This document shows positions 1-64,000 of a stretch of 64,000 nt of DNA, piece by piece (within the stretch, counting starts at the first letter, position 1; each line of letters begins with the position of its first letter). The translations under genes were made by a program, and so were the position numbers. Under the pieces are notes generated by a model. The model had not been told where the DNA came from and did no database searches. It saw only the letters and a list, made by a program, of their open reading frames with translations. The stretch lies in contig CAUJLY010000004.1 of NCBI GenBank assembly GCA_963281155.1, positions 3,782,001 through 3,846,000 of the forward strand, read 5' to 3'. Source of the DNA: Rhabditophanes sp. KR3021. Lineage: Eukaryota > Nematoda > Chromadorea > Rhabditida > Alloionematidae.

Positions 1-2
1 GC

Positions 3-707
3 GATGTTACCAGCGTCAGCTCTGTAACTTCTTATCGCTCGTCCATGTCGTTCATGGGTGGATATGGAGATGATAATATCTCCCAAAAGACAACTATCAC
101 ATCGTTTAATTACGTGCCTGTAAGTGATGAAAATCCTGTCGTTGTGACAAGAGTAACGAATTTTGGATTTGATGATGAGTTCGAACGTTCCTTTGGTACA
201 AGGCATAACTCAATTTCTAGCTCGACCAGCCTTGATTTTACATCAACTGTTTTCTTTGATTGCCGAAACTCATTGACAAGTCGTCAAGGCGGTTTTATTA
301 CACCTCCCAAATCAAGTACTGCCTCGTCTGCAGTCGATAGTGAATCTGACGGGGAATCAAGAGGGGAAGACGAGGAAAACAATAATTTAGTTGGCAGTCT
401 TTGCTTTGATAGAAACAATATGTCCCCGCAGGAATGTTTGTCACTCACTCCGAAAATGGATGAATCTCTCGACCTTAACATTAATTGCCAAGTTAGTGTG
501 AAGTCGTTAATTGCAAAATTTAACGGATCAAAGATTACGAAAAATCAGCCTGCTTCTAAGAACGAAAATCAGAAAGCCGCATTTGTAGAAAGGACATCAA
601 GCTATCCTCTTCAATTGACCTGCATCCCCGAAGAAGACATGGAGGAAATTTTTGATGACAATGATGGTCCTATTTGTCGCAATTCCCTTCTTGAAATTGC
701 TACCTAA
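3..707 (+). CDS. C-terminal part of an unidentified protein (5' truncated by window edge)
   Basis: An open frame runs in from the left edge and ends at TAA 705-707, so only the last part of the protein (about 234 residues) is visible. The first in-frame ATG is at 45, but the frame is already open upstream and codes a Ser-rich stretch, so that ATG need not be the start. The protein is rich in Ser, Asp and Glu, has an acidic patch (about residues 100-115 from the ATG), and shows no membrane segment or recognisable domain. Low-complexity acidic/Ser composition suggests an intrinsically disordered tail of a larger signalling or regulatory protein; this is inference. I do not recognise the family. 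Confidence 0.7.
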   Translation, partial: DVTSVSSVTSYRSSMSFMGGYGDDNISQKTTITSFNYVPVSDENPVVVTRVTNFGFDDEFERSFGTRHNSISSSTSLDFTSTVFFDCRNSLTSRQGGFITPPKSSTASSAVDSESDGESRGEDEENNNLVGSLCFDRNNMSPQECLSLTPKMDESLDLNINCQVSVKSLIAKFNGSKITKNQPASKNENQKAAFVERTSSYPLQLTCIPEEDMEEIFDDNDGPICRNSLLEIAT

Positions 708-1160
708 TAAGTTAAAAGAGTAGTTTACAAATTTTTAATTATAGCTGTTATGCTTTACCGTTCGTTAATGCTCAAATTAATATATATTTGAGCTGGCTTA
801 AGTTTTGGAGATAATATTATTAATTCATTAATAGCAATTTTATAATAACTTATCACATTTTTATTCGCGTACCAAACGTGAACTCCATTTTGTTTATAGC
901 CCGTTTTTGTTAATTTACAGTGCATAATAATATTTATATAGCCTTGTTCCATTTAATAAAAATATTAAAAAAATTAGTGTTATCTCATGATTAAAGAAAC
1001 AATCCAATATTAGAGTTCAAACTTTATATTCGAATCATAGTTTTGCCTCATGATTAAATAACCTACATTAGAGTTTAAACTTTATTTGATGACTTAAAAG
1101 ATAATATTATAGTATCATCTCATAAACATAATTTATATAGTATTTATAGAAGTGAATAAC
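708..1160. other. Intergenic, convergent 3' ends
   Basis: AT-rich spacer between the plus-strand gene ending at 707 and the minus-strand SEC12/PREB gene ending at 1161. It holds an imperfect direct repeat (984-1085). A 65-codon open frame on the minus strand (755-952) has no supporting feature. Otherwise nothing seen. Confidence 0.6.
984..1085. repeat. Imperfect direct repeat, two copies about 63 bp apart
   Basis: A segment of about 40 bp beginning ctcatgattaaa and ending gagtt(c/t)aaactttat occurs at 984-1028 and again, with small deletions, at 1047-1085. Confidence 0.7.
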
Positions 1161-3613
1161 TTAATTTAGATAGTTTTGAATTAACCAATTGATGATTAAT
1201 GATAGCAAAAGTGAAATAACAGTGAATTTTAACAAGAATTCCATTGTTGAAGCACTTTTTGGATAAGGCACATGATGAATTTGAATTGTTTTGTCGGCAG
1301 AAATTGACAAAACACTAGCTTTTGAATGGGAAGCTGGTCCTGGTAAAATACTTTCCGTATCCAATGTATTAGATGGCAAAAATTCAATTCCTGTCACGAA
1401 AATGCCATGTGTTTCTTTGGCATAATACAATTGTTCTAAACTGTTGGTATCATAAACAGCAACTAAGCCTCCCATGCTCCCGATGGACGTAAATCTCCCA
1501 CAATCGCTGACGCCAAGTGTAGATATTGCTTCATCTCTAATTTCTTTTTGTTCAATAACACGAGTTTTCGCTGTTTCCTTACTATATTCGAATAATACCA
1601 AAAATGAACTTGACTTTGATTTACGTCTTATTTGTTGATAAGCTACCACGAAGACTAAACTTCTCCCTGAACTGTCTAAATTAACAAATCGAATAGATCT
1701 CACTTTATGGCTTGTCTCCAGATCCGGTGGTGAAGATAAGACTGATAGTTTCGTTCCAAGATTAATGTCCCAAATAATTGTCTTCATATCAGCTCCAACA
1801 CTAATCAAAAATTTGCCTGAAATTAGCACATCATAAATAATGTTAAAACAAATTTTTAAGTAACGTTGTGCAATGAAGTCATTTCAAGAATTGTAGGATG
1901 ATTTCATTTGAATTTTAAATTAATAGTAAATTTGTCAATTTAAATGAATACTAGATTCGAAATACACCTTTTCGAGACTTCTTTTTTTTATCATTGTCTT
2001 GCAAGTGGCCTATACCTAACCAAATGAGATTTTAACTTTCTACATAAGAGCGTTGATTAATGTAAACTTATTTTGACACTTATAAACATAGTACAAAAAA
2101 AATATTTTTTACCACTTGATTTTATAAATATGCCACTAGACTCAGTTTTTCTAGGGCTAAAAACTGGTGCAATAGTTCTTTATAACATCAGTTTAAGGCT
2201 AATTCCCGAAGCAAATCTGACTGCTATGTTTCTAATAAAGAACAAATAAATACCAAAAATAAGGATAGAACGAAGAAATGTACAGCAGACGCACAGGCAG
2301 CTGATAATTTGTGGCCAAAAGACTGGAATGCCGATCATTTAACTGTTATGAGAAACAGGGAAATTAAAAATGGAAGTAAATGAAAAAGACCAAGTTTGGC
2401 TAACGATAGAAAGCTAGGCATGATGAACAATTAAAGAAGAAAAAGACTAAGTCAAATCACAAATAATATTTCCTATTTTATATTTCTTCTAACTAATAAA
2501 TTCATTTTAAATCCACTAATCGCTCTATCAACTTTTCCCTTTTAACCTTAAACGAACCTTCTTTGTCGATATCAATATCAGAAACTTCTCCAGTATGACT
2601 ACTTAAAACAAAAACTGGAGTTTTGTGATAAGTTGGATCACGATCATTCAGGAATTGGGAGATATTCCAAATTCTAACGACGCCATCAGCTCCTCCTGTA
2701 AATCAGAAATTATATTGATATAAATGATGTGTTTATAGGTTTCATAATTGTGCAAGCTACGCTCATTTTACTCCAACTGTTTTATTAAAATCTATCGAAG
2801 CAGCCAGAAAGATGCATTATATGTTGATAAAAGATAAATAGTTAAAGTCATAGGTTAAACCTTCAAGACTATGTAAATGCTATGCTTAAGCTTAATAAAA
2901 CATATTTCTAATGGATACTTACCAGTGGCCAATTTGATTCCTTTGGCGTCAATGTTTTTTGAGAAGCGAATGCATTTCTGGTAAGGCTGTTCGCTTTTAA
3001 AATCAGTTCCAAATTTAGCCACATGCCGACAATTAAACATTAATCTACTGGGCCCATCAATTTCTCCTTCGTGTTCAGCAGCTACATCAAATCCCATAGT
3101 TTCATAAAGATTTGTATATTCATCGTGACCTGCGGCAATCAGATATTTTCCATCTTTAGGCTTTCCAACACACAAAACATCCATGTTCATAGTTGAGTGC
3201 GGGTCTGTATCAATTTGGAATGTTTTCTTGGCTTGTAAAGTCAACTCAATGTCATCTTGACTTCTCCTTAATTTACAAAAATTGTTGTAAGTTATCAAAA
3301 ACATCTATAATTAAGATAAATTGGTGTTAATAAAAAAATAATTTATTGGTAATAAAAGAATGCAATGTTTATTTAAAATAAGTTAGCGTTAATAAAGAAA
3401 TTAGTGTTAGTAAATGTAATAAAATAATTAGTGATTAAAGGTTAATGATGTGTTAAAAGCTCTTACCTCGATATAGTTAGGAACTCCTGTTTTGGCAGCT
3501 CCACCACCTCCTCCGACAACAAAATGTCTTGATCCCATTACTTTCACGCAATAAAGTGGAAAGGGACTTGATCCAATTACCGGAGGTGCTTTTTTAGAAT
3601 GTGCGGAACCCAT
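1161..3613 (-). CDS. PREB (sec-12): SEC12/PREB, guanine nucleotide exchange factor for SAR1
   Basis: Four exons on the minus strand: 3613-3467, 3304-2923, 2695-2558, 1816-1161; phases agree at every junction (440 aa; human PREB is about 417). The family places this ER membrane protein at COPII exit sites, where its beta-propeller loads GTP on SAR1. Sequence support: N-terminal GGGGGAAKTG loop near residue 35, a propeller strand pattern through the middle (SVGADMKTIIWD, GVSDCGRFTS), the block THGIFVTGIEFLP followed by SISADKTIQIHHVP, and a C-terminal hydrophobic segment ending at the last residues, which is the ER anchor. Intron 3 (1817-2557) is 741 bp, far longer than the others, and contains a short coding-like plus-strand stretch. 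The gene is divergent from transaldolase, with 384 bp between start codons. Confidence 0.9.
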
Positions 3614-3997
3614 TTTTAGATAAAATAAACAAAAACAAATATCTATGATGTGGAATGAACGTACAGCCGCGGCTCTATTTACTTCTCTACTTTATGCAAA
3701 GGAATCTTTTTCATTTAAAAATTATGATGATTATGCTTTTAAGCAAATATGTGTATTCCTTTCATTCACAATATTTTTAAAAATAAAAATATTTTGCATT
3801 GGGTTGCTTCAGTGGTTGGGCACACATTTGTTACAGATTATATTCGTATTTAAGTAGTATTGCATCAACTAGATACCATCATTTTAGACAATTGTACACG
3901 CAAAAAGTAATTTGTCTCGATAATTTGTAATCAGCTCACGTTCTTATTAATATCATGATATTGATTTTGCTTTATTATAGTTTATTGTGACTTCAAA
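3614..3997. promoter_or_regulatory. Divergent intergenic region between SEC12/PREB and transaldolase
   Basis: 384 bp separate the two start codons, so both promoters must lie here or overlap it. The minus-strand start has little 5' space before AT-rich sequence; the plus side has a candidate splice acceptor at 3979-3980. No TATA box or other element stands out. Shared regulation is an inference from geometry only. Confidence 0.45.
3974..3980 (+). promoter_or_regulatory. Candidate trans-splice acceptor for transaldolase
   Basis: Sequence ttattatag ends 17 bp before the ATG at 3998, the usual spacing for a nematode spliced-leader acceptor. No upstream exon is visible. Confidence 0.4.
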
Positions 3998-5040
3998 ATG
4001 TCTGCCTTAGAACAAATCAAGAAAGTGACTGTTGTTGTTGCCGATACCGGTGATTTTAATGCCATCAATGAGTTCAAACCAACTGATGCTACCACTAATC
4101 CATCTCTTATTTTGGCTGCATCCAAAATGCCAGCATATGCCTCTTTGATTGACCAAGCGATCGAATATGCCAAGAAACATGGAGAAGGAAAAAGCCACGC
4201 TGAACTTACTGAATTGGCTTCTGACAAACTTTTCATTTTATTTGGAAAAGAAATTCTGAAAATCATTCCAGGTATATTACTATTTGCTAAAAAATATTAT
4301 GTACTAAATTTAGTGTTTTAATATTATTGTAAAATTATCCCTTTTCAGGTCGCGTATCAACTGAAGTAGATTCTCGTCTCTCCTTTAATAAGGAAGCTTC
4401 TATTGCTAAGGGTTTGGCTTTGATCAAGTTATACGAAGAAGAAGGTATCTCCAAAGATAGAATTCTTATTAAACTCGCATCTACCTGGGAAGGAATTCAA
4501 GCTGCAAAGGAATTAGAAGCCAAACATGGAATTCATTGTAACATGACTTTACTTTTTGGACAAGAACAAGCCATCGCATGTGCTCAAGCTAATGTAACTC
4601 TAGTTTCTCCATTCGTGGGCCGTATTTTTGATTGGTATGTCAAGAACAGTGACAAAAAAACTTTTGATAGAAACACAGATCCTGGCGTCGTTTCTGTCAA
4701 GACAATTTACAATTATTACAAGAAATTCGGATACAAAACTCAAGTTATGGCTGCTTCTTTCCGTAACACTGAAGAAATTAAAGGCCTTGTTGGTTGCGAC
4801 TTGTTAACCATCTCGCCAATTCTTTTATCTGAACTTGCCAAGGACAATGAAGTTCTTGACCCAATCTTAACTGTTGAAAAGGCCATGCAAATCGACCTTC
4901 AAGAAGTTAATGTAACTGAAGAAGTTTTCCGTTGGGCTTTGAACGAAGATGCTATGGCAACAGAAAAATTGGCCGAAGGAATTCGCAAGTTTGCTGTTGA
5001 CGCCCGTGTCTTGGAACAATTGATTGAAAAGAAAATTTAA
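3998..5040 (+). CDS. tald-1 (TALDO1): Transaldolase
   Basis: Two exons, 3998-4271 and 4349-5040, split inside a Gly codon; product 321 aa, close to the family norm (human 337). Transaldolase moves a three-carbon dihydroxyacetone unit between sedoheptulose-7-phosphate and glyceraldehyde-3-phosphate in the non-oxidative pentose phosphate pathway, in the cytosol. Visible motifs: [13 protein letters not shown] near residue 30, the PGRVSTEVD signature at the exon junction, and the Schiff-base lysine context [12 protein letters not shown]. The end ELLTISP-like block ([14 protein letters not shown]) is also typical. A polyadenylation-like aataaa lies about 100 bp downstream. No anomaly seen. Confidence 0.97.
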
Positions 5041-7511
5041 CAAAATACATATTTACTCACCATTAAACACATAGAATGTGAAAAGTTAAAGATTGATTTA
5101 AAGTTTTCTATTATTTTGTATAACCGTCAATTTACAATCAATTAATAAAAGTTTCACTTACTATAATAGTAAAAAAGTAATTGTATTCAATTAAAGTACC
5201 ATAAATTTATATGATTACTTGGCGACTGCCTTCACATTTGCTATAATTATATATTCAATGTATCCAATGTATCACTTAACTAAGGAGGACACTGTTGACC
5301 TCAATTTGACTGGACTATAATGTCAAAAAACAGTATGTACATGTGGTGTACAATCAACTGTTTTGCTTCAGCTTAATATTTAATTCGGATAAAGATGACG
5401 ATTTTGATGGTAAAATGTTTTGCCTATCGTATTAAGTCTCACCAATCTTTTAAACTTATATAGCTTCATTTCCAATTATATTCGGATATAGCAAGTTATC
5501 AAACAACAATAATTGACGTGACATTTATGTAATTCCATTTCATTCGCCATTCAAATATCTTTGTTAATTATGCTAATTTAATTTGGTGTAACGCTAAAGA
5601 ATATTATTATTTATATTTAACAAAATTGTTACGAATCATTCTTACTAAACAATTGTTTATTTTACCGGAAACACATAACGTATTCTCATGAATGTACATA
5701 ATAATATAATGCATACCTACATATTAATATAATCAAAAAATGCTGTAACGGAACATTTTTTATTTAATAAAATGTATATGTGTGTTGTCAAATAAATACA
5801 ATTCGAAAAAATATCTTTTCTATTAATAAGTACACTCTGTTTGCATTTAAGGATATAACTTTTTATTAAGGACACACATTTAGAAAGGATATCTGAATAT
5901 ATGTGGCAAATTGAATTTTAAAAATTATTTGTTTTCATATTTGTACTCAATTAAACATTTTCAGATATGCCTATCCATTCCTAAATGTGTTTGTTGATAG
6001 CATTAAGATACAATTTCCAAATAATATTTTCATTATTATTGCCTTCAACTTTAATATCACTTTCCTTTAATTATTCATGATAAGAATCACACTTAAAGTA
6101 AGTTCTTAAATAAGTTCTTTTGAAAATTGCGTCCAATTGTTTTATTTTGTTTTTAGAAGTATAGCGAATAAAGAACTAGTATAAATATGCACGACCAATG
6201 TTTCCAGAGTGCTTCTTTTATCACAAATTACAGATACACCACAAATGCTTTATATTATTAAATAAACACTTCGTAGATACCATTATATCAATTTTGGTGG
6301 TATTTGCATTATTTTTTAATATACATACTCCTTCCAACATATCAAATATATTCATTATAGTTATCATAATAATATTATAAAGTTGAATAAAATAAAAGTA
6401 TACATAACCGTGCTACCCTAATAGTAAGATTCTTCAACTTCCATTATACCGATATTTATTAACGTGTCTTTAGTTTATATTTTGATTGTCTGCGGCTTGT
6501 TGGTGGTAGTGATGATAATTATATGATATGTTTGTCGGTTATATGTAATTTTTAGGTTAGATATATTGCATTCAAATACTTTTATATGTCTGTTAAATTA
6601 TTACTTACAAGTATATTTATGAGTCATCCATTCAAACGTCTTTTCCGTATCTCAATTTATTTTTGTACTTTTCATAAATCTTAAAAACCTTTTTGGCAAA
6701 AAAGGATATATGCACTAAATGACTTTTTAATGATAATGTGACGTTTTTGTTAGAATATGGAGGTGCTTCTCTAAGGCGTCGATGACTACCCTAACACATG
6801 TGAATGCTCATAACGTATCATTAAATTTTCAACAAGTCAAAATAACAAAATCACTATTATCATAAGCATTTAACAAAAATGCATGCATATTTCCTTCATA
6901 TAATACATATATCCATCTATAATATGTACATTGTCCAAACATTTTCACATAGACTTTTTGTGAATATGCGTGCATTTGTTGATATTTGTGACAATATCTA
7001 TATTCCCTACATTACACTAATTGGTTTTTGGAACGCTTGATTAAAAATATAGCACTCCTAAATAACCTTTTCATAATTAACAATGTATTTTATAAAAATG
7101 GTAAACAATATTTGTTGAATTGACTGGTGATAGTAATTTAATTTCTTTATGTCTAGAGCAAATCCCTTTTGCCGTTTAAATGATCATGTAAACAATAATC
7201 AAGTGTTTATGTGATTATATGTTTCTTACGTCGGATATCTAACTTATTCTAAGCATTATAATTGTTAATGTCACATAGATATTTCGAGAGCCCAATAATT
7301 TATTTTCGCTACTTATCTTTAGCTTGTCGGGTGTTTTTTGTCATTTGTCAAAGCTTCCTTTATTTATTTTTATTTCTTCTTACTTTTTTAATTCATCACT
7401 GGTAAAATTAAGGAATTTAGAAAACATACATAAGGAACTATTTATTTATTATTTTATATTGTTTTCCCATAATATAATCCACTCAATTCCGTCCTAATTA
7501 ATTAGTACGGT

Positions 7512-7587
7512 AATCAAATATCATCTCGAATGTATTTAATCAAATATCTTCGCAAATGTATTTAATCAAATTTCTCCTCGAGTATAT
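7512..7587. repeat. Tandem repeat, 26-bp unit, three copies
   Basis: Copies begin aatcaaatat: 7512-7537, 7538-7563 and a diverged 7564-7587. Confidence 0.85.
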
Positions 7588-8125
7588 ATTGTTTTGAATG
7601 ATTCGAGTCAAGGTATGACGGAGCTACATCAAAACATGTATTTTTACAATAATTAAGATACCCTACCTTGTGTATTTAATCTTATTTTTGTTTTTAACTC
7701 TTTTTAGCTATTTTTTAAAAGCGTTATTTTATATTAGTTATCAATACTTAAGAAAGACTATTTTTTGTCAACAATTTATAAATATTTATAAACATATTTA
7801 TATTCATACTTATTCAATTCTACACTCATTTTAATTCTTATATTAATAGTTGGATGTATTCTTTGTAGAATATTTTAAAAGTTAACAATGAGTTCATCCA
7901 TTTCTCATTATAACACTCTTAACATCATAGAGCTGCTTCTTTTTTATAGACATAAACTTATTTTTTTGTGATTTTGAATCTATTTTTACCTTTATTTATT
8001 TAAAAAGGTTCATGTTACCGCGTTGTCATTCGTACTTTTCTGTTTGAATCGAGTCTTTACGTCTCAAGAACACGCTTTATACTTAGAAATTCTAAATTTT
8101 GTAAACTTTTAACATTGTATGCATA

Positions 8126-8131
8126 ATTTAG
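8126..8131 (+). promoter_or_regulatory. Candidate trans-splice acceptor one base before ATG
   Basis: atttag ends at 8131 and the ATG is 8133; the same aATG arrangement is seen before the transporter gene at 29488. Confidence 0.4.
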
Positions 8132-8132
8132 A

Positions 8133-8643
8133 ATGCAAAACCAATATTACCCAGCAACTTATGATGACGAAATCATTACATATGAGGATGCAGTCGAACA
8201 AGGCGCTGAGGACGAAGCAATTCTTGATTCTGATTTTCAGCATATGCACCATTTAGATCAACCATTCATTGATAGACAAATAATATGTACTACAATTCTT
8301 AATATTACGGCATTACTTGCCTGTTTATATTGCTTGCTAAGTGATCAGGAAATTGAAGGATTTATCACGATCATTGTTATATTGTGTACATTCATTATTT
8401 TTGCCGTTAATATTTACCTTTGGTATAGATGCTGGTCAAAAGGTAAGACAAGAGCCCGTTTAAGTTGGTTAAGTTTATGACATGTTTTTAGTGCATGAAG
8501 CTCGGCAAGAGTATCTGGGGAAATTGGAGTTTAGTAAATTTGTAAAAGACATATCTACTCAAGAGTTAATTTCCGATTCACCAAGCAGAAAGGGATTCTT
8601 TTCTTTACCATCACGCTCAAGCAATAAAGCTGTCTTTGTTTAG
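8133..8643 (+). CDS. Small two-transmembrane protein, unidentified (TMEM243-like?)
   Basis: Two exons, 8133-8442 and 8492-8643, with a 49-bp intron (donor AAAAG|GTAAGA, acceptor TTTTTAG); 153 aa. Residues 1-45 are acidic and Tyr-rich, then two hydrophobic segments (about residues 50-70 and 77-97) separated by a short acidic loop, then a basic cytosolic-looking tail ending SSNKAVFV. The layout around FIDRQIICTTILNI and the first segment loosely resembles TMEM243, but that family has four segments and the match is weak, so function is left open. The splice sites and phase make the gene itself credible. A 3 kb gene-poor region lies upstream. Confidence 0.7.
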
Positions 8644-10182
<1,539 letters not shown>

Positions 10183-10753
10183 TGTATCTGAACCAGTAAA
10201 TCACAAGATTGATAAGACGTAAAGGCTAAAATGGATTTAATAAAGTTACTATCGATGCAACCACTTTATTGAATTTTGGTGTGATGTACACCAAACTTAA
10301 CATATCGTCACAGGACAATCATCAAAAACGTTATGAGAATGAAAATGGGACAAAGAGTCTTAAACTAAAAAACGAAAGCATATGCTAGTAGTTTCTAGAA
10401 TAATAAATTTAAGACATGTAAAATAATATAATATACGCCTATGGCCACAAGCTATCTATAAGTAAAGAGGATACCACCAGGCACTTTACAAAATTTGTAT
10501 TGTTGTGAGCTGTAAGTCATACGCTTTAAAAGGGTAACTAATAAAATGCGTTTCAAATAATAACATTATATTATATTAAATGATATTGGATGTCATTTTC
10601 TAAAGAAACATCAAAAATGTAAGATGACTCAATCTGTTCATCTAAAAAAAGGCTGACTGTAAGTGATAATCAGGGAATGTAATAAATATTCTAGATGTCG
10701 AGTTTATTTCAAAATAATACAGGCATGAAAGATAGCTAAGAAACTTTAAATAG
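10183..10753. other. Intergenic between DHDDS stop and 14-3-3 start (same strand)
   Basis: 571 bp, AT-rich; should contain the DHDDS 3' UTR and the 14-3-3 promoter or trans-splice region on the minus strand. No specific element recognised. Confidence 0.5.
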
Positions 10754-11832
10754 TCAACACAGATTGGCAGGGTGTTGTTGCGCCATCTTTATCAAATGTT
10801 GTGTTTGATATATTTCGACCCAATCCAAAAATTTTCTTTGCTCTTGCACACTGTCATGTTTATTAAACTCACTGCTTTTTTCTCTACTAGCTTGTAAGTC
10901 ATGGGAAATCTGCTTGACTTTATCGTAGTCACCTTGGAAGCTACGAACAGCCTTAATAAGATGCCACGCACCAAAGTCCGGCCATAGTACATCGTCAAAA
11001 TACAAATGTGTATTAGAGCATTGATATAATAAAAAGTCACTAAAACGTTGTTCTCCGCTTGTTCGAATAAATAAATCTATCGGACTCCCATATCTCGTAT
11101 CAAGGCACTTTTCAAGTAGATCTTCTGTCACATTTTCTTGCTTAAGAACGCCAGCGGTGACACCAGCTTCCATTTTCTTCATAGCCCTTTCAATTTCATT
11201 TTGAGAACTGTATGCTAAGCAAATGTTAATAAAAGCATGCGAATAATTTTTGGTTGTCAATTCAATCTTGGCTGTGAGTGACTGTAAATTTGGAGACAAT
11301 AATTGCATATCACCAAAGAAACGAAAGCAAACTTTTCTTTTTTCCAATTCGTTTTTCTCATCAAGTAACTCTTGAAATTGTTTTTCAGCTAGCTCTAATA
11401 ACCCATCCACTTCTTCTTTACTTCTTTTGAAGTTTTCAATACTAAAAGCGTATACTGTTACTTCTTTGATATCAAATTCCCTACACCAGTCTATGATCTA
11501 GAAAAATAAAATGATTGTCATGTCAAAAAATTAATAACTTGATAAAAAATGATATTAGTAACTTGTAAAAAACATACTTTCGCTAGCTGTTGGAATCCCA
11601 TCTTATGTCCTTCAACTGCTGAGCCCAAATTTTTGCTTTTTGCAAATCTCCTATTTCCATCCATTACAAAAGCGACATGATTTGGAATAGGACCAATTTT
11701 CTAAAAATGTGTTTGTCTAAGAATAACATATCTAATAAATCATCAAATTACCTGCATGATATATCTCATTGAAACCAGCCACCATGGGCAATTATCCTCA
11801 GGAAACCATGAATGTTTCCTAGTGCTCTCCAT
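10754..11832 (-). CDS. DHDDS: Dehydrodolichyl diphosphate synthase (cis-prenyltransferase catalytic subunit)
   Basis: Three exons: 11832-11752, 11700-11578, 11497-10754; 315 aa (human 333). The enzyme adds cis-isoprene units from IPP to FPP to make the dolichol precursor for glycosylation, at the ER membrane with NgBR/NUS1. Visible motifs: [14 protein letters not shown] with the catalytic Asp (about residue 40), the block [12 protein letters not shown], the substrate-site [15 protein letters not shown] and LWPDF near residue 240. The N-terminal 27 residues are Trp-rich and amphipathic, as in animal DHDDS. It sits 273 bp downstream of the GPHR stop codon on the same strand, a distance compatible with an operon, which is inferred only. 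Confidence 0.96.
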
Positions 11833-12105
11833 AATAGCTTTTAAAATAACAAAAGATTCTATTTAATTTAATGTAATTTTCAAATAAAAAATAGTTGTAT
11901 AGAAACGATCTTCCAAGGCTTAACACGGAGACAAAAATTCATAACTTGATCTATTATACTTTGAAACAGTCACAAGAGTATTGCAAATAACTTTCATAAT
12001 ATGTTATTAAATGGAATTGATACATTTGGTAAAAGAGTGTAACATTAAATAATATGTTTTTGGATGTAGAAACTTTATTAAATATAAATATATACCATTA
12101 AAAAA

Positions 12106-14555
12106 TTATGCTTCGTTTTTAATAGGAGCGTTTTTATGGGCGAGATATAAGAACGGGATTGCAAAAATACTGCTTGAAAGTAAAAATATAACATCAAACC
12201 AACGATGATAAAAGTTGAATTGTAAATTACCTAAAATGAAAAATTATTAAATAGAATATTTTGTAACAAGTAATTATTTGTGCTTACCTAAAACTTCTGT
12301 TATAATTTTCCTGTAAAAAGTAAATTAATATTGTACACTTAAGTTTAGATTTTAAGTAAATTATATACCAAAGGTATCTTTATTAAAGAACATTTTTTGA
12401 ATTTTGTATAGTATTTACTTTCAATTTTTTTGTGGGTTTTAATTAATTTATATTGTTATTTAACGTGTAACGCATACTAATTGTTGCCTATTTATTTTTA
12501 GCTGCCCATTCGCTTAAACTGTAGTTAAACTATGAAGAGAAACGGTGTCGATAGGATGTAAAGGAAAGTCTCAAGAGAAACAAAGTGAGATGGGTGACTT
12601 TTGGAATGCGTCCACTGCCTTACGAAGCATCTGGAAAGAGCCACCTATTGTCGAGGAAACATCGCTGCCTTTAGGAAGAAAATTAGTTCCGCATGAGCAC
12701 GGTAAGTGAAACATTTAAATAATGAATAATCGCTTTGGTTCCGAGCCACAACAAAGTTGTTCTTTCGGTTTGATTCAAAAAGCTGATGACTCAAAGTTAA
12801 CTGAGAATGAGTTGTTTAGAAGAAGTAAGCCAAAAGTCGAGGCTTATATGGATGAGATTGAAGAAGAGATAACTCTGACTGCTGATTTTGGCAAGGCATA
12901 TACTAATGAAAAAGAATTGCTTAAATTAAAAGAACAATTAATTACTTACATTTGAACCAATTAGATTTATTGTGTAAGGCTCAACAACATCCAAGAATTA
13001 CCGACTAAAGCAGATATTGGGGAAATAAAGCCTAAGTTTGAGAACGTGTGTAAACGCAAGCAAATTGAAACATGCGTTAATCGAGTTCTTTAAGACCAAG
13101 ACTTATCGTTAGGTATTAGATTGATGAGCTTGACAATTCAGGTCATTCTGATCGCCGATGAGTAATTTTAATAAAAGTATTTGATCTATCTTTTAACTAG
13201 TTTAATTTTAATAGAATATCTTGATCACCTGTAAAAGTTGGGCATATTCATCCTTATTAGTAAAACTGAAGACACAAAATACATTCCCTAAATTACAAAA
13301 ATGTTCGTAAATATTTACAACAATTGTTAATTCGACTTACCATTATTTGAGCCATACACAGAACCAAAACATGCGCATATTTCTTGCTTGAAATAGCATA
13401 AATAAACTTAGACATTGTTAAAAGTAATCCTCTTACACTGGTAAATCCAATTATACCCACAATAATAAAACTAAGTTGCTGGGACCAAAATGAAACATCT
13501 AAATCATATTGCATATGCTTGACAGTGATTTCAATGAGCTTTGTTACTGGGTCAACTTTACCAACACGGTTGAAAATGATATTGACAGCAGATATGAAGA
13601 TTTTCCAAACACAATATACCGAAAAAAAGTATCCCAGGACATTAAAATACATTCCCTGAAATGTTTTACTGAAATCAGCACGGTCCTTCCAATATTTTTG
13701 ATCTTTATACTCGATTTCCAGATACTTCCCGAATTCTTCTAAATTATAAATATCATTCCGCAGTTCTTCCATTTGGCTTTTAACTATTGAGTTTGTATTT
13801 GACACGGAATTTAGGAATCTGTTCAGTATACTCGTATTGGCATCATTTGCTCTTGTAAAGGCACTTCTATTCAAGTCGTCTTCCAATTGCTGATACTTGA
13901 ATTTTTTAGTTGATACCATTGATGCATTTTGCTTTATTTTTCTGTCCATATTTGCAATATTTAACGCTGTTACCGGTTTCAGAAAGATGGTCATTGTAGA
14001 GTAAGGATAATTAATAGCACCAAAGCCTGATAAGAATGCCATCACCGTCACTCCAATAATACCCACTCGTGAAATTGCTTGTTCTATTGAAAATAACGCA
14101 TACTTGGAGTTTAAAAATGGAAAGTTTTCACCGATTTTCCAGAACATGAATATATAGGCAATGTATGACACTGTTGTAAGTGGCACAACATAACTTCTTG
14201 TTGAGCATATTGCTTTGAAGAATGAAAACGAAATTGCAATAGGTAATACCACAATTACCATAAATAACATGATATACAATACCACTTTCCAATATGCAAA
14301 ACGCGATCTGTAATAATTGTACAATGAACTACAACATATTTTCACTTACGTGTAATTTAGGATATCTAGAATTTCAAAAATAATTAGCTCAAACATTGTG
14401 CACGACAATGAAAAAGTAATTGCGAAGAGAACTTGCGTGATTTTGTGGTTGAATTTATATTCTTCGAACATTTTCTCTCTACAAAATATAAAACCTCCAA
14501 TCAAGAATAGTATGGGAGATCCCAAAATAATACAAAATTCATATCCAACAAACAT
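12106..14555 (-). CDS. GPHR (GPR89): Golgi pH regulator (GPHR / GPR89), multi-pass anion channel-like protein
   Basis: Five exons: 14555-14350, 14307-13341, 13287-13229, 12310-12288, 12230-12106; all phases agree and give 459 aa (human 455). The family comprises Golgi membrane proteins with about nine membrane segments needed for Golgi acidification. Matches in order: SCTMFELIIFEIL, SRVGIIGVTVMAFLSGFGA, GYFFSVYCVWKIF, VRGLLLTMSKFIYAISS, GMYFVSSVLLIRM, then ITEVLG and QFNFYHRWFDVIF and LYLAHK at the end. Exon 4 is only 23 nt and exon 3 is 59 nt. Intron 3 (12311-13228) is 918 bp, unlike the other short introns, and carries a coding-like segment on the opposite strand. A TTTCAG acceptor upstream of the ATG suggests trans-splicing. 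Confidence 0.96.
12590..12955 (+). CDS. Possible nested gene or gene remnant in GPHR intron 3, antisense to host
   Basis: An ATG at 12590 opens a frame of about 37 codons (starts MGDFWNASTALRSIWK) ending at a good donor CACG|GTAAGTG (12701/12702). A longer open frame follows to TGA at 12953-12955, Lys/Glu-rich and probably coiled coil (EAYMDEIEEEI, EKELLKLKEQL). Joining them needs a weak acceptor; one in phase lies near 12790 (TTCAAAAAG). Beyond it, 12990-13095 shows another frame with coding-like composition. The whole sits inside a 918-bp intron on the opposite strand. I do not recognise the protein; it may be a small nested gene or a decayed one. Confidence 0.35.
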
Positions 14556-14588
14556 CTTAATTATAATATTCTATATACATTAATTTAT

Positions 14589-14595
14589 CTGAAAT
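14589..14595 (-). promoter_or_regulatory. Candidate trans-splice acceptor for GPHR
   Basis: On the minus strand, ATTTCAG ends about 34 nt before the GPHR ATG (14555). An intervening ATG opens a frame that stops after seven codons. Confidence 0.35.
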
Positions 14596-15040
14596 ATTCA
14601 AAAATGATTAGAATGAGTTGAGCAGAAAGTGGCAAATAAATTAAAAGTTTCAATAGATACTAGTTAAATGCAATTTACACGAAACTTTATCACCCTTTGA
14701 ATCAGAACATTAATAGTCGTATTATACACACAATCGTGTGTGTAAAATAAAGGTCGCTCGTTGAAGTAGTCGCATTTCCAATGATTAGCACTTTTCTCTT
14801 TAAGATATCTTGAGCATATTTTAATAAATATATTGAATCCATTTTCACATCCTTTATCTTAATTCAAAATTGGAATGATAAGTTTGACCGAAGGACTAAA
14901 ATTCTATAATTCTTTGAGCGAATATCCCTGTCAATTTGTCCGTTGGAGTTACGCGTATCTTATATGATGTGATAAAGTCTAATATATGACAATATTTAGC
15001 TGATTGGACCCTTTTTTAACAACTTAACTAAATTTTCTCT
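14596..15040. other. Divergent intergenic region between GPHR and UQCRC2
   Basis: About 0.5 kb lies between the two start codons. The middle holds an 8-bp palindromic cacac(aat)cgtgtgtg-like stretch near 14728-14742. No clear promoter element recognised. Confidence 0.45.
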
Positions 15041-15046
15041 TTTCAG
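15039..15046 (+). promoter_or_regulatory. Trans-splice (or 5' UTR intron) acceptor for UQCRC2
   Basis: A pyrimidine tract ttttctcttttcag ends 16 bp before the ATG at 15063, a strong nematode acceptor. No upstream exon is evident, so spliced-leader addition is the simpler reading. Confidence 0.6.
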
Positions 15047-15062
15047 TCTTGCTAATATTAAG

Positions 15063-16415
15063 ATGTTCCGTCGTGGTTTGTCTTCTACTGTTTCAGCTAC
15101 TAAATCTTCACCAAAAAGTGTTGAACAAAAAGTATCCAAACTTCCAAATGGTCTGACTGTTGCTTCGATCGACAACGGAGCACCAATCTCACAATTGGTT
15201 TTAGCTTTCCGTGCTGGTTCTCGTTATGAACAATCCGACGAAGCTGGTTTAGTCCATCACCTCCGCAACTCCGTCGGGACTGATTCAGAAAAGTACCTTG
15301 GCGTCAAATTATTGTGGCAAACTGGAAATATCGGGGCCAATTTGAACGCTATTGCTACAAAAGACATCTTTGCCGTTCAACTTAGTGCCCCACGTGAGGG
15401 TGCTCCAATCGGAGTCTCACTTTTAGGGGAACTTGGCCAACCAGCTTTCAAACCATGGGAAGTTGTTGATATGGTCGGGACTGTCAAGACTGACTTGGCA
15501 AATGTCGAAGCTTACGATACTCTTATTGAACTTCTTCACAAGGCATCATTCAGGTAACTCCCCACTATTTATTTTTCTATTTTAAATCATTTTAGAAATG
15601 GAGGACTTGGAAATGCTCTTTTATCTAAATCATACAATGTCGGAAAGGTTGGATACAAAACATTAGGAGCTTACGCCAAGTCAAGATTACTCTCTGGGGA
15701 AGCTGCCATTTTTGGAATTAATGTTGACCACAACCTTCTCGTCCAATATGCTACTGAACAAATCAACATCGCTGAGGGAAAAGGAAAGGCTGCCACTCCA
15801 TCCCCTTACAAGGGAGGAGAAGTCCGCCAATCCGGTTCCGGACATCTAGCTCATGTCGCTGTTGTTGGCGAAGGAGCAAAACTATCCGACCCCAAATCTG
15901 TCGCCGTCCAAGCTGTTTTAGCCACCTTGATCGCTAACGCCCCAAACACCAAATACTCATCTAACAATGGGTTTGGAATTGTTGCTAGTGCTGTCAACAA
16001 AGAGTCATCAAATGGAGCTGTTGGAGTTTCAGCCATCAACATCGCTCATTTTGACAGTGGAGTTGTCGGCTTCTACCTCGTTGCTGACGAATCACAAATT
16101 GGTTCTTTGACCAAGAAAGCTGTAGCAACTTTTAAATCTTTAGCTACCGCTATCGACGGAGAAACTTTGGAAATCGCTAAGCAACAAGCAGCCACTGAAG
16201 TCCATCTTCGTAGTGAAGATGACGCCTCTTTGGCCCTTGACCAAGCTGTTCAACTATTGAGCACAGGATCTGCTGTTTCACCAGTATCATTCGCAGAACA
16301 AATTAAATCAGTCACCGCTGAAGACGTTAAGAAGGCTGCCGCTAAATTGAGCTCAAAACTATCAATTGCCTCTTTTGGTGCCATCGAAAACGTCCCATAT
16401 TTAGACGAACTTTAA
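15063..16415 (+). CDS. ucr-2 (UQCRC2): Cytochrome bc1 complex core protein 2 (UQCRC2)
   Basis: Two exons, 15063-15553 and 15596-16415, with a 42-bp intron splitting an Arg codon; 436 aa, normal for the family. It is a matrix-facing structural subunit of respiratory complex III. The N-terminus (MFRRGLSSTVSATKSS) is basic and Ser/Thr-rich, consistent with a mitochondrial presequence. It belongs to the M16 peptidase fold but lacks the HxxEH zinc site: the matching place reads VHHLRNSV, as expected for core 2. Other family blocks: LPNGLTVASIDNGAP, GSRYEQSDEAGL, KPWEVVD, and ILAT-like repeat of the fold in the second half. The coding region is clearly more GC-rich than its surroundings, fitting high expression. 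Confidence 0.96.
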
Positions 16416-16530
16416 GTTACAATTTCAAAAAGTAGGAAATTCATCGTGGTGCTGATCGTTAGATGATTTTATATATTAAAATAAATTTTCAATTACAAAG
16501 TAGTATTTTATTTTTTATATAAATGCTAAT

Positions 16531-17645
16531 TTACACACTTCTTTTGATATGGCTATCAGTGATTGTCATGTTCTCTAAATAGTTGGCAAAATCCCTAAGT
16601 AATAAGTAATCATAATCAAAGATGTCGCCATCGTACCGATCTCTCCGATTGGCAGTTGTCTGATAACTCTTGTTCTGATAAAGCAATTTAACATCAATTT
16701 CGTCTTTCAAAAACTCTTTATATAATTCTTCCCCTTCATCATCATATACTTTAACTGTTACTGATTCATTGAATGAAACCTTACTTTTTTGTCTATTTTG
16801 GTATATGCTGGTGTGATCGTGTATGTATTCGGTAGGCATTTGTTTCGTCTTATAATATGGAACATCGTTGTTGTTTTCATCTATGTTACTACTACTGCTG
16901 CCGTTGCTGAAAGTATCACTCTTTGTTCTGTCATCTTTGTGATTTGATATGACATACACATTTCGTTTTGTATGACTAGGTGTTTTTACCAACATGTTTG
17001 ATGCCTTGGATATTTTTCTGTTTATCTCGTTTTTTGTGGGATGATGATCAAAAAGTGTATTTTCATTTGAAACAGAACCATAGTTCATTTGCCTACTGAA
17101 CTTCATTGGTATCTCCCGTTTACTACAAACATTGATTTTTGATAGGACATTGGTATAAAAAGTGTCTTACCTATATAATGCTTTCATAACTTTATCTTGA
17201 TTAAGTATGTATCTATCTGCGTTAGCACTTTTGTGACGCTTCGATTGATTCATTTGTCCATTTAACCTACCTTTTTGTAATGGCTTATGAGTAATTAGAT
17301 GTATTTTACCATTCAAGCTTTTTTCCTTCTTAAACAACGCATCACGTAATATTTAAAAGTCATACCAAAACTTACTTTTGATGGTGAAATCAAGCTTTTA
17401 CCCATATCAATGAGCTCATCTTTGATACCATAGCATTTGTTTTTAAATTTAGCTAAGGAATCTTTATTTGAGTGAGTATTTTTTTGTGCGGATATAGTTG
17501 ATTTGTCACCAAATATAGATTTCAAAAGTGATAATTTCTCACCTGAGTAAATAAATGGGCTTTGGTAAAAGTCATTTGGAATGTCTTTCTCAGATATGCT
17601 TTGAAAATTATTTGGAATGTGAAGATTGTAGATAGTCATACTCAT
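16531..17645 (-). CDS. Unidentified basic protein with a PP1-docking-like motif near the C-terminus
   Basis: Three exons: 17645-17376, 17328-17171, 17122-16531; phases agree; 339 aa. The first two thirds are Lys/Ser/Asn-rich and probably disordered (a poly-Ser/Asn run near residue 215). At about residues 253-266 it has KSKVSFNESVTVKVYDDEGE. The KVSF-four residues-TV spacing equals the RVxF plus hydrophobic-pair motif by which PPP1R15 (GADD34/CReP) proteins bind protein phosphatase 1, and the following YKEFLKDE has the same acidic/aromatic flavour. This suggests a PP1 regulatory subunit, perhaps an eIF2-alpha phosphatase adaptor, but the rest of the protein is not recognisable, so it is a hypothesis. 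It is convergent with UQCRC2 (115 bp between stops). Confidence 0.6.
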
Positions 17646-18284
17646 ATGAATAAAAGATATAGATGATATAAATAATATTTAGTTGTTTAAAATGAGAATG
17701 GTTTAAAATGTTAGATTGAAAAGTTTAAAACAGCAAAAACCTGTCAGTTTATTTTTAGATGTCATATTACTTGTTTGAAGCACTCAATTGTCCAACGATC
17801 TAATAATATACATTTTTTCAATTTTAATGTAAAATGGCTGAATTTACAGTTTTGTAGTTTATTCTTTGTTACTAGATTACCACCTTGTTATTGAAGCTTT
17901 GTAATTGACAAAGATAAGGTGTTGTCCCTGATCTCATACTTTTTATCATTTTTTATTAAATAACAATTTTTGTCATGAATCAAAAGTATGGGTAAAAATA
18001 ATGTACATACAAAATATTTATACATTTCAACATTGACACATCTAACACATTTGAAAAAGTATGATATACGGACCAAAGTTTTTTATTGATTTGATTTATC
18101 ATCTGCAGTAAGTATGATGTTATTAGTCTTTACCAAAGAGATTGTTATATAACAATATGTCATTTAAGTAACTGTTTTTTGCAGAGTTGTTTTCGAAGAT
18201 GAAATATCTGTCATGTTTTGCTTATTCTCAATAATCAATATGTTCTCCTCGTGGTCTAGATATGTCTAATTTATATATTTGTCA
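17646..18284. other. Intergenic between the basic protein gene and LMP-1 (divergent)
   Basis: About 0.66 kb of AT-rich sequence, presumably holding both promoters. A minus-strand open frame (17888-18076) has no support. Nothing else seen. Confidence 0.5.
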
Positions 18285-18290
18285 TTTCAG
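18284..18290 (+). promoter_or_regulatory. Candidate trans-splice acceptor for LMP-1
   Basis: gtcatttcag ends 18 bp upstream of the ATG at 18309, matching the nematode TTTCAG consensus. Confidence 0.55.
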
Positions 18291-18308
18291 AGTATTTTTA
18301 AATTTAAA

Positions 18309-19079
18309 ATGAAATCTCTTATTTTGAGTAAGTTTAAACATATTTTACCAATTTAATAATGTATTTGTGTTTTAGTTTTATCGGTTATTGGATTAGCATC
18401 AGCCAGCCTTTTTTATACACAAGATCCAACGACAAAGAAGTATTGTGTTCTCTTGGAATCTGAAATAAGTGGAAAAATTAATTATAAAAAAAATGGAACA
18501 GAAGTATATTCTGAGTATATGTTTGATATTCCAGCATCTGCTACGTCAACAGGTGGTAGTTGCATGACCACTACTGGAACTCAATTACTTCAAATTGACT
18601 TTTTTCCCAACGATGAAAAGACCATTGACAAGAAATGGTCATTAATGATGCAATTCAAAGGTAACTCAGAAGCTGAACAGTCTCAATCCTTCCAATTAAT
18701 TTCGTACAATCTTCACGTCTTCGGATTGACCTTACCACTCTTCAATGGAACTGACGATACTCACGTATTTAATAGCACTGTAGGAAATGAGTGGGAAGCT
18801 GGAGAAACGAATGGATTTGCTTGTTCATCGAACACACTGAAGTTTAAAGAAGGTCCCGAATTGGTTTTCAGAAAGATTAAGCTTGTTGCCGAAGTTGAAT
18901 ATGCTGCAGCAGCCTTTCCAAAAAGTCTTCTGTTTGAAAACTGCAAACTTGATTCAAAAACGTCTGACTTGTTACCAATCATTGTAGGAGCCGTTTTGTC
19001 TGGACTTGTTGTGCTAGTTCTTGTCGCATATCTTATCGGAAGACAACGTGCCAAGCGTCAGGGATATGCCTCTGTTTAA
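18309..19079 (+). CDS. lmp-1: Lysosome-associated membrane protein (LAMP, LMP-1 type)
   Basis: Two exons, 18309-18327 (19 nt) and 18376-19079, 240 aa, close to C. elegans LMP-1 (about 237). Type I lysosomal glycoprotein. Order: signal peptide (residues 1-19, MKSLILILSVIGLASAS), a single LAMP-type luminal domain with paired Cys and N-glycosylation sites (NGT, NGT, NST), one membrane span near residues 202-225 (IIVGAVLSGLVVLVLVAYLI), and a short tail ending QGYASV. GYASV is a GYxx-hydrophobic lysosomal sorting signal. The first exon encodes only the start of the signal peptide, a common nematode arrangement. MTRR follows 428 bp downstream on the same strand. Confidence 0.93.
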
Positions 19080-19507
19080 TAACTTGACATACCTGTGTTC
19101 TATTTTAAAAAATATTTGTATGTGCCTTGCTTATTAAATAATTTTTTATAAAATTGTTAATTAATGTAATTTTTGTTTTTAAAAATCAGTTTAATAAATA
19201 AAATACAATTAAAAAAGGAAATTTGAAAATGAAATAACAAATTATTAGCTTCCTTAAGATCATTTAAATAAATATTTGTAATTTAAAGTGTATTCCAATT
19301 GGCTATAAAATGGAGTGTTTGAGAGCAATAAAAGTTCTTTATCGACATCTTATTAATGGACTTTCTATTTCCGTTGTTATTTGTATGCAGTGGGAAAGCC
19401 TTTAAATGGAAAACTCCTGTCATATCGCTGTCTAGCAAGGTATATACATTATAATCAACATTTTCCGTCAATACTTGCATTCTGATCGAGCCTTTGCTCA
19501 ACAAAGA
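19080..19507. other. Intergenic between LMP-1 and MTRR (same strand)
   Basis: 428 bp with an AT-rich LMP-1 3' end and aataaa strings near 19193. No clear acceptor before the MTRR ATG. The last 30 bp upstream are open in the MTRR frame but start without ATG. Confidence 0.5.
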
Positions 19508-22500
19508 ATGTCCATTATTCCTGATGATTTTTTAATTATCTATGGAAGCCAGACCGGACAAGCTGAATCTATTACTCAGCAGATCCAAGATAGATGCATC
19601 AATGAAGGCTTTCGCCCACGTCGATTTTGTATGTCACAGACAGAAAAACAGGTACTTGTTGGCTATTACTAGTAGATTTTAAATTATATTTCAGTTCAAC
19701 ATTGAAACAGAAAAGTTTGTTGTGGCTGTCATCTCTTCAACTGGTAATGTATTTTTCTTTTGTGTTGTTCATAATCCTTGTGCATTTGATTTTTAATGTT
19801 TACTGTTATGGCTATACTGATATTTATTTTTACATATTAATTGTAGTTATTTAATAATTTATTGGGACATATTATTACTTTTATACTTATTATTGTTATT
19901 TTTAGCGGATGGGCAACCTCCAGATCTAGCCTGTAAGGCAGTTCGAAGATGGGCAAAAAAAGGTTTACCTGACGCTTGGCTTGCAAATTTGAATTACGCT
20001 TTACTTGGTAATTAATAGAGGCGCGGATCGTCCCAACTTTTGAATTTATATTTTTCAGGACTTGGAGATAGTAACTATAGTGCCTATCATAGTGTACCAT
20101 TAAAGTTGGACAAAATTTTAAAAGGACACGGAGCCAAAGCTGTTATACCAAGAGGGTTAGCGGACGATCAAGTTGGGTAAGTAGATTAAATTAATGATTG
20201 ATGAAGCATATTAATTCACACCTCTTTTAGATTAGAATTAGTTGTGGAACCTTGGATATCGAAGTTACTTGGTTTCTTAAAGGAAAAATCTGCTAAGAAA
20301 GAAGAATTTGTTATAATTGACAAAGCCGGAAGTGAAGACACAATTGTAAAATCCGATTCAACTATTACTTTTGTTGATATTGAGAAATCAATTGAACAAG
20401 TACAGCAAGAAATAGCGAACATGAGTGATACAGTCACATTAACTAAAGGATCTGACAAATTGACCCAAGAAAGCAATCTAAGAGTTCCAAAAGGATCAAT
20501 TGAGTATTTAGCATCCACTGTGAGTCATGAAAAATTTGAAGATCTTTCTCAGATCAGCTGGCAGAACAATTCCAAGTTTCCTGGACAAGGTGAATTTTTT
20601 AAACATCTTCAACAAACTTAAAAATATTTAGTTTGAAACGAAAAATTTATGAAAAGATAGAATTGGAAGATATTAATGCATGTATTTTCCTAAGAGCCAT
20701 AGTTGAGATTCTTTTAACAATACTTGGATGTTCCATATATATTACTTCGTTGGATTGTCCCGAAGCATCTACATTAGTTTATACATCGTGAAGGTTAAAA
20801 AAACTGCATACTCTAAGGCTAAAGCTTTATTACTTTGTTAGTTCGCCAATACACTTCATGATTTTCATCTGACTTATCTAAATCTTGAGAAGGTATAAAT
20901 ATATATTTAATTAGAATGTTTAAACTTACAGCATCATCTTCCGTAGCCTTCCAGAACTGTTTGACGATATAATCTTTTATTGATCCTTTGTAGTATGGAG
21001 GTGGGTTAGTTCCTACTTCATGCTGCTTGGCAGCAGCTCTTCTCATCTGGATGCAACTTCTATACAACATGTGCTCATTAGAGAATGAACCTTCACTGCA
21101 AAAAAGACATGGATGGGTGTAGGTCACTTTTTGCCTTTATTTTCTTTCAGTTCTTTGAGAATGTGCATCATAAGCTTAGCCAATTCCTCATCACTTCCCA
21201 TCTCAGCAACAAACTTAAATCTTAATTTACTTTTAGATTCTGTTTCTTCATAAGAAAGATGAGGAGTTTTCTTTAAGCGATGTTGTTTGAATCATTTAAA
21301 ACTTTTTTTTATATATTTGATAGTTGATATTTACCATACACAGCCACTCATTGCCTTGTTGTAGAATCTCTTCTCAAAATACAACCAGCATCTTGCTTAT
21401 CCTTCTTTCTTCCCCCTTCATAACTTTCTCCAGCATCCAGTTTGTGTTTTATGTTGGTAGCTTTATCAAATTAAAAAATACTTACTTTAAATGTCAAGTA
21501 AACTTACATTAAAAAACACTTTTCCATTAACATCTTTTAAATCAAATCTAATAATGATCTCTTATTCCAGGAAGTAACTTTTATGAAGCAAATGTTGTTG
21601 GGGTTGTTGATACAACTGGTGCTGACATCTCAGGTGTAAAAGAAAAACTGGAAATTCATTTGGAAGTAATGAGTGGGCATGATAGTCTATTAAAATATGA
21701 ACCAGGTTTGTTTGATAATTTAATACATTTATCCTTACAAATAATAATTAATAACCTAAGGATTAATCAGTGACTTTTCTTAGAGGAATTCAGAAGGAGT
21801 AATGTTGGACTGATATAATATAGACATCACATGTTCTTTCACCCACATTCAAGCCATTAAGCTCTTTCGTAATCCAATCGACATCTTTCTTGGCGTTGAA
21901 TATCTCTGCTTCAGTGAAAAGCTCCTCACAGTTTCTAAATCTTAAGTGTTGGTTGAGAATAGCTTTAGACGCATAATATCTTTTGCAGCAAGAACATTGA
22001 TAGTCTGTTTTAGTGATACAATAGTCTTCATAAAATGCAACGAAAGTTGGCATTCCAATTGTGACTTGTCGTTTTTTCAAGAATAAGCTTCATGAAATAC
22101 TTCCCCAACACCTTGATTGCTTTTGACGGAAACAGATTAAGTACACCGTCTAAACTGTTCCGGCGGACAAATTGGTATTGTTCTTTGTGGCAGCTATTAA
22201 GCACCATTTCAGCCATTCTCTCAGAAACTCCATTAAAAATCAGCACATTGACAACTTTCTTCTTGGTAAAGTCTTTCCACATTCTTTGAACTTTCTTGCT
22301 CATCTTAAACTTTCTAAACATGGCTCTGGAGGCTTCACTTCTATCGTTACTAAATCTTCGAACCATGTTATCAATCATGTCAATATAGTTAGCCTCAGTA
22401 TTTTCCTCCTTCGTGAAACAATAGACTGTATAATCTCCATTCAAAGCGCTTTCATGTGACTTGACTTGTTTTTTCAACTCCTTTTCGGATACTTGAAATA

Positions 22501-25428
22501 CTGTTGTGTTTTTTCTTCATTCTCTTTGTCCTTTTTCGGTTCTTCAACCATCTTCATGACAGCTTTCGACTTGTCTTGCAAACCATCACAAATAAAATTA
22601 TTTGCATGATCTGGTGATGAGCCAACAGGAGGACAGAATTCACAAATCACCGTCTTCTCTTTGCTGTTAACCATTCTCTTGTGATGATGATAGGCATCAA
22701 TATCAACCGCGTGAGCTTGTAAAAACATGCGAAGTGTTGTCGATGTTGATCCTTCGAAATTTGATTAATTTCTCAGACTATTTAAAGCCTATCTAAACTA
22801 GCGGTAGTTACATCATTATCAGAAACTATGGTATTAGATCCACTAAGTTGTGACCGTGACTTTTTCAATTCCTTCCTGAAATTAGCATCATATAACTTTA
22901 ATTCTTCTTTTGATCCTAGAGAAGTGACTTCCATCACATTCACAATACAATTGTTATTATATAATTTAATAGTTTTTTTAACTTACCAACTTCCATTAAC
23001 TTATCTTCCTGCTCATCACCTTTTCTAACTTCAGTATCATCTGCCTTAGTCTTTCTTTTTGTTGATTTATCAGTCATTATAAATTAAATTCACCAGAAAT
23101 GAGGCAATGTTGTGCAACTGAAATTAATGAGTAATAAAATTAAACTACGGATTTAGCGCGATGACACGTAAAGTGCCTTTCAGCTATATTCATGTTTTGA
23201 GTGTGCAAAGTATTAAAGAATAGTTGATATACAGTCACTATAATTCAAAGACTTATTAAAAAGTATAAAAGTTTATTTCCATATATGTAACGATAAATTA
23301 CGCTTAAAACACATTTTAAAAATGAATTGTTTAGGAGATTCATTTTACTTTATAATACCAAACAAGGAAGATGAAGTTGATGAATTGCTGAGATTGACAA
23401 AAATGACTGCTATTAGCGATCAAAAGTTAGAAATTTCACTTTTGACAAATACTGAAAGAACGAATGCCCAATTACCAGAGTATATTCCTAAAGTTTCAAC
23501 ATTGAGATACATATTTACCCATTGCCTTGACATTAGAAGAACTCCCGGACGCCCAGTGTTAAGAATATTAGCTGATGGTTGTCAGGATGAGTGTGAAAAG
23601 CGACGACTACTTGAATTATGCTCAACACAGGTAAGTTGACAAAATTTATTCAAAGAAAAACAATTAAAAAATAGAGCATTGAATATGCTTTTGAAAATTT
23701 GTTTAAAAGCAATATGACTAATTCTCTTGACGATATCTAGATGTCTTAAGCACATAACATGATTGGATTGGTTTGAATCATCTACGCTAGTTAAAACACA
23801 TCTAATGTCATATATAATGGCTTATTTCAGACTTAGAGCTTGATTAATTTGTATATCATCAACAATCTTTCCAAATACTTCTAACTCTATATTCTTTTTG
23901 ATCCAAAGCTGAATTTAGAATTAACATAGTTTATACAATCTCCAATAGCTAATGCCGTTGCTTGATTAAATGAGTCTTTAGTATATACAGCTTGTACAAG
24001 AACTCCATCTTCGAAAATAAAGATTGCCTATAAGGATATAATTATACTTGGCAGCCAGAGTTCCAAGACGAGACTTCCTGTAAGCAAAATATATTTATCT
24101 AATACATTTTCCTTAAAATCTTGAACACTATCGTCGTATAAGAAAGTCTTAGCATCATTTGTAAACCTGACTTAAATTATTTACTACAACTAAAATTGAA
24201 TTAATATGTTGATTAGTTGTTTGATTATTACCTGCTACTTCGTCATTTTGACTTATGGTTTGATCTCTTCTTAAGCTTGGAATTACAACTAAATGTGGCA
24301 CGTTCTTTGATGATTCACTACTTCTATTATGCGGTCTTTTGATTGTGTGAGTATCAAATAATTAATCTAATGCTTATCCAACAGTCAAACGATTTTGTTC
24401 AACTTGAAACACTCAAATCTAAATTTACTAAACCAAATTACTCGCAAATTTTTTATATTAATAACACAATTGATACAGGGTATGGCTGAATTTAATAAAC
24501 ATGTTCGGTCTGCTGGCATTACATTAACGGATGTTCTGATGTCATTTCCATCTTGTACACCAAGTGTCGATAGATTAATTGGTAAGTTTTTGACATCTTA
24601 ACTTTAAACAAAAAGCTTAACTTAATATGTCCTGGTTTTAAAATGTACCATCATAATGAAATGTGTTTTTTAGAACTACTACCTCGACTTATTCCACGTC
24701 CATACACAGTTGCTTGTCATCATTCACAATGGGGAAACAGATTACGATTTGTGTATTCTATAATGACATTTACGGCCGAAGAAGGTAGACAATATGAAAG
24801 AACGGGATTAGCTACTGGCTTTTTGAAAAAATTACGAATTGGTGACAGAGTCAAAATGGCTCTAAAGGAAACATCAAAGTTTAGGCTACCGCCGATATCA
24901 ATGGACACTATTACTGATGGTTATGATATTCCATTGTTAATGATTGCTCCTGGAACTGGCGTGGCCCCTTTTGTTTCTTTTTTGCAAAAAATTCAATCAC
25001 TTCAAAAAATTAAAGTTGACAAAAAAGATGGTGTCAAAAGATACCTTTTGTATGGATGTAGAAACTTAAAAAAAGAGTTTTTATTCAAACCTGAACTAAA
25101 AACATTCGAACAATTGGGCTGTTTAACAAAACTATTTTTGTGCGAATCACGCCCAGACAATAATAACAAACAAATTGATAATCATCATCCATATCCGAAA
25201 CATGTTCAGGATATCCTTCTTTCAAACAAAGAACTTGTAGTTGACTTTATCAAAACTGAAAATTCGCGCATTTACCTTTGTGGTGATGGTATCGGAATGA
25301 GCAAAGATATTTTTGAATGCTTTGTTGGACTAGTTATGGAAGGGTTCAACTTGGACAAGATGGAAGCAATCAAATATGTTAATGAAATGAAAAAGCAGGA
25401 ACGTTATATTGAGGATGTGTGGTCTTAA
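19508..25428 (+). CDS. mtrr-1 (MTRR): Methionine synthase reductase (diflavin reductase)
   Basis: Nine exons: 19508-19651, 19695-19743, 19906-20007, 20059-20176, 20231-20589, 21571-21705, 23335-23630, 24479-24581, 24674-25428; phases agree throughout; 686 aa (human 698). NADPH-FAD-FMN enzyme that reactivates methionine synthase by reductive methylation of cob(II)alamin. Sequence: FMN-binding flavodoxin module (IIYGSQTGQAES near residue 10, STADGQPPD, GLGDSNYSAY, ADDQVGLELVVEPW), an FAD-binding module with the extended helical insert (DSFYFIIPN, RPYTVACHH), the NADPH-site APGTGVAPFVSFL, YGCR, and the C-terminal ERYIEDVWS whose Trp stacks on FAD. LELCSTQ and LPRLIPRPY distinguish MTRR from cytochrome P450 reductase. 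Introns 5, 6 and 7 (981, 1629, 848 bp) each contain a different insert on the opposite strand. Confidence 0.95.
20830..21201 (-). CDS. Nested LYR-motif-like small protein in MTRR intron 5, antisense to host
   Basis: A three-exon model on the minus strand fits phase: 21201-21128, 21095-20930, 20877-20830, giving 95 aa. The middle exon reads MLYRSCIQMRRAAAKQ, then PPYYKGSIKDYIVKQFWKA; the last exon adds ISQMKIMKCIGELTK. The L-Y-R start, the later YY...IKDYIVKQF helix and the final helix resemble the LYR (complex1_LYR) family of mitochondrial assembly factors. Intron 1 would be only 32 nt (GTGACC donor, TTTTTTGCAG acceptor), which is weak, so the 5' end is uncertain; the frame is also open further upstream. 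The middle and last exons with a 52-nt intron are better supported. Family call is by pattern only. Confidence 0.4.
21780..23280 (-). pseudogene. Family A element, copy 1: zinc-finger protein gene remnant in MTRR intron 6
   Basis: A minus-strand multi-part reading frame lies wholly inside MTRR intron 6. Start ATG about 23077 (MTDKSTKRKTKADD), a donor after about 30 codons, then an acidic/basic exon near 22930-22800, then 22728-22474 (Cys motif CEFC), 22477-22028 and 22080-21790. The last part has CSCC followed by HLRFRNC, a C2H2-like finger. The nearly identical order DYQC-x-CC, RNC, NVGER in copy 2 (46987-47656) shows one family. Breaks: a frame change at an A6 run (22509-22514), a +1 change at 22072-22077 that copy 2 shares, and loss of frame after NVGERTCD, so the GIY-YIG-like end is missing. 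About 150 bp upstream (23128-23280) also resembles copy 2. Likely decayed. Confidence 0.6.
23860..24343 (-). pseudogene. Family B remnant, copy 1, in MTRR intron 7, antisense to host
   Basis: Minus-strand sequence aligns by eye with 53743-54070: the block PSLRRDQTISQ (here) versus [11 protein letters not shown], an AT-rich gap like the intron of copy 2, then NNLSQ versus NVLSQQ and QDFKENVLDKY versus [11 protein letters not shown]. The position equal to the copy 2 start codon reads ATC, and several stops and frame changes follow, so this copy is dead. It lies in an 848-bp intron whose neighbours are about 50-100 bp. The family is not recognised. Confidence 0.5.
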
Positions 25429-28400
25429 GTTTTCAAACAATCATCTTAACACCCACCCTATAATTGATTATATGTTAAATCAAATTATTTTTATTTTCAA
25501 ACCATACGCATTAAATTAGTATCCTATGATTTTGTAAGCACAATATGTACACTCATCTATTTAGCATCACAATTTGAAAGCTACATTAAGTAATGTTTTT
25601 GCAATATGTTTAAATAAAGATGATAAATCATTCGGTAATAAATATAATTTTTTTCTAACAAGAACAGAATAAATAACGTTCCATTTATAGATAACTTAGA
25701 TCATATATGCAATATAAATATTTATAATTGATGTCAAGACTGTCGATCAGGTGAAAATATTTCTTATACAAATTACCCATGCTTTCTCGTATGCCGTACA
25801 TAAATCTGTCAAAACAATTATTTACAACAATATACAAATAATCACACCTACATATTATATTATATCATATCAATGTTTACTCTTTGATAAATACTATCAT
25901 TTTTACTAAGGTACAAAATATTTGTAACATATTTATGACATATTTTTAGATATTGCTATGTCTATACTTTCATTAAATACAGAAAATAACATTTTAAAAT
26001 CTTCATAATTAAAGGGCAAATGTCAACAGTTCCTTATCATAATGAAATGAACTTCATTTTGAAAAAGTTAGTTTATGTGTGACTCGAATAATCCTACTAT
26101 TTAATTCTTCATTAATCACCGCATCACTTTTTTTAAATTAAAATATAGTTAGTTATTGCTTCAATAGTGAATGAAGTGTATTATTTTTGAAATGGATTAT
26201 TTTTAAATAATATATTGTTAATTTTTTAAAAAGTAATATATTGTTAATTTTTTTAAAGTAATGCATTTAATATTTCATTTCAAATTTTATGTCATTTCAA
26301 ATGACAATATTTATGCTTTATTTAAAAAATCCATGTTAATAATAGACATGCTACATTTATTTTTAGACTATATTTTTTAGATACATTTTTAACATTACAA
26401 TTAAGTTTGTTCATCTTTAAGTTTATGTAAAGTACGTGGTACTTCTTGTATGCTATAGTTTATTTATATGTGTATTTATATAAGGACTCAGGTAAAGCTT
26501 ATCACAAGTAATAAGAATCAAATTAATCTAATATTACCACGTACATCGACATTAAATCCATGGTAACAAACATTTTCGAGGATCTTTCTTGACACCTACA
26601 CTAATAATGTGGTAGTTTTGATTGTCACAAAGCACACAATAGATTTCAAAGCACATTTCATTAAATTTTATATACAAACAATAAAGTATTAATTTTTTAG
26701 ATTTGGATTTGTGTAAAAAGAACATTAATTGCAAATGAATTTTAACCTCGATTACATATTAAAAGTTCTTTTATTTGGTTAACGGAAACAAATCACACGG
26801 GGTAAGCTACACTACTAACAATAAATAAATACTAGAAACATGGAAAATTACATGATCATGAAAGTAAAAACAATTTGTAATATCACGTTAACTTCATCTA
26901 ACAATGAAAAACTTTATCTCAATATGATCAGAAAGTTTTTTATTTGCGTTAAAGAGACAGGATAATAATAGACTGGTTTGAGGGAAAGTAAGCAAAATCA
27001 TCTTTGTTTAGCCTCAAAATATGAAAACTTATTAAGGCGATTGAGATCAAGATTATCCTCGATTTCCGCTTCTTTTTAGTCAATGTCCACTACCGGCTCG
27101 TATCTTATACCCATAAAAAATTTTTTTAACTACTTACTTATAATACTTTGTAGTTGTTGGCTATCTGGTAAGTGGTACGTTGATCATCGACGTCAATATA
27201 GACAAAGACAAGGATTGGATTGTATAATATAATGAATTACCAAATCCCTTGTCCAAATAATGATACTTGGATTAAACAGTTTTCGGGATGGTGCTATTGT
27301 AGTTCCTTAAATTTGTATGAATTCACTGAAACTAAATATGTTTGAGGTATGGGCGAATAAGCTTATTTAAAACAATTCTTTGAATTGTAAACGCCTATCA
27401 ATTTGGGTACATATAGCTCGAAATTAAAATTTATTATTTCATATCTTACAATTTTGAGTAAATTTGATAAACTATTACTCAATTAAAACCTGTAGGTCAT
27501 GCATTATTTACTATATTTAATTCTACTACTCATAATTAAACATTTAAATTACAACACTATCTCACAAATTAGCCTCTAATATACATACTTATTAGTATTT
27601 TTCATAATTGTATTTGAACAATTGGCTTCATATTTAGGCCTATTTTTTGAATAAACGTAACATGATGTGACTAATCATCCTACGTTTGGGTCAGAAAATA
27701 TATGGCTTTGAAAATATTATCCACAAATACTTTGATAAAAATAATCGTTTCATGTCAAAAATATAGCTAAGAACAAGCTCAAAGAGATTGTTAAAAATTC
27801 ATCTTTTCAGCTTCCGAGATGATCTTCTTTGGTTTTCTTTTTTTATTAAACAATGCATATTATTACTTATTCATATTTCCTAATAAACAATTCAACAATA
27901 ATTTGATAATTAATTAAGAAGAATTTGACGTGGATTTATGAAAATCAACATATCCAATTTATATTTATATTAATATTTTTAGATTACGTATATTGCAATA
28001 TAGTTTTCACTAGATTATTACGCTTTTATTTTATGAGATGCGATATCTTTGATCAGATGTTTTATACTGCTTTTTGTATTAGTCCTTATGATCACTTCGT
28101 ACATTTATGTTCTTTAATGTTCACGACCATTGCCATTAGTTGTGGTAGTTGTGAGTGTTAGATAATATTTATATCTTACAGCTGTTTTAACTGCCTTCAA
28201 TGTATTTATGAGTGTGAATTATTTTTTAACATCTTATGTTATGGTAGGAGTGATTTTAGTAGGGACAAACGATTTTTCTGGTTCAGTCAAAAATGATGCA
28301 ATAATAGTATATCTAGTCTGAGGCGACACTGATTTTTAATATCAACAAATAAGGGCTTTATTTGACGCAATAATGACATTGACTAGATCAAAATATACAT

Positions 28401-29196
28401 ATTAGGACATTGTATTTCTAGTATAGCCAAAATACTCCTACACTTTCATTTCGGGTAAATAATGGTATGTCAAAAATGTACTTAATGAATGTTAATAAAT
28501 TGTTTTTATTAAATTTACCACACTTTTTGCAACACATCTTACTTTCTTGCAACTGTATACGAATCTTATAGCCTATTAGATGATAAAACCCTGTTTTTAA
28601 AGTTCTGTTACCATTATTTTGATTAAGAAAGTTAGGATAGCTTGTGAAAACAAGCTTGTATCATAGTTTCGGAAAGAGAAATCATTCTCTATTAATTGGG
28701 TGATGTTAGGGAGATTCTTTATCACTTTTAACATTCATTTTATTGAAATCATTAAAATTTAGATAATAGCATATCTATTAATATCCCTCATTCATGACAA
28801 TTTTTTATTAGAAAGTAAATTAATATGTATATTTATAAATTTCAATTATATTTAGAATACAGTTATTAGAACCTCTTTAGATGTATGATCAAACAATTAC
28901 AATATTTGCATACTTTTAAAATAACACCAAAAATAGATGTGATCCTCATAATATATAAATTTAATAATCGGTGTTGCGATATGTGCATGACCCTCCTCTA
29001 GTAGCTATCTGAAGATGGAAACATTTTTTATAATGGTTACACAGACTCATCATCATGAATATTGTTGGTGATTTTTATGATTTTATTTGTGTTTCAAATT
29101 GATGTGAATTATTCAGACTATCCACCTATTTGTACAAAAGACGTCTTATTTTTTTGAGTAGACATATTGCCTTGATGTTTTATATCCATAAAAAAC
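25429..29196. other. Gene-poor AT-rich region, about 3.8 kb
   Basis: Between MTRR (+) and the SLC17 gene (+). No coding, RNA or mobile feature recognised. A plus-strand frame at 27925-28161 and a minus-strand frame at 26552-26734 lack splice or similarity support. A short duplication occurs at 26206-26258. The right part may be regulatory sequence of the transporter gene. Confidence 0.5.
26206..26258. repeat. Short direct duplication, about 26-bp unit
   Basis: taatatattgttaatttttt occurs twice, separated by a few bases. Confidence 0.7.
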
Positions 29197-29455
29197 TTGC
29201 CAAAAAATTATCTTATCCGAGAATTTATATCACCTCAGACTTTCCAAAAATATCACCTATTCTTGAGTCTATATGAGTCACAAGCTTTCCAAAAATATTA
29301 TCTCATTCGAAAATTTATATTTCTCAAAGTTTATGAAATATTACCTCGAGTTTCTATTCATCACAAACTACTAGAAATATTGTTTAGTATTCTACTATTA
29401 CATCCATCACAAATTTATCCAAAATATTTCTTGATTCGAGGATTTAGATTATGCA
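29197..29455. repeat. Degenerate tandem repeat, about 43-47 bp units
   Basis: Five or six diverged units, each starting near (t)ccaaaa(a)tat and containing a t(c)ttg/tcgag core and a tatat.tcac tail, run up to just before the transporter start. The apparent 90-codon open frame over this stretch (MPKNYLIREF repeated as QKYYLIRKF and PKYFLIRGF) is explained by the repeat. Confidence 0.6.
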
Positions 29456-29479
29456 AAGATGTTTGTTAATATTTTATTT

Positions 29480-29486
29480 GTTTTAG
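29480..29486 (+). promoter_or_regulatory. Trans-splice acceptor one base before SLC17 ATG
   Basis: tttgttttag ends at 29486, ATG at 29488. Confidence 0.55.
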
Positions 29487-29487
29487 A

Positions 29488-31586
29488 ATGGCTAAAGTAT
29501 CACCTGAAGGAAAATCTCATGACAATGAAGGGAAAACATCTTCCGGTAAGAAAAAGCTTTTATTCTCAATACGGCTGTTTCAAGCTGGACTATTATTCTT
29601 GTGCTATGTTGGATTATCAATTACAAGTTCAAATTTGTCAGTAACTATAGTTTCTATGGTTAGAGAAACTCCGGAAATTACAAAAACCAGATTGTTAGCA
29701 AATGTCTCAAGAATTAGGAGAAATCTGAATGGAAGTAAACTGTTGAATTTTGATGAGTTATTTGGTGTCGAAACCAAAGAAATAAATGATATCAATAGTA
29801 CTATTATTTCTGTTGGCAACTTTAGTTCAGAAATCACGCAATGTAGTGCATCTCGAATAACGAAACGAGCAACCGAATATGTTGAAAAAATAAACAATGG
29901 AGTTACCGATATCCCACACGATTCATCAGACGACGTAACAATCGAAAACTGCAATGACAAAAATAAGGTTTCATGGTCTCCTTTAGAGCAAGGTAAATTC
30001 AACGAACCCAAGCCAAACTTTTTAATTTTGTTAAATATTCAATTTTATCATTAAAAATAATTATTGCAAAATACTTTTAGGTCTGGTATTTGCTGGTCAA
30101 AATTTTGGTTCATTATTTCAGATATTATCTGGAATGATCGCAGACAGATACAACTCAAAATGGCTAATTTGTGGTGGCTTAGTTCTACTAATTATCTCCA
30201 ATTTTATGATCCCTAGCGTTGCTGCTCATTTCTATCTAGTTATGTTTGCGAGGTAATTTTTTGATACTTTAACTTACATTAACTTTTAAATGCAGAATGA
30301 TAGGGGGGCTTGGAGATTCAATTATTTCTCCTAGTGCTTCAAGTCTTCTTGGAAGATGGTTTCCCACAAAAGAACGTTCATTAATTCAGACACTCGTAGG
30401 CGCAGGAAGGCAAGTTGGGAGTCTTATTATATTTCCAACTGCAGGTTATCTTTCCAACAAATCTGGAGGGTGGCCATTGGCATTCTACGTTTCTGGAGGC
30501 ATTGTGGCTATTATTTTATTCGCGTGGTTCGTCTTCTCAGCTGATAAACCATCGAAAAGTCGTTTCATAAGTGATAATGAGATTAAATTTATTGAAGAGA
30601 GACTTGCAGTTGGTGAAAAACATGGAAAAAGAACTGAAAGAAAAAAAACGCCATGGAAACAGATACTGAAAAACAAAGCAGTTTGGATGGGAACCATGGC
30701 GCTAGTCTGCCACGAATTTCCTCTTGTTATTACGATGACATTGATACCAAGATATCTGAAGGATATCTTAAAGTTCGAATCTGGAGGGATGTTGGGATTG
30801 TTATCCTTTTTGCCAACTGGCTCAATTTTTTTATCAAAAGTAATTTGCATGGCAATTTCCGGTTACGTAACTAAAAAAAAGAAGGGCCATTCATCAGGCG
30901 CCCCAACAAAAGTTGCAAAAATATTCAACTTCTTCGCTTCTCTTGGACTTGGACTTTGCCTTTGTATTATTCCATTGTTGTCAAACCCTAACCATTCAAC
31001 CTATTGCATGATTGTTCTCTGCCTAGGTTGTTTTTTTGCTGGTTTACATTCATTTGGAGTTTGCGCAGCTTTGCTTACAATTGCACCAGCTTACAGTGGA
31101 ATAGTAAACGGCATTGCCTATACTGTGGTTGCAATTTTCAGTATAATTAACAAACTCGGATCATATTACATTTTACAAACTGGAGCCCCCTGGGAATGGA
31201 ATCTTATTTTCCTAACAAGTGGCGTTGTCGCACTTTTACCTTGCTTTTTCTTTACACTCTGGGGATCTGCTGACATTCAACCGTTTGCTATAAAGAGAGA
31301 AGGATCTGTTACAGGTTCGGCAATCACAGGAAGCTCCTCGATCTCATCGCTTTCAAGAAGCAATTCGAAGACTAATGTTGGTGGCAGACCTCCACCATTA
31401 AAGATTTCACCATCAATTTCGTCAAATATTAGTGAAAAGTTCAATTTTGAAAATAATTTAGGTGCAAACTCTACTCCTACAAGCAGATTACCATCTTGCA
31501 ACATGGAGATTCCATTGACTCCAAAACCAAAAACGCCTCCAAAAATTGTAGTCCAAGACGATGATGCCGACTTGGAGCACAATTGA
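29488..31586 (+). CDS. SLC17-family MFS transporter (vesicular/Na-phosphate cotransporter type)
   Basis: Three exons: 29488-29992, 30081-30252, 30296-31586; 655 aa. Major facilitator with about 12 spans: TM1 near residue 30, then an unusually long luminal loop of roughly 110 residues with four N-glycosylation sites (NVS, NGS, NST, NFS), then the conserved core. Signatures: QNFGSLFQILSGMIADRY, the RMIGGLGDSIISPSAS block with RWFPTKERS, GAGRQVGSLI, and late-helix YSGIVNGIA. These fit SLC17 organic-anion/phosphate carriers, a family that includes vesicular glutamate transporters, but the substrate cannot be assigned. After the last span there is a Ser-rich then Pro-rich cytosolic tail of about 100 residues (GGRPPPLKISP, PLTPKPKTPP), a likely SH3-type ligand region. 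Convergent with IFT121. Confidence 0.9.
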
Positions 31587-31924
31587 TCACGTTGAAGCTA
31601 AAATCTTGAAAGAATTATGTTTGGTTGAAAGGCAATTATTGTTAACCAAGGAGTTATGATTTATTAATTAGTAGACATGGATGCACATTGCATTTGAATT
31701 TTTTAGATACGTCATATTTCGAGCTTTAATCTCCTGATTTTATAACTATTTATTATTTATATGTGTCCAGATCAATAATTGTCCTTGATTTTTAATGGAA
31801 TAAGGTAAACAAACGGGTTACTTATGTTTATTAAAATTTTATTAAAATAAAATATTTTATCTTATGATGTATGTTCTATTATAGTCTTGATTGTTTGGTG
31901 ATCATTCAACATAATCACGATTAA
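31587..31924. other. Convergent 3' intergenic region
   Basis: 338 bp between the SLC17 stop and the IFT121 stop, AT-rich with aataaa-like strings; nothing else seen. Confidence 0.5.
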
Positions 31925-34900
31925 TTATATTTGTTTACGATTTATTTTTTCTCCTAAATCATAGTGACATAATGGACAGTACAGTCTGCCTTTCATTTCA
32001 TGTTCATTAGCACGATGTTTACAACGCGGACATAGCCAAAATGTGTCATCAAATATAGGCAATCCAGTAACAATGCAAATAGAAAATTTGAAATCACATA
32101 ATGGACAAGTTAAAGAAAAATCGGGAATAGTTTTTCCACAGTGCGGGCAACCATTTGTATTTACATTGTGATCCTAAAGGAATATTACATTTTCGCATCA
32201 ATTATAACCTACTTGGGGAACATTTTTTGTAAAAATGTCAACGGCCTTCTGTTTAAATAAGTTCCTATTTTGTTTCGGAAACTTGGCCAGAAGTTTCCAA
32301 AAAACATAAACGCTTTACAGCAAACATAAAACTTTTTTATCAAAGCACTTGACAAGGCAATCAAACAATGACTTTTCTCAGGACTTAAATAGTCATCATA
32401 GGTTGAGCAAACCATGCCAGCTACCATTGCTTTTCCATAGTCTTGATTGTAGTAGTGCCTATAAGCAATCATCATAAAGTGAAAAGCTTCTGCTCCCCTC
32501 CAGCCTTTATCGATTATTTTTGATTCTTCTATGGTCAACTTTGAGTCTTCGTCTAGCAAACCCTGTAAAGAGGCCTCTATCGACGATCCAAGTCCAGTTT
32601 TATTTTTAATTCGTGATTTGTTTGCTTCGCGATATTCTTCTATAAGCAATCCAGACATCACAAAGATTTTTTTCAATTTAACTGGGCTTGTGCTTATTTT
32701 TCTCATCTCAATTGTGCCAAGTTCCGACAAAATCTTGCTTCCTTCTAAATACTTTCCTGCTTTACGGTATAGTTGAACTGTAGCCCATGTTTTCTCGTTG
32801 TTTCCAGTAATACTCATCGCATACTTAGAAAGTAATGACGGAACGTCTCGAATATTGTGAGCCTTGGATAATTCAACCGCCCTTTCCCACATATTTAATT
32901 GAATACACGAATCCAGAGCTTCTTCAAACTTCTCACATCGAATGTAGCAATCAACCGCCTCCAGTCCTAATCCAGTGCAAGTATAGAAGTCACCAATATC
33001 TTTGAGCAAACTATTGCCATCATTTATCCTTTTAACTAACATTTCTATTTTAGAGTAATCTTCTGACATTTTGTAACATTTAAATAATTCTTCAAAATTT
33101 TGCCCATGTTCATAATAAGAAGCAGCTAATTTCCATTCTCTCCTGGCCATGTAATAATCTCCCATTTTTTTTCGAGCTTGTTGAATTATATGATCGTCTC
33201 CTGAACTAGGATATGCCTGAAGAATTCTCAAAACGCCTGCCCAATCACACATCTTCTTCCGCATATCAATTGCAAGATCACGGCGATCATTTTCCATGTA
33301 TATTTTTTCCGCTTCGTCCAGTCTTCCGAGGAAAAGTAAAATTTCACATCTTTTCAGATCATCGTTTTTAATTTCTTTCAATCTTTTTAAAAGACGAATA
33401 CCACTATAATCTTTGAGCATTACAAATGCATATTCTGCCGTTTTCATATCCAATTTCATAAGTGAAACTTCTTTTATAATTTCATACAATTTAGGATGAG
33501 AATTCTTTTCGATAAAATTTATTGCATCTTTCATCCGTCCAGCTTCAATCATTTTTTTGACACTTCTTAAACTTTTGACTTCAATATCAGTAATGCATGC
33601 TAAAGTTGGATTCATTGGATCATCAAGCAACATTTTCATATCAATTGTACGAACTGTTAAATCTTCGTAACTTGCTAAATAACCCTTATTTGGAACAGGA
33701 TCTTCAGTATCAGTTCCATTATATACTATTAATCTAGCTTTCTCAAAGATCGCAATAGTGTTTTCCTTTGCTGAATCCCATCTATAAATAATAATTAGAT
33801 ATCAATTTAATAAACTTTACTTGCCTAAAGTCCCAAACGTCCGTTCTTTCCCCTATAAAAAAATATCAGAATAATATCATTATCATTTTTATGTATTCTT
33901 AAATAATTAACTATTCTATGCGTTAGCATCTAAGCTTTATAAATTCTTAGTTTTTTGTAAAAATGAACAATTGGATTACCTTGAATTAATGGGTGAGCCG
34001 CTTTTTCATTTATTTCAAAGAACTTAAATATCCCATCCTTTGTGATTATAGCTAACTTTTTTCCAGTGCAATTAACACCGGCAGTTTCAACATCGGGCAT
34101 TATTTTATATGTCACAATGAGTTTGCCTTCAGGCAATGAGTATCTATTAGCTGATCCGCTTTCTCTAAAAAGCAGGAAGAATGTTTGCCCCATACAGACA
34201 GACTGAACTTTGTCACTTGTTCCTTTCATTTGCTTTTTCATATTCAATGCTCTTTCATCATCCATTCTTCCGTCAATGTGAAAAATGTGGTCGGATTCGT
34301 TGTTAATATTTTGATTCTGAACTGTATTTATAGCTTTTCCGCCTTTAAGCAAAGCACTTGCTAAAGGCATTTTTCTTGGCACAGAGTAATACCAGATAAT
34401 ATGATTTTCATTTGAACTTATGATAACTGCTTTATCGTTCATAGCAACATATAAAGGCTCGAAATGAACATATTTAGTATCCACAGCTGTTCCTATTGAA
34501 TTGCATATTTGGCAATACCATACAACTAAAAATATTATATTATTTTAAATAACAGATGTACTTACTTTGACCACGTTCAATTGAGTTTCCGGGATTAAAT
34601 TCAACTTCGCTAACTAACATACAATGATCTTTGTATGCTATAATATGCCATAAATGTCTAACTTTTATCGTGTTGACATTGCATAAAGTAGTTTCGAAAA
34701 ATTGAATATTGTCTTCACCCGTTATTTTGTTTGGAGAACAATAAACAATAGTCTTACCACAATATGCCCATTTGTATTTTAATTTGATAATTGCAAAATA
34801 TAGATGAGCATCAACAGCTAAACCCATTTTTAATCCTGTGCCATAAAATAAGTAACATTAATTAATAAATATGATTTACTCTAATTGAGTAATTTGAGTT

Positions 34901-36741
34901 TATAAGTCTGTATTTACATAGTAGTTCCTTAAATGGAAAAGAGTCTTTTGTGACTGTCTAATATCATTAGATTACTTTTCATTGAAATGATATTATTTTT
35001 GATTGGAGTATTTAAAATGGTGAAAAAACTCAAGTTAGAAAGGGTCGAAAAATGTTCAAAATGATCTTCATCCCAGCCAAAAACTTTAGGTCTTGAGTAC
35101 GCTGTAGTGTATGATATGAAAAATGTGCTAACTAATGATCAAGACTCTGGTCAGTCCAATCAATTCATGTACCTAAATATCCAGCAATCGTCGAAAGAAT
35201 CAGTCATATTGCCATTAAGGAAATTCGTGCCAAACTATCGGCTTCTAATGTTTTGTCTTTTTTATCTTTTAATAAATGTTTGATTTACCCTAAAAGAAAA
35301 AAATTAGGTCTAATATAAGAAAATGATCACGTACCGTTCCATCCCATGAAAATCCTCCCAAATCTGTTCCGTCAATTCTTATTTTTCTCAAAAAATGTCC
35401 CCAAACAGATAAAAATTGAATTACAGGCTTATCTCCTGTATCCTCAACGCTTTTGCCCGCAACTGCAATACATTGTCCGTCTGGACTCCATTTTGCTCCC
35501 GATATTACGAATTTCGGTATTCGAACAATTACAGGATTCGTATCTAATTCATTCACACCTGTAATTATTTATATGTTGCACAATTCTTTCGAAGCTTACA
35601 AATCTGAATCACATGCTGGTACACGATTAGCAATCTTGGCGTGTAAAGAGACACTGGCCCTCTAAACACGTTAACTGGTTGTCTGATGACTGGAACAGCT
35701 TTGGCCGTAGACGACGCGATTCCTATATCCATGTGAAAACTTTCAAGAAGTTGCGGAGGAGCTGTGGGTGTATAGTATTCCAGAGCAACCATATAATTCT
35801 TCTTAACATCTTTGTCTAATGCAATGTCTAATTCCAGTGTTTCAATAGCAATTATCTGTAAATTGACTAAGGGGTTCCCTTCTGCATCATACACATGCAA
35901 CGTTCCATCACCTAGCCCTACAATAACAGATGTATCATCTTGTCCCCAAGTGATGGCTCTCAAATTTTTTTCTGTGTCTTTGGTCCAATCTTTATTTCCA
36001 TCTGTGCCACCTACAATAATATGGCCATCGTCGTAGGCAATGGCTATTTTTGTGCCATCGTTACTCCATTTCAAATCAACGACAAAGCTTTTTGCCCTAT
36101 TATTTACCATTTCCTAAACCACGATTATAAGTGAGATGTTTAGGTAAAGGGTTTACAAGTTTTTAATTTTAAGTCATTGTGTAAATGAAAATCTATATCA
36201 ACTCTGCTTTAAGACTAGATATTTGAATCTTACTTATTAACGAGTAATTGCAATATGTAAGTCCAAATATACGTCTACTAAGATATGTTTTGAGACTAAT
36301 GATATTTCGTTTCTTTACTTCTTCCAAAGAGTAAATTTTTAATGTAATACACTTACCTCAACCCAAATTCCATTTTGAAATGCCCAAACGATGATAATTC
36401 CAATGCTATCACAAGTTGTTAATTTTTGAAACACTTCATTCCATGCGATTATTGTTATTGGGTGTTTATCATGACCGTCAAGATTTTGGCTATCCGAAAA
36501 TCCCGTGTTAGCAACATTCGAAGAATTAATACTACTATTCATGGTATTGTCGTTGAAAATATTGTCAGATAACTTTATTACCTTTAACTGGCCTTCTTTT
36601 CCACCAATTGCAATGTGATCGAAATTGTATTGCCATGACAAACTTTCAAACGAATTGGTTCCCGGCACCTGAATCTAAATAATGGGTTATTTAACTTGAA
36701 TCAACCAGTAAACTTACTTTTTTTGTGGGAAATACAAACAT
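31925..36741 (-). CDS. ift-121 / ifta-1 (WDR35): WDR35/IFT121, intraflagellar transport A subunit (one apparent 1-bp frame break)
   Basis: Nine exons: 36741-36718, 36674-36357, 36113-35600, 35558-35331, 34835-34566, 34525-33980, 33852-33825, 33781-32213, 32173-31925; about 1248 aa if the break is ignored (human 1181). IFT-A core protein for retrograde ciliary transport. Order: WD40 N-half (LTTCDSIGIIIVWA, GLAVDAHLYFA, KYKWAYCGKTIVY), a second propeller (VDTKYVHFEPLYVAMN), a TPR-like helical array (TAEYAFVMLKDYSGIRLLKR, ENDRRDLAIDMRKK, WRGAEAFHFM), and C-terminal zinc ribbons (CPHCG...CPLC, CPRC...CPLC). Exon 7 is 28 nt and uses a GC donor (AG|GCAAGT). In exon 8 the frame breaks at the A6 run 32299-32304; family similarity resumes one frame over and continues to a phase-correct donor. 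The exon 4 donor is a choice between two nearby GTs. Confidence 0.93.
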
Positions 36742-36963
36742 TTTAACTTGATTTAGAAAGAAAATTGATATAACAACTATTGGACATGTACAAACGACCC
36801 GTTACTATGGAAACCAAATGAAGTATTGGAAAAGTATTAGTTTTGAATAATTATGAATACGCAAATACTACATTTGTTTAAATCAACTTTTATTACGTTT
36901 GAAATTTTTAAATAAATTAAAATGGGAAAATTGTCATATTCAATTATTAAAAAGAATCTTTGA

Positions 36964-37345
36964 TTATTGCAATTTCTTGGCTTTGTTTTTCTGAAATGGA
37001 CGTGACAAATAATGACTTAGAGTAATCAATCAAAGCATTGATACAAAACTTACACAATTGCATTTCTTCTTATTTTTCTTAACTTCCTTTTTACCATTTT
37101 TGTGATGATCTTTCTTGTGACGTTGGTGTTTACCTTTTCGATTTTTAATTTTACCGTCCTTCTTTCCTTTTCTTATTAGTTGCCGGTTCAATTGCGTCCA
37201 AAAGTTGATTCGAATTTTCAGTGACCCCTTGCTCGGCAACTGCTTTTTCATTTTTCCGTCCTCTTCCTTTGTTAGTTGGATTGGCATGCAATAAGTTGAT
37301 TACCAACCCAATTAGTACGAAAACATAGATGAAAAGTAATTTCAT
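36964..37345 (-). CDS. Small secreted Lys-rich peptide precursor (possible frame break)
   Basis: ATG at 37345 starts a clear signal peptide (MKLLFIYVFVLIGLVINLLH, residues 1-20, cleavage near HAN). Basic sequence follows (TNKGRGRKNEK), then an acidic middle. In the first frame it stops after 64 codons, but a +1 shift at the short A-run near 37168-37171 continues into an extremely Lys/His-rich segment ending KKKCNC at a good donor (37054/37053, GTAAGT). A phase-0 second exon 36990-36964 (TTTCAG acceptor) adds KNKAKKLQ and a stop. The phase match across the intron argues that the shifted frame is real. Function unknown; a dibasic-rich precursor could be processed, but no repeated peptide is seen. 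Confidence 0.4.
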
Positions 37346-40300
37346 TCCGACTGCTTAATAGTAAAATTTGATAAAAAATTAGAAAAATTACTTTTATATG
37401 GGGAACGAGTAGTGGCGCCGTCAGAAATATGTCTATGACTACTACTTTGATAATCGTTATTATCCAAAAAGGATGGCTAATTGCAAGTATAAGTGGAAAG
37501 GCAGGCTATAATAATAGAGAATAATAAAGAGTAATAACGTCGATGTGGTCCCTATCTTCTAATATATGCATAAATGTATCTTTATTCGACTCAAAAGGAA
37601 ATATAACAAAGGTCCACTGTATTATAATTAGTTGTGTCTTGAAATTCAAGTATAAGCAGGACAAGATGGTGTGATCTTAGACACAATTTAATTTAGGTGA
37701 CCTTTCACCAGCTTCCATTATATTGGTCTCTAGTTTATAATGATTGAACCGACACTAATACGTTTTTGGCACACAATAATTTCTTATAAATGCAAATGAA
37801 CTGTGCTCGTCATCTCATTATAATTATCTACTTATCGTCAAGTGAGAAGATATAATTGTATGTAGATATTATCAAACTCATACACTTATAAAAGTGTGAG
37901 ATGTATATAGTGTCTTAGTTCATTAATATCCCATGCCATGATCACGATATCATTATTATAAGTTTATTTTATCCGAACCGTTACACTGAACATGCAATGA
38001 CGTTTGGTAAATTAATAAGAATATGCATGCTTGCTCTTTGATTACCATGATAAATTACAAAACCAAAGAAGATAAGTTTAATTTAATAAATAAATATATA
38101 CAATACTTATATAATATACTGATTAGTTGGATATGGAAATGATATATAGAATATACCAATGTTGTTGTGATGGGGGATTGTAACAATTACTTGGTTGAAA
38201 CAACGAAATCCAATGATTGAAACATACTCAAGCAAATGTTCCCATATAAATGACTTGTTCCATGGTAAAATCTGAATTTTCAAAAATGTTCATTGTCTGG
38301 TTGGTACTTGTAAGAGCAGGAAAATGTATTAGATAATTAAGGAAGAAGATGTTTTGCAGAAGAAAGATTTATGCTGATTGTATCAAAAAGAATACCTTTT
38401 TATAGTTTTGCAATGTTTTGTTTGTGTAAAATATTAAATAAGTGACTTTTAATCAGCATCATAAACATGTCTACGCTTAGCAATTTTTTAACAAAATTGG
38501 AATGTTTTTGGTTTGATTGGTATGACTTTGGTATTATTTATGATCTGGCTACATTACTGTATACTGAACTTTTGGTGATAACAAAGGAAAGACAATGATT
38601 GAAGTATACTTTGGTAATAGCAATGAAATATTTTAATTTTTTCCGCGTCCGCATTATTTAAAATTTGTTATTTGAGTTGGTTGAATCTCAGTTACATGTA
38701 CTTTATTAAAGAATGTTTTTGGCATATTGAAAGGAAAAATGAATATTTAAAGAATTTGATAATAAAGTTTGTTATTAAAAGTACATCGGTCATATTATTT
38801 ACTTCTATTAAATGTGTTCCAATTCGATGAATAATACAAGACACTTACTTGTATTGCCAATTGTTCTAAAAATAATAAATGAAGTGTTAATTATTATTAG
38901 TGCATATTTCAGATCTGTTTGAAGAGCGTTGTCATTAACAAATTGGAAAGTTACATGCTTTTGATGGGATGATATAAAACAGGAAAAATTAGTATTATGA
39001 TATTTTCTTCCTACATTATAAGCTGTAAATATCAATCATCTTACTTTTAAAAACAAATGAGGCACTTTTGCTAAAAATAGCAAGGCACCGTTGGCATAAT
39101 AATTTAGTATTCAGATAAAAACAATCCGAGCAAAATGTATTTTATTTTTGTCAAAAATGGATCAAGTTAACACATAAAAACATATTTATCACCCAAATTA
39201 AATTTAAATTTACTTTGTTTTTCAGTTTAACTATTTGTACACAATTAATTATAAAAATTGTCCATCGTCTATTATAGAATTGCACATTTTATAGTCAAAC
39301 AATTCGTCTGATATATTTTCAAATCATTTTTTGCCACTTTCAATGACTCCGCCTTGGCTTATTTAATGAAAACGTATGGAGGAAATAATGTGTTGAGGGA
39401 AATTGAAAAGTCTATTTTGGAAGTAGCCTACCACCATTAAGAAACATGTTCCAATAGTATTAACTGTAAACTTTTAAAGAGGAACAATCCCTGTACCCTA
39501 TAATTTTATAAGATGATAGCTGGTTATTGTGGGGTGTATAAGGAAAAGTGTGAAATACAATTACTTGTTTCAAGCTTCCAGACTTTTTAGTTTTCAGTTA
39601 ACTTATTTTTAGATAAAAGTTTTTATAATCATTGTAGGGTGTAGTAGTTCTTAAAATTTTCTTTGTTGTTTCCTTAATATTTTACGCTTAAAGACAATAT
39701 TTAAGTGAATTTTAATACATTTTTGTCCGACATCACTTTAATCTTCTATCAAACTGTTATTAGGCATATCACATTAAGTTCCTATTAACAGCCAAGGCCA
39801 TTTATTCACCGTTATGTTTAAAAATGGAGCAAGTAGTTAGTTTATCATGTAATTATTATTAGAGCAGCCATCAACATTGCACAATTTATTCATTTTAATG
39901 ATAGGGTCCATTTAAAATAATATTTCATATCATTCCTACGATTTACCATCGCTTTTACAATCGTTTGCCATTCTTATATCGTTTTTGTACATAAAAGGCA
40001 GGAAGTCTTTAGATATTGGCTCCGTTTGTTTTTCCTCAAATAATAAAAGGTTCCATTGTGTAGGGAAGAAGTCTTCGAGGCACTTGTAACACAGTTGGAA
40101 GACTTTTATTTCAATAAGACACTATACATTTCTGGCTTTTTGTTTTAAACCCATTCGTATAAACATTCCCATTTAGAGTGTATTTTGAGTAATTCTTGTG
40201 GTATCATTTGTATGAATTGACGATATTAATCGTCTCACACCAGTATCAAATTCTGTTACACAATTAATGTGAGAGTTAATGTTTCTACAAAAGATTTTGT

Positions 40301-40387
40301 TGAAGTGACTTGTATAAATTGGTAATTCCATTTCAGAAGTAATACTTTAAACTCATCTTTTATTTAACCGCCATCAATCTATTTTGA
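37346..40387. other. Gene-poor AT-rich region, 3 kb
   Basis: Between the Lys-rich peptide gene (-) and the small membrane protein gene (+). Contains an imperfect hairpin near 37876-37900 (ctcatacactt / aagtgtgag). A minus-strand frame at 38808-39035 has no support. No RNA gene recognised. Confidence 0.5.
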
Positions 40388-40392
40388 TGCAG
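40388..40392 (+). promoter_or_regulatory. Candidate trans-splice acceptor for the 40404 gene
   Basis: ttttgatgcag ends at 40392, 11 bp before the ATG at 40404. Confidence 0.35.
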
Positions 40393-40403
40393 TCAAGTTT
40401 GTG

Positions 40404-40904
40404 ATGGATTTTATTTTTTTAGCAATTCCTTTATTTCCAATCATAAAATGCGCCTCAATTTATGGCCATAATACTAATAATGACTATTATCGTAATCGAC
40501 AACAAAACGTAGAACGTCGATTAGGAGCAATGGAAGAAAACTCGAATGTAGCTTTTGGACCAGCTATTCATACTTTCGATTCAGAACATGGATGCCAGAT
40601 ACGTTGTGCTACCATTTGCGTTATGCACAAATTTACCGACTATAATAGTAATAGATTTATTTGTAGCCCATCAGAGGTATGAATTAAATAAATAATTCTG
40701 GATTGCTTAAATATTTTGTGATAACATATTATATTTCAGAACAAAAATGACATTTTTTCAAAAAACGAAATGGATTACGAAAGTTACGTCTCAAGCCAGT
40801 CAAGCATATTTGCCAATCAAACTCTCTTAATAGTAATTCCATTGCTGATACTATTTTTAATAATATTAGTTATATTGATTATTCGAAAGTCGTCAAATGC
40901 ATGA
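40404..40904 (+). CDS. Small type I membrane protein, unidentified
   Basis: Two exons, 40404-40676 and 40740-40904 (donor CAGAG|GTATGA, acceptor ATTTCAG), 145 aa. Signal peptide (residues 1-17, MDFIFLAIPLFPIIKCA), an Asn/Arg-rich ectodomain with four Cys in HGCQIRCATICVMH and FICSPSE, a second stretch with one N-glycosylation site (NQT), then a strong membrane span near residues 117-139 and a short basic tail RKSSNA. A cell-surface or granule role is possible, but the family is not recognised; a gene with this splice structure and topology is likely real. Confidence 0.65.
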
Positions 40905-43420
40905 ATATTTTTTGAAATTTGCATAACTCATCTCAATAATTTTCCTCCGAGTCCAAATTAATCCGAGTATCTCAATAAAATTATGAAAAATGGCTTTCCA
41001 AAACGTGCACTCTTTATTTATATCCTAATAAATTATTCTACTTTGGTGTTTTAAACAAAAATTTGCATATATAAGATTGATGACAAATCTTGAAATTTCA
41101 ATCATGTTATGGATATGATACTGTCAATCGAGGATGGTGATGGATGATTCACGATATACCAATTCAACTTTTTAAAACTATTCAAATTTAAGTTAAAACA
41201 GATGTTTACGGCGTCCTTAACACTCTAAAGGGTATTAACTCAAATTGCCACATAACTTTAAAATTGATAAACTAATTCTGCTTAAACTAAAAATGTTTAC
41301 TCTCACAGACCATACTTATTTTCCAATTTCTTGTATGTTTTTGTCAAATGTATTGCATCAATTTGATAATTACCATTCTTCTAATAATAGGGAAAATTAC
41401 TCATTTTTATAATAACGAATTTTACAATAGCCAATCAAGTTTGATTGTGCAGGTATATTTAAAGCCAAACAGTATATTAATAGTACATATGATTCATCCT
41501 GTTAATCGTTTTTGCAACCAACTAAGGGCAAATGTCCAACCTCTATTAATAGAAATAACGAGTTTTTTTGTATAACCGATCAGAAATGATATACATCCCA
41601 AAAGTTGAATTTTCACCATCCTCTAAACAAAGAACATCATTTTTTTATTTATAAGCAAAAATATTTTTATTTGATAACTTTTTTAATAAAAAATGCAAAT
41701 TGAAAAACAAGTATTACCAAGTATTTATTTATTCATTTAATTATGTGAAAATGGTGAAGCACAAAGTTTTTTAATTTTAATAAATAATATAATATTTATG
41801 ATTGAATAATCAGATCAAAATTAAAGTGTTTTTACAGCACCAGAGTGGTATCCATCAAAATAAGCAGATGTTTTATGTAGGATGCAAAAACATATAACAG
41901 TAAATGACTAAAGTTGAAGTAGGTTGTTTTGTGTGAGGAACATATTTAATCCGCATTATAAACAATTTAGCTTCAAATATTTGATAAAAGAATTAGGTCT
42001 TCGTAACATTCAGTAGTTGATTTAGAATCCATGATGTGGTAAAATAAAGAAATGTGAGTTTGTGATGAATTCATACCAGACGTTCTTTTTATATACCAGA
42101 TTGTAATTGATAACACTGTTTAATTAGTAATACAATAAGCACAAAATGATGAGATAGGTGTGTATAAAATGTCCTTAAGGATATATAAATCTAAAGTTTA
42201 TCATGTGAATTAATAATCAATCTTATCACAAGTGTAATTGATTTAATCTTTAAAGGACATTATAATGGATTCTAAAATGAAATCATACATCAAAAGATCA
42301 ATTTAACGATATTTATTTAAAATCCATTTTGTTACAATTTCGCTTTTCCCTAACTGACATAACGATGTGTTATTTGACTTTGGGAAGCTTATGCCTATTA
42401 TAAGAAAATATAACATTGGAACAAAACAGTTTGTGCCTCACAATAAAACACACCAGACATTAATATGGATTTTCGTTAACATTTGGTGTGTCCCAATATT
42501 GTTGTATGTTCGAATCTAAAGATACAACTTATTGTCCAGGCCTAAAAATGAAATTTTTCAAAATTAGTAAATATGGTGGAGATTCATTTGTGATTGAAAC
42601 GGAAGATTATATTATTATCAATTCCATATAATATGTAATTATCTGCAAAACAGATCTAACAAATACTTTGACAATAATATCAACCAAAGCAACAACATTT
42701 TTGATAATTATAACTTTTATTTTGTTGGAATATACCTCTTGTATAATTATTAAAATAGATTTAGATCGATTCTTTGTTAATAAATGTATGATTATTTCAT
42801 TTTTAAAAAAGATGTGATTACTTTATTTTTTAAATGTTGATATTATAACTATAAGTCATACGAAGTCAATATTTTTTATATAATCCATATCATATTTTAA
42901 TACAATGTGCTTACATATTTACATTCAGTCATACCAATAGTTATTTTTATTTAGATAGTTTTGTAAACATGATATCCATGCACTAAATTCAATAGTAATT
43001 CAATACGAACTTTTTTAATAAACTTATGTTGTTAACAATCTAAATATTAGTTTAACTTTTTATCACTTTTTAGCAGATCATCGACAAATGTAAAAAAGGG
43101 TGTTTCTGATTAAATAATGTTTTATTGTTAGAGGATAGTTTTTACTTGCCATAAAAAATAGTTTCAAAAGAGTATTTGTGAAGCCAATTTGCTAACAGCT
43201 TTTTTGATTATAAACTTTTCATTACTTACGGAACTTGCTAATCTAAATATCAATGAAATGTAAATCGAAGCTAAGTGAATCATTTTATCAGTAAAATCAT
43301 GGGCGTGAAGAGCATATTGTTAAAGAAGGTTTTTTGAGATTAATTGTTTTGTAAATACCATACGTTGATGATATAATGTACAAACAAGGATAAAAGGTAT
43401 AAAAGTAGATATACTTTTAA
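40905..43420. other. Gene-poor AT-rich region, 2.5 kb
   Basis: Between the small membrane protein gene and the TTR-like gene. Several TTATCA/TGATAA strings occur around 42195-42240, which could be GATA-factor sites of a downstream promoter but are expected by chance in such AT-rich DNA. A plus-strand frame at 41348-41575 has no support. Confidence 0.45.
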
Positions 43421-44011
43421 ATGTTATTCAAATCAAAAATGTTTTTCTACTTTAAAGCTTCTATTTTGATAACCTTGTGTGCTATATGTTACGTGTCTTG
43501 TTTTACACAGCAATCAGTTGGAGTCCGTGGACGTCTAATTTGTGGCGATAAACCTTTGGGCAATACAAAAGTTAAATTATGGAACAAAAATACACTAGGT
43601 AAGGCTAGGATCTTTTTAAAATGGTAAATATTTTTTTAGGCCGAGATGATCAACTGGCTACTATGAAAACCGATGCCAATGGAAACTATGAATTGACGGG
43701 TGGGGTTGGAAGCATGTTTGGAATGGACGTTCATCTCAAAGTAAGTAAAAAAATATTTACTATAATATTTAATTTGTAAAATTGTAGATTTACCATGACT
43801 GTGATGATGGAATTAAAGTAAGTGAACTAAAATAATCATAACTTTATTAATCATGTATACAATTTAATTTAAGCCATGTCAAAGAAAAGTTGATTTGAAA
43901 ATTCCAAATGAATATATTACAAGAACGGACAAGGTCCAAAAGTTCTTCGATGGAGGAGTAATGAATATGATGTTTAAATTCAAAGATGAATCCAGAGATT
44001 GTTTGAATTAA
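43421..44011 (+). CDS. ttr family: Transthyretin-like (TTR/TTL) secreted protein
   Basis: Four exons: 43421-43598, 43640-43740, 43788-43817 (30 nt), 43874-44011; 148 aa from the first ATG, or 142 from the second in-frame ATG (43439), which gives a more typical signal peptide ([21 protein letters not shown]). Nematode TTL proteins are small extracellular beta-sandwich proteins, abundant in secretions. Signature: [56 protein letters not shown]. Cys pairing is as in the family. Regulatory context not evident; polyadenylation-like aataaa near 44080. Confidence 0.95.
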
Positions 44012-44793
44012 GCAACTCATCATCATACATGCTTTGTGTATAACAGAAAAATATATTAAGTATTTTCCTTTCATGTCTAATAAATATCTTTTATAATCAA
44101 CTAATGAACTGACTTTACTAAAAATTATTTGGATATGTGCTTATGTTTAGATCATTTCACGAACAAACATTATCCCGTGTATTTGAAATCATTTCAAATT
44201 TATTCATATAAGACAAAACAGTTATTTCTCAGACAATTGTTGCTGTATTCAAAAATATAGTAACAACTCATCAAAAACAAAATTTAAATTTTGCCTTATC
44301 TTAGCCACGTTATTTGTAGTACCTTCCATCTGTGAACCGTGCTGTGTCCAACGACCAGTTTCTATTTAGTTCGTCTTAAACCAACTACGATGGTGGTATT
44401 GTGTGATATAGTGATCTAGGATTGTTCTTATGCTAACTGATATTGCTTGACACGTGTTGTCGTTATTTATGATAATGCAATTGTTATATGTTATCTTTTT
44501 ATTGTACTAATTAGATTTACAATGTTATTATTGTTTAGATAGTGTGTTTGCTGATATATAGCAACCGTCAACGCCTTGTCCCCTCTTGTTAAGTGATTAG
44601 CCTATGATATATAGGGTAAGCCAATTTAATTATATAACATCATTATTATCATCTAATTTAGTTTTAATTAACAAGTTTCAAGTTCTAAGTAAATATATTT
44701 CCTTTGATCTACCTGTGACTTGGGTTATTGAACTTGCCGTTCGCCAGACATCTATAAATTCACTCATTTTTATTGTTGATATTATTTACAATT
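44012..44793. other. Intergenic upstream of ferlin, 0.78 kb
   Basis: AT-rich; presumably ferlin promoter. No element or RNA gene recognised. Confidence 0.45.
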
Positions 44794-47700
44794 ATGAAAC
44801 AAATTCTATCAAATGTGGTTAAGAAGAGCAAGAACAAGATGGCCGAAAATGTTCTAAAAGCTGCAGGTAAGAATACGAAATATAAGGCACTTGAGGCTGG
44901 AAAGAAATTGCCTTCAGAAGTTTCAAATGAATCTGGTGATGAAAAATCTGAAATGGCATCATCGGATAATGAAAGTGTAGCCTCAACCATCAACCCTAAT
45001 GATACATATTACGACAGTGACGTTGAAAGTGCATGTTTATATTCAAAATATTTATAATTTTGTTTTAGAGAGGTGGATCGGAGACCGATTCCTTGACCGG
45101 ATCAGAATGGGACACATCTTCCGTTTCATCTTCCAATTCTCAATTTGAAACAAAAAAGGAACGAAAGTTAAAAAACAGGAAAAGGAAAAATCTGGCTGAA
45201 GAAGTTGCGAATGGGGAAATACAATATGACATATTTGCAGAAAATCCTTCCATAAAACACTCATTTTATGTTTTGGTCAGAATTTTCGAAGCAAAGGAAC
45301 TGGCTAGTGATGACATTGACCCAGTTGTTAAAGTAAATTTGGACAAGAAGCAACGAAAAACTAACATTTTGAAAGAAACCAACAACCCGAAATTCAATCA
45401 AACATTCACTTTCAAAGTCAACGCTAACTTAGAAGAACTGAGTTCAAAAAATGTTGATTTTTCATTGTACTGTTCAAAGAAAATATTCAAAGATTCTGCC
45501 ATTGGAGCCTTTAGAATGAATCTTGGTCTAGTTTATAGACAAAAGGATCATTTACTTCCACAAAAATGGCTTTCACTATCTTCACCATTATTAAACGAAG
45601 ATGATGCTGAAGGTTCTGACGTCAGGGGATTTTTAAAAGTTTCTATTTGTTTGTACCACGAAAACCAGTCCCCGCCAAGTTTAATTGGCAAACCAACAGG
45701 GGAACCTGATGAAATTCTTCAATGCGCACAGAACTTGAACTACAACCTGAGATTACGTATTTTTAAGTTATCTCAAGTTGCTGATTTTATTAGGTTTCAA
45801 AGCAATGCAAAACAACCAAATCAACTAATGATAGAGATTAAGGTTGGAAAAATGATCATTTATACTGATTGTGTAGTTGCAAACGATGATACTCTTTGTT
45901 TTGGTGAGGAAATTTGCATTCCTATAACATGGCCAAGTGTCGTTAATGATGTAAGTAATAGCAATTATTTTTATTTTTATTTTGCAGATTCGTTTTCGTG
46001 TCATTCAAAAAAGGAACAAATTTCGCAAAAGAGTTTTGCTTACCTCCAAACTTTCCTTGAATTCGATTTGCAGATGTGGCAAAAAAGGATTTTTGCCTAC
46101 CTTTGGACCTTCATTTGTACCATTTTACGGACCTGACAAAATTAATGGAACATTAACTTTATCTGACATAAAAGCTATCAGTCAAGGTGCAATTGAAGGA
46201 ACCATATTCTGCGGAAGATTGTTTATTGATATTGCAACATTCGAAACTTTCCTGAAAGCACCTACAAAAAATGCTATTCCTACAATTGTTTGTTCAAGTT
46301 CTGCATCAAATGAAAATTGTTCACCATTCGTCTTGTCAGCTTCATTTTTTGGAGCAAATCAAATTCATCCTGATTTCAAAGAAAAGAATGTTCACTTTAC
46401 TGTATCTATTGGACATTATGGAAATGACGCTTACAATGATTTGCCAAACAATTCAAATTCAACATTGCCTGTTTTGCCATTTTACGATTCAATTCAATAC
46501 TATTCTATGCCATGGGGAAACCAAAAGCCTCTTTGTGAAGTAGAGTGTATGTTTGAAGATGTTGAGTTTCGTGCCGCCGAATCAAACATCTTATTTCAAA
46601 TAAGTGAATTTCTTCTGGAAAGTAAATGCGAACTAGAAATGATGATGAGATCCAACCCTAACCAAATTACCATTGCCGATAAAACACTTGATTGCTTTTT
46701 TGAAGCCACTGAAGCATTTAATTCCCTAGCTGATTTCAATACTGAATCAAACCGGAAAAGGTATGGTGATAGACTTACAGAACTCGATTATTGTCTCCAA
46801 AATGCTCGTTTTGCTGCCTTACAAATAATTGCAAATGATTTCAATACCTTCAAAAAGGATAAAAATGATGTGGATGACATGGGTGAAAGATGCTTAAACC
46901 TCATCATTTCAGTTTCTGCCAAGCTAAAGAAGTTATCGGTTGATACTCAAATATCTATTCCTGGTAAGACTTATTGTGAGAGACATTTAAACATAGTAGT
47001 CGAAAATGTGATTTATCATCCTTATAGTAATAGGCCGTGTAGTCTTGCCTACATATAGTACATGCTTCTTTGCATCATTAGTAGATATAAGTTCAGATGA
47101 AACAATGTCTGGATTGATCATGATGTAAATGTCACATTCTCTTTCACCCACATTCAAGACATCAAGTCCATCCTTAATCCATTCAGCATCTTTTTTATTG
47201 TTGAATATCTCAGCAGCAGAAAGAAGGTCTGCACAATTTCTATATCTGAAGTGCTTATGGAGAGAATTTTGAGACAAAAGACATTCTTTGCAGCAATGAC
47301 ACTGATAGTCTATTTCTTCTGTAGAATAGTCATCATAATAATCAACGGAAGTTGGCAATCCAATTTCTTCTTTACCTTCTATCAATAATGAGTTGCATAA
47401 AGTACTTGCCTAATTCCTTAATAGATTTTGACGGAAAGAGGTTGAGTACGTCGTCCGTAACTGTTCCTGCACCCAAGTTGGTAATATTATTTGTAGCAAC
47501 AAGCAAACAACGCTCCAAAATTAAGGCCATCCTTTCAGACACTCCATCCAGATAAAACACTGCCACAACTTTCTTTGACTGTTTAAATTTTCTAGTTTTG
47601 GCTCTGGAAGCTTCACTTTGATGAACAGGAAATCTGAGATCCTTGTCATAGGTCATTCCACAACAATAACCTTCTCTTTTTGCCTCATCTTTTTAATGAG

Positions 47701-50700
47701 TAATTAAATAAAGATTTAAACACGATACACGTAAAATGCCTTTCATCTATATTCATATTTCGAATGTGCAAAAGTTTTAAAGAACGGATAGTATACAGTC
47801 ACTGTAGTTTAAACATTTATTACAAAATATAAAAGTAGTGACCCCCACAAACAAATCATTTTCCAATGCAAACGTTGGTAACAATTCATTCCAGATGTTT
47901 TGATCACAATGTATGCAAGTGAGAAATCAGTTGGATTTAAGAGAATACCTATTTCGGAATTGATTTATGTAAGCAATAATCGGGCTTCAGGTAATGGCAA
48001 GTACATTGGAAAAATTACTCCGATCCATTTACAACGTATAAACCAAGAGCGTAGTAATTACAAAGAAGATGATATTCCTGCTATTCTTCTTTTAAAGCTT
48101 TTTTTCAGCAAAGTTTCAAAGAAAAAAAGTTTCAGCAAAATAGTTCTTCCTGGGCAAATAAGATATTATGCTGAATATTTTGAAAACCAGACGAGAAAGA
48201 TGTTCAACAAGGAATGGCAACAAGCAAAAACCAATCCGTTTGCAACGACTGATGTCACTGGCAAGATTGCTATTTATGAAAATAGTATTTCTCCTCCACC
48301 AGGCTGGAAATTCAAGGACGATTGGAAAGTAAAGCGATGTCATGATATGTGGGTAGGAGCTGACGCCGGGCACAATAAATTTGAAGATACGGTTTATGAA
48401 AAATATAGAAAAAATGGCAAGAAGTGGGAATTTAATGGATTTTCTGACTTTGATGGAAATTCGCTTGATCCAGAACTGATTGCGAAAGCACCCGAGGGTT
48501 GGAAATACGATGAAAATTGGAAAGTAGACAAAAATGTTCTTGGAGATCCAAAGGGCTTTTTGTATTCAATGAAAGAAGACTTTTGGACAAATCAAAATAG
48601 CTTAGATGTGACTGAAAAATTTACGCATGTCTTTAAAAGAAGGAAGTTGATTCGTATGAGGACTTTAAAGGCAGATACTAAGAGATTGGATCTTGATCAT
48701 TTAATTTCCTTTAAAGAAAAATTGGGCGAAACTGGTTGGGAATATTCTAAAAAGTTTGGCGAACCGATTCATGTCTTAGCCCAGAGTAGTGATCGATTCA
48801 GAAGAAGGCGTTATGTTAGGGAAATGGTAAGGGAAGAAAAAAAGACAACCAAAAATCAAATATCATTAGCAATACTGATTGTGTTTCGAACATGGTTGCC
48901 AGAATTTATGAAGTTCACGATACTTGCAGCATGTTTCAACTTCGAGTTTATGTTTTATGGGGAAGAGAACTTTTGGATAATACTTCAAAAATCAAACGTG
49001 TTTTTGTGAGAGTAACCTTTCTCAATAAATCTCAGGTAATTAAATTGATCAAACATAAACTAGCTTTATTGGGGTTAATAAATATGAAAACTCAAGAACA
49101 TAATTAAAACTTAAGTTAATAACAATTATACAACAATTTTTAACCCCTACGTCAATTTAGGAAAGTATTTACATAGGCAATTGCGTAAATCCGGTTTGGA
49201 ACGAAATGATTTTATTTGATAGAGTTTTAGTTCCAGGAAGTGTTAATTCGATGGTAAACCATCCTCCGTTGGTATTCGTTGAAGTAATTGGTGAAGCACA
49301 TAGTGAAGTAGAGATATTTTTAGGGCGCTTCACACTTAAGCCAAACTTTTCTATCTCAAATCAGAAGAAAAATACGGAATTATGTTGGTCGCCACTGATT
49401 TTGCCTCGAAATAAGTCATATGGAAGTTTGTTAATTGGCAGTGACATGCTTTTGATTAACAAAGAAACACAAAAAATTGATATTGATGACCCAGTTGCTA
49501 AGAAGGAAAATGCTGGAAGATATGAAATCCCAGTAGAGATTATGCCTCGATTTGTCAAATACAATATTCAAATATTATGTTGGGGAGTGAGAAATTTATC
49601 AAAACACAAATTATTGGCAGTTAAAAAGCCATTTGTTGAAATTTCAATCGGAGATCTTTTGGAAGTAACTGAATCTATAGAAGACTTGAAAAACAATCCT
49701 AATTTTTCAAAAAATTTAGTCTATTTCAAAAATGTTAGCTTGCCAGAACGTTTGTATTTTTCTTCCCCAATTATCTTAACTCTAAGAGATAAGAGAATAT
49801 TTGGGTCAAAACCAATAATTGGAACATCTCTCGTTCAGAATTTTGATCGCTTTGAAATTAAAACCAATGCTATTCAAAAACCTGTTCCGTTTTCTAGATG
49901 GATTGATTATGACAGTTTGATGTCCATTGAAATCAAAGCTTACGAGGAAGAGATTTTTAAAATGAATCTTGACGAGGAAAATGCAGATTCTTACTTTACC
50001 AAGTATAGAATTGACTGGTGGAGCAAATATTATTTTTCATTGGGTGAAAAGGACAAAGCACGTGGGTATAGTGAATCTGAGTTGGAGCCATTGGCTATTT
50101 ATGGACAATCATTGGAAGATTCTGATGAATTTAGAGGTTTTTGTGATTTTCTCCAAACATTCAAGTTCGGAAAAGTCAAGAAAAGTAACGGCTATTCAAG
50201 AAATGTAGACATCAAAGGAGAATTAAAAGGCAGATTGATTATTACTAAAAGTGAGGAACAAAAGGATATAGTGGATATAATTCCAGGAATCGAATTTGAA
50301 AAGCCAGAGTTGTGCATTGTGAGAGTCTATGTAGTCCGAGCTCATTCCCTTGTCACTACGAGAGGACACAAAACATGTGATCCTTACATATCCTTAAGAT
50401 GCGCCAATTTTAAAAAGATTTCACTGAAGAAAGAGTATGTTCCTGACACATTGGATCCTATTTTTGGTAAGCTAAGTTGAACTACAAATATGATTTATAT
50501 TAACATCTCGATAAGGAATGTAGAACTGAATTATTGTTATTTATGCTTTTTGTTAGTGAGATAGCAATATTTTGGGCATTTGTTTGAGTAACGTCAAATG
50601 AACAAGAATTAAAGCTTTTCATTAAAATAATACAAAAATAAGTTATGATTATTGATATTGCAAGCGCTCACCATGGAACTTTGTCAAGGTTTCGCCTTTT

Positions 50701-52478
50701 CTAAGCCCATCACTCCATATTTTAAAACATCTTTTATAAACGCAGGCGGCTTAAAAACGCTAAAAGTGTGTTGTTTAAAAAACTCATCATATATTTATGT
50801 TTTGCATATTCATTATGAGGTTATTCTAGGTCAAGTAATTGAGACGGAAATTTGGATTCCTCAGCAAAAAGATATCGAAATAACTATTATGGACAACCGT
50901 CGATTTTCTTTTGATGAGGAAATTGGAAGCACTACGATTGATCTTGAGAATCGTTTATTGTCTAAATTCAGAGCAACCGTTGGTTTGCCTAAGAAATTCA
51001 ATGTTTATGGGCCTAATATTTGGAGAGACCAATATACTCCAATGGAAATACTGAAGAAATATTTGGAAAAGATGAATCTTCCCCCACCTGAACTTATATC
51101 TGATAAAGAAGGAAATATCGGAATGAAGATATTAGAGTGGACATTTTATTTGAAGGAAGAAGATGTCATTGCTAAGAAGAACCAATTTTCAGGAAGACCT
51201 CACCAAAGATTAGCTCTCCTTATTTTGAATAAAATCGGATTAGTTCCAGAGCATGTTGAAACACGTCCTCTATATAATTCAATTAACAAGTCCATGGAAT
51301 GCGGCAAGGTTGAAATTTTTGTAGATATATTTCCCAAGACATTTGGAAGTATCCCGCCTCAGATTAATATTTCAAAACGTATTCCTGACAAATTCCAACT
51401 TAGAATATCCGTTTTTGAAACTCGTTATGTTATTAATCCCAAAAAAGTGGCCGGCAAAGATGTAAGTTGAATTAAATGTTTAGATTATTTAAATTATTTT
51501 TAGAGTTGTGATATGTATGTAAAATGTCTGCTAAATGGAGCTGATAAAGCGGTTTCTACTGATGTACATTACAACTGCAGTGATGGAAGAGGAAGCTTTA
51601 TGTGGAGATTTGTGTTTGATGTCAATTTCAGTTTTTGGGAAGAAAAACTTTATCAATACAAGAACAAGCGGTTTTTCAGAAAGAAAACTGAAACAACGTC
51701 TGATCCTTTTATCACACTTGAAATTTGTGACAACAAGAAATTCAAGAAAGATTCGTTGATAGGAAGATACACTCTTGACTTGCTTAATATTGAAAAAGGT
51801 GTGATGGAATTAACTGATTTCTACGATGAGGAAGATATCAGGCAAGAAAGACATGCTAAAGCAAACAAAAAAAGATGTCTGTCTACATGTTGTTGCGGAA
51901 TTTGTTCTTGTAAAAAAAACAAAAATATGGGCAGACGTGCACCTAGATACTTTGAATCAACAAGCAGCTCGCCCCCAGTTTCTATTTTTGAAAAACAGAA
52001 CATCAGAGGATGGTGGCCATGTATTTCTTCAAGTTTGACGCCACAACAGGTATCTTTTGATTTTGCTGACTAAACTTAATCCTTGTAGAAAAACGACAAA
52101 CTTATGTATCGAAAGAAGTTTGATAGCGACTCCGATAATGGTTACGACAATTTCAAAGATGAAAATGTTACTGATGAAGCAAAATATGTAACTGGGTATG
52201 TAGAACTAGACATTAGTGTTGTTAATACAGACGAAGCTAAAGAAAATCCCGTTGGAAAAGGAAGAAAAAAACCAAATCACAGTCCAGTCCTGCCAGAAAG
52301 AAAAAGAGACAGATGTGATAGCTTCTTTTTAACTGCTAGAGCAAAGAAATATTGCTGTAGATTTGTCTCTAAAAGATGCATGTGGTCAATTTGCTGTTGT
52401 TTGATCATATTTCTACTTATTGCTGGCTTGATTCAATTCATCTTTAAGTTACCTGAAATTATAATCAACAAAGTATGA
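44794..52478 (+). CDS. fer-1 (ferlin family): Ferlin (FER-1/dysferlin type), multi-C2 membrane fusion protein (one apparent 1-bp frame break)
   Basis: Eight exons: 44794-45021, 45069-45950, 45988-46963, 47895-49035, 49161-50466, 50830-51461, 51504-52049, 52089-52478; about 2033 aa allowing for one break, essentially the length of C. elegans FER-1. Ferlins are tail-anchored Ca-dependent fusion proteins; FER-1 acts in sperm membranous organelle fusion. Seen in order: a Ser/acidic N-terminus of about 110 residues in place of a first C2 domain, a C2 domain (HSFYVLVRIFEAKELASDD), FerI/FerA/FerB helical parts, the DysF region with paired PPPGWKF and APEGWKYD and the FRRRRYVREM tail, several later C2 domains (RVYVVRAHSL, ENRLLSKF, VPEHVETRPLYN), KRWW-like GWWPC, and a C-terminal span (CCCLIIFLLIAGLIQFIF). 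The frame breaks at the A7 run 48837-48843; similarity resumes one frame over. Intron 3 holds a family A copy. Confidence 0.94.
46987..47840 (-). pseudogene. Family A element, copy 2: zinc finger plus GIY-YIG-like gene remnant in ferlin intron 3
   Basis: Minus-strand frames 47656-47372 and 47385-46987 overlap with a +1 shift at the same aligned base as in copy 1 (21790-22477). First part: SEASRAKTRKFKQSKK, DGVSERM, VLNLFPSKSIKELGKYFM. Second part: IGLPTSVDYYDDY, DYQCHCCKE followed by HFRYRNC (C2H2-like), NVGERECDIYIM, and the end KHVLYVGKTTRPITIRMINH, which matches the pattern Y-V/I-G-K/Q-T...R...H of GIY-YIG nuclease domains. Compared with copy 1 the N-terminal third is deleted: the shared 5' flank (47694-47840) joins almost directly to the middle. 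The GIY-YIG fold is incomplete as seen (the first GIY half may be the IYIM strand). Antisense to the ferlin gene. Confidence 0.6.
50684..50759 (-). other. Coding-like antisense exon in ferlin intron 5
   Basis: On the minus strand, an acceptor-like CACACTTTTAG is followed by a 25-codon open frame (begins VFKPPAFIKDVLKYG, ends EKAKP, TGA). GC content and codon use stand out from the AT-rich intron around it. No start exon found; not recognised. Confidence 0.3.
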
Positions 52479-52665
52479 TAATTCACTAATTACTCTTGTT
52501 ATCTGTGTTATCATGTATGATTACAATACCTAAATAGGTGTAGATATAATTTGTTGATATAATATGTCTATGTGTTTGTGGGATATTATTTATGCTTTAA
52601 AATGTTATATTATAGTGACAAATGTTCAGAAAGTGATTAAAAATTCGTTAAAAATGTCCTTTCCA

Positions 52666-55600
52666 TTAGTTTTTAGCTTTCACAGATTTCAAGTATTCCC
52701 CAACAACTTCATAAACTTTGTTTTCACGGACAAGTTGAATAATTGCTTGGATTTCAGGATACATGTATCTGTCGTTGCCAAGAGGGGCACATACTGTACG
52801 AACCAAGTTGTAAACGTCTTCAAGTGGTTTTGTACTTTTTAATGGTCTAAGAAATTCCATAGCTTGACACGCGGCCAATAATTCCATACCTAAAACTGCT
52901 TCAGTGTGCTCGATGATTGTCAGGCACTTACGTGCCGCGAATCCGCCCATGGCAACGTGGTCTTCTTGGTTGACAGATGGAATACTATCGGCGGAAGCTG
53001 GATGGCACAGAACCTAAATTACTTTACTTAAGATTGCTGTAAATGCATTACTTACTTTATTTTCTGAGACTAATGAAGCAGCACAGAGTTGAACTGTCAT
53101 GAAGCCAGAATTTAATCCGCCGTCTGGGGTCAAAAATGTTGGTAGACCGGACAAGTCATGGTTAACCAATCTTTCTAATCTTCTTTCGCTCATTTGAGCA
53201 AGTTCGTGTACTGCGATTCCTAAGTAATCAGCTATTTTACTAACCTGAATTGGATGTAAGTATTATTTATTAAATCATTAATATTATATCTTTATGACAA
53301 TCTTTAGTGGCAGTAGGCCGTTTATTCCTCAGGACATTTATTATTTTAAATGGATAGAACAACATAGAACTTTATCATTTGTCTCAGAAAGGGTGTGGCG
53401 TTGATGGAAAGTTTACATCTTCAATCCATGGTGGGGTTTTTTTGCTTCAGCTTGGAGCCATGGAAATATGTAAACATATTCACTAGTATCTAACTTAGCT
53501 ACAGCTGTCATAAATTCTCGTGCCATGTCTCGTGCTTTGCTAAAAAAAGAAATAACAATTGGGGCATTAGACTCAATATCGTTCATTAATCCCGACTCAA
53601 CAATCGTCTTAGCGTTGGCATTCTCATCAAATGTAAATAATATAGAAATACCTATTTAAACTTAAATCTTAAAATTAAAGTGTTTCAAATAAAAAAACGT
53701 TTTGGAACAAAGAGTTGCATTATATTATTTGATATTTTTACGATGAACAAGAGAAATGACAACGCAAGTAGTGAACTTCCAACAAAGATGCCAAAAGTAG
53801 ATGTAACACCGAGCTTAAGAAGAGATGAAACCATAAGTCAAGGTGATGGGCAGCTGGTCAGAATGAAATAATTAATCAATATATTAATTAAAATTTCAGC
53901 TCAAGTAAATGTGCTGTCTCAGCAATTGGCAAGAGTATCTACAATAGATGTTAGAAGTTTTCAAGAGGAGTATAATGATTGTGTTCAACATTTCAAAGAA
54001 CATGTGTTAGAGAAATATGAGTTGACTGTCGGTAGTTCTGAACGTGCAAATGCTTTAGTTTTGAATACCATAATACATTCTTAGAAAATGTAGAAAGTCT
54101 TGGCATGCAATTACACATATATGCACTTGAAATTGTGGGAGATAGGCGGTTCATGGAAGGGTTTGTAAAAGCTGTGGGTAGAAATAGTAAAGGCAAAAGA
54201 AACTATGACAAGCTTGAAGATTATTGTCAACATATTGGATTTGTTGAAAATATCTGCCAATAATGATTCCAAATTCGAAGTTAATGGAATGTTAGGCACT
54301 TGGTGAACGATGTGAAAAAACCTTTAGCAACTGATAGTGAATTCAGCATCAAGATGGGCGCTATGACATATTTTCCAGGGTACTTGAAAATAAAGAAGCT
54401 CCCGATGTAAGTGAATATGAAGAACATTGCAGCTATATGACGGAAGAATTAAGTGATGTTCAGCTTGCAAGCTACCTTTTGGTGATGAAAAAATAAATAT
54501 TTTTGACAGTTTTAATCAAGATTCATATGTATTTAAACATCCCGATATTGTCAAAAGAATTAGTGGTATTGCTCTCAAACAAATATTTGAAAACATATCT
54601 AATTCCTTAGTTTTTCTTAATAAATTTTGATCTTATTCACAATATGTGTTCAAAAAGTTTTAACTCACAGCTTCACCGTGGAAATTACCTCCCGAAATAA
54701 CTTCCTTTCTATCGGCAAAAATAAGAGGATTATCAGTTGCTGAGTTCATTTCAGTTTCAATTATTCCATGTGCAAAGTTAATTGTGTCAAGAACTATTCC
54801 ATGCACCTGTGGGACACATCTAGAAAATATTGCTTAATCTCTCCGTCATAATGATAATATAAATTAAAGAACGTGTTTTACCTCAAAGTATATGGATCTT
54901 GTACTCTTCCACAGTCTTTATGTGAATCGGCAATTTCACTAGGATTAGTTTCAGACGACAGCAAAGCTCTAATTCTGCTCGCTGATTTTCCTTGCCCGAC
55001 ATGGGGCCTTACTTTATGCACATCTTCATCAAAGGCTTTGGTGGTACCTTTGAGTACTTCAATACTTAAAGAAGCAATGATATCGGCTTGCTTTGCAATA
55101 TTTTTAGCTCTAGTAACAGCTAATGCACTCATTGATGTCACCATTTGAGTTCCATTGATAAGAGCTAGCCCTTCTTTAGGCCCTAATTTAATGGGTTCAA
55201 GGCCGTTGATTTTAAGTACGTTGGCAGCATCATCCCATCCTGACATTTTTAATAAATTTTCAATAGATTTGTAATAAATTTTCAATAAATTAGTTATTAA
55301 CCCCCTCTGATTTTCCTTTAAAAATGTACCTTTTAACTTATATTAATCAAACTAGCATGAAACGACAGTTTTCCGAATTGTATCTATCGAACTAAACCTG
55401 TTACCCTCAGAAGCACCTTACTATATTCTGCATATTGTATATGCTTATTTCCCCCCTTTTCGTACTAAATAAACATTTTTTGATTATCTCTTTTCTGGCT
55501 CTTTCCCGTAATCAACTAGCAGATTGTAACACGCCTTCTATCCCATTTATTATACTTCCTTCAATTACTATATTACTAAATTGTTATTTTAGTTTTGCTT

Positions 55601-58235
55601 AAAGACCGCACTCATTCTTGAGGTGTATCTAAGAATGGACCCAAAACACAATGACTCCAAAAAAGGCCATGGGGATTACACGACTCTTGAAGGATATCAG
55701 CCTGGAAGTTGGGGAGAAGAAAGTTACAAAGGCTGATGAGAATCATTTGGCTGCTACAAAAAACACAAATTATGCAACTGCTGGTAAGTGAAATTGGTAA
55801 TAATTATATTGCATATTCGTTTCTTTAGAGCAACGGTTCTCAGGTGTAGGAGAAAGGTCAGAGTTGGCAAAACCTGTTTAGCAGCATTATTTGCTAGTAA
55901 TTGGCAATACACTTTCTCCAACAAAGAAAAAGTCTTTGATGAGATCGTTAACGCCAAGAAAAAACTTATTGTTTTGAAGAAATCCTACCCTTCAAAGACG
56001 ATCACGAAAAATATTGAGTGCATCTTGATAGACATCTTCGCCGTCAACTCACAAATTTAGCTCGGGAAAGCCGTCATTACCTTCTTTGTTTGACATGTAT
56101 CTAGCAACAAATAGCGATGTCACTAAATTAATTTTAAAGGATTTTGTCAGTTTCGAGCCCTTAGATTTTCTCCCAAAGCGTTAGCCTCATTTTTAGTTAT
56201 TTTAATGAATTTTTGATTTACCTGTTTTTTGACTCCACATTTGTCCTTCTCCAAGCATGCCTAAGGGAAGAGTCATTATATATCTAATGGTTTTAAAAAA
56301 TAAATTTGAATCTAATTATGTTTTAAGACACTAATTGCTAAATCGGTTTTGTTTAGCAATCAAATTAGCTTCATCCTCTAAAAGGTGTTTTATATCCCAA
56401 TTAAGTTGATATTTTGATTATGAAGCGTGAATTACAAGATACAGGAAGTGGTGGACCTCCTAGGAAGATTGATGTTCTCAATACAACTGCCCGTTAACAA
56501 TAAGAGAAGAAGTCAATGCAGACTGTAAGTTATCAACTATAAACATAATCATCAATTTTGCAGTGGTAGAAAAGCTAAGTCAGTCATTTAAAAAAGTCTC
56601 AACGAATAAACATATTGTTTTGCCTGCGATTGAGCCAATGGAAGTCGATTTAGATCAACAGCGAGAATTGATTCTGCAAGAAGAATATCTATTGTAATGG
56701 AAAATTTGAAGAAAAATGTAGTGGAATGTTTCGAAAGTTGCAAATGAATGCTTATTTAAAGATCATTTCGTCTATAAAATGGAACCAACTTTCAATCCTA
56801 ACAATGAACTCAAAATTGTGAAGGAGGCAAGTAGAAATAAATGTCAAAGCTGCAAAACCACTTTTAATAAGACTAACAGTTTTTCATACCTTCTAAAGAA
56901 AAGAGTATGACACAAATTGAGAAGTGAGTTTATGGGGACTTTTGAAGAGGAAAAGCAATTATCAAGTGTTAAGTTCTTTGTGAAGGTTATGGGGAATTGG
57001 AAAAGGCTAAATCACGGAAACAATCTATATACGCCTTAATTGAATTGTCTGCTGATGTGAATGTCAAAAAAGTGTTTTTGATGAATTTTCTACACTGGAG
57101 TACGAAGCAACGTAAGAAGACTTCTTCATCACATTGCAGATGCCAAACTTTACTTCAGAAGATTCATCCCATTAAATAACAAAGAGACAAGGATTATGGA
57201 GATTTTGGGAAATGAGAGACTAATTGTTTCTTTCTATTGTGATAAATTAACTGCAAATAAAGCTCTTCCTTAAGTACGCTGTTACGATGGATTTTCAAAC
57301 TGTGCTAACGAACATCGATATGTCAGGACAATAGAATGATGTAATGTTCAAAAGCATCCTTAAAGGGTCAAAAGAATCTCAGAGATTGCTCTAAACCAAT
57401 TATATTCTTCTTTAAAACACGCTTCTTCTCAAAAATATTCTGCCTAATCTAAATATTTTGTCTCCTTTTTGATAAATGATTTGATATTCATCAACTGCTA
57501 TTTCTTATAAAATTTTTTGACTGTTTTTATCTTACCTAAAATGAAAATTAAATTAATATTAGTTAAGCTCGTAAACGCAGTACCTAGGGCAAGATGAGCA
57601 AGTGGGCACAAGTCTCCTGAACATCCCACCGTCCCTTGAGACGGGACATAAGAAATACAGAATGCATTGAATGCAGCAACAAGTTTTTCAACATTTTCCA
57701 AGGAAATTCCACTGTAACCTTTGGCCAAAACATTAATGCGTAAAGCAAGTAACATTCTAGCTCTTCCTGGAGTTAATGGAGGGCCATATCCTGTCGAATG
57801 ACTTCTAATCAAGTTTATTTGAAGTTGCTCAATGTTCTCTTTGCCAACATGAATATTAGCAAATGTTCCGAATCCAGTTGTAATTCCATAAACAGTCTGA
57901 TGGTTATCAACGATTTCTTTTAAGAAAGCCGTGGCTTTTCTAATTTTTATCTTGGATTCTTCACTGATAGACATTTGAACGTTAATGTCGTCACATCTGG
58001 CTAACTCGCCAGTTTTCAATGAGCTTCCGTCTAACACAAGATGTAGAGGCTTACTATCAGTCCTATACGCAAATTGTAAAAGTGCATGAAATGTTACTTA
58101 CTTATTGACGTCATTGATGGTATAATCAATGCAGTTCAGATTATGATCAGTGCTGGTTTTCTGGCCAGTAATTTTAGTTGCTTTAAGATAGGCATATTCC
58201 AAAGAATTATTATCACTAGAAACAGATCCAACCAT
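52666..58235 (-). CDS. haly-1 (HAL): Histidine ammonia-lyase (histidase)
   Basis: Seven exons: 58235-58102, 58062-57584, 56260-56222 (39 nt), 55239-54882, 54819-54669, 53244-53056, 53013-52666; all in phase; 565 aa (human 657, which has a longer N-terminus). It removes ammonia from histidine to give urocanate, in the cytosol. Visible: [11 protein letters not shown], the cofactor-forming region [28 protein letters not shown] in the micro-exon, [63 protein letters not shown]. The electrophilic MIO group is normally made from Ala-Ser-Gly; here the triad is Cys-Ser-Gly. Introns 2, 3 and 5 (1323, 982, 1424 bp) carry plus-strand coding-like inserts; the other introns are about 40-65 bp. Confidence 0.95.
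53743..54610 (+). pseudogene. Family B remnant, copy 2, in HAL intron 5, antisense to host
   Basis: ATG at 53743 ([18 protein letters not shown]) with [11 protein letters not shown], a donor in phase 1 (53842/53843), a 57-bp intron ending AATTTCAG, then exon from 53900: [33 protein letters not shown], then a stop near 54082. Past the stop the frame shifts and coding-like sequence continues ([34 protein letters not shown]) until about 54500, with more breaks. The conserved intron position and the similarity to 23860-24343 show a real former gene family. Composition (Gln/Asn/Ser-rich start, helical middle) does not identify it. Confidence 0.55.
55651..56060 (+). pseudogene. Nested coding-like locus in HAL intron 3, antisense to host
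   Basis: ATG 55651 ([19 protein letters not shown]), donor ACTGCTG|GTAAGTG at 55783/55784, a 45-bp intron ending TTTCTTTAG, second exon from 55829 ending at TAG 55879-55881 after 61 codons. One frame over, an open coding-like stretch continues to 56060 ([30 protein letters not shown]), so a 1-bp loss near the A4 run at 55868-55872 would join them into about 120 aa. The typical 45-bp intron argues for a former gene. The ALF...-type helix recalls BEN domains only faintly; not recognised. Confidence 0.4.
56420..56700 (+). pseudogene. Possible family B relative, copy 3, in HAL intron 2, antisense to host
   Basis: ATG 56420 ([20 protein letters not shown]) stops after 25 codons; a donor/acceptor pair (ACT|GTAAGT near 56523 and TTTTGCAG near 56563) leads to [14 protein letters not shown] and [18 protein letters not shown]. 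The start (M-x-K/R..., P-x-K-x-D-V) and the post-intron V-x-x-LSQ parallel copies 1 and 2, but similarity is slight. Decayed coding-like pieces continue to about 57300. Confidence 0.35.
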
Positions 58236-59829
58236 TTTTGTAGCAAGGTATTTTAAATTTCTTAACTTTCCATGAAGCGAATGTTCTTTTATACTTTGAA
58301 AATATATGGATCCGCCCTTCCTTTATGATCAAGATTGCCTTGAAAATATAGATAACAAGTAAAATTAAGTCATAAAAAATATATTAATTTTGAATCTAAT
58401 TCTGTGAGCGTGTGCATCACGTTTATTTTGATAGTTCTAAATTATCTTGAGGTTAATAATTTTAATTTACGTTATTTATCACAATTTAATTGCCAAATTT
58501 ATTCATCCATTAAAGAATAATGTTTAATCAAATGCTTTAAAAAGAGTTTAATTGGAATTAGTATAACTACATTGAACTTTTACATCACCAATTACCCTTT
58601 TATGATTAATTGATAGAAGCATTTTACTATCTTCCTTTAATATACAAATTATGGCTGAATAAGGTTTGATTTACTATCATAATTGCCTAAATCTAGTTTC
58701 ATTTACAAAATTATTGGGAATAGGAAAATTTTATTACTAAAATAAATTTTCGTTAAAAAGGACACAAAAGTGTAACAAAATGCTTGAACACATTATTCAG
58801 GCGATAAATTATACGTTATCTAGGTAACAAATGATACATTATCTAGTCAAAAAATATACATTATCTAGTTAACAAATTAAACATTACTTAGTTAAAAAAT
58901 GTCTTATTATAAAAACGTCTATTTTTATTTGCACAAATCTAACTGTCATGTATCTATTTGAATTTACAAAAAGTCTTACTTAGTATAAAGAATGTTTTAG
59001 TTGGTTTATAACAAAACATCTTATTGCACGCATAAGAAAGGCTTTTGATTTAATTTACAAAAATGCCTTGGTAATAGATTGTTGCATCCATATTTACTTC
59101 TCATTTCTTTTCGATTTGAACAGCTTGAAATGATCAAACTTTATATATCAAATTAAATAATTTTTTTAATTGGAGTTTCAAAGACTATGAATAGTGCAAA
59201 CACAGGATAGATCACGTTACGTAATGTGCTATTTTATTTGTTTAGTCCACAGATTGTCAATAATAGTTTTAAGTGTTAGTTTGTCAAACTTTTCAAGTAG
59301 ATACAATAAAACGGTATGCTTTTTTATTTAAATTGCTGCTACTTTGAAAATAAATGAATTAGTGTAAAAACGATAATAAATTACAAAACATGTTTTCCCT
59401 TCATAAAACAATGACTGTAAAAATTTAACTTGAAATTTGGTTAATCATAAATTTCCTTCCAACCTTAGAATATATTGCACATACTACAACTGATAAAAGG
59501 GGTATATATAATTGGAAGCATTAACCACATCAATTAAATATTTTCATGGAAAAGATTTTTCCATAAAATACACCACTTCTAAACAAAACATAAAAAGACT
59601 AAAAATACACCAATTTCAATATTTTATTGTTTACAGCACCAAAACACTAATTTCCAAATCAAGTTATACAAATGACTTATAAATGGTATAGTTCCCCTGA
59701 ATACAACTGCCATAACACAATAGAGACAATACATTAGAAAATATATATCGATATTTCAATATATTTCGCTACATTTCAACATGTTTGAATCTAAAGAATA
59801 CAGATATTATCTAAAATACATGAATCATT
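58236..59829. other. AT-rich intergenic region upstream of HAL
   Basis: 1.6 kb between the HAL start (-) and the pseudokinase stop (-). Contains the 23-bp tandem repeat at 58806-58896; no coding or RNA feature seen. Confidence 0.5.
58806..58896. repeat. Tandem repeat, 22-23 bp unit, four copies
   Basis: Unit aaattatacgttatctagg of copy 1 recurs with changes at 58829, 58852 and 58874; each keeps the acrttatctag-like core. Confidence 0.85.
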
Positions 59830-61233
59830 TTATTTTGTGGTTTCATCAGGAACGATTGGCTTCTTTTCCAATACAAATCTGGGAATATCTTCAGCCTTTG
59901 GTTCAATTTCAAAGTCAAAGTTGTTGTCCACATTTTTAACAGCACCGCATTTGTGATAAATATCCTTGCAAATATCCATTAGTTTAGGATAAACTCGAGC
60001 ATCATATTCCTTAGAATCTCTGATAGCAAACCACAACTCTCTGTATTGGTCTGGCAGACCTTCGAAAATGTGTTCACTATGAAGAGCCTCTCTTTTCAAT
60101 GGCAAAATTTCACTCAGTCTGACTTCTGACCAAGGAAGACCTCCTTTGATCAAATCAAGGATCAAATACAAGGCAGCTTCTAATTCATCTCTTGCTAACG
60201 GTCCGGGAGGTGGGGGGAACTCATCGACTTCCAAGAAGTGGAAGGGGGCGTAAGTTGGATCTCCGCTCCATACAGGAGGATTCCTGTAAGGATTTTTGGG
60301 TGGTGGGCGACTTCTGCTATCATCCAATTTGAGAGAGGTTAAATCATTCAAAAAGAGACTACGTGAGCAAGCATCAAAAGTCAATCTTTCCATGTAAATA
60401 CAATGCATAAGATAACCATAAGAATGAACGCTTTGCAAGATAGCGAAAATATCAGATGCAAATCTGCCAACAGTTCCATGAGTAAACTTGCGATTTCCCA
60501 TGAATTTGGTGATGCTTTTCAGAGATGGTCCAGCTTTCCAATACGATGCCATGAAAACAAATTCATCGTATGTTCCTAGAGAGTGAATTTGGTAAAAAGA
60601 TCCATGTCTGCCCTCACGTTCAGCTTGCTTCAAAACTTTGTACTCAGTCTTCAAAACGGTATTCTTGTTGTCCTTTCTGTCAATGCGTACAGTCAATTCA
60701 ACTTGTTCATTATCAACATCTGTGCAAAAATAGCAAGCCCCATGTGCGTCAACCCAAGAAGCTCTTTCGAATATCTAAAACATAATAAGGAAATAAATTG
60801 TATTGAAAGTTAAATGTACCTTAAAGCGCTCAGCGAAAATGTCATTTTCCGTAAATACTGGCAATCCGTTTAAAAGATTATAGGAATGCTCATCCGATTC
60901 TGTGACACTGTCGTTTTCTACTTCAGCAGTATTCAATGGATTATCGCTATTAACTTTATCGTTGCCAGCACAGTCAATCTCTTTAGGTTGTTCGGAGGGG
61001 CTTCCTGGAGAAATCAAACGTCCAACTTGAGCAGCTACATCTTGACCTTCTCCACTATATGGGCTTGTTGAAATTGATTTGTGGAGGGGAGATTTATTGG
61101 AACCCACAAAAGAAATGTTACTCTTAGCAGGTGTAGTTACAGGAGAAGTAGAATCGACCTTCTTGACCATGCCTTTTTTGTAAGGACTCTTACTTCCATT
61201 GATAAGCATAGGGCTATCTTGTTCTTGAACCAT
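59830..61233 (-). CDS. CK1/TTBK-like pseudokinase
   Basis: Two exons: 61233-60820 and 60774-59830; 452 aa. Residues 1-130 are Ser/Pro-rich and probably disordered with several SP sites (INGSKSPYKKG, TSPVTTPAKS, ISPGSPSE). From about residue 135 a kinase-like fold of the CK1 class follows: an N-lobe strand with ACYFCTDVDNEQVELTVRID, KTEYKVLKQAE, helix SVHSYGYLMHCIYMERLTF at the catalytic-loop place, and a CK1-like PPPPGPLARDELEAALYLI and GGLPWSEV C-lobe. The catalytic HRD is replaced (MHCIYMERL) and the DFG place reads LNDLTSLKL, so activity is not expected. Nematodes have many CK1/TTBK-like genes, several sperm-enriched; a scaffold role is inference. Confidence 0.85.
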
Positions 61234-62924
61234 GATGTAGATAAACAACTGTAGCTAGTATAAGTTAGATAACAAACTTTCATAAAACTACCTATCTTAT
61301 ATACTTTTTTCATGTAACCAAATTTTGCTGTACTAGGTGTATGTTGACACGTCAATTTGGATATAATGCAAATTATCGCGTGCTAATTATTTGTGACTCA
61401 TATGGTAAGTGTGATCACAATTCAGTATTCAAAAAATACGATTTTAAACACGCATCAAAAAATTCACATGTATGCATAGTATTTTTAATTACAATATTTT
61501 TACATCTGATAATAAAGTATTGTTTTACATTTAAGGAAATTATTTGTTTTGACCACCAGGTGTTAGTCATTATTGTTGTGGTATGTTATTTTATGTTCAC
61601 AAATCCATGAAAACAATTTTTTAAGGGGTCGTTGTTCAGGGAATAATTTTTACTCATTAACCGAGTTATTATTTAATATTGTTTTGATACGAAAGAATCA
61701 CCTGTATATAGTGGGCAGGTTTGTTATCACAGAATTATCACGCATGCGCAAAAGAAAAACAAATACAATAACTATCAAACTTTGTGGCAAATTGAAAGAA
61801 ACAAAAAATCATAAAACAGTGAGGTTCATTGGAAATTAATTTAAACTGTAATCGTCTTCTAATTTTAATTGATACATGATTTTTTAAGTTTCCGTTTTTT
61901 ATAATATCTGTAGTTCAATTTTGTGGTTATTATATTTAAGCAAAAATAAATTTTACGTCTTATTTTCATTAAATTTTATATACATAACAACGTCAAGCTA
62001 AATACATTTTCAAATTGTAGTTTAGTAGTGCTTACAAAATAGTATATTGTTCAATTAAAACGCTAGCTTAAAAAATATGTGATTTTTTGTTGGCATGTCT
62101 AATTTCATTGTGTGACTACAAAATATACTTAGGAAAGCAGGTATAAAGTTGGCAAAACGTGGAAAAATGGCTAAATCGTTTAGTGCTTTATTAAGAATTC
62201 TAATGGTGCCGAATAACAATCTAATCCTAAAAAGCATAACGACGACGACAAAGATGGATAAGTATAAACCAAATCTCCTTGAATTAATATTCAAAGGAAG
62301 TTGCGCAGTTGCTTCTCAAAATTATATCTCATAATTTATCTGAATGCTATATGTTGCCTTTAAACAAATTGGTTTAAATAATGTCTACTATCACGTAACT
62401 TAGCAAACCTTAGTATTTATTTATATTTGACAAATGGTATTATTATTGTTGTTACCAATCAGTTCCAAATTTGCCAGGTGCTACACACCCAGCTGGTTAA
62501 ATAACTATTATAATAAATTTGATAAAAATTATTATATTTTATTTGAATAAACTGTCTGTGCAGCTTTACCTATTTACATCTCATTTTTAAGTATAAAATG
62601 ATAAGTAATTATATGGAAACTATATTTAAGAAATGTACTTTATTTTAGTGATTATATTATTTTAGTTTTGAATAATAACATGGGTATTGCAATCATATAA
62701 CTTAAAGCATTAAAGACATACCCATCTTAAATAGTTACTATTATTTAACCATTTTTACCATATTATCAATGATAAAGCGATACCACATTCGAGACTTTCA
62801 GTTAAATTCCTTCAACAGACATAGATTTTCACATACGACTTCATTATAAGAATACCCACAGCAACCTTCTTTCTCATCATTTTATAAGGTAAACTTTATT
62901 ACCAAGAATATTGCTTAAACCTTT
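61234..62924. other. AT-rich region without a recognised gene
   Basis: Short open frames on both strands (61341-61839 plus, 62055-62294 minus) are AT-rich, lack splice partners and match nothing I know. The pseudokinase promoter should lie at the left end. Confidence 0.45.
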
Positions 62925-62990
62925 TTAACCTCTTATTAATTTCTTCTTAACTTCTCATTAATTTCTTTTTAACCTTTTATTAACTTATTA
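62925..62990. repeat. Tandem repeat, 22-bp unit, three copies
   Basis: Units starting ttaac(c/t)t at 62925, 62947 and 62969, each with a ttattaa/cattaa core. Confidence 0.85.
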
Positions 62991-63636
62991 GAGAATGTTT
63001 ATAAACTTTTAAAATTTGTTTAAAATTGAAGTTGTAGGAATGTTCCCATGTCGAAAAATAAGGTTTAAGAAAAAGTCGTTTTGGTTAAGGATATGTATTG
63101 ATATGTGTTGAATTTACGAACTTATGAATTTATGAGTTTATGAATTTCTAATTCCAAAATTTACTTTGAAGTTTCATTCCCAAAATTGTGATTGACTTTA
63201 TCTGATCGTAAAATGTAACGTTTGACATTAATGTGTTATCTGGCCAATTACAATTGTTTGCAAAAGGTAAGTATAGGTTCGTCGTTTCATATTTTCTACC
63301 TGCCCTTTGGTTCTAAACCCCATTTTGAGATACCAATACCATCTGATAACATGTTATCTTCTTTTTGAATCTTCTTATCACAAAAAGTACAACTCCAATA
63401 CTTGACTTCTAGGTAATAAGTAAAGTTATTCATTTAAAGTACTTATGACTTGCTATCATGTAATCATGGTATGCAATATTGAATCCGTTTAGTTTAAACT
63501 TTATGCTTGGCCATATAACTTTCACTTTTAAGTAAAGTTTTTCTACATAATTATTTCAAAAAATGGTGATGGGCAGATACTCGAAGTAGATGCTCTGCGG
63601 ATTTTCAATGTTAATGTATGGATGTAATTAAAAAGG
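62991..63636. other. AT-rich spacer between repeats
   Basis: Nothing recognised on either strand. Confidence 0.4.
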
Positions 63637-63776
63637 TACCGAACTTATTAATTAAATGTAAGATATTTTTACCAAACTTATTAATTAAATGTAAGATATT
63701 TTTACCAAACTTATTAATTAAATGTAAGATATTCTTTACCAAACTTATTAACTAAAATGTAAGATGATTTTTACCG
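63637..63776. repeat. Tandem repeat, 33-bp unit, four copies
   Basis: Unit acc(g/a)aacttattaa beginning at 63638, 63671, 63704 and 63738. The first two copies are nearly identical and the last two carry 1-3 bp insertions, so the array is young relative to the others here. Confidence 0.9.
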
Positions 63777-64000
63777 GAATTTTCGAAAATTATCAGGGAT
63801 AATAATTAAAGTGGCCACCTCCATTTGGAGTTAATTATTGCCTCGCAAAAATATTTTTGATGACAAAATATTTTAACGTTTTATGTTTTAAATTTGCTCA
63901 TTTATAAAAACAGTCACTTTTGGCTGTCTCAAATTTAGTTAAAGACCGAATAAAACAACAAAAAGACTTAGTTTCATTTTAATATAGGTAATAGCTTTAG
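63777..64000. other. Right edge, no feature recognised
   Basis: AT-rich sequence to the end of the window; nothing supported. Confidence 0.4.

What the first reader, a model, noticed from the sequence alone, without database searches (positions are those of the whole stretch)
21780..47840. Dispersed family with a C2H2-like finger and a GIY-YIG-like end (family A)
Copies at 21780-23280 and 46987-47840 share a protein of unusual order: a conserved middle (SEASRA, GVSERM, LNLFPSK, LGKYFM), a DYQC-x-CC...RNC finger, NVGER, and in copy 2 a terminal YVGKTTRP...INH pattern resembling GIY-YIG nucleases. GIY-YIG domains occur in homing endonucleases, Penelope-like elements and repair nucleases; a zinc finger beside a GIY-YIG end in an intron-dwelling family could be a mobile or domesticated nuclease. 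I do not recognise it as a described element.
Basis: partly seen in the sequence, partly recalled or inferred. Interest (0 to 1): 0.75.

Follow-up and report, generated by a model that had tools for sequence, protein, structure and literature searches.

The report
Nuclease genes that are worm introns
In the genome of a small free-living worm, many introns look like copies of one mobile element whose reverse strand encodes a two-headed DNA-cutting enzyme, which would link selfish "homing" genes to the spread of spliceosomal introns in an animal.

Summary
The two window copies belong to a dispersed family with at least 109 places in a 44.8-Mb genome that matches Rhabditophanes diutinus KR3021, a nematode.

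Readable copies coincide with GT-AG introns, nuclease gene antisense to the host. Family sequence runs up to the splice sites. In 12 of 12 curated copies (of 57 held places, picked because both ends were readable), joining the exons restores host proteins (pyruvate kinase, ThrRS, ferlin and others). At 42 of 56 places one or both flanks read antisense with no contrary flank; none has both sense. Divergence is 3rd-codon-position biased. No linked reverse transcriptase, inverted repeats or consistent target duplications were found.

Best reading: an introner-like "spliceosomal homing intron" in an animal. Closest known: mirusvirus shintrons (PMC12768974) and introners (PMC9860276). Splicing, nuclease activity and intron gain are inferred, not shown. 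Both window copies are broken relics.

The parts
21706..23334 (+). Host intron (P450-reductase-like gene) that coincides with family copy 1; the element gene is antisense (- strand)
   Evidence: Joining the exons gives LLKYEP[G]DSFYFIIPNKEDEV (coordinates); FAD_binding_1 in the 3' exon
23124..23272 (-). Copy 1: conserved 5' leader of the element (host sense: ends ...TATAAAAG)
   Evidence: 79% over 151 nt to copy 2; 40 genome matches to the copy 2 leader
22943..23083 (-). Copy 1: putative first exon of the element gene (MTDKSTKRKTK...LMEVG) followed by GTAAGT, perhaps an intron of the element gene itself
   Evidence: translation; the start and the splice are inference
22588..22644 (-). Copy 1: N-terminal C2HC finger, C-x2-C-x8-H-x5-C
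   Evidence: pattern scan and match to P0001 62-120
22031..22516 (-). Copy 1: first GIY-YIG domain, degenerate (catalytic Glu not recognisable)
   Evidence: 27 matches in the genome; 45% to P0001 143-271, where PF01541 is above its cut-off
21793..22089 (-). Copy 1: second C2HC finger (21928-21996, C-x2-C-x12-H-x5-C) and start of the second GIY-YIG domain, which is cut short
46964..47894 (+). Host intron (ferlin-like gene) that coincides with family copy 2; the element gene is antisense (- strand)
   Evidence: Joining the exons gives TQISIP[D]VLITMYASEKSVGF between open stretches of 336 and 370 residues
47693..47836 (-). Copy 2: conserved 5' leader
47836..47894 (+). Copy 2: acceptor-side end of the element (...ACAATTCATTCCAG), shared in variants with five copies in other genes
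   Evidence: similarity runs up to AG in six copies of this type and then stops
47375..47692 (-). Copy 2: first GIY-YIG domain, C-terminal part (Glu and Asn kept)
   Evidence: PF22945 LEM-3_GIY-YIG E 0.012, 16 bits, below its cut-off of 27; alignment
46990..47409 (-). Copy 2: second C2HC finger (47233-47301) and start of the second GIY-YIG domain (YVGKTTRP...INH); the rest of the domain is deleted
46965..46997 (-). Copy 2: family 3' non-coding sequence that reaches the ferlin 5' splice site
   Evidence: 33-nt match, 85%, E 2e-4, to the copy in the KCNH-like gene (L016), where it lies about 320 nt from the next matched stretch, so copy 2 has an internal deletion. In that other copy the stretch lies some 50 nt inside the intron, so the donor position differs between copies
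55902..56181 (+). Third family fragment in the window (C-terminal GIY-YIG remnant), not in the finding
   Evidence: tblastn with P0001 413-505, E 5e-7

Best explanation
This is a family of gene-carrying spliceosomal introns: selfish, introner-like elements in a nematode nuclear genome. The full-length unit is a GT-AG intron of about 0.8-2.0 kb in host genes. Its antisense strand carries a gene with its own leader, a short 3' end often with AATAAA, and a protein of two repeated modules (C2HC finger + GIY-YIG nuclease). Shown by sequence: the architecture, dispersal, antisense bias, coincidence of element ends with splice sites in the curated copies, 3rd-codon-position-biased divergence, and stops or frame breaks in many copies. 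Inferred: the spliceosome removes the element, so the host gene tolerates it; the nuclease cuts intron-free alleles or proto-splice-site-like exon sequences (exon 1 mostly ends in G, exon 2 mostly starts with GT); repair copies the intron into the break, which gives homing and, more rarely, ectopic spread; fixed copies then degenerate. R. diutinus is described as strictly parthenogenetic (PMC11258339, passages), so allelic homing would now be largely stalled, which fits the many relics.
For: Multi-copy: 109 places. Nuclease, domain 1: PF01541 above its cut-off in P0001 (25.4 vs 22.6 bits) and in 3 of 9 other family ORFs scanned (L075, L038, L043); at E<=1 PF01541 matches 12 of 22 aligned members. 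Domain 2, below curated cut-offs: PF19239 E 0.0011, TIGR01453 E 0.0023 (18 bits, cut-off 56); phrog_5356 E 1.2e-5 (no cut-off given). Element = intron: acceptor-side similarity stops at AG, donor-side sequence reaches GT, 12 of 12 curated junctions restore host proteins, a TRPM-like 13th. The deposited ThrRS of Rhabditophanes sp. KR3021 reads through the junction LNPG|DGAF. A movable unit that includes the donor: 8 matches, 87-99% identical to a 73-nt donor-end query, 5 of 8 from its first base. Antisense bias. 3' ends: AATAAA anywhere in 240 nt in 36 of 47 (random windows 0.35), antisense GTRAG in 23 of 47 (random 0.23). Codon-position mismatches 0.208/0.189/0.323 over 176 alignments. Nearest RVT_1 match 48 kb from any place. 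No Rfam match at gathering score in the window, none at E<=0.5 in L058.
Against: No transcript data, so splicing of the elements and expression of the protein are not shown. No DNA of a close relative, so intron gain is not shown. Target-site duplications are not supported overall (permutation p 0.07; one clear 7-nt case) and no terminal inverted repeats were seen, so the insertion chemistry is open. The donor lies at different points of the 3' sequence in different copies. The 12 junctions were picked from 57 held places because both ends and the host protein were readable, and two of them are paralogues with the same site, so there are 11 independent sites; the other 45 were not curated. An automatic junction caller agreed at both ends for only 6 of the 12. 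Domain 2 has no match above a curated cut-off of its own. Of the rows that cover it, the catalytic Glu is kept in 6 of 10 (domain 1) and 9 of 12 (domain 2) (by eye). The window copies show weaker codon bias than others (second finger pieces 0.19/0.20/0.24 and 0.19/0.27/0.29). Structure prediction failed (pLDDT 38). Strict parthenogenesis of the present host makes allelic homing hard today.
Confidence: 0.6

Rival explanations
1. RNA-mediated spread: the excised intron is reverse-spliced into other transcripts and reverse-transcribed by an enzyme supplied in trans; the GIY-YIG protein only helps maintain or home the intron.
For: In one subfamily the whole intron, donor included, recurs as a unit; antisense bias relative to the ORF; G|GT-like junctions; no inverted repeats; reverse transcriptases exist elsewhere in the genome (37 RVT_1 matches).
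Against: No reverse transcriptase in or near the element; many 3' ends sit beside a separate intron-like stretch, which recursive splicing would tend to remove; past constraint on the nuclease suggests a central protein role.
Confidence: 0.22
2. DNA-transposon-like introner: the nuclease acts as an integrase that pastes the element into exons, and only copies in spliceable orientation survive.
For: One copy (aspartyl-aminopeptidase-like gene) has a 7-nt direct repeat GGTAATG at both ends that supplies the donor (by eye); some known introners use such duplications (PMC9860276, passages).
Against: Intron-start versus exon-2 similarity over 12 copies is not significant (p 0.07); no inverted repeats. 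Intergenic copies, which this model predicts, were not searched for specifically; 8 of 56 places had no antisense flank call (6 unclear, 2 unclear/sense).
Confidence: 0.2
3. Elements inserted into pre-existing introns (nested genes or remnants of an unrelated transposon) and did not create the introns.
For: 13 of 47 3' ends (read by eye) lie directly behind a T-rich AG of a short intron-like stretch; the first ~85 intron bases of two pyruvate kinase paralogues are shared with each other but with no other held copy; the donor position varies between copies; ages of intron positions are untested.
Against: In unrelated genes family sequence supplies the acceptor region up to the AG and, in several subfamilies, the donor.
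Confidence: 0.22
4. Ordinary host gene family (LEM-3/ANKLE1-like repair nucleases) with pseudogenes.
For: PF22945 LEM-3_GIY-YIG matches 7 of 22 members at E<=1, best 7.2e-6.
Against: Best score just below the curated cut-off (26.5 vs 27); no ankyrin or LEM match in the two 509-residue ORFs; more than 100 dispersed places; curated copies coincide with introns.
Confidence: 0.04

Closest known systems
Spliceosomal homing introns (shintrons) of mirusviruses (PMC12768974: section 9 read, other passages)
   Same: GT-AG spliceosomal introns that carry genes for nucleases, 132 of 334 of them GIY-YIG; homing proposed for spread
   Different: Those are in viral genomes and mostly in virion genes; here a nematode nuclear genome, unrelated host genes, ORF antisense to the host gene, two finger+GIY-YIG modules. 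The orientation of shintron ORFs was not checked
Introners / introner-like elements (PMC9860276, passages)
   Same: One sequence family forms introns in unrelated genes, with similarity up to the splice sites; families without duplications or inverted repeats exist
   Different: This family codes for a conserved protein. That paper looked for mobilising elements with a transposase database; 'endonuclease' and 'nematode' do not occur in its main text
Penelope-like elements (recalled)
   Same: GIY-YIG domain near a Cys/His finger
   Different: No linked reverse transcriptase; coincidence with introns
GIY-YIG homing endonucleases of group I introns (TIGR01453; biology recalled)
   Same: GIY-YIG nuclease encoded by an intron; weak, sub-threshold profile match
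   Different: No group I or II intron RNA found; spliceosomal borders
LEM-3/ANKLE1 nuclease
   Same: Best Pfam subfamily for the first domain
   Different: Below cut-off; no ankyrin or LEM match; multi-copy

Membership tests
Introner | Many introns in unrelated genes share one sequence up to the splice sites | tested here: met
   (12 copies curated of 57 held places)
Introner | Introns newly gained (absent in a close relative) | not testable with these tools
   no DNA of a close relative was reachable
Introner | Target-site duplications or inverted repeats (present in some families only) | tested here: inconclusive
   1 clear 7-nt repeat in 12, permutation p 0.07; no inverted repeats
Spliceosomal homing intron (shintron) | Homing-type nuclease gene inside a GT-AG intron | tested here: met
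   by profiles and junctions only:
Spliceosomal homing intron (shintron) | No group I/II intron signature | tested here: met
   no Rfam match in the window (gathering) or L058 (E<=0.5)
Spliceosomal homing intron (shintron) | Cleavage of the intron-free site and copying of the intron | not testable with these tools
   needs biochemistry or crosses; the pyruvate kinase paralogue pair is only a hint
Spliceosomal homing intron (shintron) | Found in mirusviruses (as described so far) | tested here: not met
   the genome is a nematode's; no close relative of P0001 in viral contigs
Penelope-like element | Reverse transcriptase linked to GIY-YIG | tested here: not met
   nearest RVT_1 match 48 kb away
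LEM-3/ANKLE1 | PF22945 above curated cut-off plus ankyrin/LEM domains | tested here: not met
   best 26.5 bits vs 27; no ankyrin or LEM match in the two open ORFs
GIY-YIG superfamily | Profile match above a curated cut-off | tested here: met
   domain 1. Domain 2 only below cut-offs (phrog_5356 E 1.2e-5)
GIY-YIG superfamily | GIY-YIG fold | tested here: inconclusive
   AlphaFold2 on the window pieces gave pLDDT 38

The most novel reading that the evidence does not exclude
An autonomous, protein-coding introner in an animal: a DNA-level selfish element whose dual finger+GIY-YIG nuclease makes breaks at proto-splice sites and which creates new spliceosomal introns, antisense to its own gene. It would be a nuclease-driven engine of intron gain and, as far as the searches made here show, the first shintron-like system in a cellular genome. 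A subfamily carries a mini-intron and a zero-length exon (recursive-splice-like site) as part of the mobile unit.
Probability: 0.45. Interest if true: 0.92.

Novelty: new variant of a known kind. Interest (0 to 1): 0.82.

Why it matters
How spliceosomal introns spread is a long-standing question. Introners are mostly known as short sequences whose mobilising protein is unknown (recalled), and nuclease-carrying spliceosomal introns were reported in late 2025 from viruses (PMC12768974). A nematode kept on bacterial plates (PMC10676810, passage), with element-bearing introns in conserved genes, a nuclease that was under constraint and at least one long open copy, would make the mechanism testable in a laboratory animal.

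Tried and rejected
Organism first guessed as rotifer or orthonectid, and the absence of canonical SL1 read as "not a typical nematode". Both were wrong: a ThrRS exon is 100% identical over 410 residues to Rhabditophanes sp. KR3021, and assembly size, scaffold number and scaffold lengths match PMC10676810.

5' truncation as a retrotransposon sign: suggested by DNA hits piling up at the 3' end, dropped because copies with both intron ends exist and no reverse transcriptase is linked.

Structure: AlphaFold2 on the window's own first-domain pieces gave pLDDT 38, so no fold search was run.

Homologues: none at E<=0.01 for P0001 (4973 candidates) or alignment A1 (5923 candidates) among 5.8 billion proteins (word-based, so distant relatives can be missed); no confirmed close relative of P0001 in viral or prokaryote contigs.

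Automatic junction calling agreed at both ends for 6 of the 12 curated copies and is not used as a count. The background set of ordinary introns (21) is too small for more than a hint.

The counts 141 and 173 include one coordinate typed on the wrong contig (C4 instead of C1:4937786); the 109 used here does not depend on it.

Not in print, searched: introner + GIY-YIG, introner + intron gain + transposable elements (30), spliceosomal introns + endonuclease + nematode (52), shintron (53), GIY-YIG + intron gain + mobile element (55), recursive splicing + introner (56), Rhabditophanes + intron (85), Rhabditophanes + transposable element (89). The library is open-licence PMC only, and I saw listings for these, plus the passages named elsewhere.
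Full report
WHAT IS THERE. The two window copies exist as described, on the - strand, both frame-broken. Genome searches with copy 2 (140 residues), copy 1 (162 residues) and an open 509-residue relative gave 73, 27 and 88 matches at E<=0.001, which merge into 109 places at 2.5 kb. Counts are lower bounds, since only 84 of 753 first-look candidates were scored. A search with a second, divergent open ORF (L088) gave 74 matches, some of them at new places.

ORGANISM. A host exon next to one copy is 100% identical over 410 residues to ThrRS of Rhabditophanes sp. KR3021. The assembly (44.8 Mb, 6 contigs, longest 11.2 Mb; window GC about 0.32) matches R. diutinus KR3021 in PMC10676810 (44.8 Mb, 6 scaffolds, GC 32.16%; passages). 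It is a free-living nematode (recalled) of the superfamily Strongyloidoidea, kept on bacteria (PMC10676810) and described as strictly parthenogenetic (PMC11258339, passages).

PROTEIN. The open copy P0001 (C1) reads: finger C-x2-C-x8-H-x5-C; GIY-YIG domain 1 (about 148-270); finger C-x2-C-x12-H-x5-C; GIY-YIG domain 2 (about 360-460). Pfam PF01541 is above its cut-off in P0001 and in 3 of 9 other family ORFs scanned (L075, L038, L043). At E<=1 it matches 12 of 22 aligned members and PF22945 matches 7 of 22. Domain 2 is supported only below curated cut-offs: PF19239 E 0.0011 and TIGR01453 E 0.0023 (18 bits against 56), with phrog_5356 at E 1.2e-5. In alignment A1 (by eye) the presumed catalytic Glu is kept in 6 of 10 rows that cover domain 1 and in 9 of 12 that cover domain 2 (residue roles recalled). 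The second open ORF, L088, shares the C-terminal finger and GIY-YIG but not the N-terminal half. The fold was not confirmed.

ELEMENT = INTRON. In host sense, family similarity on the acceptor side continues through the leader (...TATAAAAG...) to a branch-point-like stretch and stops at AG|exon. One type ends ...AACAATTCATTCCAG, with variants, in six copies in different genes; another has ...AAATTACTAATAA... before the AG. On the donor side the stop codon is followed by a short 3' end, often with AATAAA, and then the reverse complement of a 5' splice site. AATAAA occurs within 240 nt in 36 of 47 3' ends against 0.35 of random windows, and an antisense GTRAG in 23 of 47 against 0.23. The donor does not sit at the same point of the 3' sequence in all copies: the 33 bases next to the ferlin donor lie some 50 bases inside the intron of the KCNH-like gene. 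For 12 copies in which both ends and the host protein were readable, out of 57 held places, joining the exons restores continuous proteins in 12 of 12: two pyruvate kinases (paralogues, same site), ThrRS, an AP-complex mu chain, a KCNH-like channel, ferlin, an aspartyl aminopeptidase, P450 reductase, a TM9SF-like protein and three others (apart from ThrRS and the FAD_binding_1 match, the names are my recognition). A 13th, a 510-base shortened derivative in a TRPM-like gene, does the same. The deposited ThrRS of the species reads straight through the junction. The other 45 places were not curated and are counted neither way. A looser automatic caller agreed at both ends for 6 of the 12.

ORIENTATION. 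A codon-usage score of the flanks, trained on 17 long ORFs of the window, gave for 56 places (one held place had no protein match; one holds two copies): both flanks antisense 23; one antisense and one unclear 19; both sense 0; mixed 6; both unclear 6; unclear and sense 2. Three of the "both unclear" places are antisense (aminopeptidase, KCNH, P450 reductase).

A UNIT WITH A MINI-INTRON. Eight places match, at 87-99%, a 73-base donor-side end that begins, in host sense, GTTTAAACTAACTC...TTTTAG|GTRAGTACTGG: a 41-base intron-like stretch directly followed by a strong donor, that is, a zero-length exon as in recursive splicing (recalled). In the four whose junctions I read, the similarity begins at or within a few bases of the exon border. 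I read 13 of 47 3' ends as lying directly behind such an AG; in some of them the short stretch is not shared, so it may be host intron that was the target.

SELECTION AND AGE. Mismatches by codon position over 176 nucleotide alignments are 0.208, 0.189 and 0.323 (alignments are not independent), so the protein was under constraint while copies spread. The pieces of the window copies that hold the second finger show it least (0.19/0.20/0.24 and 0.19/0.27/0.29). Many copies carry stops or frameshifts.

MECHANISM. The nearest of 37 RVT_1 matches lies 48 kb from any place; no catalytic-intron RNA and no terminal inverted repeat was seen. Exon 1 ends in G in 11 of 12 and exon 2 starts with GT in 8 of 12; a small automatic set of short introns gave GT in 3 of 21. 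One copy has a 7-base direct repeat that supplies the donor, but over 12 copies the intron-start/exon-2 similarity is not significant (p 0.07). Two pyruvate kinase paralogues carry family introns at the same site. Their four-fold sites differ at 39 of 69 and 40 of 67, yet the first 367 intron bases are 75% identical. This hints at later transfer between paralogous sites; but beyond those bases the two introns align with other family members and not with each other, and the first ~85 bases are shared only by this pair among held copies, so it does not prove homing. I favour nuclease-assisted homing and insertion, with RNA-mediated spread, transposon-like insertion and insertion into old introns as live rivals.

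NOVELTY. Mirusvirus shintrons are the nearest described system; [quoted passage not shown] Introners are reported from two animal groups in PMC9860276 (passages). A study of intron gain in nematodes mentions introners; the passages I saw name no nematode case, and neither Rhabditophanes nor Strongyloides occurs in its main text (PMC9169325). I found no report of either kind in Rhabditophanes (listings). The combination here is a new variant that joins the two kinds.

Noticed in passing
window 55902-56181 (+): A third, short family fragment (C-terminal GIY-YIG remnant) on the + strand; its host intron was not examined.
   Followed up: partly
window 20819-21291 (-): An antisense ORF with a C-x2-C-x8-H-x5-C stretch (CLFCSEGSFSNEHMLYRSC) just upstream of copy 1, like the element's first finger but without a match to P0001; possibly a diverged relative.
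   Followed up: partly
L088:81-1607: A second open 509-residue ORF with the same C-terminal finger and GIY-YIG but an unrelated N-terminal half; whether it lies in an intron is not clear.
   Followed up: partly
Contig C6 of G000: The family is sparse on the largest contig, about 0.8 places per Mb against about 7 on C4.
   Followed up: no
C1:2027167-2031200 and C3:4031618-4034839: Two anciently diverged pyruvate kinase paralogues with family introns at the same codon; intron starts are more alike than four-fold sites.
   Followed up: partly
window 23264-23271 and 47828-47835: The leader holds TATAAAAG in host sense, close to the acceptor, a TATA-box-like word pointing towards the downstream host exon (consensus recalled).
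   Followed up: no
C1:5775542-5782522 (ryanodine-receptor-like gene): At least two family copies lie in this one gene, among them the open copy P0001.
   Followed up: partly
G000, nine places at 135.9 bits: Nine equally scoring reverse transcriptase matches in open frames of 718-1377 residues suggest a young retroelement elsewhere in this genome.
   Followed up: no
G000, whole genome: The canonical nematode SL1 leader (recalled) was not found with up to one mismatch, although the genome is a nematode's.
   Followed up: no
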